Positions 1 through 64,000 of a DNA stretch of 64,000 nucleotides are shown here, one piece after another. The stretch spans positions 1,240,001-1,304,000 of the forward strand of contig NC_012796.1 of assembly GCF_000010665.1 (NCBI RefSeq), read 5' to 3'. The notes beneath the pieces were generated by a model. That model did not search any database. It was not told the DNA's origin and saw only the letters and a list, made by a program, of their open reading frames with translations. The translations under genes were made by a program, and so were the position numbers. Every line of letters starts with the position of its first letter. Positions within the stretch are counted from its first letter, which is position 1. The DNA comes from Solidesulfovibrio magneticus RS-1. Lineage in GTDB: Bacteria; Desulfobacterota; Desulfovibrionia; Desulfovibrionales; Desulfovibrionaceae.

Positions 1-18
1 CCGCTCGCCCGGGCGGCC

Positions 19-1461
19 GTGAGCCTGGGCCGCTGGGTGGACGCCGAGCCGGGCCAGCGGTTTCTCGTCTGGTCGCCGCGCCTGGAGCGCGAGGTGGACG
101 TGCGCGGGGCCGACGGCGGCCGCCTGAGCGGCCGCAGCCCGGCGGCGGTCAAGGGCGAGATCGTCCTGGCCGAGGTGGTGGAGGACATGGCCTTTGCCGA
201 GGTGCTCCATCTGGCCGACCCCCATCTGCCCCTGGAACCCGGCGACCGGCTGGCCCTTATTCCCGAGGCCGAGGAGGGCGATGCCGCTGACGCTACCGGC
301 GCGCCCCGCCGCGATCCGGCCTCGGGCCTGTACCCCTACCGGGATTTTCAGCGCGCCACCGCCCAGGCTCGGGAGAAAAACGCCGTTTTTTCCCAGGTCC
401 TCATCCAACTGGCCGATCCGCCGGCCAGACGCCGGGCCGGCCGGCCGGCCGAGGCCGACATGGCCGCCGCGGCCGGGCTGTGCCGCCGGGTCTTCGGCCA
501 CGAGGCCGTGGGCGGGCGCTTCAGCGCTTCCAAACTGGTCTTTTTCGTGCCAGGGATCGACCCCGCCGCCCTGGCCGAACCGGCCGGCCGGCTCCTGGCT
601 GCCCTGCGGGCCGAGTTGGAGCTCGACGCCGCCGTGGGCGTGGCCGGCCATCCCTGCCTGGACCATGCCCGAAGCGACGTGGCCGAGAACTGCCGCAAGG
701 CCCTGGACCATGCCCTGTTGTTGCCGACCGGCCCGCGTCTGGCCGTGTTCGACTCCCTGTCGCTCACCGTCAGCGGCGACCGCCATTTCGCCATAGGCGA
801 CGTCTACGCCGCCATGGAAGAATACAAGCAGGCCTTGCTGGCTGACGAGAAAAACGCCCTGGCCCGCAATTCGCTGGGCATCTGTCTGGCGCGGCTGGGC
901 CGGTTGCCCCAGGCCCGGGCCGAGTTCGAGCGGGTCATCCGGGGCGAACCCAAAAACGCCATGGCCCTGTATAACCTTGGCTGCGTGCTGATGCGCCAGG
1001 GCGAGGCCGCCGCCGCCCGGGCCGCGTTTCAGAAGTGCCTGCGGGCCGACCCGGCCCATGTGTCGAGTCTGCTGCGTCTGGGCCGCATGGCCGAGGAGAA
1101 CCGGCGTTTTGCCGAGGCCCTCAAATATTACCGCCGGGCCCTGGCCGCCGGCGGTCCGGCCGCCCCGACCCTGCGCCATCTGGCCCGGTTGGCCTTCGCT
1201 CGCGGCCAGCTCGACGAGGCGAGAGAACATCTGCACCAGGCCCTTTTGCGCGATCCCAAGGACGCCTTTGCCCTGCAACTCATGGCCCGGGTCTATCTGA
1301 CCGAGGGCGAGGACCCGGCCATTGCCGAGGCCATGGCCCGGCAGGCCGTGGCCCTGCGGCCGGAGCGCCGGGAATTCTGGGTGGAGCTGTCCCGGGCCCT
1401 GGCCGCCCAGGGCCGCCACGACGAGGCCCGCGCCGCCGCCGCCCGGGCCGAAGGCGTCTGA
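19..1461 (+). CDS. TPR protein with degenerate GGDEF-like domain (5' end outside window)
   Basis: The reading frame is open to the left edge, so the GTG at 19 is only the first start inside the window and the true start may lie upstream. Residues ~95-250 look like a GGDEF fold: the stretch DPASGLYPYRDF resembles the opening of that domain, but the signature position reads GGRFSASK, so cyclase activity is unlikely. Residues ~255-480 are a run of tetratricopeptide repeats (for example ALYNLGCVLMRQGEAAAA near 320), a protein-protein interaction scaffold. No signal peptide or membrane segment is visible in the part present. Function beyond an adaptor or scaffold role is not inferable. Confidence 0.8.
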   Translation: MSLGRWVDAEPGQRFLVWSPRLEREVDVRGADGGRLSGRSPAAVKGEIVLAEVVEDMAFAEVLHLADPHLPLEPGDRLALIPEAEEGDAADATGAPRRDPASGLYPYRDFQRATAQAREKNAVFSQVLIQLADPPARRRAGRPAEADMAAAAGLCRRVFGHEAVGGRFSASKLVFFVPGIDPAALAEPAGRLLAALRAELELDAAVGVAGHPCLDHARSDVAENCRKALDHALLLPTGPRLAVFDSLSLTVSGDRHFAIGDVYAAMEEYKQALLADEKNALARNSLGICLARLGRLPQARAEFERVIRGEPKNAMALYNLGCVLMRQGEAAAARAAFQKCLRADPAHVSSLLRLGRMAEENRRFAEALKYYRRALAAGGPAAPTLRHLARLAFARGQLDEAREHLHQALLRDPKDAFALQLMARVYLTEGEDPAIAEAMARQAVALRPERREFWVELSRALAAQGRHDEARAAAARAEGV

Positions 1462-1830
1462 TTTTGCCGGACATCCGCTTGGGGCGTATCTGCGCGCGGC
1501 GTGACCAGGCTCCGCGTCGCAACGTCACAACGTCGGCCCCTCCGCCAGGCGCACGTACGGCGCAGCATCCTGGCTCCGCCGCGTCCGTTTGCACCTGACC
1601 GGCGTAACCGAAACGCGCCGCCGCGCGCCGCCCCACCTGTGCGCCGCATCCTTGGTCCGGCTCTGCCCGGCGGTCCGGCGCGCCAATGCCCGGCCGCAAA
1701 GCGTCGTGTCTGAGCCGATTTTAGTGGCCTTCTCGCAAAAAAGCCCTTACGGATAGCATCGTGCCGGGACGCCTCCACGTCGTGCCCTGGCTCGCCCCTT
1801 TACCTCGCACTGGGAGATAACAGAACCGGC
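1462..1830. other. intergenic gap, 369 bp
   Basis: GC-rich except for a short A-run near 1737. I see no convincing gene, terminator hairpin or promoter pair here; it must contain the promoter of the acyltransferase gene. Confidence 0.5.
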
Positions 1831-2844
1831 ATGCGCTACTATTCCATTCAGATTCTCCGCATTGTTTTCATGTCCATGGTCCTCTATCTGCATGTGAGGG
1901 CGTATCTCTTCATTTATGGCGGGCAGACGGACACCGTCTTCAACCTGGTCCCAGATGCGTTCATGGCTGTTGCCTTGCCGTTTTTCAGCATCTCCGGCTT
2001 CATCATGGCCTTCCTCATCGACATCGGCTACCGCAACTTTCTGCCTCGGCGGTTGTTGCGCGTCTATCCGACTTACTGGTGCGGCGTGGCCATATCGGTC
2101 ATTGTCGGCTATCTCATGTGGGGCAAGCTGCCCGGCAAGGAGCTTTTCGCCGCCGCCTCCCTGCTGCCGGTGGGGCCGGCCGATCTGCCGCTTCGGGTGG
2201 AGTGGACCCTCATTTATGAGATCGTCTATTATATCGTCATCGCGCCCTTTGCCGCGCCCCGGCTGCGACGCTATTTCCCGGCTTTCCTCGTTATATGGGG
2301 CTTGGCCGTGATCGTCGCCTATCTGGCTTTCGGCCTGCGCGAGGGCTATGTCTTCAACACCTGGCGCACGGTGCTTTTCGCCGGCTACAACCTCTATTTC
2401 ATCACCGGCGCCCTGGTCTATTACCTGCAAAAGCGTACCGGCCCGATGCATCCGGCCCTGGCCGTGGGCATCCTCGTGGCCTGCTCCGTCTTTACCGTGG
2501 CCTGGGGCTGGAACCGGCCCCTGGGCGTCATCAAGTCCTTAAGCGAAATCGGTCCCTGGAGCCTGTGCACGGCGGCGACCTTGTTCGCCGTGGTCAAGCT
2601 TGAAGACTATGTGCGCCATCCCTTCCTCATCGCCGTGTCCAATTTCGGCGACTATGCCTATGCCTATTATTTGATCCACGCCGTCATCCTGTCGGCGGTC
2701 TTTTCCATCATGGTCTACACCCTGGGCTGGCCTCTGGATAATGCCCGAGCTTTTTTGGGTTTGGGCGCGGTAGCGGTCGGCGGCTGGTTTTTTGCCCGAC
2801 TGGATCTGGCCTTGCATAACTTTTTCAAAAGCCGTCTGCGCTAG
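1831..2844 (+). CDS. acyltransferase 3 family integral membrane protein
   Basis: 337 residues with about ten hydrophobic segments and the N-terminal pattern of the OafA/YrhL acyltransferase-3 family (QILRIVFMSMVLYLH, where the conserved R and H sit in the first helix; then the segment around SGFIMAFLIDIGYRNFLPRR carrying the conserved Arg cluster after helix 2). Such proteins move acetyl or other acyl groups across the inner membrane onto extracytoplasmic polysaccharide or lipid. A GGGAG sequence lies upstream, rather far from ATG 1831. The next gene starts 13 bp downstream and encodes a secreted SGNH-like protein, a pairing typical of O-acetylation systems. The acceptor is unknown. Confidence 0.82.
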   Translation: MRYYSIQILRIVFMSMVLYLHVRAYLFIYGGQTDTVFNLVPDAFMAVALPFFSISGFIMAFLIDIGYRNFLPRRLLRVYPTYWCGVAISVIVGYLMWGKLPGKELFAAASLLPVGPADLPLRVEWTLIYEIVYYIVIAPFAAPRLRRYFPAFLVIWGLAVIVAYLAFGLREGYVFNTWRTVLFAGYNLYFITGALVYYLQKRTGPMHPALAVGILVACSVFTVAWGWNRPLGVIKSLSEIGPWSLCTAATLFAVVKLEDYVRHPFLIAVSNFGDYAYAYYLIHAVILSAVFSIMVYTLGWPLDNARAFLGLGAVAVGGWFFARLDLALHNFFKSRLR

Positions 2845-2857
2845 GGGGGAGTGCCCC

Positions 2858-3949
2858 ATGCTCCAGTCCATCCGCTTCCTGCCGCGCCTGGTCCTGCTGG
2901 GGCTGGCCGCCCTGTTGCTGGGGACGGCCAGCGGCCGTGCCGAGGAATTTCCGCCCGATCCGGTGTTTACACAGATCGTCGCCAACCGCGACGCCTATGG
3001 CCGGGTGGTCTTTATTTTCGGCGACTCGGTGGTCATGTTGTGCAGCCTCACCGAGGTCGATTTCTCGGCCATCAAGGAAAACGCCAACGATCATGCCTAT
3101 ATGGTTTCGGCCATGGCCGAACTCATGCGCGACCAGGAAAAACCCAAGGGCAAGGGGACCGATCCGCTGTGGCCCATGCATTCCCTGGCCTCGTCCATGA
3201 ATTTCCAGTTCGCGGCCGCCGGCCTGCTCGACACGCCCGACGGCGGCGACACCGTGCCTGCAGCCCGGCTGGTTGCCGCCTACGGCGGGGCGCTGGGGCA
3301 GCCTTTTCCCAAGGAAGTGGAAGCCCGGGCCGCCAAACTGACCGCGCTGGCCAAGGACGGCGTCATCCGCGACGGCGATGTGGTCATCCTTGAAGACGCC
3401 GGTTTCCACGGCCAGGACCCCGACGCCTACGAAGCCAACTGGCTGGCCCTTGGCCGGGCGGTGCTGGAAAACGTCGGGGCCGCCGTCATCCTGTGCGACA
3501 TGTTCGACGCCATCCCGGACGGCTCCATCATGGGCGTACCGGCCGAGGCGTTTCGTTTCGAGGCGCTTTTCCCCTCGAAGGTTCCCGAGGGAAAGCGCAG
3601 CCATAACCAGGCCCTTCGCGCCGCCGCCGCCAAGCTGGCCGCCTTGCCGGACAGCAAGGGCAAGGTGACGCTGCTCGACCTGCGCCCGCGCATGGACGCT
3701 TTCAAGGCCGCCTTGACCGCGGAGCTTGGCGGCGAGGCCATCATGCCCGAAGGTATCCATCCCAGCCCCTGGGGCGTGGCCTTCATGGGCCGCGAATACC
3801 TGCGCGCCGCCGGACTGGCCCCGCAACTGACCAATCCCGCGCCCTACGTGGACATGCTGGCTGTCAACGCCGGCCGTCTGTCCCAGCCCAGCCGCCCGGC
3901 CACGGCCGACAAGGCCCGGCCATTCATTGAAGCCTGGATCGTGCCCTAG
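2858..3949 (+). CDS. secreted SGNH-like hydrolase or esterase
   Basis: 363 residues from ATG 2858, with a cleavable signal peptide (RFLPRLVLLGLAALLLG, cut near A-S-G-R-A). Block I of the SGNH fold is visible as FGDSVV near residue 50, and the C-terminal catalytic His motif as MPEGIHPSPWG near 310, with Glu where Asp is more usual. This suggests a periplasmic esterase, deacetylase or acetyl-acceptor protein. It follows the acyltransferase-3 gene by 13 bp and is very likely co-transcribed with it, as in AlgX/PatB-type pairs where the membrane protein passes acyl groups to an SGNH partner (family knowledge; the pairing here is inference). A GTG at 2851 is an alternative start. Confidence 0.72.
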   Translation: MLQSIRFLPRLVLLGLAALLLGTASGRAEEFPPDPVFTQIVANRDAYGRVVFIFGDSVVMLCSLTEVDFSAIKENANDHAYMVSAMAELMRDQEKPKGKGTDPLWPMHSLASSMNFQFAAAGLLDTPDGGDTVPAARLVAAYGGALGQPFPKEVEARAAKLTALAKDGVIRDGDVVILEDAGFHGQDPDAYEANWLALGRAVLENVGAAVILCDMFDAIPDGSIMGVPAEAFRFEALFPSKVPEGKRSHNQALRAAAAKLAALPDSKGKVTLLDLRPRMDAFKAALTAELGGEAIMPEGIHPSPWGVAFMGREYLRAAGLAPQLTNPAPYVDMLAVNAGRLSQPSRPATADKARPFIEAWIVP

Positions 3950-4070
3950 GCCTCACGGGGGAAAACGGGGCGCGGCCATCCCCCGGCCGGCGGACTGACC
4001 GCCGCCGTCATCGGTCCTGGGGTGAGGCATTGGAGCAGTCCGGGGAGAGGATGGAACGGATTTCGTGCAA

Positions 4071-4100
4071 CACGCCGGGAGGGCACCCCCTCCCGGCGTG
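4071..4100 (-). terminator. 13-bp perfect hairpin after the Gly-rich zinc-ribbon gene
   Basis: Arms 4071-4083 and 4088-4100 pair perfectly around a 4-nt loop, 8 bp past the TAA at 4108-4110. No strong T-run follows on either strand, so it may end the ORP-type cluster transcript by pairing alone or protect its 3' end. Confidence 0.55.
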
Positions 4101-4107
4101 TTCATGT

Positions 4108-4674
4108 TTACGCCTCGGGGGCCGCGTCCATGGGGCCGCCGCACTGCGGGCAGCGGGGATCGGCGATGGGATCGTCGGCGGCCACGGCAATGCGCCGGCC
4201 ACACATCCGGCAGGCATAAGCGGCCATGGGCACGGCCCGCACCTCAATGGTCGGGGCGGCGTTTTCGGGTTCGACGACGGCAAGGCTCAAGGTCGTGCGG
4301 GCTGAAGCCGGCAACGTGGGCTTGTCCTCGGCCGCCAGGGCCGGCGCGCTCTGGCCGGCATTGCGCTCGGCCAGGCGTTTGGCCACCAGTTCCACGATCT
4401 TGACCAGCTGTTCGCCGGTCTCTGCCTGGGCACCGCCTTGGCCGCAACCGCAACGGCCCTGCCCGCCGCCTTGTCCGCCGCTCTGGCCGCGTCCTTTGCC
4501 GCTGCCCATGCCCCCGCCCATGCCGCTTTTACCGCCGCCAAGCCCTCGGGCAGCCGAACCGATAAGGCCCTTGGCCAGCCCCTGGCCGGCCATGCGGCCC
4601 AGGCCCGACCCCATGCCCGCGCCGCCCACGGCCGCGCCGGTCAGCAGTTTGAGCAGCATCGTGAAACCGGCCAT
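4108..4674 (-). CDS. Gly-rich protein with C-terminal zinc ribbon
   Basis: 188 residues from ATG 4674, chosen because an AAGGAG sequence lies just upstream; a longer form from 4728 lacks this. The N-terminus is a weakly hydrophobic, glycine-rich stretch of ~70 residues (GGAGMGSGLGRMAGQGLA), followed by RCGCGQGG, a short helical region (EQLVKIVELVAKRLAER) and a C-terminal ribbon with CRMC and CPQC near 150-180. The last part resembles FmdB-type zinc ribbons. It is the last gene of the minus-strand ORP-type cluster, 111 bp after the receiver gene. Product is unrecognised; metal binding by the four C-terminal cysteines is likely. Confidence 0.65.
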   Translation of the reverse strand: MAGFTMLLKLLTGAAVGGAGMGSGLGRMAGQGLAKGLIGSAARGLGGGKSGMGGGMGSGKGRGQSGGQGGGQGRCGCGQGGAQAETGEQLVKIVELVAKRLAERNAGQSAPALAAEDKPTLPASARTTLSLAVVEPENAAPTIEVRAVPMAAYACRMCGRRIAVAADDPIADPRCPQCGGPMDAAPEA

Positions 4675-4785
4675 ATGTCGTCTCCTTGGCCCGTTTGCCG
4701 GGACCGCGTTCAGGGTGGGGGCGGGCATGGAACCTCTCGCCCGGCCAACGTCCGCGTGCGCCTCGGGTAAATTTGTGATGCGGCC

Positions 4786-5151
4786 CTAGCTGATGGCCTC
4801 CAGGGCGGTCAGCAGCCGGACGGCTTCGGCCGGTCCGGGGGCGGGGGGCAGGCGCAGGAGGATGCCCAGGCCTTCGCCGATGTCGTGAAAGGCTTCGTCG
4901 GACAGGGATGAGATCACGGCCGAGGTGACCCGGGCATCGATCTCAAGCAACCCGGCCACCAGGGCAAAGGCGTCGCTGTCGGGCAGGTCGCTATCGACCA
5001 CGCACAGGTCCGGGGCTTTCTCCCGCACGGCCGAGGCGGTGGCGGCGGCCGTGGGCAGACAGTCCACGGCGCAGCCGGCCTGGGCCAGGGCGGCGATAAA
5101 CGGGGCCAGGGCCTCGGGATTGGTGGAAGCCACACAGATATGGCGCATCAT
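4786..5151 (-). CDS. degenerate response-regulator receiver protein
   Basis: 121 residues from the first of two adjacent ATGs (5149-5151). The fold matches a stand-alone receiver: probable phospho-acceptor Asp53 in CVVDSDLPD and SAVISSLSDEA in the place of the usual Thr/Ser switch. The pair of acidic residues normally found after the first strand is missing (ICVASTNPE), so phosphorylation may be weak or absent. The start overlaps the fmdB-like stop by the ATGA arrangement, implying translational coupling. A receiver inside a cluster of cofactor-assembly genes is unusual and may sense or signal the state of the complex (inference). Confidence 0.68.
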   Translation of the reverse strand: MMRHICVASTNPEALAPFIAALAQAGCAVDCLPTAAATASAVREKAPDLCVVDSDLPDSDAFALVAGLLEIDARVTSAVISSLSDEAFHDIGEGLGILLRLPPAPGPAEAVRLLTALEAIS

Positions 5152-5402
5152 GCCCCTGCCTTGCCGCAACACGTGCCGGGTCCGGCGCAACCGCTGGCCT
5201 GGCCGGGCCGGGAGCCGCAGCAGCCGTGGTCCGAGGGGCCGGGCCGGGATGGTCCTGACTTGCCGGTCAGGCTGCTGGTGGCCGCCATGAGCTTTCGGGC
5301 CGGCGCGCCGCAGACGGGGCAGGTCGGCGTATCGGTGGCCCCCGGCGTGATGGTTTCGCCGGCATAGGAGCAAGCGTCGCAAACAATCTCATAAATCGGC
5401 AT
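5148..5402 (-). CDS. FmdB-type zinc ribbon protein
   Basis: 84 residues starting MPIYEIVCDACSYAGET at 5402, behind a GGAG four bases from ATG. CDAC (residues 8-11) and CPVC (around 30) form the zinc ribbon typical of FmdB family proteins. The C-terminal tail is unusually rich in cysteine (CCGSRPG, CAGPGTCCG) and may bind metal. Overlaps the following receiver gene by 4 bp. Role in the cluster unknown; FmdB-like ribbons are often linked to molybdo-enzyme or redox genes, but this is only association. Confidence 0.78.
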   Translation of the reverse strand: MPIYEIVCDACSYAGETITPGATDTPTCPVCGAPARKLMAATSSLTGKSGPSRPGPSDHGCCGSRPGQASGCAGPGTCCGKAGA

Positions 5403-5481
5403 TTTTCTCCAGGAACAGCCGCCGGCCGTGTTTTTCCACGCACCCGCCGACGCTGTAACATGCCTTCCCATACACCATGTT

Positions 5482-5553
5482 GGGGGTCCGGGGGCCTAAG
5501 GCCCCCGGCGGAGAGGTCCAGGAGAGGCAGCGCCTCTCCTGGCCGCCGGAGGC
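5482..5553 (-). repeat. GC double-hairpin 3' element, copy 1 (long subtype)
   Basis: Starts 4 bp beyond the stop of the NifX-like gene at 5558, read on the minus strand. It holds the conserved GCCTCCGGCGGC block, an extra CAGGAGAGGC/GCCTCTCCTG hairpin and the GGGGGCC/GGCCCCC palindrome. It matches copy 3 (18697-18768) at nearly every base, in the opposite relation to its neighbouring gene start. Confidence 0.85.
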
Positions 5554-5557
5554 GCGC

Positions 5558-5941
5558 TTAATTCTCGCAACCGCCGCCGCAGGTTTGGTTGCGGCTAAAG
5601 GGGGTGAGCGAACCGGCCAGGAAAGCTTCCACGGCCTGTCCCACCGAGGCGGCCGGGCCGCCGTGGTAGACGGTGATGCCGACCTGGGCAAAGCCCATGA
5701 GCGGCCGCAGGCCCATGCCGCCGGCGACCAGGGCGCCCACGCCATGGCCGGCCAGGTGTTCCACCGGGGCCATGCAGCCGCCGTGGACGTGGGGGACGTT
5801 GGGCAGAGTATTGACGGCGGCCACGCGGCCGTCGGCCACATCCACCACGGTGTAGCAGTCGCAGTGGCCGAAGTGCGCGCCGAGTTCGCAGTCAAGGCCG
5901 CCGGGGGCGGCGGAGGGGATGGCGAGGCGGATAGTTTCCAT
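5558..5941 (-). CDS. NifX/NafY-family (MTH1175-like) iron-molybdenum cluster-binding protein
   Basis: 127 residues, full length for the dinitrogenase iron-molybdenum cofactor biosynthesis domain. Visible: an N-terminal strand (RLAIPSAAPGG), the AHFGHCDCYTVVDV segment with Cys and His, a Gly-His-Cys loop (HVHGGCMAPVEHLAGHGV) and C-terminal CGGGC. Family members bind Mo- or Fe-containing clusters non-enzymatically. It sits directly after the second ferredoxin-MinD ATPase, the usual arrangement in ORP-type clusters of Desulfovibrio. The His/Cys content sets it apart from the Orp paralogue at 7815-8147. Weak Shine-Dalgarno (AGGA) ten bases from ATG. Confidence 0.85.
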   Translation of the reverse strand: METIRLAIPSAAPGGLDCELGAHFGHCDCYTVVDVADGRVAAVNTLPNVPHVHGGCMAPVEHLAGHGVGALVAGGMGLRPLMGFAQVGITVYHGGPAASVGQAVEAFLAGSLTPFSRNQTCGGGCEN

Positions 5942-5959
5942 GGGGCTTGTTCCTTTGGG

Positions 5960-6856
5960 TTAAAACGGGTTGCGTTGGGGTTTGGGGGCGGCGGCCAGAT
6001 TAAGGACATTGGCCCAGGCCTCGGCCAGGGCGTCGGCCAGGGGGCCGCCGTATTCGGTGAGGGTTTGCCGGGCGGCCATGGCGGCGGTCACGTCCGGGCT
6101 GTAGGGCAGCCGGCCGACGATGGGCCGGCCGGCGTCGCGGCAGGCGTCCTCGATGCGGGCGGCCTCGTCGGGGTTGAGGTCGGCCTTGTTGAGGAGCACG
6201 GCCGTGGGCAGCTTGAAGTGGTCGCAAAGCGTAGCCACCCGGCCGAGATCGTGGCTGCCTGACGGGGTCGGCTCGGTGACCAGCACGGCCAAGGTCGCGC
6301 CGGTTATGGAGCTGACCACGGGACAGGCAATGCCCGGCGCGCCGTCGGCAAGGATCAGGTCGCGGCCTTGCTCCTTGGCCAGGGCCTTGGCCTTTTGGCG
6401 CAGCAGGGCGACCAGCCGGCCGGAATTTTCTGCGCCGGGATCGAGACGGGCGTGGACAAAGGGGCCGTAGCGGGTGTCGGACACGGCCGAGACGCCGCAG
6501 GTGCGGGGGGTGAACAGGATGGCCTGCCTCGGGCACAGGACGACGCAGACCTTGCAGCCTTCGCAGTGGGCCGGGTTAATAACGAATCGGTCGCGGTCGG
6601 CGGCGGACACGGCCCCGTAGCGGCAGCGGGCGGCGCATTCGCCGCAGCCGTCGCAGCGCGCCGGGTCGATGGCGGCCAGATGGCCGGCCACGAAGGGTTC
6701 GCGCCGGGAACCTCGCGGGGCCAGCAGGATGTGCAGGTCCGGGGCGTCTACGTCGAGGTCGCACAGGACGGCGTTGCGGCTCAGGGCGGCAAAGGCAGCC
6801 GTCACGGAGGTTTTGCCGGCCCCGCCCTTGCCGCTTAGGACCACGATCTCAGGCAT
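5960..6856 (-). CDS. MinD-superfamily ATPase with inserted 2[4Fe-4S] ferredoxin domain (second copy)
   Basis: 298 residues starting MPEIVVLSGKGGAGKTSVT at 6856. A deviant Walker A (GKGGAGKT) starts the SIMIBI-class P-loop ATPase; residues ~65-110 are two ferredoxin motifs (CDGCGECAARC and CEGCKVCVVLC). DGAPGIACPV near 165 is the switch region. Relatives DVU2103/DVU2104 of D. vulgaris belong to the orange-protein complex (literature knowledge). The start overlaps the preceding paralogue's end by 8 bp, so the two ATPases are co-translated and probably form a heterodimer that handles metal-cluster loading. Confidence 0.9.
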   Translation of the reverse strand: MPEIVVLSGKGGAGKTSVTAAFAALSRNAVLCDLDVDAPDLHILLAPRGSRREPFVAGHLAAIDPARCDGCGECAARCRYGAVSAADRDRFVINPAHCEGCKVCVVLCPRQAILFTPRTCGVSAVSDTRYGPFVHARLDPGAENSGRLVALLRQKAKALAKEQGRDLILADGAPGIACPVVSSITGATLAVLVTEPTPSGSHDLGRVATLCDHFKLPTAVLLNKADLNPDEAARIEDACRDAGRPIVGRLPYSPDVTAAMAARQTLTEYGGPLADALAEAWANVLNLAAAPKPQRNPF

Positions 6857-7766
6857 GGGCGGCCTCCCGGGCGGTTTGGGGCAGCTCGGCCAGGGATCGA
6901 GCCAAGGCGAAGCACACGGCCCGGTAGTGGGCCCCGGCTTCGTGGAGCAGCCCGCCCCGGGCATAGGTCTCGGCCACGGTCCGGTCGCTGGCGATTTCGG
7001 CCAGAACGGGCAGGTTGTGCCCCCGGCACAGGGCCAGCAGTTCGGGCGTGCCCGGGCCGGAGCGGTTGATGACCACGGCCATGGGCTTGTGAAGCGGCGT
7101 GAACGCCTCCACGGCCAGCTCGAAATCGTGGATGCCAAAGGGCGTGGGTTCGGCCACCAGCAGCACGGCGTCGGCCCCGGACACGGTGGTCACGGCCGGA
7201 CAGCTCACCCCGGGCGGGGCGTCGATGAGCACGTCCGCGCCGGGTTCGGCGACCTTGTTCAGGCGAGCCAGCACGGCGCGAATGAGCGGCGGGCTTTGGG
7301 CCTCGCCAATGCGCAGCCGCCCGGCCAGATAGCTGGCCGTCTCGGTAGCGCCTTCCTCGATGCGGCCAAGCTCGCGGGAGCCGGCGACCAGGACGCCGGT
7401 GGGGCACACGGCCAGACAGCCGCCGCAGCCGTGGCACATCTCCGGGAAAACCAGCGGTTTGCCGGCCATGACCGTGACCGCGCCGAACTGGCACAGCTCC
7501 CGGCAGGCCGCGCAATCGGCGCACAGGGCGGCCTCGGCCACCATGGGGACTTCGAGCTTGGCCGTCTCGGCCCGGCGGATGACCGGGCGCAAAAACAGGT
7601 GCAGGTTGGGTTCCTCGACGTCGCAGTCCACGGCCACCACCGGCCGGCACAGGGCCTGGCTCCAGATGCTGGCCAGGGCGGCGGTTACGGTGGTCTTGCC
7701 CGTGCCGCCCTTGCCGCTGGCAATGGCCAGACGCAGGCCTTTTTTCACGGCGCGCGTCATCGCCAT
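6849..7766 (-). CDS. MinD-superfamily ATPase with inserted 2[4Fe-4S] ferredoxin domain (first copy)
   Basis: 305 residues from ATG 7766. Walker A is ASGKGGTGKTTVTAAL; the inserted ferredoxin has CADCAACRELC and CHGCGGCLAVC near residues 70-110; DAPPGVSCPAV marks the switch motif. It belongs to the same family as its downstream partner but is clearly diverged, as in the DVU2103-2104 pair. Translation probably begins at the first Met with AGGAT upstream; a second Met lies two codons in. Predicted cytoplasmic, in a complex with Orp/NifX-like proteins. Confidence 0.9.
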   Translation of the reverse strand: MAMTRAVKKGLRLAIASGKGGTGKTTVTAALASIWSQALCRPVVAVDCDVEEPNLHLFLRPVIRRAETAKLEVPMVAEAALCADCAACRELCQFGAVTVMAGKPLVFPEMCHGCGGCLAVCPTGVLVAGSRELGRIEEGATETASYLAGRLRIGEAQSPPLIRAVLARLNKVAEPGADVLIDAPPGVSCPAVTTVSGADAVLLVAEPTPFGIHDFELAVEAFTPLHKPMAVVINRSGPGTPELLALCRGHNLPVLAEIASDRTVAETYARGGLLHEAGAHYRAVCFALARSLAELPQTAREAAHA

Positions 7767-7814
7767 GGCCGATCCTGGGGCATCGGGGACAGCATGTTCG
7801 TTGCGTCCACGGCC

Positions 7815-8147
7815 TTAGCCCGCCTGGCCGGCGCGGTAGGCGGCCACGGCTTCGCCCACGGTGCGGCCGTCGAAGCCTTCGACGGCCGTCAGCCCGGCGG
7901 TCTTAAGGGCGGCGGCAGCCTTGGGGCCGACCACGCCTGAGAGTACGACGGAGGCTCCGGCGTCGGCCAGACGACGGGCGGCCTCCAGGCCGGCTCCGTG
8001 GGCCATGGCCTGGGAGGAGCCGTTGTCGAGATAGGTGACGTTACCGGCCGGGTCCACGAGGACGAAGCCGGCGGCCCGGCCGAAGCGCGGGTCCACGGCG
8101 TCGCCCAGGGTGGGACCTTCGCTGCTGACGGCGATGATGGCGTGCAT
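7815..8147 (-). CDS. orp: Orange protein (Orp)-like NifX-family protein
   Basis: 110 residues from the second in-frame ATG (8147), which has GGAG seven bases upstream; an ATG at 8159 precedes the GGAG and is less likely. The sequence (SEGPTLGDAVDPRFGRAAGF, then LDNGSSQAMAHGAG and SGVVGPKAAAAL) is of the Orp/MTH1175 type. Orp of D. gigas and D. vulgaris carries a non-covalent Mo-Cu sulfide cluster and is linked to cell division functions (literature). It follows the NifU-like gene and precedes the paired ferredoxin-MinD ATPases. No cysteine is present in this chain, in keeping with non-covalent cluster binding. Confidence 0.82.
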   Translation of the reverse strand: MHAIIAVSSEGPTLGDAVDPRFGRAAGFVLVDPAGNVTYLDNGSSQAMAHGAGLEAARRLADAGASVVLSGVVGPKAAAALKTAGLTAVEGFDGRTVGEAVAAYRAGQAG

Positions 8148-8162
8148 GTTTATCTCCATGGG

Positions 8163-8646
8163 TTAGGCCTGGGCGTCCTGGCTGGTTTGCTGGCCCTGGG
8201 CCGCGGCCAAGGCGCCGCCGGCGATCATCCAGCGGTGGACGGCCTCGCGCACGGCGGCGGCGGCCAGATAGGCGCAGTGGCGGTCGTCGTCGGGAAACCG
8301 GCCCACGGCCGCGACCACGGCCGCTTCGTCGATGTCCACGGCCTCGTCCAGGGTCTTGCCCACAGCCAGGGACGCTGCGGTGACGGCGGCGATGAGGCTT
8401 GAGGCGCAGCCGTCGGTGTCGCAGTCGGCGGCCGTGACGCGCTCGCCGGAAACGAGCAGGTTGATGGTGATGGTATCGCCGCAGGAGCCCTTGACCGTGC
8501 CGATGGTGGTCGGCGCTTCCAGGCGCGCCCTGTTTGGCGCATCGCGCCAGACGGCAAAGCCTTTCTCGCCGAAGCGGGCGATGAGGTCGTCGCGCTGCTC
8601 CTGCTCGAAAACGTCGAGCAGCATGTCCAGGGTGTCCTTGTCGGGG

Positions 8647-8657
<11 letters not shown>
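8163..8657 (-). CDS. NifU/IscU-like iron-sulfur cluster scaffold
   Basis: 164 residues starting MPASPDKDTL at 8657. The three scaffold cysteines are present in GSCGDTITI, DTDGCASSL and HCAYLAAAAV, the pattern of the IscU/NifU N-terminal domain. An N-terminal helix (EQEQRDDLIARFGEKGF) precedes the domain. A final tail of ~15 residues is low complexity. The start overlaps the Mrp gene end by 11 bp with AAGGAG inside the Mrp coding region, showing tight coupling. A scaffold placed inside an ORP-type cluster suggests on-site Fe-S supply to Mrp or the MinD ferredoxins (inference). Confidence 0.85.
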
Positions 8658-9517
<860 letters not shown>

Positions 9518-9525
<8 letters not shown>

Positions 9526-9967
9526 GGCGAAGCAACTCCGTCAGGTTGTCCCGTCGGCCGGGCCGGCCCGGACGGCCCGGGCCGGAGGCGATCCGGCCCG
9601 GGCGCGCGCCAGGGGCGAGCAGGGCGTCGAGGCGGTTATGCGCGATGGCGGGCAGCACATCGGCCACGTCGCCGCTTATCCAGGCGGCCACGGCGATGCC
9701 GCGCCGGGCAAAGGGAGCCAGGCAGCAGCAGGTGGCCCCGCCGCAGACGAGGTGCCCGACGTCGGCGGCGGTGAGCAGATCGGCCAAGGCGATCAACCCG
9801 CCCGGCGGCATGGTCCAGGAGGCCAGGGCGGCCACGCCGTCCGGGGCCAGGGCAAAGCAGCGGAAGATCGTGGCCGTCTCCAGCAGGGTGGCGAGCCTGG
9901 GGCCGTGGCAGGCCAGACAGACCCGGCAGGGCGGCGTGGGAAAGGGGTGGTGTGGTTTGGGCGGCAT
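9518..9967 (-). CDS. cysteine-rich NifX-like protein, first gene of ORP-type operon
   Basis: 149 residues. The N-terminus has CRVCLACHGPR, a zinc- or cluster-binding motif, and the middle has LVCGGATCCCLAPF. The strand-loop pattern of ~40-125 (IALADLLTAADVGHLVCGG, then GIAVAAWISGDVADVL) resembles the C-terminal half of NifX-family domains. The C-terminus is basic and Gly/Pro-rich. It is the promoter-proximal gene, with the sigma-54-type promoter only ~25 bp upstream of its ATG, and overlaps mrp by 8 bp. Exact family not recognised. Confidence 0.68.
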
Positions 9968-9992
9968 GGCGGTGCTCTTGGCCGAGCCAAAG

Positions 9993-10006
9993 GCAGGAAC
10001 CGTGCC
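9993..10006 (-). promoter_or_regulatory. sigma-54 (RpoN) promoter of the ORP-type operon
   Basis: On the minus strand the sequence reads GGCACGGTTCCTGC: the -24 GG (10006-10005) and the -12 GC (9994-9993) are separated by exactly ten bases, and 5 of 5 bases of the GGCAC core match the TGGCACG-N4-TTGC consensus, with CTGC at -12. Transcription would start near 9981, giving a leader of ~14 nt before ATG 9967. The D. vulgaris orp operons are known to be sigma-54 controlled. Confidence 0.72.
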
Positions 10007-10094
10007 GAAAATAAAAAGTTTGTTATTTTTAATGGTTGATGGCGAGACGTCAGCTGAGGCCAGGATGCTGGCGGATTTTAGGGCGAATAATTAG

Positions 10095-10114
10095 CCCATA
10101 CTGCGCTGTATGGG
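10095..10114. promoter_or_regulatory. 7-bp perfect dyad, possible enhancer-binding site
   Basis: CCCATAC, six spacer bases, GTATGGG; the symmetry extends imperfectly into AT-rich flanks on both sides. It lies ~90-110 bp upstream of the sigma-54 -24 element, the expected place for an activator (UAS) site. Confidence 0.45.
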
Positions 10115-10214
10115 ATTATAATTCACCCTTTGTACGAAACGACGGTTGTTGGATAAGTATCTAATAGGCTGTAATTAAATATATTTTTTGTCGCGGTTCC
10201 GGGCTAAAAAAAAT

Positions 10215-10390
10215 CCGAGGGGGGCTGCGTCGACGCGAGAGGAGGGAGGCGGCGCCAAGCCGTCTGGTCCTGAACCCGGTCGAAGCGGGAAGCGGCATAC
10301 CCCTGTGGCAGCCTGATCATGAAATGATCGGACCGGGAAAGCCTGAACGTCCGGGGGCTGTTAACCAACTCGGCGGAAGCGAAAAAACAA
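10215..10390 (+). ncRNA. structured non-coding block, possible group II intron domain I remnant
   Basis: No convincing ORF. Several local helices can be drawn: CCCG-N7-CGGG near 10277, GATCAT-GAA-ATGATC near 10316, and GGTCC near 10270 pairing with GGACC near 10331. The run of GGGAAAGCCTGAACGTCC and GTTAACCAACTCGG-GGAAGCG looks like domain I of bacterial group II introns as I remember them. No maturase gene or 3' domains V/VI follow, so at best a remnant. An unrelated small RNA is the alternative. Orientation is uncertain. Confidence 0.35.
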
Positions 10391-10415
10391 ACGGCCGGGA
10401 CGTGTGTCCCGGCCG
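10382..10415 (-). terminator. Rho-independent terminator downstream of the NYN gene
   Basis: Ten-bp perfect stem 10392-10401 / 10406-10415 around GTGT; on the minus strand it is followed by TTTGTTTTTTC. It would end transcription coming from the NYN gene before the structured block. Confidence 0.7.
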
Positions 10416-10453
10416 CATGGCGTCAAAACTGGCAGGCCCGAAGCGGGCAGCTG

Positions 10454-10554
10454 TAGCGTTCCTTAAAAAATACGGTAGTATTTTGAAGGAGAACCTATAG
10501 TTCCAAGGTCTTGCCTACGGAATGCCTTATGCGCTTTTTGCGGGCGCGACACTA
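10454..10554. mobile_element. MITE-like element with terminal inverted repeats, copy 1
   Basis: 101 bp. Left end TAGCGTTCC, right end GGGCGCGACACTA (inverse: TAGTGTCGCGCCC). Near the left end is the hairpin CCTTAAAAAATAC-GGTA-GTATTTTGAAGG (10461-10489 region). The right end forms the TAG stop of the NYN gene (10552-10554). Confidence 0.6.
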
Positions 10555-11151
10555 GGACATGACGCGGGCTTCGCGGGCCACTTCGTGGGCGAACTCATCG
10601 ATCCACCAGATGCGGTCGGCCCGGCACTGGAGGTCGGTGGAGACGCCGTTTTTAAAGACCAGCAGCTCGAAACGCTTGTTTTTTTCGGTGATGTACTCCA
10701 CGGCGTCGAGGAGGTCGCTGTCGCCGGAAGAGAGAATGAGCGTGTCGTAGTTCTCGATATGGGTCAGCGCCAGGGTGGCCAGGCCCACGTCGACGCCTTT
10801 TTGCTGTTCGCGGCTCAAGCGATGGGCCCGGTCGTTGGGGCAGGTGACGGGCACCTTGCGGCGGCACTGTTCGCAGTAGAGTTCGTTGATTTCGCTGGTG
10901 CGCAGTTCGTAGAGCTTGGTGATGATCTTCGGTCCCTGGGGCGGAGCGGAGCGCATCCAGTTGTAGAAGGCGATCTGGGATTCCGGGGTGGGATGGGGAA
11001 TGGAATTGAGGTAATAGGCGCGCCAGATGGGTGTTTCGGCTTCCAGTTTGTTGCGCAGCTTGACATAGTCAATGCTATATTCTCTGCTGAAATAGGATTG
11101 CCCCCGGTACATGTAGCCAGCGTCAATGAGCCACAATCGGCGATTGGTCAT
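10552..11151 (-). CDS. NYN-domain (LabA/DUF88-like) ribonuclease
   Basis: 199 residues. The PIN-like NYN fold is visible: Asp10 in RLWLIDAGYMYRG, QKGVDVGLATLAL near 115, and SGDSDLLDAVEYI near 137, which together supply the acidic metal-binding residues. A small zinc-ribbon-like insertion (CEQCRRKVPVTC) lies near 90. Family members cut or bind RNA; substrate unknown. It has AGGA ahead of ATG 11151 and is monocistronic, with a strong terminator about 140 bp after its stop. The stop codon TAG lies within the end of a MITE-like repeat. Confidence 0.8.
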   Translation of the reverse strand: MTNRRLWLIDAGYMYRGQSYFSREYSIDYVKLRNKLEAETPIWRAYYLNSIPHPTPESQIAFYNWMRSAPPQGPKIITKLYELRTSEINELYCEQCRRKVPVTCPNDRAHRLSREQQKGVDVGLATLALTHIENYDTLILSSGDSDLLDAVEYITEKNKRFELLVFKNGVSTDLQCRADRIWWIDEFAHEVAREARVMS

Positions 11152-11630
11152 CGGTACGTCCTGTTTTTTGGAATTTTTTAAGCGACAAATAAGCCAGCTT
11201 TAAAAGACGAGACAGCGGAACTATACAGGAACCAGCGGACCTGGGAAGAGGCTTCGCAAAAAAAATAATTAACTGTAAAATTAGATGGTTGTGACTTTAT
11301 GAAAAGCCAGTAGCGGGAAGGTTGCGACGGCTTGGCCGTGGGGCGGCAGACTGGCCAAGGGGCGTGCGTGCCGGGGCGTGTCGCCCTGGACGGCGTTGTG
11401 GGCCAGGAGACGCGGCTACGGGCAGGCCAGTGCCCGGGATATCTGTGTGAAGCTGTCTGCCGGAGAGGCTGGCGGTGCACTCCCTTGACAGGTGGGGCGA
11501 CAACCGTTTGCCGTCGTCCCGGGGTGATGCCAACCCGCCCAGCACGGCAGCTCGTCGAGGTGACTTTTGGCCCGGATTGGCGTAAGCTGGCCGCGTCCTG
11601 CCACCTCTAAAAGCGCCGCGCCGAGGTCCC
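11152..11630. other. divergent intergenic region, 479 bp
   Basis: AT-rich from 11165 to 11300, GC-rich after that. It must carry promoters for the NYN gene (minus) and the Csd4-like gene (plus). A TATAGT hexamer read on minus near 11220 and TTGACA at about 11485 on plus are candidate elements, but I find no well-spaced pair. Confidence 0.4.
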
Positions 11631-13022
11631 ATGCGTTTGCTCACGGCTCTGCTTGTCCTGCTTTTCGCCGCCACGGCCGCGCCCTGCGGCAACCTCGACT
11701 TTACCCTGCACAAGCTCGACTCCGGCCGCCCCGGACCGACCATCCTGGTCATCGGCGGCATCCAGGGCGACGAACCGGGCGGATTCTCGGCGGCGGCCTT
11801 GCTGGTCTCCCACTACAAGATCAACTCCGGCGCGGTCTGGGTGGTGCCTAATCTCAATTTCGTCAGCATCATCCGCTGTTCGCGGGGCGTGTACGGCGAC
11901 ATGAACCGCAAGTTCGCCGACCTCGACCCGGGCGATCCGGAATACGCCGCCGTGCAGAAGATCAAGGCCATCATCCGCGACGAAAAGGTCGACGCGGTGC
12001 TGCACCTTCACGACGGCTGGGGCTACTACAGCCCGACCGTGGTCAACGAATGGCAAAATCCCCTGCGCTGGGGCCAGTCGGTCATCATTGACCAGGACAC
12101 CGCCGAAGCGCCGCGTTACGGCAACCTTCTGGAGCTGGCCGGCCGGGCCGTGGCCGCCGCCAACGAGCACCTCTACGAACCGCTGCACGCCTACCACGTC
12201 AAGAACACCCATACCCATGACCTCAACAGCGAAACGGCCAAGGAAATGGCCAAGACGCTGACCTATTTCGCCATCGGCCAGGGCAAGCCGGCCTTTGGCA
12301 TCGAAGGCAGCAAAAACCTGCCGCCGCCCATGCGGTCGTACTACCATCTGCGGGTCATCGAGTCGTTCTTCAAATCCTTTGGCCTGGAGTACGAACGCAC
12401 GTTCGAGCTTGGCGCGCCGCAAGTGGCCGAGGCCCTGCAACAGAATGTGGCGGTGTCGTTTTTTGGCGACAAGATGTTTCTCGATCTGCGAAACGCCCGG
12501 GAACGGCTGCGCTACATTCCGCTCAAAAAGGACAGCGCCGTGGAATACCGGCCGTCCAGCCCCATCCTGGCCCTGGTGTCGGCGGACAAAAGCCTCAAGG
12601 TGTATTTCGGCAACACCAACGTGACCGAGCTTGATCCGCAGTTCGTGGAGTTCGACGCGAGTCTGGCCGCCGTGCCTATGGATATCGACGGCGCGCGCCG
12701 GGAGGTGCCCTTCGGCCGGGTGGTGGATGTGCGGCAGGGCTTTTCCGTGGCCAAGGGCTCGGACTACCGGGTCAACGTCATCGGCTTTTCCAGGCCGGGC
12801 CTGACCGACGAAGCCGATACGGTCATCGTCCGGGGCGATTTGAAAAAGGAATTTTCCGTGGACAAGGCCGGCCTCGTCTACCGGGTGGAAGTCTACCGGG
12901 GCGAGAAGTTTTGCGGCATGATCCTGGCCAACTTCGTGGCTGACGCGCCGCGCCTGGCCGCGCCCGACGACAAGCTCCTGCGAAAGCTCAAAAAGACCGG
13001 CGAAATCCACCTCGGCCGGTAG
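11631..13022 (+). CDS. M99-family (Csd4-like) carboxypeptidase, peptidoglycan trimming
   Basis: 463 residues with a signal peptide (LLTALLVLLFAATAAPCG). The zinc site of Helicobacter Csd4 is reproduced with its unusual Gln ligand: Gln45 and Glu48 in GGIQGDEPGG and His127 in VLHLHDG, with candidate catalytic Glu225 in FGIEGSK. In Csd4 the ligands are Gln46, Glu49, His128. Two beta-rich accessory domains follow (~260-463), as in Csd4. Csd4/Pgp1 remove the terminal DAP from tripeptide muropeptides and are needed for helical shape; a curved-cell role is inferred for this vibrioid lineage. Periplasmic. Apparently monocistronic. Confidence 0.85.
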   Translation: MRLLTALLVLLFAATAAPCGNLDFTLHKLDSGRPGPTILVIGGIQGDEPGGFSAAALLVSHYKINSGAVWVVPNLNFVSIIRCSRGVYGDMNRKFADLDPGDPEYAAVQKIKAIIRDEKVDAVLHLHDGWGYYSPTVVNEWQNPLRWGQSVIIDQDTAEAPRYGNLLELAGRAVAAANEHLYEPLHAYHVKNTHTHDLNSETAKEMAKTLTYFAIGQGKPAFGIEGSKNLPPPMRSYYHLRVIESFFKSFGLEYERTFELGAPQVAEALQQNVAVSFFGDKMFLDLRNARERLRYIPLKKDSAVEYRPSSPILALVSADKSLKVYFGNTNVTELDPQFVEFDASLAAVPMDIDGARREVPFGRVVDVRQGFSVAKGSDYRVNVIGFSRPGLTDEADTVIVRGDLKKEFSVDKAGLVYRVEVYRGEKFCGMILANFVADAPRLAAPDDKLLRKLKKTGEIHLGR

Positions 13023-13111
13023 CCAGTCTCCTCGCCAGCGGCGCGGCCTGAATCTCTCCCCTTTCTATAGACCGAAGAGATTAAACGACAATACAGCTTG
13101 ACATTGTGAGT

Positions 13112-14335
13112 CTATAAGGATCTTTTGTCACAAAATCCAATAGCGAGGCCGGACTTGCTCTGATAAATGCGAAACATGAGCTTGAACTGTATGGCGTTTC
13201 TGGTCTCAATGCTTGATATTTTTCGTTTTAAATCATTGCTTAGCTCTGTCCAGTGCCATTTCGGTATAGAGCAAATTATTTCAACTGTAGATGAAAATGC
13301 TTCTTTTTGGAAATGGAGGATCTCTTCATATTTTTGGTATACTGCATATTTGACTACGTCTTCTGAAATACCAATGAACACGAAGCAATTAATGCCTGAG
13401 AAACGAACAATTCCAGTGTAGTTATGGTTAATGACGTATGACTTGCCCAGGAAAAAAGTGTCAATATTGTATTTTCCTCCAATTCTATATTGGTTGAATG
13501 GTTCGCGGTGACTGTTGAGGAGTGGAATGTTGTCGAATTCAAAAGGATCTTTTGCATTGTCAATCAGGTTAGTCCTGTTAAGAAGTGTCGCTGATAAATT
13601 TGAGCGGGGGCTGATGTAACTTGTCCACGCGGATAAATATGATAACCTGTTTAGTAGTTTAGTTTCTTGTGGAGACCTGTCGTATGGTGTTGGTTCGGGG
13701 TCTAGGATCCAGCATCGTATTGGATGTGAATTGCTGCTCACTGCAGCAATTGTTCCGTACATTAGTGGTGTTTGTTGAGATTTAGAACGAACTTGTTTTT
13801 TCTTTTCCTCAATGCTTTTCTTGTGACTAGATATTGAACTATTTTTTTCGGTGTTGTCATTGCTGCAGTTTCCTTTTGTCTCGATTTGGATTATATTATT
13901 TCCATCGCTTGCAATTTCGTAGTCTAGTGTTTTAAATTTATTTTGCTCTGGGATTTTTCTCCAATCAGCCCCTGTTAGCCCATGTATTTTATTGACGACA
14001 GAGAGCCCAATCCCTTCGCCGATTCTTTCTGTCATAGCGTTGTTGAGAGGTAGTGCCACTGGGTTAGCAACTATAGATTTATTATTTAACAGGATAAATC
14101 CATCCAACTCCTTATGTGCCAGATCGATCTTTCTGGATATTGATTCGTAGCTATCGTAACCACTAAGGTTCGGTCGTTTTTTGTAGAAGAGATAATAGGT
14201 GAAAAACTCTGCGAAGGGAATGTCGCATCCCGTTGTGACGAGTTGATCAATAGTCTTAAAAGATGGATAGTTGCTCAAAAGTTCACGGTGTGTTTTGTTG
14301 TAATACTGAAGAGTAATTTTTATATCAGCATCCAT
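13112..14335 (-). CDS. AT-rich orphan gene, possible PD-(D/E)XK-type nuclease
   Basis: 407 residues, with base and codon use very different from neighbours (rich in AAT, ATA, TTT codons), so recently acquired. No signal peptide or clear membrane segment. Residues ~150-170 read LDYEIASDGNNIIQIETKG, where an acidic residue followed by ExK on a strand fits the core of restriction-endonuclease-like folds; this is suggestive only. A Lys/Ser/Gln-rich linker lies at ~175-205. No partner gene is present, so a solitary defence or phage-related protein is one possibility. Product not recognised. Confidence 0.65.
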   Translation of the reverse strand: MDADIKITLQYYNKTHRELLSNYPSFKTIDQLVTTGCDIPFAEFFTYYLFYKKRPNLSGYDSYESISRKIDLAHKELDGFILLNNKSIVANPVALPLNNAMTERIGEGIGLSVVNKIHGLTGADWRKIPEQNKFKTLDYEIASDGNNIIQIETKGNCSNDNTEKNSSISSHKKSIEEKKKQVRSKSQQTPLMYGTIAAVSSNSHPIRCWILDPEPTPYDRSPQETKLLNRLSYLSAWTSYISPRSNLSATLLNRTNLIDNAKDPFEFDNIPLLNSHREPFNQYRIGGKYNIDTFFLGKSYVINHNYTGIVRFSGINCFVFIGISEDVVKYAVYQKYEEILHFQKEAFSSTVEIICSIPKWHWTELSNDLKRKISSIETRNAIQFKLMFRIYQSKSGLAIGFCDKRSL

Positions 14336-14864
14336 GGTAGATCCTGTTGGTACAGTTAGTTAACAAAGCATGTTGCTGTGATGTCCGTCAATTAAAGGGA
14401 ACCGTATGCTAAGCTATGTGTGCTGTGTTTTCGGCCCACATCCTGAACGCTATTCGATGAGCATATTTATTTCAATGTATTTATTTTTAGCAAAGTTGAG
14501 GCTAGGGTTACGGAAAACCTGAGCGCAAGAGCTCTTTCCTGTAACTTGAATATCAATTGCCAGATTTTGAAGAATCCTCAAAAATTCCGCAACAAATAAA
14601 TTGCTCTATGCTGCCACGCACTAACTGACCTAAAAGTGCATGCACGGTTTATTCTAAATCATAGCACTTCCCGGACGGCACGCCCCGCCTTCGGTGGCCC
14701 AGGCGGCGCGACTTCCCGTCGTGACGCCGTAATCCCTTGCCAGAAACTTCCCTTTGTCTGTATCCTGTCAGGCAAGATATCCACTGCGGTATCCGGCGCG
14801 GCGCACTGCACAGTCGACGCCAGGCACTGCCGTACCCAAGGCACTCAACCGAGAGGAGTATGGA
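14336..14864. other. AT-rich then GC-rich intergenic region, 529 bp
   Basis: 14336-14660 is AT-rich and continues the foreign-looking composition of the preceding gene; the composition changes near 14665. No credible ORF, tRNA or integrase is seen. The right part must hold the promoter of the DUF1254 gene. Confidence 0.45.
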
Positions 14865-16325
14865 ATGAAAGGGACATTTGCCTGGCGCGCCGCACTGGCC
14901 GCCTTGGCCGCGCTGCTGTTGCTGGCCGGTTGCGCCCGGCGCGGCGACGTGGTCGCCAAGGCTCAGGAACAAGACAAAGACCGCCTCGATTTCGCCCAGG
15001 TCCGGGCCATCGCCGAGGAAGGCTTTATTTATGGCCTGCCCATCGTCATGAACTACGCGGTCACTTACGAGTTCGCCGTGGACCGCAACTCCGGGCAGTT
15101 CAAGGCGCCGTTCAATCAGCTCAGCAACGAAAGCCACGTGTTCACTTACAAGGACACGACGGTGATCACGCCCAACAGCGACACGCCGTATTCCTTCGTG
15201 GCCATGGACCTTCGGGCCGAGCCCATGGTGCTCTCCGTGCCGGCCGTGGAAAAGAAGCGCTACTACAGCGTCCAGCTCGTGGACGGCAACACCTTCAATT
15301 TCGGCTACATCGGCAGCCGGGCCACGGGCGACGCCCCGGGCGACTACCTCGTCGTCGGCCCGGACTGGAAGGGCGAGACGCCGGCCGGCATCCAGGGCGT
15401 CTTCCGGTCGAGCACCGCCTTTGCCATCGCCATCTTCCGCACCCAGCTCTTCACCGCCGCCGACATGCCAAACGTCAAGAAGGTGCAGGCCGGCTACAAG
15501 GCCCGCCCGCTGTCGGCGTTCCTGAAAAAGCAGCCTCCGGCCGCAGCCCCGGCCGTGGCTTTCCCCAAGATCGACAAGGAACTCGTCAAGCTCGAATTCT
15601 TTGACTACCTCGACTTCGCCCTGCAGTTCGCCCCGGCCGGCCCCGAGGAAATGGCCATCCGGGAAAAGCTCGCCCGCATCGGCGTGGGGCCGGGCAAGAC
15701 CTTCAGCTTTAAAGACCTGTCCCTGGCCCACAAAGCGGAAATCCTGCTCGGCATGAAGGCCGGCGAGGCCAAGGTCGTGCAGGCCGTGGCCGATCTCGGC
15801 AAGGAGATCGACGGCTGGCGCATCGCCGGAGCCTTTGGCGATAGGGCCTTCTACCACGGCGACTGGCTGCTGCGCGCCGCCGCGGCCAAGGCCGGCATCT
15901 ACGGCAACGACGCCGTGGAGGCCGTCTATCCCATGGCCAAGACCACGGCCGACGGCCAACCGCTGGACGGCAGCAAACACGATTACGCCATCACCTTCCC
16001 GGCCGGGCAGTATCCGCCGGTCAACGCCTTCTGGTCCATCACCATGTACGACGGCGTGACCCAGTTGCTCATTAAAAACCCCATCAACCGCTATCTCATC
16101 AATTCGCCCATGCTGCCGGGGATGCGCAAGAACCCGGACGGATCGCTGACCATGTACCTGCAAAAGACCTCGCCGGGCAAAGCCAAGGAAGCCAACTGGC
16201 TGCCGGCCCCGGACGGCCCGATCTATCTGGTCATGCGGCTGTATTGGCCGAGAACCGAGGCCCCGTCGGTGCTGCCGCTGGGCGCGGGCACGTGGCAGCC
16301 GGCCCAGATCGTCAAGACGCGGTAG
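14865..16325 (+). CDS. DUF1254/DUF1214 lipoprotein
   Basis: 486 residues from ATG 14865 with GAGAGGAG upstream. The signal ends in a lipobox (LLLLAGCARR), so a membrane-anchored periplasmic lipoprotein. Residues ~45-180 are the DUF1254 domain (EEGFIYGLPIVMNYAV, VITPNSDTPYSFVAMDL) and ~370-486 the DUF1214 domain (NAFWSITMYDG, PAPDGPIYLVMRLYWPR). Members are widespread; the reaction is unknown. Monocistronic, closed by a strong terminator at 16452. Confidence 0.88.
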   Translation: MKGTFAWRAALAALAALLLLAGCARRGDVVAKAQEQDKDRLDFAQVRAIAEEGFIYGLPIVMNYAVTYEFAVDRNSGQFKAPFNQLSNESHVFTYKDTTVITPNSDTPYSFVAMDLRAEPMVLSVPAVEKKRYYSVQLVDGNTFNFGYIGSRATGDAPGDYLVVGPDWKGETPAGIQGVFRSSTAFAIAIFRTQLFTAADMPNVKKVQAGYKARPLSAFLKKQPPAAAPAVAFPKIDKELVKLEFFDYLDFALQFAPAGPEEMAIREKLARIGVGPGKTFSFKDLSLAHKAEILLGMKAGEAKVVQAVADLGKEIDGWRIAGAFGDRAFYHGDWLLRAAAAKAGIYGNDAVEAVYPMAKTTADGQPLDGSKHDYAITFPAGQYPPVNAFWSITMYDGVTQLLIKNPINRYLINSPMLPGMRKNPDGSLTMYLQKTSPGKAKEANWLPAPDGPIYLVMRLYWPRTEAPSVLPLGAGTWQPAQIVKTR

Positions 16326-16451
16326 GCTGTAGCGCCAAGAACGCCATGGGGTGAGGGTGTAGGCGCGACAAACGCTGTCGACGCCTTTACTGACACGACG
16401 GCTGGCCGGGCGGTGGCCGGAAAAACACCAGCCGCGTTTGCCGCAAACGCC

Positions 16452-16489
16452 AAACGGCCCGGGAATCGTCGGATTCCCGGGCCGTTTTT
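16452..16489. terminator. bidirectional Rho-independent terminator
   Basis: 16-bp stem 16452-16467 / 16472-16487 with loop GTCG, A-run before and T-run after. It lies between the convergent DUF1254 gene and paaK and can serve both. Confidence 0.85.
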
Positions 16490-16538
16490 CTCTATGGGGC
16501 TTGGCTGTCCCCCTCGGCGCTGTGCAGGAGCGGGACCG

Positions 16539-17858
16539 CTACTTGACCGGCGTCAGGCCCCGGCGGTCGGCCACGCGGATGGTCTTGCCTTCCTCGCCCC
16601 GGGCCAGGCTGCCGGGTTCCACGAGCCGCACCCCGAAACCCACGCCAAGCTCCGAACCCAGCCGGCGCTCCAGCTTGTCCAGAAGCGCCTGATGCTCGCC
16701 CACCCGGTCGAAAAGCAGTTCCTCGGTGGGTTCCACTTCCACCAGCGCCTCGTCCAGCGCGCCCTTGCGGGTGAGCACGATGCGGTAGTTGGGCGTGACC
16801 CCTTCCACTTCCAACAGCAGCGATTCCACCCGGGACGGGAAGACGTTGACGCCCCTTATAATGAGCATGTCGTCGCAGCGCCCGAGGATGCGGCTGATGC
16901 GGCGCATGGTGCGGCCGCAGGGGCAGGGTTCGGGGATGATCCGGGTGATGTCGCCGGTGCGGTAGCGGATCATGGGGAAGGCTTCCTTGGCCAGGGTGGT
17001 GATGACCAGTTCCCCTTCCTCGCCGTCGGCAAGGGGGTCGCCCGTGGCCGGGTCGATGATCTCGATGAGGAAATAGTCTTCGCTGACGTGCATCCCGGCT
17101 TTTTCCAGGCATTCGCCGGCCACGCCCGGCCCCATGATTTCGCTGAGGCCATAGTTGTCCGTGGCCGTGAGCTTCAGGCGATCCTCGATGGCCTCGCGCA
17201 TGGCCTCGGTCCAGGTCTCGGCCCCGAACAGGCCGAAGCGCAGGGACAGGGCGTTGACGTTGACGTCCATGGCGTCGAGGGTCTCGGCCACGTGCAGGGC
17301 GTAGCTGGGCGTGGCCACGAAAACCGAGGTGCGGTAGTCCTGCATGATGGCGACTTGGCGGCGGGTGCCGCCGCTGGAGGCCGGGATGACGGCCGCGCCC
17401 ACGGTTTCGGCCCCGTAGTGGAAGCCCATACCGCCGGTGAAAAGCCCGTAACCAAGGGCGATCTGCACGATGTCGTCGCGGGAGACGCCTGCGGCCACCA
17501 TCACCCGGGCGACAAGGCGCGACCAGGCCTTGACGTCGTTTCGGGTGTAGCCGGCGACCACGGGCTTGCCCGAGGTGCCCGACGAGGCGTGCAGACGCAC
17601 CACATCGCGCAGGGGGACGGCGAAAAGCCCGTAGGGGTAGGCCTCGCGCAGGTCGGCCTTGGTGGTAAAGGGCAGCCGGCGCACGTCGGCCAGATCGGCA
17701 AAACTTTCGGGATCGATGCCCTGTTCGGCGAAGCGTTTGCGGTAGAGCGGCACGTTTCTGGCGACGCGGGCAAGGGTCTCCTGCAACCGCTCCAACTGGA
17801 GCTGGGCCAGATCCTTGCGGTCCATGGTCTCGAATTTCGGCTCAAAACACTCGCGCAT
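16539..17858 (-). CDS. paaK: phenylacetate-CoA ligase
   Basis: 439 residues from ATG 17858 (MRECFEPKFETMD), matching the usual PaaK N-terminus; a start at 17909 would add 17 unusual residues. AMP-binding motif SSGTSGKPVVAGYT near 95-110, FGAETWTE near 215, YRTGDITRI near 310 and RILGRCDDMLIIRGVNVFPS near 335 are characteristic. It forms aryl-acetyl-CoA plus AMP and pyrophosphate. It ends the liv operon and follows livF by ~110 bp, which points to transport and activation of aromatic acids such as phenylacetate or indoleacetate rather than only branched-chain amino acids (inference). Confidence 0.92.
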   Translation of the reverse strand: MRECFEPKFETMDRKDLAQLQLERLQETLARVARNVPLYRKRFAEQGIDPESFADLADVRRLPFTTKADLREAYPYGLFAVPLRDVVRLHASSGTSGKPVVAGYTRNDVKAWSRLVARVMVAAGVSRDDIVQIALGYGLFTGGMGFHYGAETVGAAVIPASSGGTRRQVAIMQDYRTSVFVATPSYALHVAETLDAMDVNVNALSLRFGLFGAETWTEAMREAIEDRLKLTATDNYGLSEIMGPGVAGECLEKAGMHVSEDYFLIEIIDPATGDPLADGEEGELVITTLAKEAFPMIRYRTGDITRIIPEPCPCGRTMRRISRILGRCDDMLIIRGVNVFPSRVESLLLEVEGVTPNYRIVLTRKGALDEALVEVEPTEELLFDRVGEHQALLDKLERRLGSELGVGFGVRLVEPGSLARGEEGKTIRVADRRGLTPVK

Positions 17859-17912
17859 GGCAATAGCCCCCGTTACGTTCTCAATACCTCGCCTCCCTTT
17901 ACCCCCCATTCA

Positions 17913-17950
17913 GGGGGTCCGGGGGGCTTAGCCCCCCGGCCGCCGGAGGC
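17913..17950 (-). repeat. GC double-hairpin 3' element, copy 2
   Basis: Lies 17 bp past the livF stop (17968) and reads on minus GCCTCCGGCGGCC, then a GGGGGGC/GCCCCCC palindrome, then ACCCCC. The stem differs from copy 1 by paired changes. Confidence 0.85.
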
Positions 17951-17967
17951 ATCTTCTCTTAATCTCT

Positions 17968-18687
17968 CTAATTATCCTTCTCGCGCCCAAGGTAGGCGCG
18001 GCGGACGTCGTGGTTGGCGAGCAGCTCCTCGGAGGTGCCGGAGAGCAGCACCCGGCCGGTTTCGAGGACATAGCCCCTATCGGCCACGGCCAGGGCGCTT
18101 TTGGCGTTTTGCTCGACGAGCAGCACCGTCAGCCCCTTGTCGCGGCGCAGGGTGGAGACGTGGCGGAAGATTTCCTTGCAGACTTGCGGGGCCAGCCCCA
18201 TGCCGGGTTCGTCCAGGAGCAGGCAGCGCGGCCGGGCCATGAGCGCGCGGCCGATGGCCAGCATCTGCTGTTCGCCGCCGGACAGGGCGGCGGCCTGCTG
18301 GTCGCGGCGTTCGCGCAACACCGGAAACATGGCGTAGATTTCGTCAAGGTCGGCGGCCACCTCGCGGCGGCGAAACTTGGTGTAGGCCCCGAGGAGCAGA
18401 TTGTCGGCCACGGACAGGGGGCCGAAGACGAGGCGGCGCTCGGGCACATGGGACAGGCCCAGGCGCACGATGCGCTCGGGTTTTTCAGCCTCGATGCGCT
18501 TGCCGTCAAATTCGATTTCGCCGCCCGAGACGCGCTCGACGCCGGAGATGGCGGAGAGCAGCGTGGTCTTGCCCGCGCCGTTGGCCCCGATAAGGGCGAC
18601 GATCTCGCCCGGGGCCACATGCAAGGATACCCGCCGCACGGCGTGCACCCGGCCATAGTGAATATCAACGTTACGAAGGGTCAGCAT
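17968..18687 (-). CDS. livF: branched-chain amino-acid-type ABC transporter ATPase LivF
   Basis: 239 residues. Walker A GANGAGKTTLL, Q-loop region HVPERRLVF, signature ALSGGEQQMLAIGRALM, Walker B CLLLDEPGMGLAP. The VPERRLVFGPLSV variant is typical of LivF. Its probable Shine-Dalgarno, GGAGG ten bases before ATG, is part of repeat copy 3 (18697-18768), so the repeat supplies the ribosome-binding site. Partner of LivG. Confidence 0.93.
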   Translation of the reverse strand: MLTLRNVDIHYGRVHAVRRVSLHVAPGEIVALIGANGAGKTTLLSAISGVERVSGGEIEFDGKRIEAEKPERIVRLGLSHVPERRLVFGPLSVADNLLLGAYTKFRRREVAADLDEIYAMFPVLRERRDQQAAALSGGEQQMLAIGRALMARPRCLLLDEPGMGLAPQVCKEIFRHVSTLRRDKGLTVLLVEQNAKSALAVADRGYVLETGRVLLSGTSEELLANHDVRRAYLGREKDN

Positions 18688-18696
18688 TGGAAGAGT

Positions 18697-18768
18697 GCCT
18701 CCGGCGGCCAGGAGAGGCGCTGCCTCTCCTGGACCTCTCCGCCGGGGGCCTCAGGCCCCCGGACCCCC
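18697..18768 (-). repeat. GC double-hairpin 3' element, copy 3 (long subtype, reversed)
   Basis: Inverse relation to the minus-strand genes compared with copy 1: on minus the GGGGGTCC end comes first and GCCGCCGGAGGC last, only nine bases before the livF ATG. Carries the same extra CAGGAGAGGC hairpin as copy 1. Confidence 0.85.
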
Positions 18769-18820
18769 GATATGGGGTATGGTGTCCTGCCTGGGGATTG
18801 CCCAGGGCAGGGGGTCGTTA

Positions 18821-18889
18821 TTCTGTCATGTCCGCGAAAACCAGTATTTTCTAAAAAAATACTATCGTATTTTTTCAGGGGCGACGCTA
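18821..18889. mobile_element. MITE-like element with terminal inverted repeats, copy 2
   Basis: 69 bp. Right end GGGGCGACGCTA carries the TAG stop of livG (18887-18889); left end resembles TGTCATGTCC. The hairpin AAAAAATAC-TATC-GTATTTTTT lies at 18854-18875, and the adjoining ACTGGTTTTCGC (minus) is shared with copy 4. Confidence 0.6.
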
Positions 18890-19657
18890 GTCGTCCTCGC
18901 CGAGGTAGGCCTTGATGACTTCGGGATTGGCCTGGATGGCCTCGGGCGTGCCGGCGGCCAGGGGATGGCCGAAATGGAGCACCGTCACATAGTCGCTCAC
19001 ACTCATGACCAGGTCCATGTCGTGCTCGACAAGGCCCACGGCCACGCCGCGGCGGTCGCGGATGGCCCGGATGAGGACGCCCAGTTCGGCGGTCTCCTTG
19101 GAATTGAGGCCAGCGGCCGGTTCGTCGAGGAGCAGAAGCTTGGGCGAGGCGGCCAGGGCCCTGGCCATTTCCAGCAACCGCTGCTTGCCGTAGGGCAGAT
19201 CCCCGGCCGGGGCGTGGGCGAGGTCGGCCAGCCCGACGAACTCCAGGCAGTCCAGGGCCGCCTCGCGGCATTCCCGCTCGGCCCGGCGGAAACCGGGCGT
19301 GCGCAAAAGGCTCGCGGCCACGGAGTAGCGCGTGAGCGCATGCCGGCCGGCCATGACGTTTTCCAGCACCGACATGGAGGTGAAGACTTCCAGGTTCTGG
19401 AAGGTGCGCACCACGCCGGCCCCGGCCCGTTTGTGGGGCGGCAGGCCTGAAATGTCGGTCCCATCCAGGAGCACCGCGCCGGAGGTCAAGGGGACCATGC
19501 CGGTGATGGCGTTTAAAAGCGTGGTCTTGCCCGCGCCGTTGGGGCCGATAAGCGCGGTCACCGTGCCCGGGGCGATGGTGAAGTCGGCCTCGGTCAGGGC
19601 ATGGATGCCGCCGAAACGGACGGTGGCGGCCGTAACGTCCAGCAGTGCGGCGGTCAT
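18887..19657 (-). CDS. livG: branched-chain amino-acid-type ABC transporter ATPase LivG
   Basis: 256 residues. Walker A GPNGAGKTTLLNAITG, VVRTFQNLEVFTSMSV Q-loop segment typical of LivG, a signature region that is divergent from LSGGQ (APAGDLPYGKQRLLEMARAL), Walker B LLLLDEPAAGLN. The start overlaps the livM stop by ATGA. The TAG stop falls in the end of a MITE-like repeat, and ~230 bp with two repeats separate it from livF. Confidence 0.93.
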   Translation of the reverse strand: MTAALLDVTAATVRFGGIHALTEADFTIAPGTVTALIGPNGAGKTTLLNAITGMVPLTSGAVLLDGTDISGLPPHKRAGAGVVRTFQNLEVFTSMSVLENVMAGRHALTRYSVAASLLRTPGFRRAERECREAALDCLEFVGLADLAHAPAGDLPYGKQRLLEMARALAASPKLLLLDEPAAGLNSKETAELGVLIRAIRDRRGVAVGLVEHDMDLVMSVSDYVTVLHFGHPLAAGTPEAIQANPEVIKAYLGEDD

Positions 19658-20619
19658 GACGTGCCTGCCTTGCGGCGAAACCGTCTGGTCAGGCGCGACA
19701 GGCCCCCGGCCAGGCCGTCGGGCAAAAACATGATGGTGAGCACCAAAATGGCTCCGTAGACGAGGATGTCGATGTCCTCGAATTCCCGCAGCGCCTCGGG
19801 CAGGGCGGTCAAGAAGAGCGCGCCGGCAACCGATCCCCAGACGCTGGCCATGCCGCCGAGCACCACCATGACCACGAGTTGCACCGAAAAGCCGAAGCCA
19901 AACGAGGCCGGAGCGATGAAGCTCAAGTAGTGGGCGTAGAGCACGCCGGCCAGTCCGGCCAGGGCGGCGGACAGGACAAAGACGAAGCGTTTGTGGGCGG
20001 CGATGTCCACGCCCAGGCTCGCGGCCGCTTTCTCGGACACGTGCAAGGCCCGAAGCGCCCGGCCGGTGCGGGACTTCATGAGGTTGAGCGAGAGCAGCAC
20101 GACAAAGGTCAGCACCACGGCCATGAGGTTGTAGTAGCTGTGGTCGGAGGTGAATTCGTAGCCGAAAAGCGCCAGACGCGGGATGCCGACATAGCCCGAC
20201 GGGCCGCCGGTGGCGTCCACGGCTTCGTTGAAGACGATGGAGACGATGATGCCAAAGCCCAGGGTGGCCATGGCCAGATAGTGGCCCTTGAGCTTGAGGG
20301 TTGGCGCGGCCACCACCCAGGCCACGACGGTGGCCAGGGACACGCCGATGGCCATGCCGGCCGGGATGGGCAGGCCGAAGCGGGTGGTGGCGATGGCCGT
20401 GGCGTAGGCCCCGAGGCCATAGAAGGCGGCGTGGCCCAGGGACACCTGGCCGGCATACCCCATAAGGAGATTGAGGCCCACGGCGATGACGGCGTTGAGT
20501 GCTCCCAGGATGCAGATGCTCAGGTAGTATTCATTGGGCAGCGTGTAGGGCACGGCCAGGAGCAGCAACAGGAAAAGGGCCGCCTGGGCGGCGTTTTGGC
20601 CAAGGACGGGCAGCTTCAT
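19654..20619 (-). CDS. livM: branched-chain amino-acid-type ABC permease LivM
   Basis: 321 residues starting MKLPVLGQNAAQ at 20619, overlapping the livH stop by ATGA. About nine membrane segments; the family loop GYAGQVSLGHAAFYGLGAYA near 55 and FGFSVQLVVMVVLGGMASVWG near 255 identify LivM. With LivH it forms the membrane channel. Confidence 0.93.
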   Translation of the reverse strand: MKLPVLGQNAAQAALFLLLLLAVPYTLPNEYYLSICILGALNAVIAVGLNLLMGYAGQVSLGHAAFYGLGAYATAIATTRFGLPIPAGMAIGVSLATVVAWVVAAPTLKLKGHYLAMATLGFGIIVSIVFNEAVDATGGPSGYVGIPRLALFGYEFTSDHSYYNLMAVVLTFVVLLSLNLMKSRTGRALRALHVSEKAAASLGVDIAAHKRFVFVLSAALAGLAGVLYAHYLSFIAPASFGFGFSVQLVVMVVLGGMASVWGSVAGALFLTALPEALREFEDIDILVYGAILVLTIMFLPDGLAGGLSRLTRRFRRKAGTS

Positions 20620-21491
20620 ACGCGCTCCACGCCGGCCTTGCCGAAGAGTCCCGAAGGCTTGACGAAAAGGAGCAGCAGCAGCACCACGAAGGCGAACGCG
20701 TCCTTGTAGCCCGAGGCGATAAAGCCCGCGCCAAAGGATTCGAGCACGCCCAGCACCAGCCCGCCGGCGGCCGCGCCAAAAGGATTGCCCAGGCCGCCCA
20801 GGATGCAGGCGGCAAATCCCTTGAGGCCAAGCATCATGCCCACGTCGTAGGCGGTCATGGTGATGGGGGCCAGGATGGCCCCGGCCGTGGCCCCGATGAG
20901 TCCGCTTATGGCAAAGGAGAGGAGCGCCATGCGGGCCACGGAAATGCCGACCAGACTGGCGGCCTTTTTCTGGCAGGAGCAGGCCAGCATGGCCTTGCCC
21001 TGGATGGTGGCGGTGAAAAAGAGCTTGAGCGCCGCGAGCAGGGCCAGGGTGACGGCCAGCACCCACAGGCTCTGGGGCTGGATGGCCGCGCCCAGGGCCA
21101 GGATGGGGGCCGTGCCGCTGAAGGCCGGCAGGGCGTGGGTGTCCTTGCCAAAGGCCAGCATGGCCCCGCCGCGAAGCAAAATGGAGACGCCGATGGTGAT
21201 GATGACGGCGTTAATGGCCGGCGCGCCGGCGATGGGCCGGATGGCCAGGCGCTCCATGAGGCCGCCGATGGCGGCCGTGGCCAGGCAGGCCAGCACGATG
21301 GCCAGGGGCAGGGGCAGCCCCACCCCCAGCAGACACACCGAGAGCATCCCGCCGAGCATCACGAACTCGCCCTGGGCGAAGTTGATGATGCCGGTGGTGT
21401 TGAAGATCATCGTAAAACCGAGCCCGATCAGGCCATAGGCGGCCCCCTGGGTGAGTCCGGAAACGAGGTATTGGGGCGCGCCGGCAAACAT
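20616..21491 (-). CDS. livH: branched-chain amino-acid-type ABC permease LivH
   Basis: 291 residues, about eight membrane segments. Typical LivH features are GLIGLGFTMIFNTTGIINFA near 20-40 (residues NFAQGEF follow) and ILGGLGNPFGAAAGGLVLGV near 235. Starts 2 bp after the livK stop and couples to livM by ATGA. Confidence 0.93.
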   Translation of the reverse strand: MFAGAPQYLVSGLTQGAAYGLIGLGFTMIFNTTGIINFAQGEFVMLGGMLSVCLLGVGLPLPLAIVLACLATAAIGGLMERLAIRPIAGAPAINAVIITIGVSILLRGGAMLAFGKDTHALPAFSGTAPILALGAAIQPQSLWVLAVTLALLAALKLFFTATIQGKAMLACSCQKKAASLVGISVARMALLSFAISGLIGATAGAILAPITMTAYDVGMMLGLKGFAACILGGLGNPFGAAAGGLVLGVLESFGAGFIASGYKDAFAFVVLLLLLFVKPSGLFGKAGVERV

Positions 21492-21493
21492 CG

Positions 21494-22633
21494 TTATTGA
21501 CCGACAATAACCCAGTCGCCCTTGTCGATGCCGAGCATGATGAAGGCGTCGGGGCCAAGACCGGCATGGTCCTCGGGGGTGAAGCTGAAGATGCCGCCGA
21601 TGCCGGGGAAGTTTTGGATCTTCTCCAGGGCGTCGCGGATGGCCTCGGGTTTGTCGGAGCCGGCGTTGGCGATGGCTTTGACGGCCAAATGCAGCGAATC
21701 GTAGCCGTGCCCGCCAAAGGTGGAGACCGGGGCCTTGAAGCGCTCGTCATAGGCCTTGGCGTAGCCCACGAGCAGGGCCTTTTCCTTGTCCGTGTCGGGC
21801 AGCTTGTCGGCGGCGGTGATCTTGCCGGCCGGCAACAGCAGGCCCTCGGCGGCCTCACCGGCCAGCTCGATGAACTTCTTGGAGGCCACGCCGTGGCTCA
21901 TGTACAGCGGGGTCTTGATGCCGAGCTGGACGCGGTTTTTGGCCACCACGGCCGGTCCGGGGTTGGTGCCCCAGCAGATGACGGCGTCCGGGGCCGCGCC
22001 CTGGATCTTGGTCAGCTGGGCGGTCATGTCCGTGTCCTTGGGGCCGAAGACCTCGTCGGCCGCGAGTTCGAAGCCCTCGGCCGGGACGAGTTCTTTCAGC
22101 ACCTCGCGGCCGGCCTGGCCGAAGCCGTCGGACACGGTGAGGATGGCGAGCTTTTTGTAGCCCTTGGCCTTGGCGTGGGTGAGGATGCGGGCCACGGCCA
22201 GGCGGTCGGACGGGGCGACCTTGAAAATATACGGACTCACCGGCTTGGTGATCTTCTCGGCGGCCGAGCAGGAAATGAGCGGGATTTTGGCGGCGGCGGC
22301 CTTGCCCATGACGGCGAGCGAATTGCCCGAGGTCGTGGGGCCGAGGATGGCGGCCACATTTTCCTTCTTGATCAGGCGATCCACGGCCAAAACGGCCTTA
22401 TTGACGTCGGTCTCGTCGTCGAGGATGACCACTTCCACCGGCCGGCCGAGCACGCCGCCGGCGGCGTTGATCTTGTCGACTTCCATGAGGATGGTGTTCT
22501 TCTCGGGTTCGCCCAGAAACGACGCCGGCCCGGTGACGGACAGCACCGCGCCCAGGCGCACGGGTTCGGCGGCAAAGGCGCAGGTCGCGGCGCACAGGGC
22601 GCATAGGGCGGTGAGGATCGCTTTGACTCGCAT
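21494..22633 (-). CDS. livK: periplasmic ligand-binding protein LivK (second of tandem pair)
   Basis: 379 residues from ATG 22633 with GGAG six bases upstream. Signal peptide ILTALCALCAATCAFA. Type I periplasmic-binding fold (LSVTGPASFLGEPEKNTILM; GPTTSGNSLAVMGKA). It is about 70% identical by eye to the upstream paralogue, strongest at residues 180-270. Differences cluster near the ligand cleft (SCSAAEKITKPVSPYIFK versus SMAAAEKIVKPVNPFVFK), so ligand preference may differ. Confidence 0.9.
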   Translation of the reverse strand: MRVKAILTALCALCAATCAFAAEPVRLGAVLSVTGPASFLGEPEKNTILMEVDKINAAGGVLGRPVEVVILDDETDVNKAVLAVDRLIKKENVAAILGPTTSGNSLAVMGKAAAAKIPLISCSAAEKITKPVSPYIFKVAPSDRLAVARILTHAKAKGYKKLAILTVSDGFGQAGREVLKELVPAEGFELAADEVFGPKDTDMTAQLTKIQGAAPDAVICWGTNPGPAVVAKNRVQLGIKTPLYMSHGVASKKFIELAGEAAEGLLLPAGKITAADKLPDTDKEKALLVGYAKAYDERFKAPVSTFGGHGYDSLHLAVKAIANAGSDKPEAIRDALEKIQNFPGIGGIFSFTPEDHAGLGPDAFIMLGIDKGDWVIVGQ

Positions 22634-22652
22634 GGTTCGCTCCTTCAAGCGC

Positions 22653-22690
22653 GCTGCCGCGCCGCAGGGAATTCCCTACGGCGCGGCGGC
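22653..22690 (-). other. intercistronic palindrome between the two livK genes
   Basis: A 38-bp near-perfect palindrome (17 of 19 positions pair) centred on GGGAATTCCC, 20 bp before the second livK start. No T-run follows, so mRNA stabilisation or differential expression of the two binding proteins is more likely than termination. Confidence 0.5.
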
Positions 22691-22771
22691 GTCGGCTGTG
22701 TCGATTCGCGTTCCGTCCTTGTAGACGGAATCGGGCGGGAAGGAAACCGGGAAAGCCTGCTGTATGACGGT

Positions 22772-23914
22772 CTAGTCGGCCAGCAGCTTGAAATCGCCGC
22801 CGGCGATGGTGACCATGACAAAGGCGGTTTCGTCAAGGCCGTTGTGGTCCTCGGGCGAGAAGCGGAACACGCCCGTGATGCCGGGGAAGCCGTTGATCTT
22901 TTCCAGGGCGGCCCGGATGCCGGCCGGGCTGGCGTCGCCGCCGGCCTTGATGGCTTCGGCCACGAGCATGAGGCCGTCGTAGGCGTAGCCGCCAAAGGCC
23001 GAAGCCGGAGTCTTGAAACGGTCCTCGTAGGCCTTGGCGTAGGCGGCCAGGGGCGCTTTTTGGGGATCGCCGTCGGGCAGCTGGCCGGCCACGGTGAGCT
23101 TGCCGGCCGGCAAGAGCAGGCCCTCGGCCGCGTCGCCGGCCAGTTCGATGAATTTCTTGGAGGCCACGCCGTGGCTCATGTACAGCGGGGTGGTGATGCC
23201 GAGCTGGACGCGGTTTTTGGCCACCACGGCCGGGCCGGGGTTGGTGCCCCAGCAGATGACGGCGTCGGGGCTGGTGCCCTTGAGCTTGGTCAGCTGGGCG
23301 GTCATGTCCGTGTCCTTGGGGCCGTAGACCTCGTCGCCGACCAGTTCGAAGCCGCCGGCCGGGAGCAGTTCCTTGAGCACCTCGCGCCCGGCCTGGCCGT
23401 AGCCGTCGGACACGGTGAGGACGGCGAGCTTCTTGTAGCCCTGCTTCTTGGCGTGGGCCAGGATGCGGGCCACGGCCAGCCGGTCGGACTGGGCGGTCTT
23501 GAAGACGAACGGGTTGACCGGCTTGACGATCTTTTCGGCGGCGGCCATGGACACCATGGGCACCTTGGCGGCCTCGACCTTGGGGGCCACGGCCAGGGAG
23601 TTGCCGGAAACCGTGGGGCCGACCACGGCCACGACGTTTTCCTTTTTGAGCAGCCTGTCCACGGCCAGCACGCCCTTGTTCACGTCGGTCTCGTCGTCGA
23701 GGATGATGACTTCCACCGGCCGGCCGAGCAGACCGCCGGCGGCGTTAATGGCGTCGGCCTGCATCTGCAGGGTGTTTTTCTCGGGTTCGCCCAAAAACGA
23801 GGCCGGGCCGGTGGCGGAGACCACCGCGCCGATGCGGATGGGGTCGGCGGCCTGGGCCGGCAGGGCGACAGACAGGACGGCAAGAAGCAAAAGCGTCAAG
23901 GATGCAAGGCGCAT
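22772..23914 (-). CDS. livK: periplasmic ligand-binding protein LivK (first of tandem pair)
   Basis: 380 residues with GGAGG before ATG 23914. Signal peptide SLTLLLLAVLSVALPAQA. Same type I binding fold as the following gene (VSATGPASFLGEPEKNTLQM; ICWGTNPGPAVVAKN). First gene of the liv-paaK operon, preceded by a 371-bp AT-rich divergent region that should hold the promoter. Tandem duplication within the operon is inferred from the high identity and shared spacing. Confidence 0.92.
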   Translation of the reverse strand: MRLASLTLLLLAVLSVALPAQAADPIRIGAVVSATGPASFLGEPEKNTLQMQADAINAAGGLLGRPVEVIILDDETDVNKGVLAVDRLLKKENVVAVVGPTVSGNSLAVAPKVEAAKVPMVSMAAAEKIVKPVNPFVFKTAQSDRLAVARILAHAKKQGYKKLAVLTVSDGYGQAGREVLKELLPAGGFELVGDEVYGPKDTDMTAQLTKLKGTSPDAVICWGTNPGPAVVAKNRVQLGITTPLYMSHGVASKKFIELAGDAAEGLLLPAGKLTVAGQLPDGDPQKAPLAAYAKAYEDRFKTPASAFGGYAYDGLMLVAEAIKAGGDASPAGIRAALEKINGFPGITGVFRFSPEDHNGLDETAFVMVTIAGGDFKLLAD

Positions 23915-24285
23915 GGAACCTCCAGGCTGCTATGGGGCAACGAATCTTCGGCTATTGGGTCACTTCCATACCGGCGAGGCGGGTTTTTGGCAATTACGTC
24001 ATAATAACTATTTTTATTTTTAACTTTTTGTTCGGCCGAAGAAGATGCAGTCGCGAATCATTGCGGGGGCGTTTGCGTCGCTTATCGGTGTGGTTCGGGC
24101 GATTTTCGTGCGCCAAATCCGCAAAAACGTCGTTTTGAGGTCTCAACACGGAGCATCATGCGGCAATAAGTCGGGAAAGCCGGTTCGGTGGTGGGGCCGC
24201 TTCGGAACCGGGCGGCTTGCTTCGGCAGTCGCGCCTTTGTATGGGATGGGCAAGAACGTGAAATGTCGAACTCAAGGAGTGCGCC
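23915..24285. other. divergent intergenic region, 371 bp
   Basis: A very AT-rich stretch at 23996-24030 with T- and A-runs looks like an UP element or promoter for livK on the minus strand (TATTAT near 24004-24012), but no clear -35 pairs with it. The remainder is GC-rich and featureless. Confidence 0.4.
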
Positions 24286-24822
24286 ATGCCCGCCCTTTGT
24301 CGCGCCGCTGTTGCGGCATTTTGCCTGCTGATCCTGTCCGCCTCCCTGGCCCTGGCCCAGGCGTCCGGCCCCGCGCCCGGCCCATCTTCCGCCCAGGACG
24401 CCAAGCCCAAACCGGCCCCGGCCCAGGCCGCGCCGGCCCCGGAGCCGGCCGCCAAAAAGGGCGACGAGGCGGCGGTCAAAAAAACGCCCGTGGCCGTGGA
24501 CCACGACGACGCCGATCCGGTGGGGGCGCGCCTGGCCTACCGCATCAAGGAACTGCTGGGCCGTTCCTCCCTCATGACGCCCACCAACAAGGACGAAAAA
24601 AAGCTGGTCATCGTGCTGAAAACCAAGGAGGAGTTCCCGGGCCGGCCCAATCTGTGCTCCATCTATTCGGTCTCGTGGCTCTTTTCCTCCCGGGAGGGGG
24701 CGCTCAAGTACTTCCTGGCCGCCGAAGCCGGCATCGTGGACGCTTCCGGCGTGGACCAGACGGCCGAAGCGCTGCTGGGCCGCACCGACAAGCTGGCCTC
24801 CACCTACGGCTACCTCTTCTAA
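24286..24822 (+). CDS. secreted Ala/Pro-rich protein of unknown function
   Basis: 178 residues, AAGGAG before ATG 24286. Signal peptide (VAAFCLLILSASLALAQA), then ~50 residues of Ala/Pro/Lys linker, then a small C-terminal domain (~80-178: ARLAYRIKELLGRSSLM, KKLVIVLKTKEEFPGRP, SWLFSSREGALKYFLAAEAG). The single Cys (NLCSIYSV) is in the domain. Not recognised. The zupT gene starts 24 bp downstream, so the two are probably co-transcribed. Confidence 0.7.
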   Translation: MPALCRAAVAAFCLLILSASLALAQASGPAPGPSSAQDAKPKPAPAQAAPAPEPAAKKGDEAAVKKTPVAVDHDDADPVGARLAYRIKELLGRSSLMTPTNKDEKKLVIVLKTKEEFPGRPNLCSIYSVSWLFSSREGALKYFLAAEAGIVDASGVDQTAEALLGRTDKLASTYGYLF

Positions 24823-24846
24823 CGGCACGCCAAGGACCGACACCCC

Positions 24847-25683
24847 ATGGACATCACCGCCTCAGCCGTCTGGTACGCCTTCGGCCTGACCCTTTTCGCC
24901 GGTCTGGCCACGGGATTGGGTTCGGCCCTGGCCTTCGTGGCACGGCAGACCAACACCAAGTTTCTGTCCATCGTGCTCGGGTTTTCCGCCGGGGTGATGG
25001 TCTACGTGTCTTTTGTGGAGATCTTCGCCGAGGCCCGCCATTCCCTGGTCGCGGCCCTGGGCGAGGCCGGCGGTTCCTGGGCGGCGGCGGCCGCCTTTTT
25101 CGGCGGCATCGCCTTTATCGCCATCATCGACAAGTTCGTGCCGGACTACGAAAACCCCCACGAAATGCACTTCATCGAGGAGATGGACGCCGGCGAGGCC
25201 AGGCTTCCCAAAAACGAGGCCCACGACTTCGCCAAGCTGCGCCGCACCGGCATCTTCGCCGCCCTGGCCATCGCCATCCACAATTTTCCCGAAGGCCTGG
25301 CCACCTTCACCGCCGCCCTGGCCGATCCCAAGCTCGGACTGGCCATCGCCGTGGCCATCGCCATCCACAACATCCCCGAAGGCATCGCCGTTTCCATCCC
25401 GCTCTACTACGCCACTGGCAACCGCAAAAAAGCCTTTGCCTATTCCTTCCTGTCCGGCCTGTCCGAACCGGTGGGGGCGCTGGTCGGCTACCTGCTCCTG
25501 CTGCCCTTTTTCACCCCCGCCACCTTCGGCATTCTCATGGCCGCCGTGGCCGGCATCATGGTGTTCATCTCCCTGGACCAGCTGCTGCCGGCGGCCGAGG
25601 AATACGGCGAACACCACCACAGCATCTTCGGCCTCGTCGCCGGCATGGCCGTCATGGCCTTGTCGTTGCTGCTATTTTTGTGA
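24847..25683 (+). CDS. zupT: ZIP-family metal transporter ZupT
   Basis: 278 residues, eight membrane segments. The metal-site helices are clear: [10 protein letters not shown] near 145 and [19 protein letters not shown] near 175, each with His-Asn-x-Pro-Glu-Gly, and an acidic loop with His ([10 protein letters not shown]). Full length for bacterial ZupT, which takes up zinc and other divalent ions. AAGGA precedes ATG. Confidence 0.93.
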
Positions 25684-25738
25684 GGGGAGGGGAGGGCAGA
25701 GGGGCAGAGGGGCAGAGGGACAGAGGGAAAAAGAAGAG
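25684..25738 (+). repeat. purine-rich short tandem repeats
   Basis: About four imperfect copies of GGGCAGAG directly after the zupT stop, leading into repeat copy 4. A purine tract precedes most copies of the GC double-hairpin element. Confidence 0.6.
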
Positions 25739-25776
25739 GCCTCCGGCGGCCGGGGGGCTAAGCCCCCCGGACCCCC
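25739..25776 (+). repeat. GC double-hairpin 3' element, copy 4
   Basis: Same orientation relative to zupT as other copies to their upstream genes: GCCTCCGGCGGCC, GGGGGGCTAAGCCCCCC palindrome, ACCCCC, then TGCATGGAGAAAGG. Core begins 55 bp after the stop. Confidence 0.85.
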
Positions 25777-25792
25777 TGCATGGAGAAAGGTT

Positions 25793-26497
25793 TTACGGGG
25801 TTTTGGGGCTGGATTGGTTCTCTGGCCGGCAGCGCCGGTCCAGCAGATGCATAAGCAATTGGCGTGCTGCGGCGATGAGCAAGGGAAAAAGCGCCGCCGC
25901 CACCACCACCGCGCCGAAATGGCGGGCGAACCAGGGGATGCCGCCAAGGCCGTAACCGCCGCCGACGAACACCGCCGCCCAGATCACTTTGCCCAAAGCA
26001 TTGAGCCCGATGAATCGGCCCCAGCCCATCCCGGCCATGGCCACGGCCATGGGAAAGGCCGCCCGCAGGATGGGCACGAACCGCGACAGCAACACCGTGG
26101 CCGCGCCGTGCCGGGCAAAGGCCCTGCGGGCCGCTTCCAGCTGCTGCGGCGGCAACAGGCGTTTGCGAAGCGTCCCGGCGAGTCCCCCGCCGGCTCCCCG
26201 GGCGGCTCCTCGGCGCAAGGCCCGGCCGATGGCGAAGTTGGTCATGTCGCCCAGGGTCGCGGCGGCGTAGCAGCCCAGGGCCACCGGCCAGACGTCAAGC
26301 GTCCCCCGCGCGGCCAGGGCGGCGGCCGTGAAAACCAGCGTCCCTCCCGGCAAAAACACCGTCACCACAAAGGCCGTCTCGGCGTAGATGGTCAGGCAGA
26401 TCAGGGCGTAGACAAGGTCGCCGTGGTCGGCCACGGCCTGGATCAGGGCGGCGTCGAGGCCGGCGAGCAGGGCCAAGAGGGCGGACAGCGTTTCCAT
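25793..26497 (-). CDS. DedA/VTT-family membrane protein
   Basis: 234 residues, about five hydrophobic segments. The VTT (SNARE-associated) signature is present: FLPGGTLVFTAAALAARG near 50-65 and RFVPILRAAFPMAVAMAGMG near 140-158, holding the conserved Arg and Pro residues. DedA proteins support membrane-potential homeostasis and lipid-carrier recycling. Ends within repeat-flanking sequence and converges on zupT. Confidence 0.87.
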   Translation of the reverse strand: METLSALLALLAGLDAALIQAVADHGDLVYALICLTIYAETAFVVTVFLPGGTLVFTAAALAARGTLDVWPVALGCYAAATLGDMTNFAIGRALRRGAARGAGGGLAGTLRKRLLPPQQLEAARRAFARHGAATVLLSRFVPILRAAFPMAVAMAGMGWGRFIGLNALGKVIWAAVFVGGGYGLGGIPWFARHFGAVVVAAALFPLLIAAARQLLMHLLDRRCRPENQSSPKTP

Positions 26498-26831
26498 GGC
26501 CGTGGAAGTACGGTTTCAGGGACGGCGCGTCCAGCGGGGACGGCCGGAATTTGGCAGAGACGGTGCGTCCAGCCGGGGGACACGGCGGCAGCGGCCCGGC
26601 CTTCGGTCGACGTCTTGGCGCGCTGGGCCGGCGAGCGCCGTTCGCAAGAGGTGTTCGGGGTTCGGCGGCATCCTGGGGCGCATGGCGCAGCGGGCGGGCC
26701 GTGGGGAGGCGACGCCCCTGCCCGGGAGGTTGGCCGCCATCTCCCCCGGCGCGCGGGACCTTGTGCCGCACAAACAAAACGGGCCGGGAATCGATTCCCG
26801 GCCCGTTTGCGTGGCGTAGGCGAGTGCCCGC
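26498..26831. other. intergenic gap, 334 bp
   Basis: GC-rich. It holds the htpG terminator (26777-26808) and two near-identical 22-bp direct repeats around 26522 and 26561 (GACGGYGCGTCCAGC core). No gene seen. Confidence 0.5.
26777..26808 (-). terminator. Rho-independent terminator of htpG
   Basis: Perfect 32-bp palindrome centred on ATCGAT; on minus it is followed by TTTTGTTTG. Its inner sequence (CCGGGAATC/GATTCCCGG) repeats that of the 16452 terminator. Confidence 0.85.
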
Positions 26832-28751
26832 CTATTTGGCGTGCAGGGCGCTGGCGTCGGCCAGGAGGTCGTTTATGCGGGCCACCATCTGGTGCGGGTC
26901 GGACAGGTAGCCGTCCAGCAGCAGGGCCGAGTCGTAGAGCTGCTCCACGGCCTTGCCGATGAAGGGATCGGCGGCGTCGCGGCGGTAGATGGAAAGCAGG
27001 TTGCGGATCAGCGCATGGTCGCGGTTGAGTTCCAGGGCCTTTTTCGGGGGAGTCGCGTCCTTGCTCATGAGCCGGATGATCTTCTGCATGCTCGAGGTCA
27101 TGTGTTCGTCGGGCGAGACCAGACACGACGGGCTCTGGGTCAGGCGCGTGGACAGGCGCACGTCGGTGACGCGCTCGCCGAGCAGATCCTTGATGGCCTT
27201 CAGGAAATCGTCCAGGGAGCCGGACTCTTCCGGGGTCAGTTCCGGGGCCTTGTTCTCGACCGGCTGGCCCTCGAAAGGTTCCAGCTCGGCGGCGTCGGCC
27301 AGTTCCGCCGACTTGAGCTTCAGGTCCTTGAACGTGCCGATGGAATCCATGATGAATTCGTCGATGGGCTCGTAGAGGTAGAGCACTTCCAGGCCCTTGG
27401 CCCGGAAGACTTCCAGGTGCGGATTGAGGTCGAGCGCCGCCCGGGACGGGCCGGACAGATAATAGATGGCTTTCTGGCCGTCCCTGGCCCGGGTCACGTA
27501 ATCGGCCAGGGAGGTGAGCCGGACCTTTTCGGCCTCGTCGTCGTCGCCGTCCTGGGCCGCCAGCGCCGAGGAGTCGAAGCGCACCAGCTCGGCAAAGGCC
27601 TCGCGGTGGGCGTAGTCGCCGTAGCCGAGCTTGAAGCCTTGGCCGTGGGCGGCGAAAAAGGCGTTGTACTTTTCGGGGTCTTCCTTGGCCATGGCCTTGA
27701 GCTTGTCGAGAATCTGCTTGACCAGCACGGACTGGATCTTGCGCAGGACCACGTTTTCCTGAAGCGTCTCGCGGGAGATGTTCAGCGGCAGGTCCTCGGT
27801 GTCCACCACGCCGCGCACGAACCCCAGGAATTCCGGGATGAGTTCCTTGGTTTCCTTGGAGATGAGCACCCGGCGCACGTACAGGTCCAGCCCGTGGTGG
27901 AGCTGATCACGCATGGGCATGGGACCCATGCCGTGCTTGGGGATGAAAAGCAAAGCCGTGAACTGCACCGGCGCGTCCACGCTGACGTGGATGGTGGCCA
28001 GCGGCTCGTCGGAATCGTAGGTCAGGAACTGGTAGAATTCCTTGTACTGTTCCGGGGTCACCGAGAACTTGGACTCGCGCCACAGGGCCGGGATGGTGTT
28101 GGTCTTTTCGCCGTCAAGGAGGATCGGGAAGGAGATGAAGTTGGAGTGCTTGCGCAACACCGACTTGATGCGCTCGGGGTCGGCGTATTCCTTGGCCTCC
28201 TCCTTGAGGGTGATCTCGATCACCGTGCCGCGCGAAACCTCGCCGTCCACGTCCTCGATGGTGAAGCTGCCCGAGCCGTCGGAAGTCCAGCGGGCCGGGG
28301 CGGCCTGCGGAGCGGCCGAGCGGGAGGTGACCTCCACCTGGTCGGCCACCATGAACACGGAATAAAAGCCCACGCCGAACCGGCCGATCAGGTTGGAGGC
28401 GGCGTCCTTGTTTTCGGACACCGACTTCATGAAAGCCTCGGTGCCGGATTTGGCGATGGTGCCGAGGTGGTCCACGAGTTCGTCGCGGGTCATGCCGCAG
28501 CCGGTGTCGGCGATGGTCAGGCGGCCGGCGTCCTTGTCGGCGGTGATGCGGATTTCGAGCGCTTCGTCGGGATCGACGACAGCCGTGCCCCGGCTTTGTT
28601 CGAAGCGCAGCTTGTCCAGGGCGTCGGAGGCGTTGGACACCAGTTCGCGCAAAAAGATCTCGCGATTGGTGTAGATGGAGTGGGTGATGATATCGAGGAG
28701 CTTGCGGATCTCGGCGCGAAATTCATGGGTTTCGCCGTGCGTGGCGGACAT
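26832..28751 (-). CDS. htpG: chaperone HtpG (Hsp90)
   Basis: 639 residues, full length. N-terminal GHKL ATPase: [20 protein letters not shown] near 35, [11 protein letters not shown] near 85, and [12 protein letters not shown] region [15 protein letters not shown] near 120. Middle-domain Arg [10 protein letters not shown] near 350. AAGGAG before ATG. Divergent from two hsp20 genes across 226 bp, forming a heat-shock locus. Cytoplasmic. Confidence 0.97.
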
Positions 28752-28913
28752 GGGCGGTCTCCTTTCTCCGTGATGTCGTGGGAAGCGTCAAAAGCGGCCG
28801 GCTCCGACTGTTCGAGCGGAGCCGAGCGCTGTCGCATCCTCGGGAAATCTGTCGGGAAAACAGATAAGCCGGCCGGCCGGACTGTCAAGGCCGCAAGTGT
28901 TGTCCGCCAGCCA

Positions 28914-28941
28914 TTGACAGTGCTGACCATTGGCTTATTTT
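28914..28941 (+). promoter_or_regulatory. sigma-70-like promoter upstream of hsp20
   Basis: TTGACA at 28914-28919 and TATTTT at 28936-28941 with a 16-bp spacer, 37 bp before the hsp20 start. No CIRCE inverted repeat or clear sigma-32 pair was found. Confidence 0.5.
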
Positions 28942-28977
28942 TCGCTCAGAAGTGTCCAAATGTCAGGAGGAGCACCC

Positions 28978-29391
28978 ATGGTCATTGATTTAAGCCCTTT
29001 TTATGGCGCAACGACCCCGTTTGACCGGCTTTTCGAGACGCTTTGGCCTTCCATGGCCATCAGTCAGCGCGGCACGGCCTATCCGCCCGTCAATATCGGC
29101 GAGGACGACGAGAACCTCTACGTCCGGTGCGAGATTCCGGGCATGGCCATTGCCGACCTTGACCTGACGCTGACCGACTCCAGTCTGGTCATCAAGGGCG
29201 AGCGCAAGGCGGAACGCGGCAAGTATTACCGGCAGGAGCGCCCGACCGGCGTGTTCCAGCGAGTGGTCAACATTTCGGGCGGGGTCAGTCGCGACAAGGT
29301 CACGGCCACCATGCGCGACGGCCTGCTCGAAGTCGTGCTGCCCAAGTCGGACGAGAGCAAGCCCAAAAAGATCAGCATCGTGACGGTCTAA
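28978..29391 (+). CDS. small heat-shock protein Hsp20 (first)
   Basis: 137 residues from ATG 28978 behind AGGAGG. Alpha-crystallin domain from ~45: PPVNIGEDDENLYVRCEIPG, then DSSLVIKGERK and RDGLLEVVLPK, with a basic C-terminal IxI-like tail (KKISIVTV). ATP-independent holdase. Followed at 33 bp by a second Hsp20 gene; together they form the Hsp20-pair operon common in Desulfovibrio. Confidence 0.93.
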   Translation: MVIDLSPFYGATTPFDRLFETLWPSMAISQRGTAYPPVNIGEDDENLYVRCEIPGMAIADLDLTLTDSSLVIKGERKAERGKYYRQERPTGVFQRVVNISGGVSRDKVTATMRDGLLEVVLPKSDESKPKKISIVTV

Positions 29392-29424
29392 CCCCGGGAA
29401 TCCCCGGCAAAGGAGGACGAAGCC

Positions 29425-29793
29425 ATGGCCGATACCGTTGCCAAGGCCGAAGAACGCCGGCTGCCCAGGGTCAAGCCGGCCACGGACATCATCGAAAAGG
29501 AAGACGGCTTCTACATCTATCTGGACATGCCCGGCGTGTCCAAGGAACACCTCGTCATCGATCTCAACGAGGATGAGCTCAAGGTTTCGGGCAAGGCCGA
29601 ATACGCCCTGGCCGAGGGGCAGAAGCTTGGCCACGTGGAGTTCGGCGGCGGCGAATACTTCCGCAGCTTCACCATATCGCACATCGTGGACAAGGAACGC
29701 ATCAAGGCGTCGCTACGAGACGGGGTGCTGGAACTGCACCTGCCCCGCCAGGAAAAGGCCCAGCCCCGCAAGATCGAGATTCAAGCCGGCTGA
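29425..29793 (+). CDS. small heat-shock protein Hsp20 (second)
   Basis: 122 residues, AAAGGAGG upstream. Alpha-crystallin domain: IIEKEDGFYIYLDMPGVSKE, LKVSGKAEY, SLRDGVLELHLPRQ, tail KIEIQAG with the IxI motif. Diverged from the first copy (lower identity), suggesting a hetero-oligomer. Confidence 0.93.
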   Translation: MADTVAKAEERRLPRVKPATDIIEKEDGFYIYLDMPGVSKEHLVIDLNEDELKVSGKAEYALAEGQKLGHVEFGGGEYFRSFTISHIVDKERIKASLRDGVLELHLPRQEKAQPRKIEIQAG

Positions 29794-29830
29794 TCGGCAG
29801 ACCGGCCGGATGGCCGGACGCAGGGCGAAC

Positions 29831-29862
29831 AAGCCGGGGCGCGCAGGCGTCCCGGCTTTTTT
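29831..29862 (+). terminator. Rho-independent terminator of the hsp20 pair
   Basis: 12-bp stem 29831-29842 / 29847-29858 with one G-U pair, loop GCAG, followed by six T. 38 bp past the stop. Confidence 0.85.
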
Positions 29863-30125
29863 GCGTTTCGTGCGGCCTTGAGAAGAAGGAGCCGCAGGGG
29901 CGGGTCGGAAGCGCCTTGGAGCGGACTCGTTGCATGGAAAACAGGGATTTGGCAGAAGATAGGTGTATTTCAAAAATGTAATAGACCGTAGAACAAGGCC
30001 TAGAAGAAGGTTTTCAGGGGGGTTGGTAATGCTTCAAAATGGAAATAATCGTCATTTCCGTTGACAGGGCGAAGTAACTCTATGCAATGTCTGGCGTCAT
30101 GCCGATTTCACTACAAGGAGAGACC
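29863..30125. other. intergenic region upstream of mucR-like gene
   Basis: Becomes AT-richer from 29940. Contains the promoter noted at 30061-30088; nothing else recognised. Confidence 0.4.
30061..30088 (+). promoter_or_regulatory. sigma-70-like promoter of the mucR-like gene
   Basis: TTGACA at 30061-30066 and TGCAAT at 30083-30088 with a 16-bp spacer, 37 bp before ATG 30126. Confidence 0.5.
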
Positions 30126-30524
30126 ATGGAAGACCATGTCAAGAGCGCTCTGGAGATCGTCAAAGCCCAGGCGTCGGTGCGCAGCATGACCGATGAGGAG
30201 ATTTCCTCCATGGTGCGCCGGTTGGCCGCCGGCATCCTCGAAATCAGCCTCGGCCTGTGTCCCCAGGACGACGAGGACGCCGTGGAGATGGAGCCCAAGA
30301 AGGCGGTCAAGGAGAAATCCATCACCTGCCTGGAGTGCGGCAAATCCTTCAAGGTGATCACCCGCAAGCATCTGGCCACCCACGGACTGACCCCCGAGGA
30401 GTACAAGGCCAAGCACGGCTACAAGAAGACCATGCCCTTGGTGTGCAAGGGCTTGCAGCGGGAACGCCGCAAAAAGATGAAGGATATGCGCCTGTGGGAG
30501 AAGAAGGTGAAAACAGTGGCCTAA
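30126..30524 (+). CDS. MucR/Ros-family transcriptional regulator
   Basis: 132 residues from ATG 30126 (AAGGAG upstream). Conserved N-terminus (VKSALEIVKAQASVRSMTDE) and the Ros zinc finger near 66-100: CLECGKSFKVITRKHLATHG and LTPEEYKAKHGYKKTMPLVC. Cys and His ligands are all present; the gap between the second Cys and first His is ten residues, one more than in Ros. Basic C-terminus. Global regulator or nucleoid-type protein in proteobacteria. Confidence 0.9.
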   Translation: MEDHVKSALEIVKAQASVRSMTDEEISSMVRRLAAGILEISLGLCPQDDEDAVEMEPKKAVKEKSITCLECGKSFKVITRKHLATHGLTPEEYKAKHGYKKTMPLVCKGLQRERRKKMKDMRLWEKKVKTVA

Positions 30525-30643
30525 GGCGGGCGATTTCGCTATAGGAAGGTACCATTTCGGGAAATGGCCGCGGGGTTTTCGCGGGCGGCTCGCCGCCCCT
30601 GGGAAAACCGGGCGGTTCCCAACGATAAGGAGATCGCACGCAC

Positions 30644-30919
30644 ATGGCTAAAACAGACATCATCGCCAAGATCCAGGCCAATGCTGGCATTGCCACCAAG
30701 GCCGAGGCCGGCAAGGTCCTCGACGCCGTTCTGGGCGCCATCCAAGAGTCCCTGGTCGGCGGCGAGGCCCTGACCCTGACGGGTTTTGGCACCTTCAAGG
30801 TGTCGGAGCGGGCGGCGCGCACCGGGCGTGACCCCCGTACCGGCAACCCCATCGATATTCCCGCTTCCAAGGCCGTGCGCTTCACCCCGGGCAAGACCCT
30901 CAAGGACGCCGTGAAGTAG
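30644..30919 (+). CDS. hup: HU-family DNA-binding protein
   Basis: 91 residues, full HU length. IIAKIQANAGIATKAEAGKV helix, GFGTFKVSERAARTGRDPRT with the DNA-inserting arm (TGNPIDIPASKAVRFTPGKT) and Pro near the tip. Alone, with its own terminator at 31002. AAGGAG lies 11 bases before ATG. Confidence 0.95.
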   Translation: MAKTDIIAKIQANAGIATKAEAGKVLDAVLGAIQESLVGGEALTLTGFGTFKVSERAARTGRDPRTGNPIDIPASKAVRFTPGKTLKDAVK

Positions 30920-31001
30920 TTTGGCGAACCGGCGTTACGAGCGCCGGCCTTGCCACCCGTCCGCGCCATGCAGGCGACGGATTCGGAACAGGCAATTCTT
31001 T

Positions 31002-31039
31002 AGGCCCCTGCCCGGTTTTCGGGCGGGGGCCTGTTTTTT
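31002..31039 (+). terminator. Rho-independent terminator of the HU gene
   Basis: 13-bp stem 31002-31014 / 31020-31032 with one G-U pair, then TGTTTTTT. 82 bp past the stop. Confidence 0.88.
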
Positions 31040-31048
31040 GGCCGGACC

Positions 31049-31155
31049 TCGTGTCGTGTCCGCCGAAAGCGCCTGGGGCGCTTTTGGGGCCAGGGACTAA
31101 CGGCATGAAGGGGTCTTCAACATTACGCGCGTATTGATGAAGGGACGCGGCACTA
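31049..31155. mobile_element. MITE-like element, copy 3 (diverged)
   Basis: 107 bp. Right end GGGACGCGGCACTA gives the TAG stop of the CBS gene (31153-31155); left end GTGTCGTGTCC fits the terminal repeat. The inner hairpin is changed to CATTACGC/GCGTATTG but keeps its place next to the right end. Confidence 0.45.
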
Positions 31156-31614
31156 GAGATTTTTCACCAGGAATTGCAAAATCATGCGCCGGCTGATCTC
31201 CCCCACCAGCACCCCGTTGGGATCAATGACCGGCACGGCCGGAATGCCGCGCTCCACAATGAGCTCCCCGGCCATGACGAAGAGATCCTCGGGATGGGCA
31301 AAGGGATAGTCGGCGTCCATGAGTTCGCCCACCGGCGTGTCCGAACTGGCGGCCATGTTGCGGCGCAGGGCGTCCAGGAGCGCCTCCCGACCGTCGAGAT
31401 GCCCGGCCCTGGCCTGGGACGCCACCTCGGGCGAGACGATAAGGGAGAGAAACCTGTGGATGGTCACCACCCCAAGCAACCGGTCGCAGTGGTCCACCAC
31501 ATACGTGTTGCGAAAGGTGTTGTTCATGCCGCCGTACCAGATGAGCACGTGCCCGACCGGCGCTTCGGGCCGCACCTTGATGACCGTGGTGCGCATGATG
31601 TCGGCGATCTGCAT
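31153..31614 (-). CDS. CBS-domain pair protein
   Basis: 153 residues starting MQIADIMRTTVIKVRPEAPV at 31614. Two CBS motifs: MRTTVIKVRPEAPVGHVLIW with TYVVDHCDRLLGVVTIHRF, and LMDADYPFAHPEDLFVMAGE with IPAVPVIDPNGVLVGEISRR. An extra helical segment (~75-95) separates them. Such stand-alone Bateman modules bind adenine nucleotides and regulate partners; the target is unknown. Divergent from the cupin gene. Confidence 0.85.
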   Translation of the reverse strand: MQIADIMRTTVIKVRPEAPVGHVLIWYGGMNNTFRNTYVVDHCDRLLGVVTIHRFLSLIVSPEVASQARAGHLDGREALLDALRRNMAASSDTPVGELMDADYPFAHPEDLFVMAGELIVERGIPAVPVIDPNGVLVGEISRRMILQFLVKNL

Positions 31615-31765
31615 GGAAGCCTCGGGCGTGGATTGTGAAAAAAAGTACTTAAGTCTTACCAGCCCGAACCCGGCCCGTAAAGGGATCGCTTGGCCTTTAG
31701 GGCAGGATCGTCCAAGATGGTTGCGGGGTTTTCCGGCATCACCCGAAAAAACGGAGTGAACCGCC

Positions 31766-32158
31766 ATGCAAGACACTGTCGCTTTCGTCCTGACCGAGGG
31801 CCGCGCCATCCACACCCTGACTGATGTCCGCGACGCCGAAGCGTTGCCCTGGCAGGACCATCCGGCCTTTGCCGGCGTGCGCCTGCGCCATCTGGTCACC
31901 GCCGCCGACACCGAAGGCCAGCTCAGTTGCCACATCGTGCGCCTGGCCCCCGGGGCCAGCCTGGCCGGCCACGTCCACGACGGGCAATGGGAGCTCCACG
32001 AGGTCGTCTGCGGATCGGGCACGGCCGCATTGGCCGGCCGGCAAACCGACTACGCCCCCGGCGTCACGGCCGTCATCCCCCGGGGCACGCCCCACGCCGT
32101 CACGGCCGGCGACCAGGGCCTGTGCTTGCTTGCCAAGTTTTTCCCGGCCTTGCTGTAA
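31766..32158 (+). CDS. single-domain cupin protein
   Basis: 130 residues with GGAG before ATG. Cupin motif 1 HVHDGQWELHEVVCGSG near 68-85 and motif 2 PGVTAVIPRGTPHAV near 98-112 give the metal-binding His/Glu set. Function unassigned; the next gene, an AraC-type regulator with its own cupin-like N-terminus, begins 23 bp downstream, so the two may handle the same small ligand. Confidence 0.85.
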   Translation: MQDTVAFVLTEGRAIHTLTDVRDAEALPWQDHPAFAGVRLRHLVTAADTEGQLSCHIVRLAPGASLAGHVHDGQWELHEVVCGSGTAALAGRQTDYAPGVTAVIPRGTPHAVTAGDQGLCLLAKFFPALL

Positions 32159-32181
32159 CGCGAGTTTGCACGGAACCGGCC

Positions 32182-33027
32182 ATGTCCCAAACGTCCCGAC
32201 TCGACGTGCTCCGCCATCCTGGCTTGCCGGGTCTGAGCGTCGTTCAGGGCCGGGACGTGGCCGCCGACATCGCGCCCCATGCCCACGGCGCGGTGGTGGT
32301 CGGGCTGATCCTGGACGGCGGTCGGGAACTGTCTTGCGGCGGCGGGCGCGCGCGCATCGAGGCCGGGGAGGGCTTTATCGTGCCCGACGGCGTGCGCCAC
32401 AGCTGCGCGCCTCTGGCCCGACGCGGCCAAAGCTACGTCGCCGTGGCCGTGGCCCCGCAACTGCTGGCCGAGGTCGGCCGGGCTGACGACGCGCCCGAGG
32501 ACTGGGTGCGGCCCTGGCGCAACGCCGAAGCTTCGGCCTGGCTTCTGAAATTGGCCGAAGCCCTGGCGGAAGACGCCGACGCGGCCTTGGAGGCCCTTTG
32601 CGCCCTGGCCCATGGCCTGCGCCTGCGCCCCGGTCCGGGCCGGCCCAGCCATCCGGCCGTGGCCGTGGCCCGGGCGGCCATCGAGGCCGATCCCGCAGCA
32701 CCCCACGATCTGGCCTCCCTGGCCGCCCTGGCCGGAGTCGGACCGACCTACCTGCAGCGGCTTTTCGTGCGCGAAACCGGCATGGCCGTGGGCCAATATC
32801 TGCTCGCCCGACGGGTGGCCCACGGAGCCGGGCAGGCCGCCGCTGGCGAGGGGCTGGCCCAGGCCGCCCTAAGCGCCGGTTTTTGCGACCAAAGCCACTT
32901 CACCCGCCAATGCAAACGTCGCCTGGGCGTGCCGCCCGGGGCGTATCGTGAGTGGAATGGGGGTGAGGGGAGAGATGAGGGAAGGAGAGAGAAAGAGGAA
33001 GATGCCTTGCGGCGGCTGGGGGCCTGA
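32182..33027 (+). CDS. AraC-family transcriptional regulator
   Basis: 281 residues from ATG 32182. N-terminal cupin-like sensor (~1-110: APHAHGAVVVGLILDGGREL, FIVPDGVRHSCAPL) and C-terminal double helix-turn-helix (~160-260: LASLAALAGVGPTYLQRLF and QAALSAGFCDQSHFTRQCKR, RLGVPPGAYR). The last ~20 residues (EGRDEGRREKEEDALRRLGA) are encoded by the purine tract and start of repeat copy 5, so the repeat has altered or lengthened the C-terminus. Confidence 0.9.
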   Translation: MSQTSRLDVLRHPGLPGLSVVQGRDVAADIAPHAHGAVVVGLILDGGRELSCGGGRARIEAGEGFIVPDGVRHSCAPLARRGQSYVAVAVAPQLLAEVGRADDAPEDWVRPWRNAEASAWLLKLAEALAEDADAALEALCALAHGLRLRPGPGRPSHPAVAVARAAIEADPAAPHDLASLAALAGVGPTYLQRLFVRETGMAVGQYLLARRVAHGAGQAAAGEGLAQAALSAGFCDQSHFTRQCKRRLGVPPGAYREWNGGEGRDEGRREKEEDALRRLGA

Positions 33028-33043
33028 GGCCCCCAGACCCCCC
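33004..33043 (+). repeat. GC double-hairpin 3' element, copy 5
   Basis: Begins inside the 3' end of the araC-like gene, whose stop (33025-33027) lies within it. GCCTTGCGGCGGC, GGGGGCCTGAGGCCCCC, then GACCCCCC. Confidence 0.85.
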
Positions 33044-33097
33044 GAATGAAAAACAGTTTTAAGGGGATTGCGGTTGCGGGGTGAGGGTAGGGCGTGC

Positions 33098-33808
33098 TTA
33101 CGGGGCCGGCTTGGCGGCCACGGGAGCGGCGGCCGGGTCGCACCAGGCGCTGCTGCGGGCGTCGATGAGGCTCGACAGCGGCAGCAACAGCACGAAGACC
33201 AGCGCCAGCACCGACAGCCAGGTTTCCAGGGAACGCTTGCCGTGAGGCGCAGCCGAGGCGCAGATGATGCCCACAGCGGCGCAGCCGATGCCGACGTCGA
33301 GGCAGGCGTTTAAGGGCGACAGCTTGGGCACGGCAATAAGCGGCACGAAAAGCGCCCCGGCCACGGTTCCGCCGGCCACAGCCCGCAGGAGTCGGCCCGG
33401 CGAGACCCCTGCTTCCCTTCCGGCGGCCTGGGCCACGGCCAGCCCCGCGCCGACGACCAGCCCCGTCAGCCCCGCAGCCAGCCCCAGACCGGCCAGGCCG
33501 CCGGCCAGGAATGTCGTCAGCCGTTCGGCCAAAAGCGCCGTCGGCAGGCACACGGCCATGGCCCCCATGGCCGGAGCCGTCAGCGAGGCCGGATGGTGGC
33601 TGGAAAAGAGCGGCCGGACAAGGCGCGCGCCAAGGGCCGCCAGGATGAGCAAGGTTGCGGCGGCGACGGCGGCGACGGCGGCGACGGCAGCCAGGGGCGC
33701 GGCGGCCAGGGCTTCGCGGCCGACAAGCATGACAAGGGCCGCGCCGGCAAAGGCCAGGGCGGCGGCGGCAGCCAGGGGGCGGCCGTGGACGGGACGGACT
33801 TCGGTCAT
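33098..33808 (-). CDS. integral membrane protein of unknown family
   Basis: 236 residues, about six membrane segments, very Ala/Leu-rich (LAAVAAVAAVAAATLLILAAL). A polar loop (FSSHHPASLTAPAMG) and GVSPGRLLRAVAGGTV are the most specific stretches. Overlaps the upstream channel gene by ATGA, so it may be part of the same system. Not recognised. Confidence 0.65.
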   Translation of the reverse strand: MTEVRPVHGRPLAAAAALAFAGAALVMLVGREALAAAPLAAVAAVAAVAAATLLILAALGARLVRPLFSSHHPASLTAPAMGAMAVCLPTALLAERLTTFLAGGLAGLGLAAGLTGLVVGAGLAVAQAAGREAGVSPGRLLRAVAGGTVAGALFVPLIAVPKLSPLNACLDVGIGCAAVGIICASAAPHGKRSLETWLSVLALVFVLLLPLSSLIDARSSAWCDPAAAPVAAKPAP

Positions 33809-35301
33809 GTGAAAAGACTCCTGAACCGGGCGAAGAGGCTGAGGGCCTCGGCCTGGGCATCGGGTTTGGAAGCGGCGTGGTTGGCGGCGGCTCGGGCTTC
33901 GAAAATGGCCCGCACCCGCTCGACCACGGCCGGATGGCGCGAGAGGACCAGCCGGAAACCTTCGCGGTCAACTACCAGGCATTCGGTGGGTTCCACGGCG
34001 CGCACGTCGGCCTGCCTGGGTTCACCGGTCAAAAGGGCCATCTCGCCGACGATCTGGCCGGCCCCCAGTCGGGCCACCTCCCGGTCGCCCACGGTCACGG
34101 CCGTAAGGCCTGACAGGATGACATTCATGGTGCTGCCGGTCTCGCCCTTGGCCATGATCACCTGCCCCGGGGCGAAGGTCCGCCGGGTCGAAGCCCGCAC
34201 CAGCAGATCAAGGTCGGCCTCGCCCAGGCCGGCCAGAAGCGCCACCTCGGCCAGGGAGGCGAGCTGCTCGGGCGTGGCCCCGGCCTGGGCCGATTCCTCG
34301 GCCATGACGATGCGCCGGCCGGGCGGAGGCAGGCTCACGCCCTGCTCCATGAACTGGTACCAGATGGCCGCCAGCACGGCGTCGGCCACGGCCATGCGGT
34401 TGTTGAAAGCGGCGATGTAATAGACGGCGGCATAGACGATGCGGTCGCCCTGGATGTCCAGGAGGCGCGCCGCCGGGGCCGGATCGGCCAGCACCCCCTC
34501 GGCCCGGCGCAGGGCGGCCAGGATGGCCGAGCGCACGGCCACGGGCGGCGCATGGACCGGCGCCGGCACGTTGACGATCTGGCGCAGGTGGGAGGCCGGC
34601 CGGTCGTAGTTGACCAGCCGTTCCTTGGCTACGAGGTTGTTGGGGAGAAGCACGGCGTTGGCCTCGATGGTCACCACTTTGGTGTAGCGCCAGGTGACTT
34701 CCGTCACCTGCCCCTCCACGTCGCCCACCTTGATCCAGTCCCCTTCGCTGAAGGGTTTTTCGATCTGCAGCAGCAAGCCCGAAAACAGGCTGCCGATGGT
34801 GTCCTGCATGGACAGGCCGATGACGGCGGTGAGGATGGCCGAGGAGGTTAAGAGCGGCCCGAGCTGGATGTCCAGGATGTCGCGCAGCCCCCAGCCGGCC
34901 AGCACGGCCAGGATGAGGAATTTGCTCAGGTCCTGGAGGATATGGCGCGTGGGCCGCACGTCGCCCCGGCTCGGGGAGAACTTCTGGAAAAAGAAATCCA
35001 CGGCGTAGCGGGCCACCATCCACAGGGCGACCAGGCTGGCCAGGGACACGGCCTTGTCCCCGGCGGCGGCGTCGGCCGGCGGCAGGGTGGCGGCCAGACC
35101 CCAGACAAGCCCCAGGCCGCACAGCCACTTGACGAGGCCCCCCAAGGGACGGCTAATGGCCCCCCGACGGGCGAGCAGCGACAGGGCCAGGGACACGGCC
35201 GCGAAAATCGCCAGCCCAAGGGCGACCCGCGCCCCCACGTCCACGGCGGACGCGGACAAGCCGGTGGCACTGCTGATGAAGGCAAGGGGTCCCTGGATCA
35301 A
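33805..35301 (-). CDS. MscS-type channel with C-terminal cyclic-nucleotide-binding domain (bCNG-like)
   Basis: 498 residues from TTG 35301, which has CAGGAG eight bases upstream; no in-frame ATG fits. N-terminal ~120 residues hold three membrane segments, then the MscS pore helix and beta domain (SAILTAVIGLSMQDTIGSLF; GDWIKVGDVEGQVTEVTWRY; VLLPNNLVAKERLVNYDRP). Residues ~365-480 are a CAP_ED domain (FAPGQVIMAKGETGSTMNVI; GAGQIVGEMALLTGEPRQAD), with the phosphate-binding cassette GEMALLTGEPRQA. This is the bCNG class. Gating by cAMP or cGMP is known for the class; here inferred. Confidence 0.88.
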   Translation of the reverse strand: MIQGPLAFISSATGLSASAVDVGARVALGLAIFAAVSLALSLLARRGAISRPLGGLVKWLCGLGLVWGLAATLPPADAAAGDKAVSLASLVALWMVARYAVDFFFQKFSPSRGDVRPTRHILQDLSKFLILAVLAGWGLRDILDIQLGPLLTSSAILTAVIGLSMQDTIGSLFSGLLLQIEKPFSEGDWIKVGDVEGQVTEVTWRYTKVVTIEANAVLLPNNLVAKERLVNYDRPASHLRQIVNVPAPVHAPPVAVRSAILAALRRAEGVLADPAPAARLLDIQGDRIVYAAVYYIAAFNNRMAVADAVLAAIWYQFMEQGVSLPPPGRRIVMAEESAQAGATPEQLASLAEVALLAGLGEADLDLLVRASTRRTFAPGQVIMAKGETGSTMNVILSGLTAVTVGDREVARLGAGQIVGEMALLTGEPRQADVRAVEPTECLVVDREGFRLVLSRHPAVVERVRAIFEARAAANHAASKPDAQAEALSLFARFRSLFT

Positions 35302-35404
35302 GGGCGGGGCTCCTGTGGCGTTTTCGTTACGGCAAGGCGGTACCGTCCTACTTGGCCGGCCGGGCGGCGTCAACGCGCCGACTTTTTTCAAGGAGTATAG
35401 AGCC

Positions 35405-36244
35405 ATGGCAAAAAGGAAAACCGAGCGGCCGGACCCGTCGAGCCTGGGGCTGCCGCGTGTCGGCGTGGACAGCCACGCCCATCTCGACGGCGCGGGCGAG
35501 GATCGGGCCATGGCCACGCCCGAGGCCATAGGGGCCGTGCTCGACCGGGCGGCGGCGGCCGGTGTGGCCCAAGTCGGCCACGTGTTCCTGGGGCCGGCCG
35601 CCCACGCCGCCGGGCGGGAGCTTTTTGCCGGAAGGGATGAGGTCTTTTTCCTGCTCGGCATCCATCCCTGCGACGCGGCCAAGGCCGCGCCCGGGGACGT
35701 GGCCGCCATGGAAGCGGCCTTTGGGGCCGATGCGGGCCTGAGGGCCGTGGGCGAGATCGGCCTGGACTACTACTGGGACGCCGGCACGGCCGAGGTCCAA
35801 AAGGCGCTTTTTCGCGACCAGCTGGCCCTGGCCCGGCAGCTCGACCTGCCCGTGGCCGTCCACAGCCGCGACGCCGCCGCCGACACCCTGGCCATCCTCG
35901 ACGACCTGGGCTTTGCCGGCCGGCCGCTGGTCTGGCACTGCTTCGGCGGCGACGCCGCCCTGGCCGCCGAGATCGCGCGGCGCGGCTTTCATCTCTCCGT
36001 GCCCGGGCCGGTGACCTACGCCAAGAACACGGCCCTGGCCGAGGCCGTGGCCGGCTGCGACCCCTCGCGGCTTTTGCTCGAAACCGACGCCCCCTATCTC
36101 GCTCCCGAGCCCTGGCGCGGCAAGCGCAACGAACCGGCCCTGCTCGCCTTCACGGCCGTGCGCGTGGCCGGGCTGCTCGGCCTGGACCCGGCCGAACTGT
36201 GGCGGCGGACCGGCGACAACGCCCGGGCGTTTTTCCGGCTCTAG
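35405..36244 (+). CDS. TatD-family metal-dependent hydrolase
   Basis: 279 residues from ATG 35405 (AAGGAG). Metal ligands: DSHAHLDG (HxH), VGEIGLDYYW (Glu), PVAVHSRDA (His), VWHCFGGD (His), LLETDAPYLAPEPWRGKRNE (Asp). Usual TatD/YcfH length apart from an N-terminal basic extension of ~18 residues. 3'-5' exonuclease in family members. Confidence 0.92.
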   Translation: MAKRKTERPDPSSLGLPRVGVDSHAHLDGAGEDRAMATPEAIGAVLDRAAAAGVAQVGHVFLGPAAHAAGRELFAGRDEVFFLLGIHPCDAAKAAPGDVAAMEAAFGADAGLRAVGEIGLDYYWDAGTAEVQKALFRDQLALARQLDLPVAVHSRDAAADTLAILDDLGFAGRPLVWHCFGGDAALAAEIARRGFHLSVPGPVTYAKNTALAEAVAGCDPSRLLLETDAPYLAPEPWRGKRNEPALLAFTAVRVAGLLGLDPAELWRRTGDNARAFFRL

Positions 36245-36425
36245 CCGCACCCCCGAAAATACCGCATTATCGCCTGTAGCCCCGGAAACGTCAGCGGCCT
36301 GTTTTGTTGTCGGACCCGAGATCGTCCCTTTCGAGCCCGCCGCCGCGCCGGCCGTCTTGCCCAAAGCCGGCCGGCGCGGTAAGGTCGGCCGTGAAGTCTG
36401 ACGCACAACCGGGAGACCTGCCGCC

Positions 36426-37064
36426 ATGACCCTTGAAATCGCGACCCAGGGCGACATCGATCAGATCGTCGTATCCTCGCTGTCCCGCGCCTTTGTCCAG
36501 AAAATCTACCGCCACTGCTGGGGCAAGAACAACACCCCCTATTTCGCCGGCAACTGCTTCAAGGGCGTGCTCTATTTCGACGAGCGCCTGGCCATCAAGT
36601 ACGCCGACGACGTGGGATTCCCCTGGCGCGGCTGGCTGTCAGCCCCCAAGTTTCACCACCGCACCGGGGCCAGCCTGCACGGGCTTTCGCTCACCGTGCG
36701 CGACGCCGCCGGCCAGCGCGAAACCTCGGCCCTGGGGCTGGTCGTGGCCGAGGAGCGGCCCCGGCTTGACGGCTTCCTGGAAGGCCTTGGCGACGACGAG
36801 GTGCTGGCCGTGCTCGGGGCCGTGGACAAAGGCGAGATGTTGTTCACCCTGGCCGATTTCGATGGAACCTTTGACGCCGACAAGCTGGTTATCGAAGTGG
36901 AGCGGTTTTCCGACCTCTACTGCGAGGAAGCCGTGGTCACCGGGATGCGCTACGACGGCCGGGTCATGAGCATGGAGACCGGCGAATCCCGGGGCAAGAG
37001 CATGGTCGATCCGCTGCTCATTGGCCGCGACGGCAAACTGCTGGACATGTACGACTTCGCCTGA
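36426..37064 (+). CDS. conserved-looking protein of unknown function
   Basis: 212 residues, soluble, mixed alpha/beta. No domain recognised. Distinct stretches are YRHCWGKNNTPYFAGNCF near 30, PWRGWLSAPKFHHRTGA near 67 and LADFDGTFDADKLVIEVERF near 140; the last is reminiscent of acidic metal sites but not diagnostic. Cys residues at HCWG, GNCF and LYCEE. Standard codon use and a GGGAG upstream argue that it is a real native gene. Confidence 0.7.
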   Translation: MTLEIATQGDIDQIVVSSLSRAFVQKIYRHCWGKNNTPYFAGNCFKGVLYFDERLAIKYADDVGFPWRGWLSAPKFHHRTGASLHGLSLTVRDAAGQRETSALGLVVAEERPRLDGFLEGLGDDEVLAVLGAVDKGEMLFTLADFDGTFDADKLVIEVERFSDLYCEEAVVTGMRYDGRVMSMETGESRGKSMVDPLLIGRDGKLLDMYDFA

Positions 37065-37130
37065 TCCGCGTTGCGTTACAAGGCTGGCGGAGCGGCGGGG
37101 CGGCCTGTCGTCCGACGCCTGGCCCCAGGC

Positions 37131-37159
37131 CCCGGGGCGTCTTTTCTTGACGCCCCGGG
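37131..37159 (+). terminator. hairpin downstream of the 36426 gene
   Basis: 11-bp stem CCCGGGGCGTC / GACGCCCCGGG around TTTTCTT, 67 bp past the stop; no T-run after it, so termination is possible but not certain. Confidence 0.5.
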
Positions 37160-37230
37160 CCAACCCTCCTATAACCGTACACTGTGACGTTCCCCGCGAT
37201 AACGCCGCGTCAAACGCTGCGGAGGCAGAC

Positions 37231-37608
37231 GTGAAATCCGTATTGGTCGTGGACGACGATCCCAGCATTCGTGCCCTGATCCGGCTCTACCTGGAGAGCG
37301 CCGGCTATGCCGTCATCGAGGCCGGCGACGGCAAACGGGCCATGGCCGCCCTGGACGGGCAGCCGGTGGACCTGGTGATTCTCGACATCTTCATGCCGGA
37401 GATGGATGGGCTGGAGGTGTTGCAGGTGTTGCGCGGCCACTGCCAGACCTGCCGGGTGATGGCCATTTCCGGCGGTTCGGCCAAGATCGGCATGGATTTG
37501 CTGGGCCACGCCACCATTTTCGGGGCCGATGCGGTGCTCGAAAAACCTTTCGGCGAAGTCACGCTGCTGGATAAAGTGACGGCCCTGATCGGCCCCGCCG
37601 CCGACTGA
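37231..37608 (+). CDS. single-domain response regulator
   Basis: 125 residues from GTG 37231 with GGAGG five bases upstream. Complete receiver: Asp8-Asp9-Asp10, phospho-acceptor Asp52 in VILDIFMPEMDG, switch Ser in MAISGGS, Lys in VLEKPFG. CheY-like without output domain. No kinase adjacent; a receiver-Hpt protein is encoded convergently next door. Confidence 0.92.
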   Translation: MKSVLVVDDDPSIRALIRLYLESAGYAVIEAGDGKRAMAALDGQPVDLVILDIFMPEMDGLEVLQVLRGHCQTCRVMAISGGSAKIGMDLLGHATIFGADAVLEKPFGEVTLLDKVTALIGPAAD

Positions 37609-37737
37609 TCGCTTCCCTTTCCCTTGCCCCGCCCGATCCTGGTCACCCGTCGCGGTTCGCCGGGGCATCGTCAGCGCCTTTCCTCGGCCGACCCCTTGCC
37701 GCTTAACGCCGAACCCCCTTGAAACCCTTCTCCATGC

Positions 37738-37776
37738 GGGGGGTCCGGGGGCCTCAGGCCCCCGGCCGCCGGAGGC
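37738..37776 (-). repeat. GC double-hairpin 3' element, copy 6
   Basis: Lies 21 bp after the receiver-Hpt gene stop (37797) in the standard orientation on minus, with a purine-rich spacer between. Confidence 0.85.
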
Positions 37777-37796
37777 CTCTTTCTCTCTCCCCTTAT

Positions 37797-38522
37797 TTAC
37801 ACCGGCCAGTCCAGACGGGCCTTGGCCAAAAGGGCGGCGGCCCAGTCCCGGGCGGCGGCGGCGGCCTTGGCGTTGCCGGCGTCGGCCGCTCGTTCCAGGG
37901 CGGCGGCTGCTTTGGCCAGTTCGGGGAAGCCGTAAGAGCCGGCCGACCCTTTGAGTTTGTGGCTCTGGCGGCGGGCTTGGTCCAGGTCGCCCTGGTCCAG
38001 GGCGGTGCGGGCCGCATCCAAGGTCTGGCTGGCCAAGTCGTAAAAGAGAGGCAGCAGGGCGGCCAATCGGCCAGGGTTTGGGGCGTCGGTGTTGGGGGGC
38101 CGGGGCTTGGTCGGTTCGGCGGACTCGCCTTCCGGCCCGAGATAGTGGAGCAGGGTGCGCAGCACGGCCGCCTTGCGCACGGGCTTGGCCAGAAAATCGG
38201 TGAATCCGGCTTGCTGGCAAAGCAGCCGGTGTTCATCCAGGGCATGGGCGGTCAGGGCCAGGATGGGCGTGGGGACGGCTCCTCGCTGCCGTTCCAGCGC
38301 CCGGATGCGTCGGGTGGCTTCGTAGCCGTCCACCACAGGCATCTCCAAGTCCATGAGCACCAGATCATAGGGCGCGGCGGCGAACAGCTCCACGGCCTGG
38401 ACGCCGTTCTCGGCCTCGTCGATGCGGTAATGGTCGCTTTCCAGGTAGAGGCGAATCAGGGCCAGATTGTCGCGGTTGTCGTCGACAAGCAGCAGGCGAG
38501 GGGGTGCGGTGGCTGGTTCCAT
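37797..38522 (-). CDS. receiver-Hpt phosphorelay protein
   Basis: 241 residues from ATG 38522; an ATG at 38555 would add 11 residues but has no ribosome-binding site. Receiver ~9-125: DDNRDN, Asp58 in VLMDLEMPVVDG, ALTAHAL, FLAKPVRK. Hpt domain ~150-235 with the phospho-His in RRQSHKLKGSAGSYG. Such proteins usually pass phosphate from hybrid kinases to a final regulator; partners not in the window except possibly the neighbouring receiver. Confidence 0.9.
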   Translation of the reverse strand: MEPATAPPRLLLVDDNRDNLALIRLYLESDHYRIDEAENGVQAVELFAAAPYDLVLMDLEMPVVDGYEATRRIRALERQRGAVPTPILALTAHALDEHRLLCQQAGFTDFLAKPVRKAAVLRTLLHYLGPEGESAEPTKPRPPNTDAPNPGRLAALLPLFYDLASQTLDAARTALDQGDLDQARRQSHKLKGSAGSYGFPELAKAAAALERAADAGNAKAAAAARDWAAALLAKARLDWPV

Positions 38523-38610
38523 GGCGTATCCGGGGACAGGGGCCGACGGTTTCATTTTTAGCTGATTGAGGATAGCCGTTGGGCGGAAAAGCGCAAGGGG
38601 GAAGGGCGCG

Positions 38611-38880
38611 TCAGGGCCGCAGGCACACGGCGGCTTCGGGGCAGACGGCGGTGAAGTCGCGCAAAAACGTTTCCACCCGGCCGGCCTCGTCCGGGCTGTA
38701 GATCAGGCGCACCACGGCGGCGAACCGGTCCACCACCGTGGGCAGGGCCAGATTGTCCTCGGCCTGGAGAAAAAACGTCAACAGCGACACGTTGGCCGAG
38801 GCCAGGCGCACATACAGCCGGGCCGAACCGGTCGGCACGGGATGGCGACGCCGCCGGGGCGGCCTTCTGCGCCGGCTCAC
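38611..38880 (-). CDS. short DUF4911-like protein
   Basis: 89 residues from GTG 38880, overlapping the M24 peptidase stop by GTGA. The N-terminal ~15 residues are Arg/Pro-rich (SRRRRPPRRRRHP), then a ferredoxin-like alpha/beta unit (ARLYVRLASANVSLLTFFLQ; LPTVVDRFAAVVRLIYSPDE). It resembles the small DUF4911 proteins found beside peptidases in Desulfovibrio. A GTG 14 codons later is an alternative start. Confidence 0.65.
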   Translation of the reverse strand: MSRRRRPPRRRRHPVPTGSARLYVRLASANVSLLTFFLQAEDNLALPTVVDRFAAVVRLIYSPDEAGRVETFLRDFTAVCPEAAVCLRP

Positions 38881-39965
38881 AGGATGTCGCGTCCGGTTTC
38901 GGTGATAAGGGCCATGTGTTCCCAACGCGCACCGCCCCATTCGGGATAGTACAGGCCCGGCTCCACGGTGACGACCATGCCCGGTTCCAGCACGCTCTCG
39001 GCCGAGGGGTTGAGGCTTGGGCCTTCGTGGGTCTCCAGGCCGATGCCGTGGCCCAGGGAATGGGTGAAGCGTTCGGCCACGCCTTCCCGGGCAAAGACCT
39101 CCCGGGCCAGGGCATAGGCCTCGCGGCAGGCCATGCCCGGGCCGATGCGCTCCAGCACGGCGGCCTGGGCGGTCTGGACGCGGGCGAGCATCTCGGTGAA
39201 GCGCGCCGGGGGCTTGGCCCCGACCCAGACGGTGCGGGTCTGGTCCGAGCAGTAGTCGTCGGCCCGGCCGCCCACGTCCACCAGGACCAGACAGCCGTCG
39301 GCGATGACGGTCTCCCCGGGGATGGCATGGGGCAGGGCGGCGTTGGCGTCCACGGCCACGATGGGGGCAAAGGCCAGCTCGGAGGCTCCGAGGTCGCGGA
39401 AGCGTTTTTCGATCTCCCAGGCGGCCTGGGCCTCGGTGCGTCCGGGCAGGAGAATGTCCGGCAGGCTGGCCATGACGCCGTGGTTGATGGCGGCCGAGCG
39501 GCGCATCCGGGCGATCTCGGCGGCGTCCTTGCGCAGTCGCAGCGGTTCCACGGCCAGGGCCACGGGTGTCATGGGCATCAGCGCGGACAGTCGGCCGTGG
39601 ACGTCGAAGGACAGGCTGGCCGGCTCGAATCCCAGGCGAGTCACGCCCCGGGCCTTGAGAAAATCCGTGATGGCGGCGTAGCGCCCGGCCCCGTAGATGC
39701 AGAGGTTTTGTTCCGGCCACAGGCGCAAGGCAGCGTCGCGGTAGCGGGCGTCGGTGAAGAGATAGTCGTCGCCGTCGGCCGTGACCACGAGATAGCCGGC
39801 GCTCTCGTTGCACTGGGGATCGTGGAGTTCGAAGCCGCTTAAATAGAAGCGGTTGGCGGCGTGGGACACGAGCAGGGCGTCGTGGCCCATGGCGGCCAGG
39901 GCGGCGCGCAAGCGGTCGCGGCGGCCAGCGAAAACGGGGCAGCCGCTTGTGGCTGTGGCGGTCAT
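38877..39965 (-). CDS. M24 (Xaa-Pro aminopeptidase-like) peptidase
   Basis: 362 residues, GGAG before ATG 39965. Creatinase N-domain (~1-130), catalytic domain with the five metal ligands: VDVGGRADDYCSD (two Asp), HSLGHGIGLETHEGP (His), VVTVEPGLYYPEWG (Glu), and Glu in RWEHMALIT. Typical PepQ/YpdF size. Cytoplasmic. Confidence 0.93.
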   Translation of the reverse strand: MTATATSGCPVFAGRRDRLRAALAAMGHDALLVSHAANRFYLSGFELHDPQCNESAGYLVVTADGDDYLFTDARYRDAALRLWPEQNLCIYGAGRYAAITDFLKARGVTRLGFEPASLSFDVHGRLSALMPMTPVALAVEPLRLRKDAAEIARMRRSAAINHGVMASLPDILLPGRTEAQAAWEIEKRFRDLGASELAFAPIVAVDANAALPHAIPGETVIADGCLVLVDVGGRADDYCSDQTRTVWVGAKPPARFTEMLARVQTAQAAVLERIGPGMACREAYALAREVFAREGVAERFTHSLGHGIGLETHEGPSLNPSAESVLEPGMVVTVEPGLYYPEWGGARWEHMALITETGRDIL

Positions 39966-40243
39966 GGCATCTCCTTCAGGCGGGACGCGCCCGCCCGCGA
40001 AGGTGTTTCAGATCGGGCCGGCGACGTCAACCGGCCAGCGGCCCGACGGGACATGGCCCGGGGAAACACCTGCCGTCCTCGGCTGGCCGACGCGCCGGGG
40101 CAACGGTGTTTTCCGTCAAGCGTCATCGACGGTCTTTGGGCTTTCCGGCCGACAAAGCGCCAACCCTCGCCGAACCCCCTCTAAACATTTCTCCATGTGG
40201 GGGGGCTGGGGGCCTCAGGCCCCCAGCCGTCGGAGGCAGGTTG
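39966..40243. other. intergenic region, 278 bp
   Basis: GC-rich; contains repeat copy 7 and the promoter for the M24 gene. No gene seen. Confidence 0.4.
40199..40237 (-). repeat. GC double-hairpin 3' element, copy 7
   Basis: Begins 7 bp past the stop of the FAD oxidoreductase gene (40244). Same structure; the first block is GCCTCCGACGGC, one base off. Confidence 0.85.
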
Positions 40244-41623
40244 TTAAAGCGTGTAGACGGTTTCCGGTTGTCCCAGGACGTGCCGCTGGGCCCATTCGAT
40301 GCCCTGCATGATGGAGTGGTCCATGTTGCCGACCTCGTATTTCCAGCCGCCGAAGCGTCCACGGGACTGGATGCCCAGGCACTCCAGGGCCGGCTGGAGC
40401 ACGGCCAGGGCGGCGTCGCGCTCCAGGCAGGGTATGGGGTAGGCGTAGTCCACCCGCATCTCCCAGGAGGCGTTCTGGCCGGCGACGTCGGCCGGAGCCA
40501 GAAGCGTTGTGGCGACCAGGCCGTCCACGGTGGCCCGCTCCAGGCCGGCGAAGTCGGCCGGCTTGTGGGCGGAAAAGCTCGTCTCGGTCATGAACGCCCG
40601 GCTGCGCGGGATCATGCCGTCGGGATCGGGGGTGTTTAAGGGCGAATAGTTGTGGAAATTGGTGACCCGGTAGAAGGGGCAGTCGGCTTCCGGGAAATAC
40701 ATCCAGCAGCGCGGGTCCGGGGGCGCGCCGGCAAAGCCCAGGCCGTGGATGACCGAGCCGCTGTGCTTGAGCCGTCCGGCCGCCTCGATCATGGCCGGGC
40801 TGGCCCCTTCCAGCTGGTCGGCCACGAAACGGTCCAGGGGGCCGGTGGTCAGCAGATGGTCGTAGACGATGACGTCGCCAGAAGCGGTGAGCACGGTCTT
40901 TTCGGCCGGATCGACCCGGCGGCAGGCTTCGCCCAGGCGCAGCCGGTCGGCGAAACGACGGGCCAGGCGGCGGAAGATCTCGCCCGTGCCGCCGCGCAGG
41001 GGAAAGCTGAAGGTGTTGTTGGGACCCCAGGCCACGTCGTCCGTGCCGTAGATGATGTTTTTGACCACCCGCCCGGCGTCCACCACCGAGACGCGCTCGC
41101 CGATCCAGCGGTGGGACATGGCCGTGGCCGGATGGGCCCAGACCTTGAAATTGTAGGGGACCATGAACAGCCGCGCGATGCCCGGGCCGAACACCCGGTC
41201 TATCCATTCCCGGAAGTTGGCCGGCGCATCGGGGTGGACTCCGGCTGCGGCGTCGCGGCCGGCGGCCAGCAGCCCTTCGACGCATTCCCAAACGAGATCC
41301 GGGGGCAGTCGGCGGATGTTGTTTTGGAAGGGGTAGGGAACGAAGGTTCCGGCCAGGCGAATCCAGGATTCACGCTGGTGGCGCAGGACCTCGTCGCCAA
41401 GCAGTTCATCGAGGAGCTTGTCGAAGGCTTTGTAGTGGGAGAAAACGACGTGTCCGCCCACGTCCCAGGTGTAGCCGGCGGCATCGGTGAAGCTGGCGGC
41501 CAGGCCGCCGGGATAGGGATGGCGTTCCAGGACGAGGAAATCGTTTTCGCCGAGTTCGGCCAGGCGGTTGGCCGCGCCAAGGCCCGTTGGGCCGGCTCCG
41601 ATGATCAGATATTTGACGCGCAT
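40244..41623 (-). CDS. FAD-dependent amine oxidase/UDP-galactopyranose mutase-like protein
   Basis: 459 residues, GGAGG before ATG 41623. N-terminal dinucleotide fold YLIIGAGPTGLGAANRLAE with second acidic strand end VLERHPYPGGLAASF, then GYTWDVGGHVVFSHYKAFDK as in UGM and protoporphyrinogen-oxidase-like enzymes; FSFPLRGGTGEIFRRLARR near 205. The C-terminal half (GRFGGWKYEVGNMDHSIMQG) closes the FAD site. Probably acts on sugar nucleotides or lipid-linked intermediates; exact substrate unknown. Confidence 0.82.
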   Translation of the reverse strand: MRVKYLIIGAGPTGLGAANRLAELGENDFLVLERHPYPGGLAASFTDAAGYTWDVGGHVVFSHYKAFDKLLDELLGDEVLRHQRESWIRLAGTFVPYPFQNNIRRLPPDLVWECVEGLLAAGRDAAAGVHPDAPANFREWIDRVFGPGIARLFMVPYNFKVWAHPATAMSHRWIGERVSVVDAGRVVKNIIYGTDDVAWGPNNTFSFPLRGGTGEIFRRLARRFADRLRLGEACRRVDPAEKTVLTASGDVIVYDHLLTTGPLDRFVADQLEGASPAMIEAAGRLKHSGSVIHGLGFAGAPPDPRCWMYFPEADCPFYRVTNFHNYSPLNTPDPDGMIPRSRAFMTETSFSAHKPADFAGLERATVDGLVATTLLAPADVAGQNASWEMRVDYAYPIPCLERDAALAVLQPALECLGIQSRGRFGGWKYEVGNMDHSIMQGIEWAQRHVLGQPETVYTL

Positions 41624-41681
41624 GGTTGCCTCCGGGAGGGTGGGGGCAGGCGAGCAAGAAAAGGGCCAGCCGGCAAAGGAG

Positions 41682-41719
41682 AATAAAACTCCCGGGGCCG
41701 GACGAGCCGGTCCCGGGAG
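41682..41719 (-). terminator. Rho-independent terminator of the RRM gene
   Basis: 13-bp stem 41689-41701 / 41707-41719 with one G-U pair, loop of five; TTTTATT follows on minus. 21 bp past the stop. Confidence 0.82.
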
Positions 41720-41740
41720 GAAAGATGTTGCGCCGGTCGT

Positions 41741-42019
41741 TTACCAGGCCGGGCGGCGGGGGGGACGCGGAGCGCGGGGCTTGGCCTCGTTGACCTTGAG
41801 GCTACGGCCTTCGAACTCGGCGCCGTCCAGGGCCCGGATGGCTTCGTCAGCGGCGGCGTCGTCGTCCATCTCCACGAATCCGAAGCCGCGCGGTTTGCCG
41901 GTCTCGCGGTCGGAAATCAGTTTGACGGACTGGACGGGGCCGTAACGGCCAAACAGGTCACGGACGCTTTCCTCGGTGGTGCGGAAGGGCAGGTTGCCAA
42001 CATAGATGTTTTTGGACAT
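41741..42019 (-). CDS. RRM-type RNA-binding protein
   Basis: 92 residues starting MSKNIYVGNLPFRTTEESV at 42019. RNP2 is IYVGNLPF and RNP1 RGFGFVEM; a basic Arg/Pro tail (KPRAPRPPRRPAW) follows. Bacterial glycine/arginine-tailed RRM proteins of this length respond to cold or stress. The ~490-bp upstream region could hold a long regulated leader, as in other rbp genes (inference). Confidence 0.93.
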   Translation of the reverse strand: MSKNIYVGNLPFRTTEESVRDLFGRYGPVQSVKLISDRETGKPRGFGFVEMDDDAAADEAIRALDGAEFEGRSLKVNEAKPRAPRPPRRPAW

Positions 42020-42512
42020 GAGACACGGACTCCCAAAACGGTTGACGTCAGCGAACGCGAAGCGTGGACGGAGGAGGGCTACCCGCCGGCTACGCTCCTC
42101 CCCAGGACAAACCCATCGGCCCAAGGGCCGTGAAGGCCTGACAGTTGGAGTGCGCCTGTCCGTCGGGACGGCGAAGAAAGGTATGGCAGGCGTTGCGCAC
42201 TCGTATTCCAGACTCCGTTAGAGTCTCGCCGCGCAAACACGGGGAGGACGGTCACGCACCACACGCGAAGTCGTCACGGGTTTGAGCGAACATGGAAAAC
42301 GATAACGAACCGGTCAGTGGCTGGCAAGGAAAAATTGTTCCTTTTCTCCCTTAGGCCCTGAAATTTTTCCGGTTTGCGTTGTTCCAAACCCGTCTTGAGG
42401 GCGTTTATTCCGACGCAAAGAGGATGCTTTCAGCGGTGAAATGGACTATCCTGCCCCTGTGTGCTCGAGCGCAGGCCAAGCGCACCAACGTCAGGGAGGG
42501 CTGTACGACGCC
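42020..42512. other. divergent intergenic region, 493 bp
   Basis: Between the RRM gene (minus) and the TPR gene (plus). Contains two small hairpins: GACTC-CGTTA-GAGTC near 42210 and AAGGAA-N6-TTCCTT at 42326-42343. No ORF or tRNA seen. Likely promoters and a leader. Confidence 0.4.
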
Positions 42513-43310
42513 ATGACGGGAAAAATCGGGGCCAAACGTTTCGCCGTGGCCGTATCGGTGCGGGAAACCTACAAGACAGGGTTTGGCGGCACCACGCAGA
42601 GCGCTGAACGCGCGATCTATTATTACGCCGAAAAAACACCTGAGGCGGGCATCAGCGTGCAGGCCTTAAACGGCAACAGCGTGCCCAGCGGCGAGGTCAC
42701 GCCGATCACTGAGGAGGAATTCCTCCAGAAGTTCAAGCCCGAGCCGCTCATGTACTACAATCTGGTCAAGCCGCGCATGGAAGCCATGCAGGCCGAGCTG
42801 GAGCGGGGCGAGAAACATCTGGAGGCCGGCCGGCTGGAGCGGGCCGAGGAATCCTTCCAGAAAGCCCTGGCCTACGACGCCGAGAACCTGCGCGCCATCT
42901 TCGGCCTGGGCAACGCCTACCTGTCCGGCGGCAAGCTCGACGACGCCCGCGACATTTTCGACAAGATCATGGGCATCGAGCTGGCCTTTGGCCCGGAAAA
43001 CAAGTTTTTGTTCAACGAATTCGGCATTCGGATGCGCAAGGCCGGGCTGCTGGCCCTGGCCAAGTCGTATTACGAGAAAGCCCTGGCCGTCAGCGAAAAC
43101 GACGAGAACCTGTTGTTTAATCTCGGCCGGGTGCTCTACGAACTGGAGGAGTACGACGGCGCGGTGGAGGCGGCCGAGCGTTGTCTGGCGCTCAACTCCG
43201 GTTTTCTCATCGCGGCCAAGCTGGCCAAGGCGGCCCGCCGCCAGGCGGCCACGGCAGCCATTGGCGACGCTACGCCTGGGGCTGCGTCCCCGCCCGCGCA
43301 AGACGTCTGA
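42513..43310 (+). CDS. TPR protein with EEFL-type N-terminal domain
   Basis: 265 residues from ATG 42513; GGGAGGG lies 12 bases upstream, rather far, and an ATG at 42441 is possible. N-terminal ~75 residues are a compact unknown domain (RFAVAVSVRETYKTGFGG; RAIYYYAEKTPEAGISVQAL). The motif TEEEFLQKFKPEPLMYYN leads into about four TPRs (AEESFQKALAYDAENLRAIF; LLFNLGRVLYELEEYDGAVE). The paralogue at 49044 shares the EEFL segment and the TPR order. Cytoplasmic scaffold, function unknown. Confidence 0.8.
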   Translation: MTGKIGAKRFAVAVSVRETYKTGFGGTTQSAERAIYYYAEKTPEAGISVQALNGNSVPSGEVTPITEEEFLQKFKPEPLMYYNLVKPRMEAMQAELERGEKHLEAGRLERAEESFQKALAYDAENLRAIFGLGNAYLSGGKLDDARDIFDKIMGIELAFGPENKFLFNEFGIRMRKAGLLALAKSYYEKALAVSENDENLLFNLGRVLYELEEYDGAVEAAERCLALNSGFLIAAKLAKAARRQAATAAIGDATPGAASPPAQDV

Positions 43311-43345
43311 CCGGCCTCGCAACCCCCTTTATCATTTTCCCACTT

Positions 43346-43384
43346 GGGGGGTCTGGGGGCCTCAGGCCCCCAGCCGCCGGAGGC
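43346..43384 (-). repeat. GC double-hairpin 3' element, copy 8
   Basis: 25 bp after the lplA stop (43409), standard orientation on minus; also 35 bp after the convergent TPR gene stop. Confidence 0.85.
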
Positions 43385-43408
43385 ATTCTTTCCTCTTTCC
43401 CCCACCCC

Positions 43409-44380
43409 CTAAAACAAACATTCCACCAAATCCTCCACGCCCACGCCCAGCAGATACTCGCCCAGCTCCACCCCGCCCAAGCGTTCGGCCAGGGCGTCGC
43501 GGTCGTGGCGGCAGCCGGCCAGCGCCGCTTCCAGCTCGGCCACGTCGCGCCGGCCGAAATAGTCGCCCAGAAGCCGCGCCGCAAGGATGACGCCGCCTTT
43601 GACGTCCAGATGGGCCTCGATGAGCCCGCCGGGCGTGCGGCGCGTCCGGGTGAAGCCGTAGGCCGGCGAGGCCCCGAAATTCCAGTCGTAGGTCCGGTAG
43701 CGGCTCTCGGCCAGCCCGGCCGCGCCGGCGGCCTCGTCCGGGGCCAGCGCCAAGTCGCCCGGGGCCGCGCCCGGGCAGACATGCCCCATGACGTGGCCCA
43801 TGAAGTCGGTCACGGCCATGGGCGCGGGCAGGTGGGCGGCGATGTTGGTGACGCGCTTTTCCACGCTTTTGACGGCCTTGTCGCGGTATTTTTCGGGATC
43901 GACCCGTAGCGCCCCGGTCAGATGGGAGACGTCGGCGTCAAAGAGCAGGGTGCCGTGGTGCAGCACCCGGTCGCGCCAGACGTGCTGGGCGTTGCCGGAA
44001 AATTTTTGGCCCTCGATGGTCAGGTCGTTGCGTCCCTCGAAGGCGCATTGCACGCCCAGGGCCGCCACCGCCGCCAGGATCGGGGCGGTGAAGCCCCTAA
44101 AGTCCATGGCCCCGCCGCCGAGGCTGATGAACGTGAAATTGACGTTGCCCAGATCATGGAAGACCGCGCCGCCGCCGCTTAAACGGCGCACCACCGGGAT
44201 GCCCCGCTCCCGCACGAAGGCTTCGTCGATCTGGGCGCGGGTGTTCTGGTTGCGCCCGACAATGACGGCCGGGGCGTTGCGCCACAGCATGAACACGTCG
44301 GTAGCGGCGTTTTTGAGCAGCCACTCCTCGGTGGCGAGATTAACGGCCGGATCGGTGGTCTCAAGCAAAATGGCGCGCAC
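43409..44380 (-). CDS. lplA: lipoate-protein ligase A
   Basis: 323 residues from GTG 44380 with AAGGAT upstream. RRLSGGGAVFHDLGNVNFTF and the lysine motif YRDKAVKSVEKRVTNI are diagnostic; the C-terminal accessory domain (~245-323) is present. Activates lipoate to lipoyl-AMP and transfers it to E2 or GcvH proteins. Follows the ubiB-like gene by 26 bp, likely same transcript. Confidence 0.93.
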   Translation of the reverse strand: MRAILLETTDPAVNLATEEWLLKNAATDVFMLWRNAPAVIVGRNQNTRAQIDEAFVRERGIPVVRRLSGGGAVFHDLGNVNFTFISLGGGAMDFRGFTAPILAAVAALGVQCAFEGRNDLTIEGQKFSGNAQHVWRDRVLHHGTLLFDADVSHLTGALRVDPEKYRDKAVKSVEKRVTNIAAHLPAPMAVTDFMGHVMGHVCPGAAPGDLALAPDEAAGAAGLAESRYRTYDWNFGASPAYGFTRTRRTPGGLIEAHLDVKGGVILAARLLGDYFGRRDVAELEAALAGCRHDRDALAERLGGVELGEYLLGVGVEDLVECLF

Positions 44381-44406
44381 GGCAGATCCTTTGCGGCTGG
44401 CGGTTG

Positions 44407-46080
44407 TCAGGAATCGGGGCCAAGTTCGCCGGAGCGTTTGACGGCGCGAAGGAGCCGTAGGCCGAGCAGCACGGCGGCGGCGCACCCGAGCGCCCCGAAG
44501 AGCGAGATGCCGAAGACGAGCGGCGGCACGCGGCTGGCCAGCACCTGGCAGGAGCCGAGAAACAGCGCCGCCGTGACGATGCCGTAGACCAGGCGGTTTA
44601 TGGTGGCGTCCAGGCCCCGGTGGACGAGGTGCACGTCGAGCCGGCCCTCGCGGGCGCGGCGCAGGATCTCGGCGGCGTCGCGGGGGAAACTCTCGACCAG
44701 GGCGTTCCAGTCGCGCCAGCTGCGCCGGGCGCGGGTGAAAAGCGCCCCGGGCGAAAGCCGACGGGCGATGATCTTGCCGGCGTAGGGCGCGATGACGTCA
44801 ATGAGCGAAAAGCCCGGGGAGAGCGTTCGCGACGCGCCTTCCAGCACCACAAAGACTTTGATGAGATGGGCCACCACCGGCGGCAGCAGGATGCCGTGGC
44901 GGCGCACGATGGCGGCCACGTCGGCCATGGCCCCGCCCAGGTCGAACGCGCCAAGCTCCTGGCTGGCGTAATCGGCCACGAAATCCTCAATGTCGGCCCT
45001 AAGCGCCGCCCGGTCCAGGCCCGGCGGCAGCCGGCCGATGCGCATGACCTGTTCGGTCAGCCCCTCGGCGTCGCCCTCGGCCACGGCCAAAAGCGCGTCC
45101 TCCATGGCCCGCCGGGTGCGCTCGTCGATGCGCCCGACCATGCCGCAGTCCAGGATGCCCAGCCTGTCGCCGGGCAGCACCAGCAGATTGCCGGGATGCG
45201 GGTCGGCATGGAAGAAGTTGTCGCGGAAAATCATCTCCAGGAACACGTCGGCGGCAAGCTTGGCCATGGCCGTGCGCCGGGCCGCGGCCTCGGGCGAAAG
45301 CTCCCCGGCCAGACGCGACAGCGGCTCCCCGACCAGCTCTTCCATGGTCAGCACTTCCCGGGCGCAGCGCTCGGGATAGGGGCGCGGAAAGGCCACGCCC
45401 GGCTCGGAAGCGAAATTGGCCGCGAAATGGCGCAGATTGCGCTCCTCGCGCACGAAATCGAGTTCCCGCAGGATGGTGCGGCGCATCTCGGCGGCCACGG
45501 CCAGGGGTTGATACAGCCGCAGCTCCACCACCCCCCGCTCGGCCAGTTCGGCCAGGCCCATGAGGATGTCGAGATCGGCCCGCACCCGCTCCTCGATGCC
45601 GGCATGGCGCACCTTGACCACCACCGCCGTGCCGTCCGGCAGCCTGGCCCGATGCACCTGGCCAATGGAGGCGCTGGCCATGGGCACGGGATCAAAGCCC
45701 TCGAAGAGTTCTTCCACCGGCGCGCCAAGCGCCTCGCGGATCGTGCGCTCCACCGCCTCGGGCGCATCGGGTTCGGTGTCGGCCCGCAGTCTGGACAGTT
45801 CCGCCGCCACCTCCGGCCCCACGAGGTCGGCCCGGGTGCTGAGTATCTGGCCAAGCTTGATGGCCGTGCCCCCAAGCTCGGTCAGGGCCAGCCGCAGCCG
45901 TTCCTCACGCTTCAGCGTCGCCAGACTGGCCCCCGACGGGCTGACCAGCAGGTCTTTTAAAAACGCCGGGTCCGTGGCGGCCAGAAACTCGGCCAGGCCG
46001 TAACGCGCCAGCACCCCGGCGATTTCCCGGAATCTGCGGGCGTTTCTGGCGAAATGCGGTATCGAGGCGAGTGACAGCAT
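44407..46080 (-). CDS. ABC1/UbiB-family atypical kinase
   Basis: 557 residues. KxGQ motif (GGTAIKLGQILSTRADLVG), Ala-rich loop ASASIGQVHRA, invariant Lys in VVKVRHAG, catalytic FFHADPHPGNLLVL and LDCGMVGRID. Two C-terminal membrane helices (~500-550). UbiB proteins support isoprenoid quinone synthesis or lipid distribution; a sulfate reducer uses menaquinone, so a ubiquinone role is unlikely. A perfect AT hairpin from MITE-like copy 4 sits directly upstream of the AAGGGA ribosome-binding site. Confidence 0.92.
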   Translation of the reverse strand: MLSLASIPHFARNARRFREIAGVLARYGLAEFLAATDPAFLKDLLVSPSGASLATLKREERLRLALTELGGTAIKLGQILSTRADLVGPEVAAELSRLRADTEPDAPEAVERTIREALGAPVEELFEGFDPVPMASASIGQVHRARLPDGTAVVVKVRHAGIEERVRADLDILMGLAELAERGVVELRLYQPLAVAAEMRRTILRELDFVREERNLRHFAANFASEPGVAFPRPYPERCAREVLTMEELVGEPLSRLAGELSPEAAARRTAMAKLAADVFLEMIFRDNFFHADPHPGNLLVLPGDRLGILDCGMVGRIDERTRRAMEDALLAVAEGDAEGLTEQVMRIGRLPPGLDRAALRADIEDFVADYASQELGAFDLGGAMADVAAIVRRHGILLPPVVAHLIKVFVVLEGASRTLSPGFSLIDVIAPYAGKIIARRLSPGALFTRARRSWRDWNALVESFPRDAAEILRRAREGRLDVHLVHRGLDATINRLVYGIVTAALFLGSCQVLASRVPPLVFGISLFGALGCAAAVLLGLRLLRAVKRSGELGPDS

Positions 46081-46166
46081 GGCGGCGCGTCCCTTAAAAA
46101 ATACGAGAGTATTTTTTAAGAAAAATTACTGGTTTTTCGCTGTTGCTTCTCGTGGACGCGGCGCGA
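46080..46166. mobile_element. MITE-like element, copy 4
   Basis: 87 bp abutting the ubiB-like start codon. Perfect 12-bp hairpin CTTAAAAAATAC / GTATTTTTTAAG at 46093-46120 with loop GAGA; then ACTGGTTTTTCGC shared with copy 2; right end GGACGCGGCGCGA. Confidence 0.6.
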
Positions 46167-46204
46167 GGGTCTGGGGCGGAGAGGCCAAGGAGGAAGAGAA
46201 GAAT

Positions 46205-46248
46205 GCCTCCGGCGGCCGGGAGGGGGTAACCCCCTCCCGGACCCTCCC
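46205..46248 (+). repeat. GC double-hairpin 3' element, copy 9
   Basis: GCCTCCGGCGGCC then GGGAGGGGGTAACCCCCTCCC palindrome then ACCCTCCC. Lies between folD and the ubiB-like gene, reversed relative to these minus-strand genes. Confidence 0.85.
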
Positions 46249-46297
46249 TGAAAGGGGGGATGGACGGCCGGTGGTATATCACGCGCGCCCTTGGGGC

Positions 46298-47176
46298 CTA
46301 GATCGGGCAATCTGGGGGCTGGCGACGCCAGCGGTAGGCCTCCACGGTGTTGCTCATGAGCGTGGCGATGGTCATGGGGCCGACGCCGCCGGGCACCGGC
46401 GTCATGGCCGAAGCCACGTCGGTGAGGTTGTCGTAGTCCACGTCGCCGCACAGCTTGCCGTCAGGCAGGCGGTTCATGCCCACGTCCACGATGACCGCGC
46501 CGGGCTTGACCATGTCGCGGGTGATGAGCTTGGGCTTGCCGATGGCCGGCACGATGAAGTCGGCCTCGCGCACCACGGCGGCCAGGTCCGGCGTGCGCGA
46601 ATGGCACACCGTCACCGTGGCGTTGCCGAAAGGCGAGGCGGCAGAGAGCAGCATGGCCATGGGCTTGCCCACGATGTTGCTGCGCCCGATGACCACCGCC
46701 CGCTTGCCGGCCGGGGAAAGGCCGTAATATTCCAGAAGCTTGATGACTCCAAACGGCGTGCACGGCTTGAGGCAGGGCAACCCGATGGACAGCCGCCCGA
46801 CGTTTTCGGGATGGAAGCCGTCCACGTCCTTTTTGGGATCGACCAGGGCCAGACAGCGCTGGGCGTCCAAACCCTTGGGCAGAGGCAGCTGGAGCAGGAT
46901 GCCGTCAATGTCCTCGCTGCTGGACAGTTCGGTGATGAGCTTCTCCAGGGCGCACTGGCCGATGCCGCCGTCGAGCCGCCAGATGCGGGAAACGAAGCCC
47001 ACTTCCTCGCAGGCCTTTTCCTTGTAGCGGACGTAAATCTGGGAAGCCGGGTCCTCGCCAACGAGGATGACGGCCAGATGCGGGGCGCGCCCGTGCTGGC
47101 GCACCAGGGCGTCCACGTCGTTTTTCACGCGCTGGCGCAATTCGGCCGCGACTTTCTTGCCGTCAATAAGCAGCAT
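46298..47176 (-). CDS. folD: bifunctional methylenetetrahydrofolate dehydrogenase/cyclohydrolase
   Basis: 292 residues from ATG 47176 with AAGGAG eight bases upstream. Family marks: [14 protein letters not shown] (catalytic Lys, Tyr), [58 protein letters not shown]. Full length. Interconverts one-carbon folates in the cytoplasm. Confidence 0.96.
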
Positions 47177-47296
47177 GGCGAAATCTCCTTGGAAAGCGGT
47201 CAACAGCGGCCCCAGCCGCCGACGTCACGGCGACACTCTTAACCGGGCAGGCGGGCGTCGTCTACTGATGCGAGGTGGAAAGGCGAGGAGGAAGAG

Positions 47297-47333
47297 GCCT
47301 CCGGCGGCCGGGGGGCTCAGCCCCCCGGACCCC
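47297..47333 (+). repeat. GC double-hairpin 3' element, copy 10
   Basis: GCCTCCGGCGGCC, GGGGGGCTCAGCCCCCC, GACCCC. Lies upstream of folD, reversed relative to it; preceded on plus by the usual GAGGAGGAAGAG tract. Confidence 0.85.
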
Positions 47334-47423
47334 TGACATGGGGTAAAGGGGGGGGCGAGGCTGGGACGGCGGGCGGCAGCGTGGCAGAAAGGGTTTCCAC
47401 TGGCCGAAGCGGCCAGCAAAAGC

Positions 47424-47461
47424 AAAAACGCCCTGGAAACCCTCACTGGTTCCCAGGGCGT
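47424..47461 (-). terminator. Rho-independent terminator of enolase
   Basis: 14-bp stem 47428-47441 / 47448-47461 with one mismatch; TTTTTGCTTTT follows on minus. 109 bp past the eno stop, beyond repeat copy 11. Confidence 0.82.
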
Positions 47462-47497
47462 CTCACGAAGCCCCGCCTGGCCCCTTTCCCCCTTTCA

Positions 47498-47541
47498 GGG
47501 AGGGTCCGGGAGGGGCTTAGCCCCTCCCGGCCGCCGGAGGC
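47498..47541 (-). repeat. GC double-hairpin 3' element, copy 11
   Basis: 29 bp past the eno stop in standard orientation, after the purine tract GAGAAGAAAAGAAGAGAAAG. Stem is GGGAGGGGC/GCCCCTCCC. Confidence 0.85.
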
Positions 47542-47569
47542 AGTCTTCGTCTTTCTCTTCTTTTCTTCT

Positions 47570-49771
<2,202 letters not shown>

Positions 49772-49775
<4 letters not shown>

Positions 49776-50563
49776 TTCCGGCCTCCCGGCCGGCTTGAGG
49801 CCAGCCACAATTGCCGCAACCCTTCGAGCAACAGTTCCGGCCGCACGTCGCGGATGACCGGACAGATGGGGGCGAGTTTCTCGGCAAAACCGCCCGTGGC
49901 CAGCACGTGGACGTCGCCGCCGAGGTGGGCCTTGAGGCGGGCGGTGACGCCCGTCACCATGTCGGCAAAGCCGAAGACAAAGCCCTGGTTGATGCAGTCC
50001 GTGGTGGAGCGGCCGATGGACAGCGCCCCGTCGCCCGGGTCCAGGGCCACGTGGGGCAGCTTGGCTGTCTTGCTGACCAGTCCGGACAGCGACGTCATGA
50101 GGCCCGGGCAGATGAGCCCGCCCAGGAACGCGTCGTCCTGGACGCAGTCGAAATTGGTGGCCGTGCCGAAATCCACCACGATGACCGAGGCCGCGCCCAC
50201 GGCCCGGCGGCCGGCAAAGGCCGTGACCAGCCGGTCGGCCCCGACTTCGTGGGGCCGGCCGTAGAGGTTTTTGAGCGGTATGGGGATGTCCGTGGGCACG
50301 AAGCGCAGCCGCACGCCGAGATAGCGCGAAATGGCGTGTTCGATGATGGGATTAAGCGGCGGCACCACGCTGGAGGCCACGGCGGCCTCGATGTCGGCCG
50401 GCCGGCAGCCGTGAAAGGGCAACGCCGAGGCCAGGGCCAGACCCAGGCTGTCCGGGGTGGCGCTGCGGTCGGTGGGCAGGGCAAAGGACGACAGCAGGCC
50501 GCCGGCCTCGGCCAGGCCGAACTTGATGTTGGTGTTGCCGACGTCGACTAAAAGGGCGGGCAT
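49772..50563 (-). CDS. coaX: type III pantothenate kinase
   Basis: 263 residues. DVGNTNIKFGL (phosphate loop), GADRLVTAFAGRRAV with catalytic Asp, VVDFGTATNFDCV, LCPGLMTSL-type segment GLICPGLMTSLSGL. First step of CoA synthesis. Starts 5 bp after the tesA stop; coupled to the TPR gene. Confidence 0.95.
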
Positions 50564-50568
50564 GGCGG

Positions 50569-51306
50569 TTACGGCGCGCCGGCCGGGCGCACGCCCAGGC
50601 GCGAGAGAAAGGTTTCCACGGCGGGCAGGCTGCGCCGCACCATTTCGTCCACTCCGGCGGCGGTGGGATGCAGGCCGTCGGGCATGGTCAGGCCGGGAAC
50701 GCCGGTGACGCCGTCGAGAAAGGACGGGTAGAGCACGGCGTCGTATTTCTTGCTCAGCTCGGCGTAGACGGCGTCGAGGTCGCGGGCGTAGCCCAGGCCG
50801 TAGTTGCGCATGGCCTGGATGCCGCAGAGCAGGACCGGGATGCCGGCCGCCTTGAGCCGGGCCAGGATGGCGTCGAGGTTGTCCCGGGGCACGGCCGTGG
50901 GCAGGCCGCGCAGCATGTCGTTGGCCCCGAGTTCCAGGATGACGCCGGCCGGTTTGGCGGCCAGCACCGCGTCGAGGCGGGCCAGACCGCCGGCGGTGGT
51001 GTCGCCGGAGATGCCGAAATTGAGGATGTCCACGTCATAGCCGCGCGCGGCCAGGGCGCGGGCGAGCTTGGCCGGGTAGGCGTCGGCGGCGGGCAGTCCC
51101 CAGCCGGCGGTGAGGCTGTCGCCCAGGGCGGCCAGGGTTGCGGCCGGGGCGGTCTGCGGCATGAAAACTCCAAGAACGGCCAGAGCCAGGGCCAGGGCCA
51201 GGGCCAGGCAAACCGGCGCGGTTTGTCTTTTCCGGGCAAGCTGGTATCCTGCCGGGGACGGCACGGGGCGCGGCGCGCCCGCTGTGGGGATGTTGGAGGC
51301 GTGCAT
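50569..51306 (-). CDS. tesA: SGNH esterase/lysophospholipase TesA
   Basis: 245 residues from ATG 51306 (AAGGA upstream); a GTG at 51264 is a shorter option. Signal peptide VCLALALALALAVLGVF. Block I ALGDSLTAGWGLP, block II NFGISGDTTAGG, block III LELGANDMLRGLP, block V DGLHPTAAG: all four catalytic elements are intact. Periplasmic thioesterase/lysophospholipase in E. coli. As in E. coli, it is divergent from a YbbA-like ABC ATPase. Confidence 0.92.
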   Translation of the reverse strand: MHASNIPTAGAPRPVPSPAGYQLARKRQTAPVCLALALALALAVLGVFMPQTAPAATLAALGDSLTAGWGLPAADAYPAKLARALAARGYDVDILNFGISGDTTAGGLARLDAVLAAKPAGVILELGANDMLRGLPTAVPRDNLDAILARLKAAGIPVLLCGIQAMRNYGLGYARDLDAVYAELSKKYDAVLYPSFLDGVTGVPGLTMPDGLHPTAAGVDEMVRRSLPAVETFLSRLGVRPAGAP

Positions 51307-51976
51307 GATTTCCTTGTCCGATGTGCGGCTGACGTTACAAAGCCAGGCCGGCGGGGTCAACATCCTGCGCGGGGTGGACTTTGCCGCCGCCGCCGGCGAA
51401 GTGGCGGCGGTGATGGGGCCTTCGGGCGCGGGCAAGACCACGCTTTTAATGCTCATGGCCGGACTGCTCGCTCCCACCTCCGGCACGGTGACCGTGGCCG
51501 GACAGGACCTGACGGCCATGGGCGAGGACGCGCTGGCCCGCTTTCGCCGCGACAACGTGGGCATCGTGTTCCAGGCCTTCCACCTCGTGCCGGCCATGAC
51601 GGCGCTGGAAAACGTGGCCCTGCCGCTGGAGTTCGCCGGCCGGGCCGACGCCTTCGACCGGGCGGCCCAGGCCCTGGACGCCGTGGGGCTGTCGCAGCGG
51701 CGCGGCCATTTCCCGGCCGAGCTGTCCGGCGGCGAGCAGCAGCGGGTGGCCCTGGCCCGGGCCCTGGCCCCGCGTCCGCGCCTGCTTCTGGCCGACGAAC
51801 CCACTGGCAACCTCGACGGCGAGACCGGCCAGATGGTCATGGAACTGCTGTTTTCCCTGTCCGACGGCATGACGCTCATTCTCGTCACCCACGATCCGGG
51901 GCTGGCCGAGCGCTGCGGCCGGGTGGTCCACATCCGCGACGGCCGGGTGGCCGGGGACGGCCCGAGCGCGTCATGA
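51305..51976 (+). CDS. YbbA/LolD-type ABC transporter ATPase
   Basis: 223 residues from ATG 51305 with GGAGG five bases upstream. Walker A GPSGAGKTTLLMLMAG, signature LSGGEQQRVALARAL, Walker B LLLADEPTGNLDGE. The gene head overlaps the tesA start (shared CATG at 51304-51307). In E. coli ybbA is followed by the permease ybbP; here no permease follows, so the partner is missing or elsewhere. Overlaps the next gene by ATGA. Confidence 0.9.
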   Translation: MISLSDVRLTLQSQAGGVNILRGVDFAAAAGEVAAVMGPSGAGKTTLLMLMAGLLAPTSGTVTVAGQDLTAMGEDALARFRRDNVGIVFQAFHLVPAMTALENVALPLEFAGRADAFDRAAQALDAVGLSQRRGHFPAELSGGEQQRVALARALAPRPRLLLADEPTGNLDGETGQMVMELLFSLSDGMTLILVTHDPGLAERCGRVVHIRDGRVAGDGPSAS

Positions 51977-52494
51977 AGCGGCTGTTTTTCGTCCCGCGCG
52001 GCCGGTCCTCCTCGGAGCGGCTGGCGCGCGGACTGTTGCTGGCCGGGGTGTTCGCCCTGGCCGTTGCCGCCTATCAGAAGAATTTCGAGCGGGTCATCGC
52101 GCGCACCGAGGCCCGGGGCGTGGTGGCCGATCCGGCCGGGGTGCTTACCCGCGAGGACCGGCTGTGGCTGCTGGAAGCGGCCGAGCACCTGCGCGGGCGC
52201 TTCGGCCTGGAACTGGCCGTGCGGCTGGGGACGGACCCGCTCCCGGCAACGGCCCCCAATAATCCCAAAAAAATCGTCGTGTACGCGGCCTCGGACTGCG
52301 CCGGCAGCCGGGTGGTTCTGCCGCCTCTGGCCGCCGCCGGCCTGCCGGCCGGGCTGCCGGCCGATCTGGCCCGGGAGCACCTGGACGCCGCCTGCCGGGC
52401 GGGCAAGGCCCGCGAGGGCCTGCTGGCTGCGGTGGGGCTTCTCGTTTCAGCCCTGGACGAGGCCGCCGACAAGGCAAAAGGAGACGATACGTGA
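51973..52494 (+). CDS. TPM-domain-like membrane-anchored protein
   Basis: 173 residues. N-terminal membrane segment (RLARGLLLAGVFALAVAAY), then VVADPAGVLTREDRLWLLEA with GLELAVRLG, which follows the opening of TPM (Psb32/YgcG) domains, in a short form. The C-terminal part is Ala-rich. Coupled to the ABC ATPase (ATGA) and to rnhA (GTGA). Role unknown. Confidence 0.68.
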   Translation: MKRLFFVPRGRSSSERLARGLLLAGVFALAVAAYQKNFERVIARTEARGVVADPAGVLTREDRLWLLEAAEHLRGRFGLELAVRLGTDPLPATAPNNPKKIVVYAASDCAGSRVVLPPLAAAGLPAGLPADLAREHLDAACRAGKAREGLLAAVGLLVSALDEAADKAKGDDT

Positions 52495-52979
52495 CCGAGG
52501 AAACCAAAGCGCCGCAGCAAAACGTGATCATCTTTACCGACGGGGCCTGCCTGGGCAATCCCGGCCCCGGCGGCTACGGCGCGGTGCTGCTTCGCGGCGA
52601 CGAACGCCGGGAATTTTCCGGCGGCCGCAAGCTGACCACCAACAACCGCATGGAGTTGCTGGCCTGCATCGTGGCCCTGGAAGAGCTGGTCGAGCCCAGC
52701 GTAGTGTCCATCACCACGGATTCGCGCTACGTCCACGACGCCATCGAGAAGCGCTGGCTGGCCTCGTGGCAGAAAAAGGGCTGGGTCAATTCCGAGAAAA
52801 AGCCGGTGAAGAATCAAGACCTGTGGCTGCGGCTGTTGCCGCTTTTGTCCCGCCACAAGGTGAAGTTCAGCTGGGTGCGCGGCCACACCGGCCACCCCGA
52901 AAACGAGCGCTGCGACGTGCTGGCCAGGCAAGCCGCCAATTCGCGGGGGCTGGAAGCGGACGCGGGGTATCCGGGGTAG
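52491..52979 (+). CDS. rnhA: ribonuclease HI
   Basis: 162 residues from GTG 52491 with GGAG upstream. Active-site residues Asp17 (FTDGACLGNPGPGG), Glu55 (NNRMELLA), Asp77 (TTDSRYV), His132 and Asp142 (RGHTGHPENERCD) are all present. Degrades RNA in RNA-DNA hybrids. Translationally coupled to the preceding gene. Confidence 0.97.
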   Translation: MTEETKAPQQNVIIFTDGACLGNPGPGGYGAVLLRGDERREFSGGRKLTTNNRMELLACIVALEELVEPSVVSITTDSRYVHDAIEKRWLASWQKKGWVNSEKKPVKNQDLWLRLLPLLSRHKVKFSWVRGHTGHPENERCDVLARQAANSRGLEADAGYPG

Positions 52980-52999
52980 GAAGCTTGTCAAAAACTGAG

Positions 53000-53024
53000 A
53001 GGGCCGCTGATTGTTGGCGGCCCT
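53000..53024. terminator. hairpin between convergent rnhA and 53088 gene
   Basis: 8-bp perfect stem AGGGCCGC / GCGGCCCT with a 9-nt loop; weak T-rich sequence on the minus side. Confidence 0.5.
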
Positions 53025-53087
53025 TGATAAAAAGACTAGCTGCACATTTTTGCGCACAGGGTATGCGGTTTCTTAGTGATGAATGTT

Positions 53088-53861
53088 TTACAATAAGCGA
53101 AGAATCCAATGATGAGTCCGATTAATATGCACAAAAAATATATTATATAACCTATTTTTCGTGCATTGTGTTGTGAGAAATGCTGTTGTTGGTGGAGCGA
53201 TGTAAGAAAAGATGGTGTATATGAATTTGCAGGGCTGGAGTTTTGAGAGTTTCAATTCAAGAAAGATATGGCTTGAGTACATTATAGTGGCTATATATGT
53301 TGACAAAAATGTGAGAGTTGTGATGAATTCCTTGTCGGCACGATAACAATCTGATGTGATAAGTAGTTTTGAGATATCGATTACAGATGACGTGTCTAGC
53401 AAGGCTATCCAGTAGACTATTATGGCGGATGGAATGAATGTTGCCGGCGTTATTCCAAATAAATGAATTATGTATGAACCTTCTCTTACACATCTTAAAC
53501 AGATTGTCTTTTTAGGGTCGTGAGAGACGACTGTAGTTTGTTGTTTTTCCCATATTCCGAGGCGTAAGAGCGCGCCCCATATCCCAAATGCTATAGACAA
53601 TGAAATTATAAAACCAAGCCAGGCTAGTAGTGGGTAGAATAAACTGAATCCTTTGATATAGTGAATTTTTTCAAAGGCGCTGTAGTTGTCTATTTTGTAC
53701 CATGGCGGGTCGCAGGAATAGCTTTTCATGCCTGATACAAGGGCAGAAAAAAGAAATGCTTGTAGAGCAGCAAGCCAGCCAAGGCGATTCGCGATTAAAT
53801 TATATTCTCCGGCTATTTCGCTCCGAATAAATTTATATTGCTCAAGCGGGGTAGTGGACAT
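53088..53861 (-). CDS. AT-rich membrane protein of unknown function
   Basis: 257 residues, four or five membrane segments (RLGWLAALQAFLFSALVSGM; LLAWLGFIISLSIAFGIWGA; FGITPATFIPSAIIVYWIAL; C-terminal pair). Begins with YKFIRSEIAGEYNLIANRLG, a charged helix seen in some small defence-associated membrane proteins, though I cannot assign it. Base composition is strongly AT-rich, unlike neighbours, so recent acquisition is likely. No partner gene adjacent. Confidence 0.65.
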   Translation of the reverse strand: MSTTPLEQYKFIRSEIAGEYNLIANRLGWLAALQAFLFSALVSGMKSYSCDPPWYKIDNYSAFEKIHYIKGFSLFYPLLAWLGFIISLSIAFGIWGALLRLGIWEKQQTTVVSHDPKKTICLRCVREGSYIIHLFGITPATFIPSAIIVYWIALLDTSSVIDISKLLITSDCYRADKEFITTLTFLSTYIATIMYSSHIFLELKLSKLQPCKFIYTIFSYIAPPTTAFLTTQCTKNRLYNIFFVHINRTHHWILRLL

Positions 53862-54041
53862 AGGCTAACCTCATTGTGAAAGAGGTCGACCTATGTCAAA
53901 TTTGTTTTGCGAAGTAAAGTTCTTTTCACGGTTAATGTTGGCTCGGTGCCGTGCAGAACGTATTTGAATTCAATACCCAAACAAGAGGATTATCCTCCCT
54001 GTGCACGATGTCGGCGTCACGCGCGCAATTCCGATGCCCCC

Positions 54042-54225
54042 CTACGCCTTGGGATACCCCACGCACTGGGCCATGATGACGCGATGTTTCTCGCCCAGTC
54101 CCATGGCCTTGGACAGCGCCGGCACATTGATGCTGGCCCGCACCACCGTGCCCAGGCCCATGACCACGCAGTAGAGGTACACGTTCTGGCTGACGTACCG
54201 GTGTCGGCTCAGGCCAGGTTGGAAC
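54042..54225 (-). pseudogene. broken 3' fragment of a nitroreductase-family gene
   Basis: Reads on minus as the last ~60 codons of the intact gene at 55047-55703 (VMGLGTVVRASINVPALSKA, MGLGEK, AQCVGYPKA-stop). A TGG-to-TGA stop and a one-base deletion near the TGY-VSQN segment break the frame, and the 5' two-thirds are missing. The intact copy lies ~1 kb away in direct orientation with mazEF between. Confidence 0.85.
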
Positions 54226-54270
54226 GATTCTGGGATGAGGGGTATCCGGGACAGGAGAAAACGCTGGGGG

Positions 54271-54603
54271 TCAGGTCAGCAACGTGCGATAGCGCGCCAG
54301 GACATCCTCGACGAGGGCCTGGGACGCCTGCCCCACGATCTTCACCCCTCTGGCCCACCAGTCGATGCTGCGCGTGTGGTCGGCCAGCACCACGCCGTAA
54401 CACCGTTCGCCTTCGGGGATGGGCGCTTCAAAAGGATAGCCTGTTTGCCGGCTGGTGATGGGGGCCACGATGGCCAGGCCGGAGGCCTTATTGTAGACGC
54501 CGGGCGAGAGCACAAGGCCGAACCGAGGGCCGCCCTGTTCGTGCCCGGCCTTGGGATCGAAGTCGAGGTGGACGAAATCGCCTCGCTCCGGATACTCCCT
54601 CAC
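54271..54603 (-). CDS. mazF: MazF-family toxin endoribonuclease
   Basis: 110 residues from GTG 54603, overlapping mazE by GTGA. REYPERGDFVHLDFDPKAGH, RFGLVLSPGVYNK, VAPITSRQTGYPFEAPIPEG and VVLADHTRSIDW are the usual MazF/PemK blocks, including Arg and Thr-Ser at the active site. Cuts mRNA when not bound by MazE. Confidence 0.93.
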   Translation of the reverse strand: MREYPERGDFVHLDFDPKAGHEQGGPRFGLVLSPGVYNKASGLAIVAPITSRQTGYPFEAPIPEGERCYGVVLADHTRSIDWWARGVKIVGQASQALVEDVLARYRTLLT

Positions 54604-54845
54604 CAGATTTCCCTGCCCATGGGGTCGCCCCACTCCGTGGCCTCATGCCTGTTCTCGTCCGTGATTTGGCTGACCAGATCGGCAAGACGGTATTGCGGTT
54701 TGGGCTGCGCCTTTTTGATCACGATCCCTTCCGCGGACTGGGTGATGCTGACGGCGTCGCCGGCGTCCAGCCCGGCGTCGGCGGCCATGCCCTTGGGAAT
54801 GCGCACGCCAAGGCTGTTTCCCCACTTCGCCAAGACTGTTTCCAC
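54600..54845 (-). CDS. mazE: MazE-family antitoxin
   Basis: 81 residues from GTG 54845 with GGGAGG upstream. AbrB-like DNA-binding N-terminus (VLAKWGNSLGVRIPKGMAAD, GDAVSIT), acidic/aromatic C-terminus (TDENRHEATEWGDPMGREIW) that wraps MazF. Likely represses its own promoter. Confidence 0.93.
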   Translation of the reverse strand: METVLAKWGNSLGVRIPKGMAADAGLDAGDAVSITQSAEGIVIKKAQPKPQYRLADLVSQITDENRHEATEWGDPMGREIW

Positions 54846-54937
54846 GGCGAACCTCCCAATGACGCGCAGCGGCGTCGGACCTTTGCCGACAGCGTCGCTT
54901 GTGCCCAAGGCCCTACGGCCTTGTCTGTCAGGGTTTT

Positions 54938-54978
54938 GTGTATAAACTTTGTGTATACACGGTTCGTGCTTGCGTCAA
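54938..54978 (-). promoter_or_regulatory. mazEF promoter/operator
   Basis: Two copies of GTGTATAMAC, one a perfect dyad (54951-54960), spaced 13 bp apart. On minus, TTGACG (54978-54973) precedes TATACA (54957-54952) with a short 15-bp spacer. Dyad repeats over the promoter fit MazE/MazEF autoregulation. Confidence 0.55.
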
Positions 54979-55046
54979 GGGCGCGAGGTGTCGTCCAGTC
55001 TGATCGCGCCTGCCGACACGCAGGCCGGACAGGCGCGACGAGATGC

Positions 55047-55703
55047 CTACGCCTTGGGATACCCCACGCACTGGGCCATGATGATGTGCTGCTTCTCGCC
55101 AAGGCCCATGGCCTTGGACAGGGCGGGCAGGTCGATGCTGGCCCGCACCACTGTGCCCAGGCCCATGACCGCGCAGTAGAGATACACGTTCTGGCTCACA
55201 TAGCCGGTGTCGGCCCAGGCCAGGTTGGCGCGTTCCTGGTCGGTCTTGCCCGCCACCTTGCCCATGTCCGCCACGTAGATCAGATCGAGCGGCGCTTCGG
55301 CCACGTAGGACTGGGTGCCGGTCAGGGCCCGGATGTCCTGGGAACCCTTGCGCGACAGCATGTGGTCCTTGGGTTCGTAGAGAAAAAAGCCGTCCTTCTT
55401 GACCACCCAGACGTCGATTTCCTGTTTGTTGACGGCCGTGGGCGCGGTGCGCTTGCCCGATTCCTTGCGGTTGACGCCGCAGGCCGCCCACAATAGGCCC
55501 GAAAGCACCTCGGCCGGGATGTCCTTGTCGGCATAGCTGCGGATGGACTGCCGGGCGCGCAGGGCCTCTTCCAGGGTCTTGCCGCCCGGCAGGGCCGGCG
55601 GCGGCAGGATGTCGGCATTCTGGGCCAGGGCGTCGCGCGCCCCGCCGATCCCCAGGCCGACGCACAGCGTGCCGGCCGTTTTCATGAACGCTCTTCTGTC
55701 CAC
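55047..55703 (-). CDS. Tat-exported SagB/nitroreductase-family oxidoreductase
   Basis: 218 residues from GTG 55703, which has AAAGGAG six bases upstream; an ATG at 55724 is possible. N-terminus DRRAFMKTAGTLCVGLGIGG is a Tat signal. FMN-fold segments: ALRARQSIRSYADKDIPAEV, LSGLLWAACGVNR, QNVYLYCAVMGLGTVVRA. Periplasmic flavin protein; reaction unknown. Its 3' end is duplicated as the fragment at 54042. Confidence 0.88.
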   Translation of the reverse strand: MDRRAFMKTAGTLCVGLGIGGARDALAQNADILPPPALPGGKTLEEALRARQSIRSYADKDIPAEVLSGLLWAACGVNRKESGKRTAPTAVNKQEIDVWVVKKDGFFLYEPKDHMLSRKGSQDIRALTGTQSYVAEAPLDLIYVADMGKVAGKTDQERANLAWADTGYVSQNVYLYCAVMGLGTVVRASIDLPALSKAMGLGEKQHIIMAQCVGYPKA

Positions 55704-56027
55704 TGGGCACTCCTTTCGAGGCATGGGAACCTCGGTGGGAGCAGGCTAGGAGCCGGCGCGGCCGATGTCCAGCCGTGGGCGGGGCGCGGCGGCGTCTGTC
55801 ATGGGCAGGAAAATGCGTGGAGCGCTGGCTGGGGCTTGGGGAAAACGCCGGAGTTCCGGGTCGTTGTCATGACAATGGTCGCGCGGCGAAGAATGTGTCG
55901 CGCGGCAGTATGAAATTTTCGTCAGAATTCGCGCAGCTCGCCGCATCCGGCGTCGTCGCCGGTCCCGCCCAAGGAGCGCGGGCAGAAGACCAGCACCCCC
56001 TCCCCCTTTTACCCCTTTTCTCCATTC
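55704..56027. other. intergenic region, ~320 bp
   Basis: GC-rich, no gene seen. Must hold the promoter of the nitroreductase-family gene. Confidence 0.4.
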
Positions 56028-56066
56028 GGGGGGTCTGGGGGCCTCAGGCCCCCAGCCGCCGGAGGC
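56028..56066 (-). repeat. GC double-hairpin 3' element, copy 12
   Basis: 20 bp past the HD-GYP-like gene stop, after the purine tract AAGAGAAAAAGAGGAAGAT; standard orientation on minus. Confidence 0.85.
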
Positions 56067-56085
56067 ATCTTCCTCTTTTTCTCTT

Positions 56086-57171
56086 TTACTCCTGACTGCC
56101 TGCCGCCTCGGGCGGCAGTTCGCCGTCCTTGGCCGCGTCGTTGCCTTTGCCGAGCATATCGGCGTCGGCCAGGATCATGATGAGCCGTTTGAACATGGCC
56201 CGATCGAAGGTTTCCTTCTTGGCTTCCATCTTGCGCAGGGCCTCGAAGGGCGGGTAGGCCGGCCGCCAGACGCAGGCCCGGGTCAGGGCGTCGTAGGTGT
56301 TGCACACGGCCAGCGCCTTGACGAAAAACGGGATGCCGGCCGCCGGCAGGCCGGCCGGGAAGCCCTTGCCGTCCTCCTGTTCGTGGTGGAACAGGATGCA
56401 GTGCAGTGTTTCCGTGGGCAGGGGCAGGCCCACCAGCAGCCCCACGCCCATGGCCGGGTGGGATTTGAACAGCGCTTCTTCCTCGGGCGTCCAGCTGTCA
56501 GGGCGGCGGTCCATGAGTCCCGTGGGCAGGCCGGTCTTGCCGATGTCGTGCAACAGCGCCCCGACGCCGACCTTGACCAGCAAGTCCTCGGTCATGCCCT
56601 TGTGGTCCATGAGCATGATGGAGGTGAGCACCATGGAGGCCAGGCCGTGCTGGTAGTCCTGGTAGCCCTTGCTGATGAGCGGCGCGAGGTTCTGCATGGC
56701 CCCGGGGCTTTGCAGGAAGCCGATGGACTGGCGCACGAGCTTGCCCACCTGGTCGAACCGGGCGCGGCTGATGGAGTGGGGCAGCTTTTCTTCCAGCACG
56801 CCGCGCACCTGCTGGCTGGCGCTGGCGTGCCAGGCTTCGGCCCGGTCGGCCACGGGAATGGACTCGTCGAGGAGCAGCTCGCCCAGGTTGTCGCGCAGGT
56901 AGTTTTCGTAATGGCGCAGTTCGCCCCGGTGGATATAGACGTTCTCAATGTTGCTGGCCCGCAGCCGGCGCAGTTGGTCCTGGGTGAAGGCTCCGCCCCG
57001 GGTGGCGAACAGCACCAGGCCCTGGCCCTTGCGGACGTAGAGGGAGAATTTCCCCGTGCCCCAGGGGCGCAGGTAGGCGGTCTTGATGGGCGCGTAGGAC
57101 TTGAGTTCCTGGGCCGGGATGGCGTCATCGACCGGGGACGGCGGCGCGGTTGGCGCGGGTTTGCCGGTCAT
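56086..57171 (-). CDS. HD-GYP-type phosphodiesterase variant
   Basis: 361 residues, overlapping the upstream gene by ATGA. N-terminal ~130 residues resemble the DUF3391-like region preceding HD-GYP domains. Catalytic domain ~160-330: GALLHDIGKTGLP, SHPAMGVGLLVGL, FHHEQEDGKGFPAGLP. The HD pair is intact, but GYP reads GFP. Family members degrade cyclic-di-GMP. Coupling to the Pat-like acetyltransferase links second-messenger turnover to protein acylation (inference). Confidence 0.88.
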   Translation of the reverse strand: MTGKPAPTAPPSPVDDAIPAQELKSYAPIKTAYLRPWGTGKFSLYVRKGQGLVLFATRGGAFTQDQLRRLRASNIENVYIHRGELRHYENYLRDNLGELLLDESIPVADRAEAWHASASQQVRGVLEEKLPHSISRARFDQVGKLVRQSIGFLQSPGAMQNLAPLISKGYQDYQHGLASMVLTSIMLMDHKGMTEDLLVKVGVGALLHDIGKTGLPTGLMDRRPDSWTPEEEALFKSHPAMGVGLLVGLPLPTETLHCILFHHEQEDGKGFPAGLPAAGIPFFVKALAVCNTYDALTRACVWRPAYPPFEALRKMEAKKETFDRAMFKRLIMILADADMLGKGNDAAKDGELPPEAAGSQE

Positions 57172-59867
57172 GGCAGGCCGCCTTCGCCGTCGGCGGTTTC
57201 CTGCAGGGGCAGACGCATTTCCACGACCTCGTCGTCATAGTTGCGGACCACGGAAAAACCGAGCTTTTCGGCCAGCCCTTGCATCCCGCCATTTTCCATG
57301 AGCGCCTGGCCGGTGATTTCTTTCGTGCCCCGGCCCCGGCAGTAGCGGATGATCTTTTCCATGAGGGTGCGGCCAAGGCCGGCCCCTTTCTGGTCCGAGC
57401 GCACGATGACGGCGAATTCCGCCGTGGCGTTGTCGGGCCGGGTGGAGGCGCGCACCACGCCCAGGGTCTCGGGCTTGCCGCCTTGGCCCGGGGCGGTGGC
57501 GATGAAGGCCATTTCGCGCTCGTAATCGATCTGGGTGAGCTTGGCCATTTCGGCGTGGGACAGGGTGGTCACCACGCCGAAGAACCGGTAGCGCAGGTCT
57601 TCGGGAGACAGGTGCTTGAAAAATTCAAAATGGGCCGGTTCGTCCTCGGGCCGGATGGGGCGCAGGAGCACCTCGCGGCCGTTTCGCAGGACCGCCTTCT
57701 CTTCCAGTTCGCGCGGATAGGGCCGGATGGCCAGGCGGTGGGGATTGGGGTTTTCCTCGGGCGAGAGCCGGATGGCCGCGCCGATGACCGTGACGCCGCC
57801 CTGGTGGGCCAGGACGGGGTTGAGGTCGATGGCGGCCACCCGTTCGAGGTCGGCCACGCACTGGGAAATCTGGTTGAGCGTCAGGTAGAGCGCGCCGAGG
57901 TCCGCCGGCGGCTGGCCGCCGACGCCGGCCAGGGCGGCCGAGACCCGGGTGCGGCCGACGAGGTCCTTGGCCAGGGACATGTTCAGCGGCGTGAGCGCCA
58001 CGGCCTTGTCCCGGGTGACCCGGGCGGCCAGCCCGCCCTGGCCGAAGACGACGTAGGGGCCGAAAACCGCATCGACCCGGGCCTGGATGGTGACTTCGTG
58101 GGCGGCCGTGCGTCGGCCCATCTCTTGGATGACGTAGCCTTCGATGCGGGCCTGCGGCACATGCTCCAAGGCGCGGCGGCGGGCGGCCTGGGCCGCCTCG
58201 CGCACGGCCTCGGGGCCGGTGACGTCGAGGACGATGCCGCCGACGTCAAAGGGTTTGGGGATGTCCGGCGACACGATCTTGACGGCCACGGGATAGCCCA
58301 GGGCGTCGGCGGCGGCCACGGCGTCGTCGATGTCTTCGGTAAGCTGGGAGGCCACGGCCCGCACGCCGTAATAGCCGAGCACTTCCTTGGCTTCGGGGTC
58401 GGTCAGCGTCAGCCGGCCTTCGGCAAAGGCCCGCTCCACCACGGCCCGGGCCGCCTCGGGGTCCGGGGCGAAGGCTTCCGGGAGGCTGGCCGGCATCTCC
58501 ATGAGGAGTTCCTGATTTTTGCGGTAGCGGGCCAGCTGCACGAAGGCCGACACGGCCTGGTCCGGCGTGGCGTAGGCCGGCACGCCGGCGTTGTTTAAAA
58601 TCTTGAGCGCGTCGCCGCCGGCCGGATCGTAGCCCATGAAGCAGGCCAGCACCGTGCGGCTGGTCTTGGCCGCCACCTCGGCCACGGCCTTGGCCGTTGC
58701 CTCGGGCGACACCCCGGGAAAGGGCACATGGACGACCAGCACGGCGCTGCCGCCGGGAATGCGCAAAAGCGCCCGTAAGGCATCGGCATAGAGGCTTGGC
58801 GCGGCGTCCACGCCCATGTCCACCACGCCCTTGCGCGACCAGTTGGGGCCTAAAAGCGGCGAGAGCGCGGCGTCGGCCTCGGCGTCGAAGGGGGCCAGCC
58901 GCCCGCCGCCGTCCAAGAGCGCGTCAGCGGCCATGACGCCCACCGAACCGCCGTTGGTGAGGATGGAAAGATGGTCGCCGCTAAGCGGCCTGGCTCGGGC
59001 CAGGGTTTCGGCGGCGTCGAAAAGCGTGTCGATCTCCCCCACCCGCAACATGCCGGCCCGGCGGAAGGCCTCATCGTAGACCTCATCGCGCCCTTCGTCC
59101 GGCCCCGGCGGAAAAAGCGTCCACAGCTTGCGCCCGGGTTTGACGACCAGAAGCGGCTTGTTGCGGGCGGCGGCCCGGGAAGCGCTCATAAACGACCGGG
59201 CGTCGGTGACGGACTCGACGTAGAGCAGAATCGAGCGCGTATTGGGGTCCGAGGCCATGTAGTCGAGGATGTCGGCGTACTTGAGGTCCACCCGGTCGCC
59301 CAGGGACAGGATGTGGGAAAACCCGACGCCCTTGGTGTGGGCCCAGTCGAGGACGGCGGTAAAAAGCGAGGCGGACTGGGAAATAAAGGCCATGCGGCCT
59401 GGACGCGCGTCGCGGTTGGCCAGGGAGCAATTGAGCCCGATGCCGGGAACGAGCAGGCCCATGCCCGAAGGCCCGAGGATGCGGATGCCCGACGGCGCGG
59501 CCGCTTCGATCATGCGCTGCTGCAAATCGCGCTTGGCGGCCGGTTCGAGCTTGGCATAGCCCGGGGGCAAGGCCACGGCCGCGCCCACGCCGCGCCGGCC
59601 GAGTTCGCGCAGGGTCTCGGGCACGGACTCCGGTCCGGTGCAGATGACGGCCAGATCCGGGGTCAGCGGCAGGGTCTCGACGGAGCGGTAGCAGGTCACG
59701 CCGTCGATCTCGGCCAGGTCCGGGGCTACGGGCATGACCGGGCCGAGAAACTTGCCGCCAAGCAGGTTTCGCATCACCACCGCGCCCACATGGGCGGGGT
59801 CGGCCGATGCGCCGACCACGGCCACGGAGTTGGGACGGAACAAGGCGTCCAGGCTTCGGGCGCTCAA
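57168..59867 (-). CDS. Pat-like fusion: acyl-CoA synthetase (NDP-forming)-like domains plus GNAT
   Basis: 899 residues from TTG 59867 (AGGGAG nine bases upstream; no suitable ATG). CoA-binding domain ~5-135 (FRPNSVAVVGASADPAHVGA), succinyl-CoA-ligase-like middle, ATP-grasp ~465-690 (YYGVRAVASQLTEDIDDAVA; GYPVAVKIVSPDIPKPFDVG), GNAT ~730-890 (SDQKGAGLGRTLMEKIIRYC). The catalytic His motif SHTG of true ADP-forming synthetases is absent, as in Salmonella Pat, so lysine acetylation/acylation with CoA sensing is expected rather than ATP synthesis. Confidence 0.9.
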   Translation of the reverse strand: MSARSLDALFRPNSVAVVGASADPAHVGAVVMRNLLGGKFLGPVMPVAPDLAEIDGVTCYRSVETLPLTPDLAVICTGPESVPETLRELGRRGVGAAVALPPGYAKLEPAAKRDLQQRMIEAAAPSGIRILGPSGMGLLVPGIGLNCSLANRDARPGRMAFISQSASLFTAVLDWAHTKGVGFSHILSLGDRVDLKYADILDYMASDPNTRSILLYVESVTDARSFMSASRAAARNKPLLVVKPGRKLWTLFPPGPDEGRDEVYDEAFRRAGMLRVGEIDTLFDAAETLARARPLSGDHLSILTNGGSVGVMAADALLDGGGRLAPFDAEADAALSPLLGPNWSRKGVVDMGVDAAPSLYADALRALLRIPGGSAVLVVHVPFPGVSPEATAKAVAEVAAKTSRTVLACFMGYDPAGGDALKILNNAGVPAYATPDQAVSAFVQLARYRKNQELLMEMPASLPEAFAPDPEAARAVVERAFAEGRLTLTDPEAKEVLGYYGVRAVASQLTEDIDDAVAAADALGYPVAVKIVSPDIPKPFDVGGIVLDVTGPEAVREAAQAARRRALEHVPQARIEGYVIQEMGRRTAAHEVTIQARVDAVFGPYVVFGQGGLAARVTRDKAVALTPLNMSLAKDLVGRTRVSAALAGVGGQPPADLGALYLTLNQISQCVADLERVAAIDLNPVLAHQGGVTVIGAAIRLSPEENPNPHRLAIRPYPRELEEKAVLRNGREVLLRPIRPEDEPAHFEFFKHLSPEDLRYRFFGVVTTLSHAEMAKLTQIDYEREMAFIATAPGQGGKPETLGVVRASTRPDNATAEFAVIVRSDQKGAGLGRTLMEKIIRYCRGRGTKEITGQALMENGGMQGLAEKLGFSVVRNYDDEVVEMRLPLQETADGEGGLP

Positions 59868-60046
59868 TGCGGCGGTCTCCCTGTTGGCGGTTGCGGTTTG
59901 GGCGAGGATAGAAGCCTCTGGCGGCCAAAGCAAGGGGTTTCGCCGAATCGCCGGGCCGCGCCCACCTTCCAGGGGCTTGTATTGACAGGAACTACGGCCG
60001 GGGGCAGAGTTCAAAGCATCGGCAAAGGGCCGTCTGGGAGGACGTC

Positions 60047-60844
60047 ATGGAAGCCACGACCAGCCTTGTCACGGACAACGAGTTTTTTTCCGCCGAGCGC
60101 CGCGACCGTGTTCTTGTCGTGCGCGGCAAGCCGCACTTCACCCGCCATGCCGGGGATCTCAAAAAGATCGACGCCTTTTTCGACCACCTGGAAATCATCG
60201 CCCGCACCGACGAGGTCGGGGTGGTGGCCTTTATCGGGTCGCCGGAAAAATCCGGCGGCGACGACACCCTGGAATTCTTCGAAACCCTGATCGGCTCGCG
60301 CCGGGAAGACTACCTGCTCCAGCGCCTGCTCAACCTCGTCAACAACTATGCCCTGACCATGGCCGGCCTCAACAAGCTCACCATAAACGCCGACAGCGGC
60401 CGCATCTCGCTTTTCCATTTGAGTATGTCCCTGGCCTGCGACTACCGCATCGTGGCCGAGGGCACGGTGTTCGAAAACACCTTCGTGGAACTCGGAACCC
60501 TGCCCAAGGGCGGTTGCGGCTATTTCCTGTCGCGCTTGCTTGGCGGCGGCAAGGCGGCCGAGGTGCTCACCTGGCCACGGTTCTCGGCCGAAGAGGCCCT
60601 GACGCTGGGCATCGTGGACCGCATCGTGCCGCGGGACAAGCTGGAGCAAACGGCCCTGGACATGGCCGACCACTACCAGGAAGAACAGGTGGCAGCCATG
60701 CTGGCCGTGCGCCGGCTGCTCAAAAGCGACGTCAACGAACTGCGCCGCTCCCTGGAGACAGAAGACATGCTGCTTTTAAACCGCGTCAACTCTCCGGCCT
60801 TCCGCAAAGTCCTGGAAGCCCGCGCCGCTGCGCGCGGGCGATAA
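60047..60844 (+). CDS. enoyl-CoA hydratase/isomerase-family protein
   Basis: 265 residues, GGAGG before ATG 60047. Crotonase fold: VVAFIGSPEKSGGDDTLEFF, SLACDYRIVAEGTVFENTFV, LGTLPKGGCGYFLSRLLGGG, GIVDRIVPRDKLE. The oxyanion-hole region around SGRISLFHLSMSLACD departs from the usual GGG/GAG pattern, and the second catalytic Glu position reads ELGTLP, so the substrate may not be an ordinary enoyl-CoA. Divergent from the Pat-like gene. Confidence 0.85.
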   Translation: MEATTSLVTDNEFFSAERRDRVLVVRGKPHFTRHAGDLKKIDAFFDHLEIIARTDEVGVVAFIGSPEKSGGDDTLEFFETLIGSRREDYLLQRLLNLVNNYALTMAGLNKLTINADSGRISLFHLSMSLACDYRIVAEGTVFENTFVELGTLPKGGCGYFLSRLLGGGKAAEVLTWPRFSAEEALTLGIVDRIVPRDKLEQTALDMADHYQEEQVAAMLAVRRLLKSDVNELRRSLETEDMLLLNRVNSPAFRKVLEARAAARGR

Positions 60845-61162
60845 GGGGTAAGTGAGGGAGAGCAAGAGGGGGATGCCTCCGGCGGCCGGGAGGGGCTAAG
60901 CCCCTCCCAGACCCTCCCTGCAAGGGGGTAAAGGGGCTGGCGGCGACGCCTTTGAGGGCGGGAGTGTGGAACGCCCTGGAAAGAGCGCGGGCGTCTCGCG
61001 CGGAGCAAGGAAACGGCCCGGTCGGCAGTCCGCATGGACGGTCGGCCGGGCCGTCCGCGTTTAGCGTCACGTCCCTTAAAAAATACGAGAGTTTTTTTAA
61101 GAAATATATGATTTTAAGATGTTGTCTGCGAAATGTCCGATGTGCGCTTCGTGGGCGCGACA
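60845..61162. other. intergenic region, 318 bp, with two repeat families
   Basis: Contains GC element copy 13, a GC hairpin at ~61010-61060 (ACGGCCCGG / CCGGGCCGT) and MITE-like copy 5. No gene. Confidence 0.6.
60875..60918 (+). repeat. GC double-hairpin 3' element, copy 13
   Basis: 31 bp past the hydratase stop, after GAGGGAGAGCAAGAGGGGGA; standard orientation. Stem GGGAGGGGC/GCCCCTCCC. Confidence 0.85.
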
Positions 61163-61165
61163 CTA
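61062..61165. mobile_element. MITE-like element with terminal inverted repeats, copy 5
   Basis: 104 bp, clearest ends: left TAGCGTCACGTCCC, right inverse TAGTGTCGCGCCC (10 of 13 match, all differences transitions). Hairpin CTTAAAAAATAC-GAGA-GTTTTTTTAAG at 61075-61101. The right end forms the TAG stop of the sensor-kinase gene. Confidence 0.65.
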
Positions 61166-63454
61166 GGCGTCTTGCGGCGCGCGCAGCGTCACGGTGACCA
61201 CGGTGCGGCCGGGGATGGTCGTGTCCGCGACCACGTCGCCGCCAAAGGCCCGGGCAATGAGCCGGGCGCTGTAGGCCCCCAGGCCCGTGCCCCGCGCCTT
61301 GCCGGCCGTCACGTGCTTCTCGAACAGCCGGGCGCGGATGTGCGGCGGCGCTTCCCCGGGATTGTCGATGACCAGGCGCGGCGAGGGCGGATCGGCCACG
61401 GTCACCACCACGGAGCCGGCCTCATCGGCCGCTTCCAGGGCGTTTTTGAGCAGATTGACCAGCATGGCCGTGAACATGGCCCGTTCGCCCAGGACGATGA
61501 ACGTCTCGGCCGGGGCCTCGTAGGCGATGCGCCACTCCCGGCCGGCCGTCAGATACGGGGCCAGTTCCTCCCGGGCGTCGGCCAGGAGCGTGGCCAGGGA
61601 CAACGGTTGCGGGGTCAACCCGAGGGTGCCGGATTCCAGTCGGTAGAGGTGCAGCGACAGGTTGATGCGCGCGGTCATGGCCGCCACGGCCCGCTCCAGC
61701 ATGGCGATCAGTCCGCGCTGCTGAACGTTCAGCGGGCCGGCCAGCTCCAGGGCTTCCAGGGCGCTGGCCACCGTGGCCAGCGGGCTTTTGAGGTCGTGGC
61801 GCATGACTTGGTTGATGTCGTTTTTAAGCTGCTCGAGCCGTTTGGCCTCGCTGACGTCCTCCACGAGAAAAACCGTGCCGCGTTCCGGGCGGGCAGGGTC
61901 GAGCCGACGGCTCACGGTTCGCAGGGTGCGGCTGCGTCCGCTGTCTTCGATGACGGCCTCGGTTTCGGCTTCGTGGTCGGCGGCGGCCTGGGCAATGCCG
62001 TCCAAGAGCGGCCGGGCCTGGGGAACCTCGGCCAGGGTCAGGCCGTTGAGGTCGTCCCGGTCGAGCTGCTGGGCCAGCCGGCGGTTGGCGAAACTGAATC
62101 GTTCGCCGCGCACCATGCCGATGCCGAAGCGCTGGTCGTCGAGGATCATGGCTAGCAGGGCGTTTTTTCGGGCCAGCTCGTCCCGGGCGCTTTCGCTACG
62201 GGCGTTTTCCTCGGCCAGCCGGCGGCGCTCCGTTTCGGCGCTGGCCGCCTGTTCCCGCAGGAGTTTGACCCGGTAGGCCAGGGCCAGGGACATGATGAGG
62301 GCTTCCGCCGCCGTAGCGGCCAGTATCGCATGAATGCTGGCCGGGGTGGCCGTCACCACGCCAAGCTAGGTCAGGGAATGCAGCGCCCCGCACAGCACGA
62401 AAAAGCCCCAGCCGAAAGTGAATGGAACGGCCGGCCGGAAGCCTTGGACAAGGCGCGTCACGGCGGCAATGGACAGGATGGAGGAGGTGAGCAGACCCAT
62501 GGGCGGGCCGATGAATTCGCTGGCTTCGGGGCCGGTGACGGCAAAAGCGACCGTGGCCGCCAGGGCCAGGCCGATTTGCAGCCGCAGCAACCGGTCCAGG
62601 CGTGGGCTTTCGGTCCTGGTCAGCAGGAAGGAACGGGTGAAAAGCCCCATGTTGGCAAAAAGGAGCGAACTGGAGATTTCGAAGCAGTTGAGAAAAAAGG
62701 CATGGTCCTCGCCTGTCGGCGTGGGAATAAGTTCGGCCGCCAAGCCAGAGGAGCAGGCGTAGTACACGATAAGCAGCGCCGTGTTGGTGACGTAGAGGGC
62801 GTAGCTCGGGTCGCGCAGCGACAGGTAAAGAAACAGGTTGTAGACGAGCATCGCGCCCATGAGCCCGAAGAAAAGGCCCAGTGTCCAGGGCCGGGCGTCG
62901 AGAAGTTTTTTGGCTTGGGCGGCCGTGAGCACGTCCGGGTTGACGTTGACCGCGCCGTAGCCGGCCAGCCGGACGTAGAGCGTCGTGGAACCGGGCGGCA
63001 GGGCCGGCAGGGCATACGTGTCTGGCAGATAGAGGTTCCACTCGCCGGGCAGGAGGCGGTTCGCCCCGGGACGCTCGGGCAGGAACCATTGCTGCAAGCG
63101 GAAATACGGCCAGTTGAGGTCCACGGCGTAGGCGTCGGCCTGCGTCCCCTGGGGCGCGTCCAGGCCCAGGCGCAGCCAGAAAACGTTGTCGCCCGGGGCG
63201 GCGTAGCGCCCCTCGGGCAGGGGGCGGAATCGGCCTTCCCGTTCCAGGGCCAGGGCGGCGGCCAGATCGACGTCGGCCCCGGGGCCGTCCAGCACGGACA
63301 CGGCGGCGATGGTCGGCGGCTGGGGCGTCTGGGCCGATCCGGCCAGGGCGACGAGGCAGGAAAGCCACAACGCCGCGACAAGGGCGCAGATTGTTGTCGG
63401 AACACGGACCCGGCGGGCGGGGCGGGGCGTCTTGGCGGTCAGCGCTGCCGGCAT
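61163..63454 (-). pseudogene. 7TM-DISM sensor histidine kinase, split by an in-frame TAG
   Basis: Two stretches in one frame: 62366-63454 and 61163-62359, separated by amber TAG at 62366-62368 (coding strand). The upstream part has a signal peptide, the DISM extracellular domain (FWLRLGLDAPQGTQADAYAV) and six of the 7TM helices; the downstream part has the last helix, a coiled coil, a PAS-like region, H-box VMRHDLKSPLATV, N-box LLKNALEA and GTGLGAYSARL. No ribosome-binding site precedes the GTG at 62359. CAG-to-TAG would explain it. The start (63454) is uncertain. Confidence 0.8.
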
Positions 63455-63589
63455 GGCCGTGCGGGAGGGCTTGTCCGGCACGGCGACGTTGGCGGCAGGG
63501 CGGCCCGGTGGGGCGGATAACGGTTCTCCATGGCGGTCTGTGTGCCACGAAGCCCCGGCCGGGCGCAAGACAAGGAACAGGGGCGGCGG

Positions 63590-64000
63590 CTAAAAGTAGC
63601 GCATGCTCACTTTCTTGAGTTCCTTGAGGCTGAAAAGCATGGCGTAGTCGTCCAGGCCCGTTTCGGCCGAGACGGCGGCCACCACGGCCTGGCAGTCTTC
63701 GGGGGAACGGCCGTGGATCATGGTGTAGAGGTTGTACGGCCAATCCAGGCAGGTCACGCGGTGGTAACAGTGGCTGATCTCCTGCCGCTTGGCCATGATG
63801 GCCCCCACCCGGTCCACGTCTTCCTCGGGCACGAACCAGGCCACCATGACGTTGGCCCCGTAGCCGGCTTTCTGGTGCTTGAGGGTGGCTCCGAAGCGAC
63901 GGATTTCGCCGGTGTCGACCATACGCGAGAGCAGGTCCACGACATGCTCCTCGGTGGTTCCCACGGCGGCGGCGATGTCGGCGTAGGGCGTGGCCGTGTC
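63590..64000 (-). CDS. ahbB: siroheme decarboxylase subunit AhbB-like (5' end outside window)
   Basis: Frame open through the right edge, so truncated at its N-terminus; 136 codons visible. Lrp/AsnC-like fold: part of the DNA-binding-like helices (YADIAAAVGTTEEHVVDLL), EIRRFGATLKHQKAGYGANV and the diagnostic SHCYHRVTCLDWPYNLYTMI motif of Ahb siroheme decarboxylases, followed by HGRSPEDC. Converts siroheme to 12,18-didecarboxysiroheme in the alternative heme pathway of sulfate reducers. Upstream of, and same strand as, the split kinase. Confidence 0.9.
   Translation of the reverse strand, partial: DTATPYADIAAAVGTTEEHVVDLLSRMVDTGEIRRFGATLKHQKAGYGANVMVAWFVPEEDVDRVGAIMAKRQEISHCYHRVTCLDWPYNLYTMIHGRSPEDCQAVVAAVSAETGLDDYAMLFSLKELKKVSMRYF

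What the first reader, a model, noticed from the sequence alone, without database searches (positions are those of the whole stretch)
10454..61165. MITE-like family with terminal repeats that provide stop codons
Five elements (10454-10554, 18821-18889, 31049-31155, 46080-46166, 61062-61165) share ends TAGYGTCRCGYCCC in inverted orientation and, in four, an inner AAAAAATAC/GTATTTTTT hairpin. In four the TAG of the terminal repeat is the stop codon of the adjoining minus-strand gene (NYN, livG, CBS, kinase). Insertion into 3' ends, or co-option of the end as a stop, would explain this. No transposase is in the window.
Basis: partly seen in the sequence, partly recalled or inferred. Interest (0 to 1): 0.78.

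Follow-up and report, generated by a model that had tools for sequence, protein, structure and literature searches.

The report
IS630-type mini-transposons rebuilding stop codons
The five repeats are members of a large family of tiny, gene-less jumping elements whose ends match those of IS630-family transposons; they land in the rare sequence CTAG, which in this GC-rich genome is often a gene's stop codon, and their own ends re-form that stop codon, so genes survive the insertion.

Summary
The five stretches belong to a dispersed family of ~105-bp non-coding elements: about 100 copies in this genome, with relatives across the genus and in related genera. Sister genomes give empty sites: the elements inserted at a pre-existing CTAG. 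In 42 of 75 near-complete copies an ORF stops exactly at an element end. CTAG is scarce in the window (22 sites, 64 expected); 7 of 18 sites outside the elements are predicted stops, 5 of them of genes with a Pfam match above cut-off. The end CTAGTGTCGCG also bounds 85-112-bp elements with other interiors in Methanosarcina and many bacterial phyla. In one Methanosarcina genome similar ends bound IS630-family insertion sequences. Best reading: miniature IS630 (Tc1/mariner)-type elements inserting at C-TA-G, the element's terminal G re-forming TAG. New member of a known kind; pneumococcal RUP is closest. Termini supplying TAG stops are already in print for GTAG REPs. Unexplained: 32 of 48 intact Desulfovibrionaceae copies carry C instead of A beside one or both ends. 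No cognate IS630 was found in the genus, though no profile search was run there.

The parts
10452..10554 (+). E1, element copy, left end decayed
   Evidence: family model hit, bits 69.5; present in G025 and G150, not seen in G097/G133
10552..10554 (-). stop codon TAG of the NYN-domain gene (10552-11151 minus) formed by the right end of E1
18821..18889 (-). E2, internally shortened element copy
   Evidence: partial model hit, bits 34.4; longer orthologue in G025
18851..18878 (-). inner AT-rich hairpin A of E2
18887..18889 (-). stop codon TAG of the livG-like ABC ATPase gene (18887-19657 minus) formed by the left end of E2
31049..31155 (-). E3, strongly decayed element copy
   Evidence: family model hit, bits 47.3; shared with G025, G150, G109
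31153..31155 (-). stop codon TAG of the CBS-domain gene (31153-32022 minus) formed by the left end of E3
46080..46166 (+). E4, element copy with a ~20-bp internal deletion and no TAG ends; abuts the predicted start codon of the ABC1-kinase gene (44407-46080 minus)
   Evidence: family model hit, bits 59; shared with G025, G150
46093..46120 (+). inner AT-rich hairpin A of E4
61062..61165 (+). E5, nearly intact element copy, recent insertion
   Evidence: family model hit, bits 83.7; element absent from G025, G150 and G109
61075..61101 (+). inner AT-rich hairpin A of E5
61163..61165 (-). stop codon TAG of the histidine kinase gene (61163-62359 minus) formed by the right end of E5; the empty site in G025 also has TAG, in G150/G109 TGA

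Best explanation
The elements are non-autonomous miniature transposons (MITEs) of IS630 (Tc1/mariner) type. Body: GTGTCGCG...CGCGACAC, ~105 bp, one or two internal hairpins, no gene. An IS630-type transposase acting in trans would cut the element out and paste it at TA within CTAG, duplicating TA (C-TA-[G...C]-TA-G). When that CTAG carries a TAG stop codon, the stop becomes TA plus the element's first G, again TAG, so the gene keeps its exact end. Coding insertions are lost by selection; stop-codon and intergenic insertions survive. SHOWN: dispersed family, insertion at CTAG by empty sites, stop = end in over half of the copies, end sequence shared (with 0-2 mismatches) with IS630 insertion sequences in a Methanosarcina genome. 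INFERRED: that an IS630 transposase moved the Desulfovibrionaceae copies, that the duplication is TA, and the part played by selection.
For: (1) Copies: 67 core hits against 3 in the reversed control; 135 model hits in the genome; 106 non-redundant alignments spanning at least 51 model positions. (2) Empty sites clean on both sides: CTAG at L126 (G025), L014 and L056 (G150) and E5 (G025). On the gene side only, the other flank having diverged: CTAG at L030 and L040, GTAG at L004 and L023. L004 in G150 reads GTAG|element|CTAG, as a TA duplication predicts and a 4-bp duplication does not. (3) Flanks: base -1 is C in 63 of 80, base +1 is G in 62 of 80. (4) Stops: 31 of 75 copies at the left end, 12 of 75 at the right end, 42 of 75 in all; of ORFs entering an element 43 stop exactly at the end and 3 further inside, so chance open frames do not explain it. 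CTAG occurs 22 times in 64 kb (Markov expectation 64); 7 of the 18 outside the elements are predicted stops, 5 with a Pfam match above cut-off. (5) The same end in 26 loci outside Desulfovibrionaceae. In 16 such genomes CTAGTGTCGCG gives 167 exact hits against 28 reversed, unevenly: 45:0, 25:2 and 23:4 in the best three, 5:10 in G297. (6) IS630: L290:954-2131 has such ends (left exact, right with 2 mismatches) and a two-frame transposase, NF033545 E 1.5e-21 (below its cut-off) and 9.1e-46 (above), PF13358 E 3.6e-27. A second one, L289:975-2319 (ends with 1 and 2 mismatches), has both ends like those of the 88-bp Methanosarcina elements. (7) IS630 transposition preferring TA in CTAG is the title of Tenzen & Ohtsubo 1991, seen only in the reference list of PMC2170065.
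Against: No IS630 gene with these ends was found in Desulfovibrionaceae: among the 96 ends (<=1 mismatch) I see no facing pair 0.5-5 kb apart in G000 other than pairs of these short elements, but ends as divergent as the right end of L290 would be missed; tblastn on the loci fetched found IS630 only in L287, L289 and L290; whole genomes were not searched with an IS630 profile. The far copy of TA is often not TA: right-end T is G in 24 of 65 copies and C in none, while sister genomes show A>G over A>C at 463:131. Opposite a left-end stop the far end reads CGAG in 11 and CTAG in 4 of 31 copies. In 48 intact copies of 17 genomes (pattern allowing only A or C there) the end bases are A/A 16, A/C 18, C/A 9, C/C 5 (tallied by hand). 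Plain TA duplication does not predict this. The clean empty allele of the L020 site in G025 reads CTCG, not CTAG. Stops fall at left and right ends 31:12, where a palindromic target predicts parity. E5 lacks one base at its left junction.
Confidence: 0.8

Rival explanations
1. A Y1 (HUH) enzyme of the IS200/IS605 or TnpA-REP type moves a folded single strand: it cuts after CT, inserts between CT and AG without duplication, and the terminal A/C belongs to the element.
For: The far end often differs from the target base; hairpin A shows compensatory changes (35 double changes against 14.8 expected, 20 of them Watson-Crick pairs against 1-6 in slid controls); TnpA-REP of Stenotrophomonas cleaves at CT (PMC8266576, passages).
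Against: Y1_Tnp is found in 8 of 14 genus genomes and is missing in G080, G109, G150, G151, G152 and G121; all of these but G121 hold intact copies. No element was found in the 15 Y1 loci. Inverted ends with insertion in both orientations, and IS630 elements with similar ends, do not fit.
Confidence: 0.08
2. An ISAzo13-family transposase is the mobilising enzyme.
For: In L287 an uninterrupted ISAzo13 gene lies between two facing CTAGTGTCGCG ends, 2.26 kb apart.
Against: The left end there looks like the right end of the IS630 element L290, with a 21-residue IS630 C-terminal remnant beside it, and the right boundary is a complete 88-bp element. PF07592 is in 3 of 149 family genomes, all of another genus, and in none of the 9 Solidesulfovibrio genomes sampled.
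Confidence: 0.04
3. The repeats are host-maintained RNA or terminator elements at gene ends, spread by recombination rather than transposition.
For: Folds more stable than shuffles (z -1.3 to -4.0 for the five), location at gene 3' ends, some covariation in hairpin A.
Against: Precise empty sites, end sequences shared across phyla with different interiors, decay of most copies, no Rfam match at gathering score.
Confidence: 0.04

Closest known systems
RUP (repeat unit of pneumococcus), IS630-Spn1 MITE
   Same: 107 bp, 108 copies, TIRs, TA target, ends like those of an IS630 element (PMC2229807, passages)
   Different: RUP has its proposed IS630 partner in the same species, here none was found; a stop-codon role for RUP was not in the passages seen; sequences were not compared here
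IS630 family insertion sequences (Tc1/mariner)
   Same: ends shared with IS630 elements L289/L290; CTAG target preference (title of Tenzen & Ohtsubo 1991) and TA duplication (PMC2170065, passages)
   Different: no transposase gene; base beside the element often C
GTAG REPs / REPINs with RAYT
   Same: small, high-copy, inverted pairs in REPINs; [quoted passage not shown] PMC3116915, passages)
   Different: no GTAG tag as consensus, no associated Y1 gene found, 105 bp with 11-bp shared ends
SMR-A small mobile repeats of Haloquadratum
   Same: ~110 bp, inverted ends, no gene, tens of copies (PMC3119063, passages)
   Different: SMR-As target palindromes of PATEs and IS605-type elements and have no known transposase relative

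Membership tests
IS630-type MITE | short, non-coding, terminal inverted repeats, multicopy | tested here: met
IS630-type MITE | mobility: empty sites in relatives | tested here: met
IS630-type MITE | insertion at TA, preferably CTAG | tested here: met
   CTAG at four sites clean on both sides (L126, L014, L056, E5), CTAG or GTAG on the gene side of four more; one clean exception, CTCG at L020
IS630-type MITE | TA duplicated at both ends | tested here: inconclusive
   16 of 48 intact copies have TA at both ends; 32 carry C for A at one or both
IS630-type MITE | ends shared with an IS630 element carrying its transposase | tested here: met
   L290 and L289 in one Methanosarcina genome only, with 0-2 mismatches in the 11-base end
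IS630-type MITE | cognate transposase in the same or a sister genome | tested here: inconclusive
   no facing ends 0.5-5 kb apart at <=1 mismatch in G000; no IS630 protein hit in the Desulfovibrionaceae loci fetched; whole genomes not searched with an IS630 profile
REP/REPIN (RAYT-linked) | association with a Y1 (RAYT) gene | tested here: not met
IS200/IS605 derivative (PATE) | no terminal inverted repeats | tested here: not met
   11-13 bp inverted ends

The most novel reading that the evidence does not exclude
One end sequence (CTAGTGTCGCG) defines a cross-domain class of ~85-112-bp non-autonomous elements whose interiors are freely replaced, and which persist because insertion into CTAG rebuilds the amber stop codon it splits; in Desulfovibrionaceae the base next to the element (A or C) travels with it, implying an end-joining step that ordinary IS630 transposition does not have.
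Probability: 0.25. Interest if true: 0.62.

Novelty: new member of a known kind. Interest (0 to 1): 0.42.

Why it matters
It shows how a small parasite can spread to about 100 copies with little harm: a rare target that in GC-rich genomes is often a stop codon, and an end that re-forms the codon. The ends give a simple handle for annotating such elements across bacteria and archaea and for finding their transposase. The A/C end anomaly is a concrete, testable departure from the textbook IS630 product.

Tried and rejected
Full-length partner on plasmid contig C3 (facing ends 10.4 kb apart): rejected, because the similarity continues through the ends inside two inverted pieces of a Tn3-like transposase gene (named from recall). 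Four-base CTAG duplication: not supported, because far ends are often CGAG and L004 in G150 reads GTAG/CTAG. Blunt insertion with the A/C base owned by the element: kept as part of the Y1 rival; IS630 elements with similar ends made TA duplication the simpler reading. Ordinary mutation as the source of C: disfavoured by the sister-genome spectrum. ISAzo13 as partner: see rivals. RNAalifold on A2 found no pair, so model R1 is sequence only; pair counts were made in a script instead: hairpin A exceeds its controls in both measures; hairpin B exceeds them only in Watson-Crick double changes (17 against 3-11), the outer ends in neither. Plasmid blastn with one copy found no full match; viral contigs gave none. 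Paper searches for MITEs in Desulfovibrio, IS701 with YTAR (45), CTAG with stop codons (46), IS630 with CTAG and MITE (84), IS630 with MITE and stop codon (92) and IS630 with Methanosarcina (93) showed no description of this family in their listings; only 15 of 22 papers were listed, and the library lacks most subscription papers. Rows dropped: 13 of 106 extracted copies below score 40 were left out of the listing, and of the 93 listed only the 75 near-full ones entered its tally; duplicate loci were merged; for A2, 46 of 63 copies with a right end were used.

Full report
What is there. The window is G000:C2:1240001-1304000 of a 5.32-Mb, three-contig genome. The chromosome and plasmid lengths (5,248,049 and 58,704) match Solidesulfovibrio (Desulfovibrio) magneticus RS-1 as I recall them; no call names it. 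The five stretches align to one another in one orientation. Consensus of 46 copies: TAGTGTCGCGTCCCTTAAAAAATACGAGAGTATTTTTTAAG (left end and hairpin A), an A/T-rich middle, then CGAAACGCC..GCGCTTTTCGTGGACGCGACACTA.

Beyond chance? In the window alone the end motif is not: 6 matches against 4.7 expected. In the genome the hairpin-end core has 67 hits against 3 for the reversed pattern, a sequence model gives 135 hits at E<=0.01, and 106 non-redundant alignments remain after merging. In 149 genomes of the family 22 have hits, including all 9 of the genus that were sampled; 13 others lie in related genera, some with weak scores only. Tandem copies occur in G088.

Insertion sites. Sister genomes G025, G150 and G109 are 93-95% identical over the parts of the window that aligned at >=85%. 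E5 is absent from all three; G025 reads GCGTT-CTAG-GCGTC there, G150 and G109 have no TAG. E1 and E4 are shared with G025 and G150, E2 with G025 (longer copy) and in part with G150, E3 with all three. In the more distant genus members looked at, E1 (2), E2 (5), E4 (3) and E5 (2) were not seen; E3 could not be compared. Of 28 further loci queried (typed query incomplete for the last), 20 stretches were fetched for 15 elements. Sites clean on both sides read CTAG at L126, L014 and L056 and CTCG at L020. L030 and L040 (CTAG) and L004 and L023 (GTAG) are readable on the gene side only. L008, L009, L021, L012 and L123 were not clean; L011 carries the element in G150 and its left part in G025; L060 is a relic in G025.

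Stops. Of 75 near-complete copies, 31 have an ORF of at least 100 codons with coding-like third positions ending exactly at the left TAG and 12 at the right one (one copy has both); 42 of 75 in all. Of the ORFs entering an element, 43 stop at offset 0 and 3 inside; chance open frames would stop inside about twice as often as at the end. CTAG occurs 22 times in the window, against 203 expected from base composition and 64 from a Markov estimate. Of the 18 sites outside the elements, 7 are predicted gene stops; 5 of these genes match Pfam above cut-off, one below it and one not at all. A CTAG-targeting element therefore meets stop codons often, and coding insertions are presumably lost. With a TA target the split stop is re-formed by the element's first G. 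Outside the family, in 8 of 14 bacterial and 2 of 12 archaeal loci an open frame of at least 100 codons ends at an element TAG; other CTAGs of the same 26 loci: 27 of 120 (no coding test there). [quoted passage not shown]

Ends across phyla. A pattern of two facing ends 62-90 bp apart, at least one of them CTAG, gave 41 stretches in genome contigs; about one is expected by my arithmetic for uniform composition. Fifteen are Solidesulfovibrio/Desulfovibrio; 26 are Methanosarcina and other Euryarchaeota, Acidobacteria, Chloroflexi, Bipolaricaulis, Eisenbacteria, Nocardioides, Amycolatopsis, Actinopolymorpha, Luteimonas, Polaromonas and Pseudomonas. Interiors differ between host groups, by eye. 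In 16 of these genomes the 11-mer has 167 exact hits against 28 reversed, most of them in G288, G295 and G292; G297 has fewer than its control (5 against 10). Hosts with a single pair may include chance matches.

The partner. In the Methanosarcina genome G288, two elements with such ends carry IS630 transposases: L290:954-2131 (left end exact, right end with 2 mismatches; NF033545, PF13358) and L289:975-2319 (1 and 2 mismatches; 47% identical over 173 residues). The ends of the second resemble both ends of the 88-bp elements of that genus. An ISAzo13 gene in L287 first looked like the partner but sits beside an IS630 remnant and next to a complete short element. In the other 17 of the 20 stretches fetched no IS630 was found. 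None was found in the Desulfovibrionaceae stretches fetched, and the last genome search went to ISAzo13, so an IS630 profile search of the genus is still to be done.

What does not fit. In Desulfovibrionaceae the base beside the element is A or C at either end: of 48 intact copies in 17 of 24 genomes 16 are A/A, 18 A/C, 9 C/A and 5 C/C (the pattern allowed only A or C). Outside the family 25 of 26 are A/A, though that pattern required at least one CTAG. Across copies of this genome the right-end T is G 24 times, A 3, C 0 of 65, whereas sister genomes show A>G 463 and A>C 131. Ordinary decay does not explain it. The left:right bias of stops (31:12) may follow in part: C at the right end abolishes a stop there.

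Structure. Hairpin A keeps pairing: 35 double changes against 14.8 expected, 20 Watson-Crick against 1-6 when slid. The outer ends (19 against 18.8; Watson-Crick 11 against 1-11) do not; hairpin B is mixed (31 against 26.5; 17 against 3-11). Other subfamilies have hairpins of other sequence at the same place. Stable stem-loops are usual in bacterial MITEs (PMC2229807, passages).

Filing. By size, copy number, TA-type target and IS630-like ends this is a RUP-like IS630 MITE family (RUP: 107 bp, 108 copies). Y1/REP membership was tested and not met.

Noticed in passing
window 46190-46259, and many loci (for example E4 right flank): A second dispersed GC-rich repeat (GCCTCCGGCGGCCGGGGG...CCCCC) with near-identical copies in G000, G025 and G150.
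   Followed up: no
window ~55999-56085, ~47482-47588, ~60856-60943: Further short stretches with several to many ~85-95% identical copies in the genus, apparently other repeat families.
   Followed up: no
window 46080-46166: E4 abuts the predicted ATG of the ABC1-kinase gene and places AAGGGACG upstream of it, so an element may supply a ribosome-binding sequence.
   Followed up: no
L120 1395-1709 (G088:C1:1758273-1758582): Three element copies in direct tandem.
   Followed up: no
L011 and its orthologues L198, L199: One orthologous insertion reads CTAG, CTAA and CTCG at its left end in G000, G150 and G025; in G025 the gene would read into the element.
   Followed up: partly
G000:C2:3474951: A lone CTAGTGTCGCGTCC, apparently at the end of a reading frame, with no element body behind it.
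   Followed up: partly
window, all: CTAG is about ninefold rarer than base composition predicts.
   Followed up: partly
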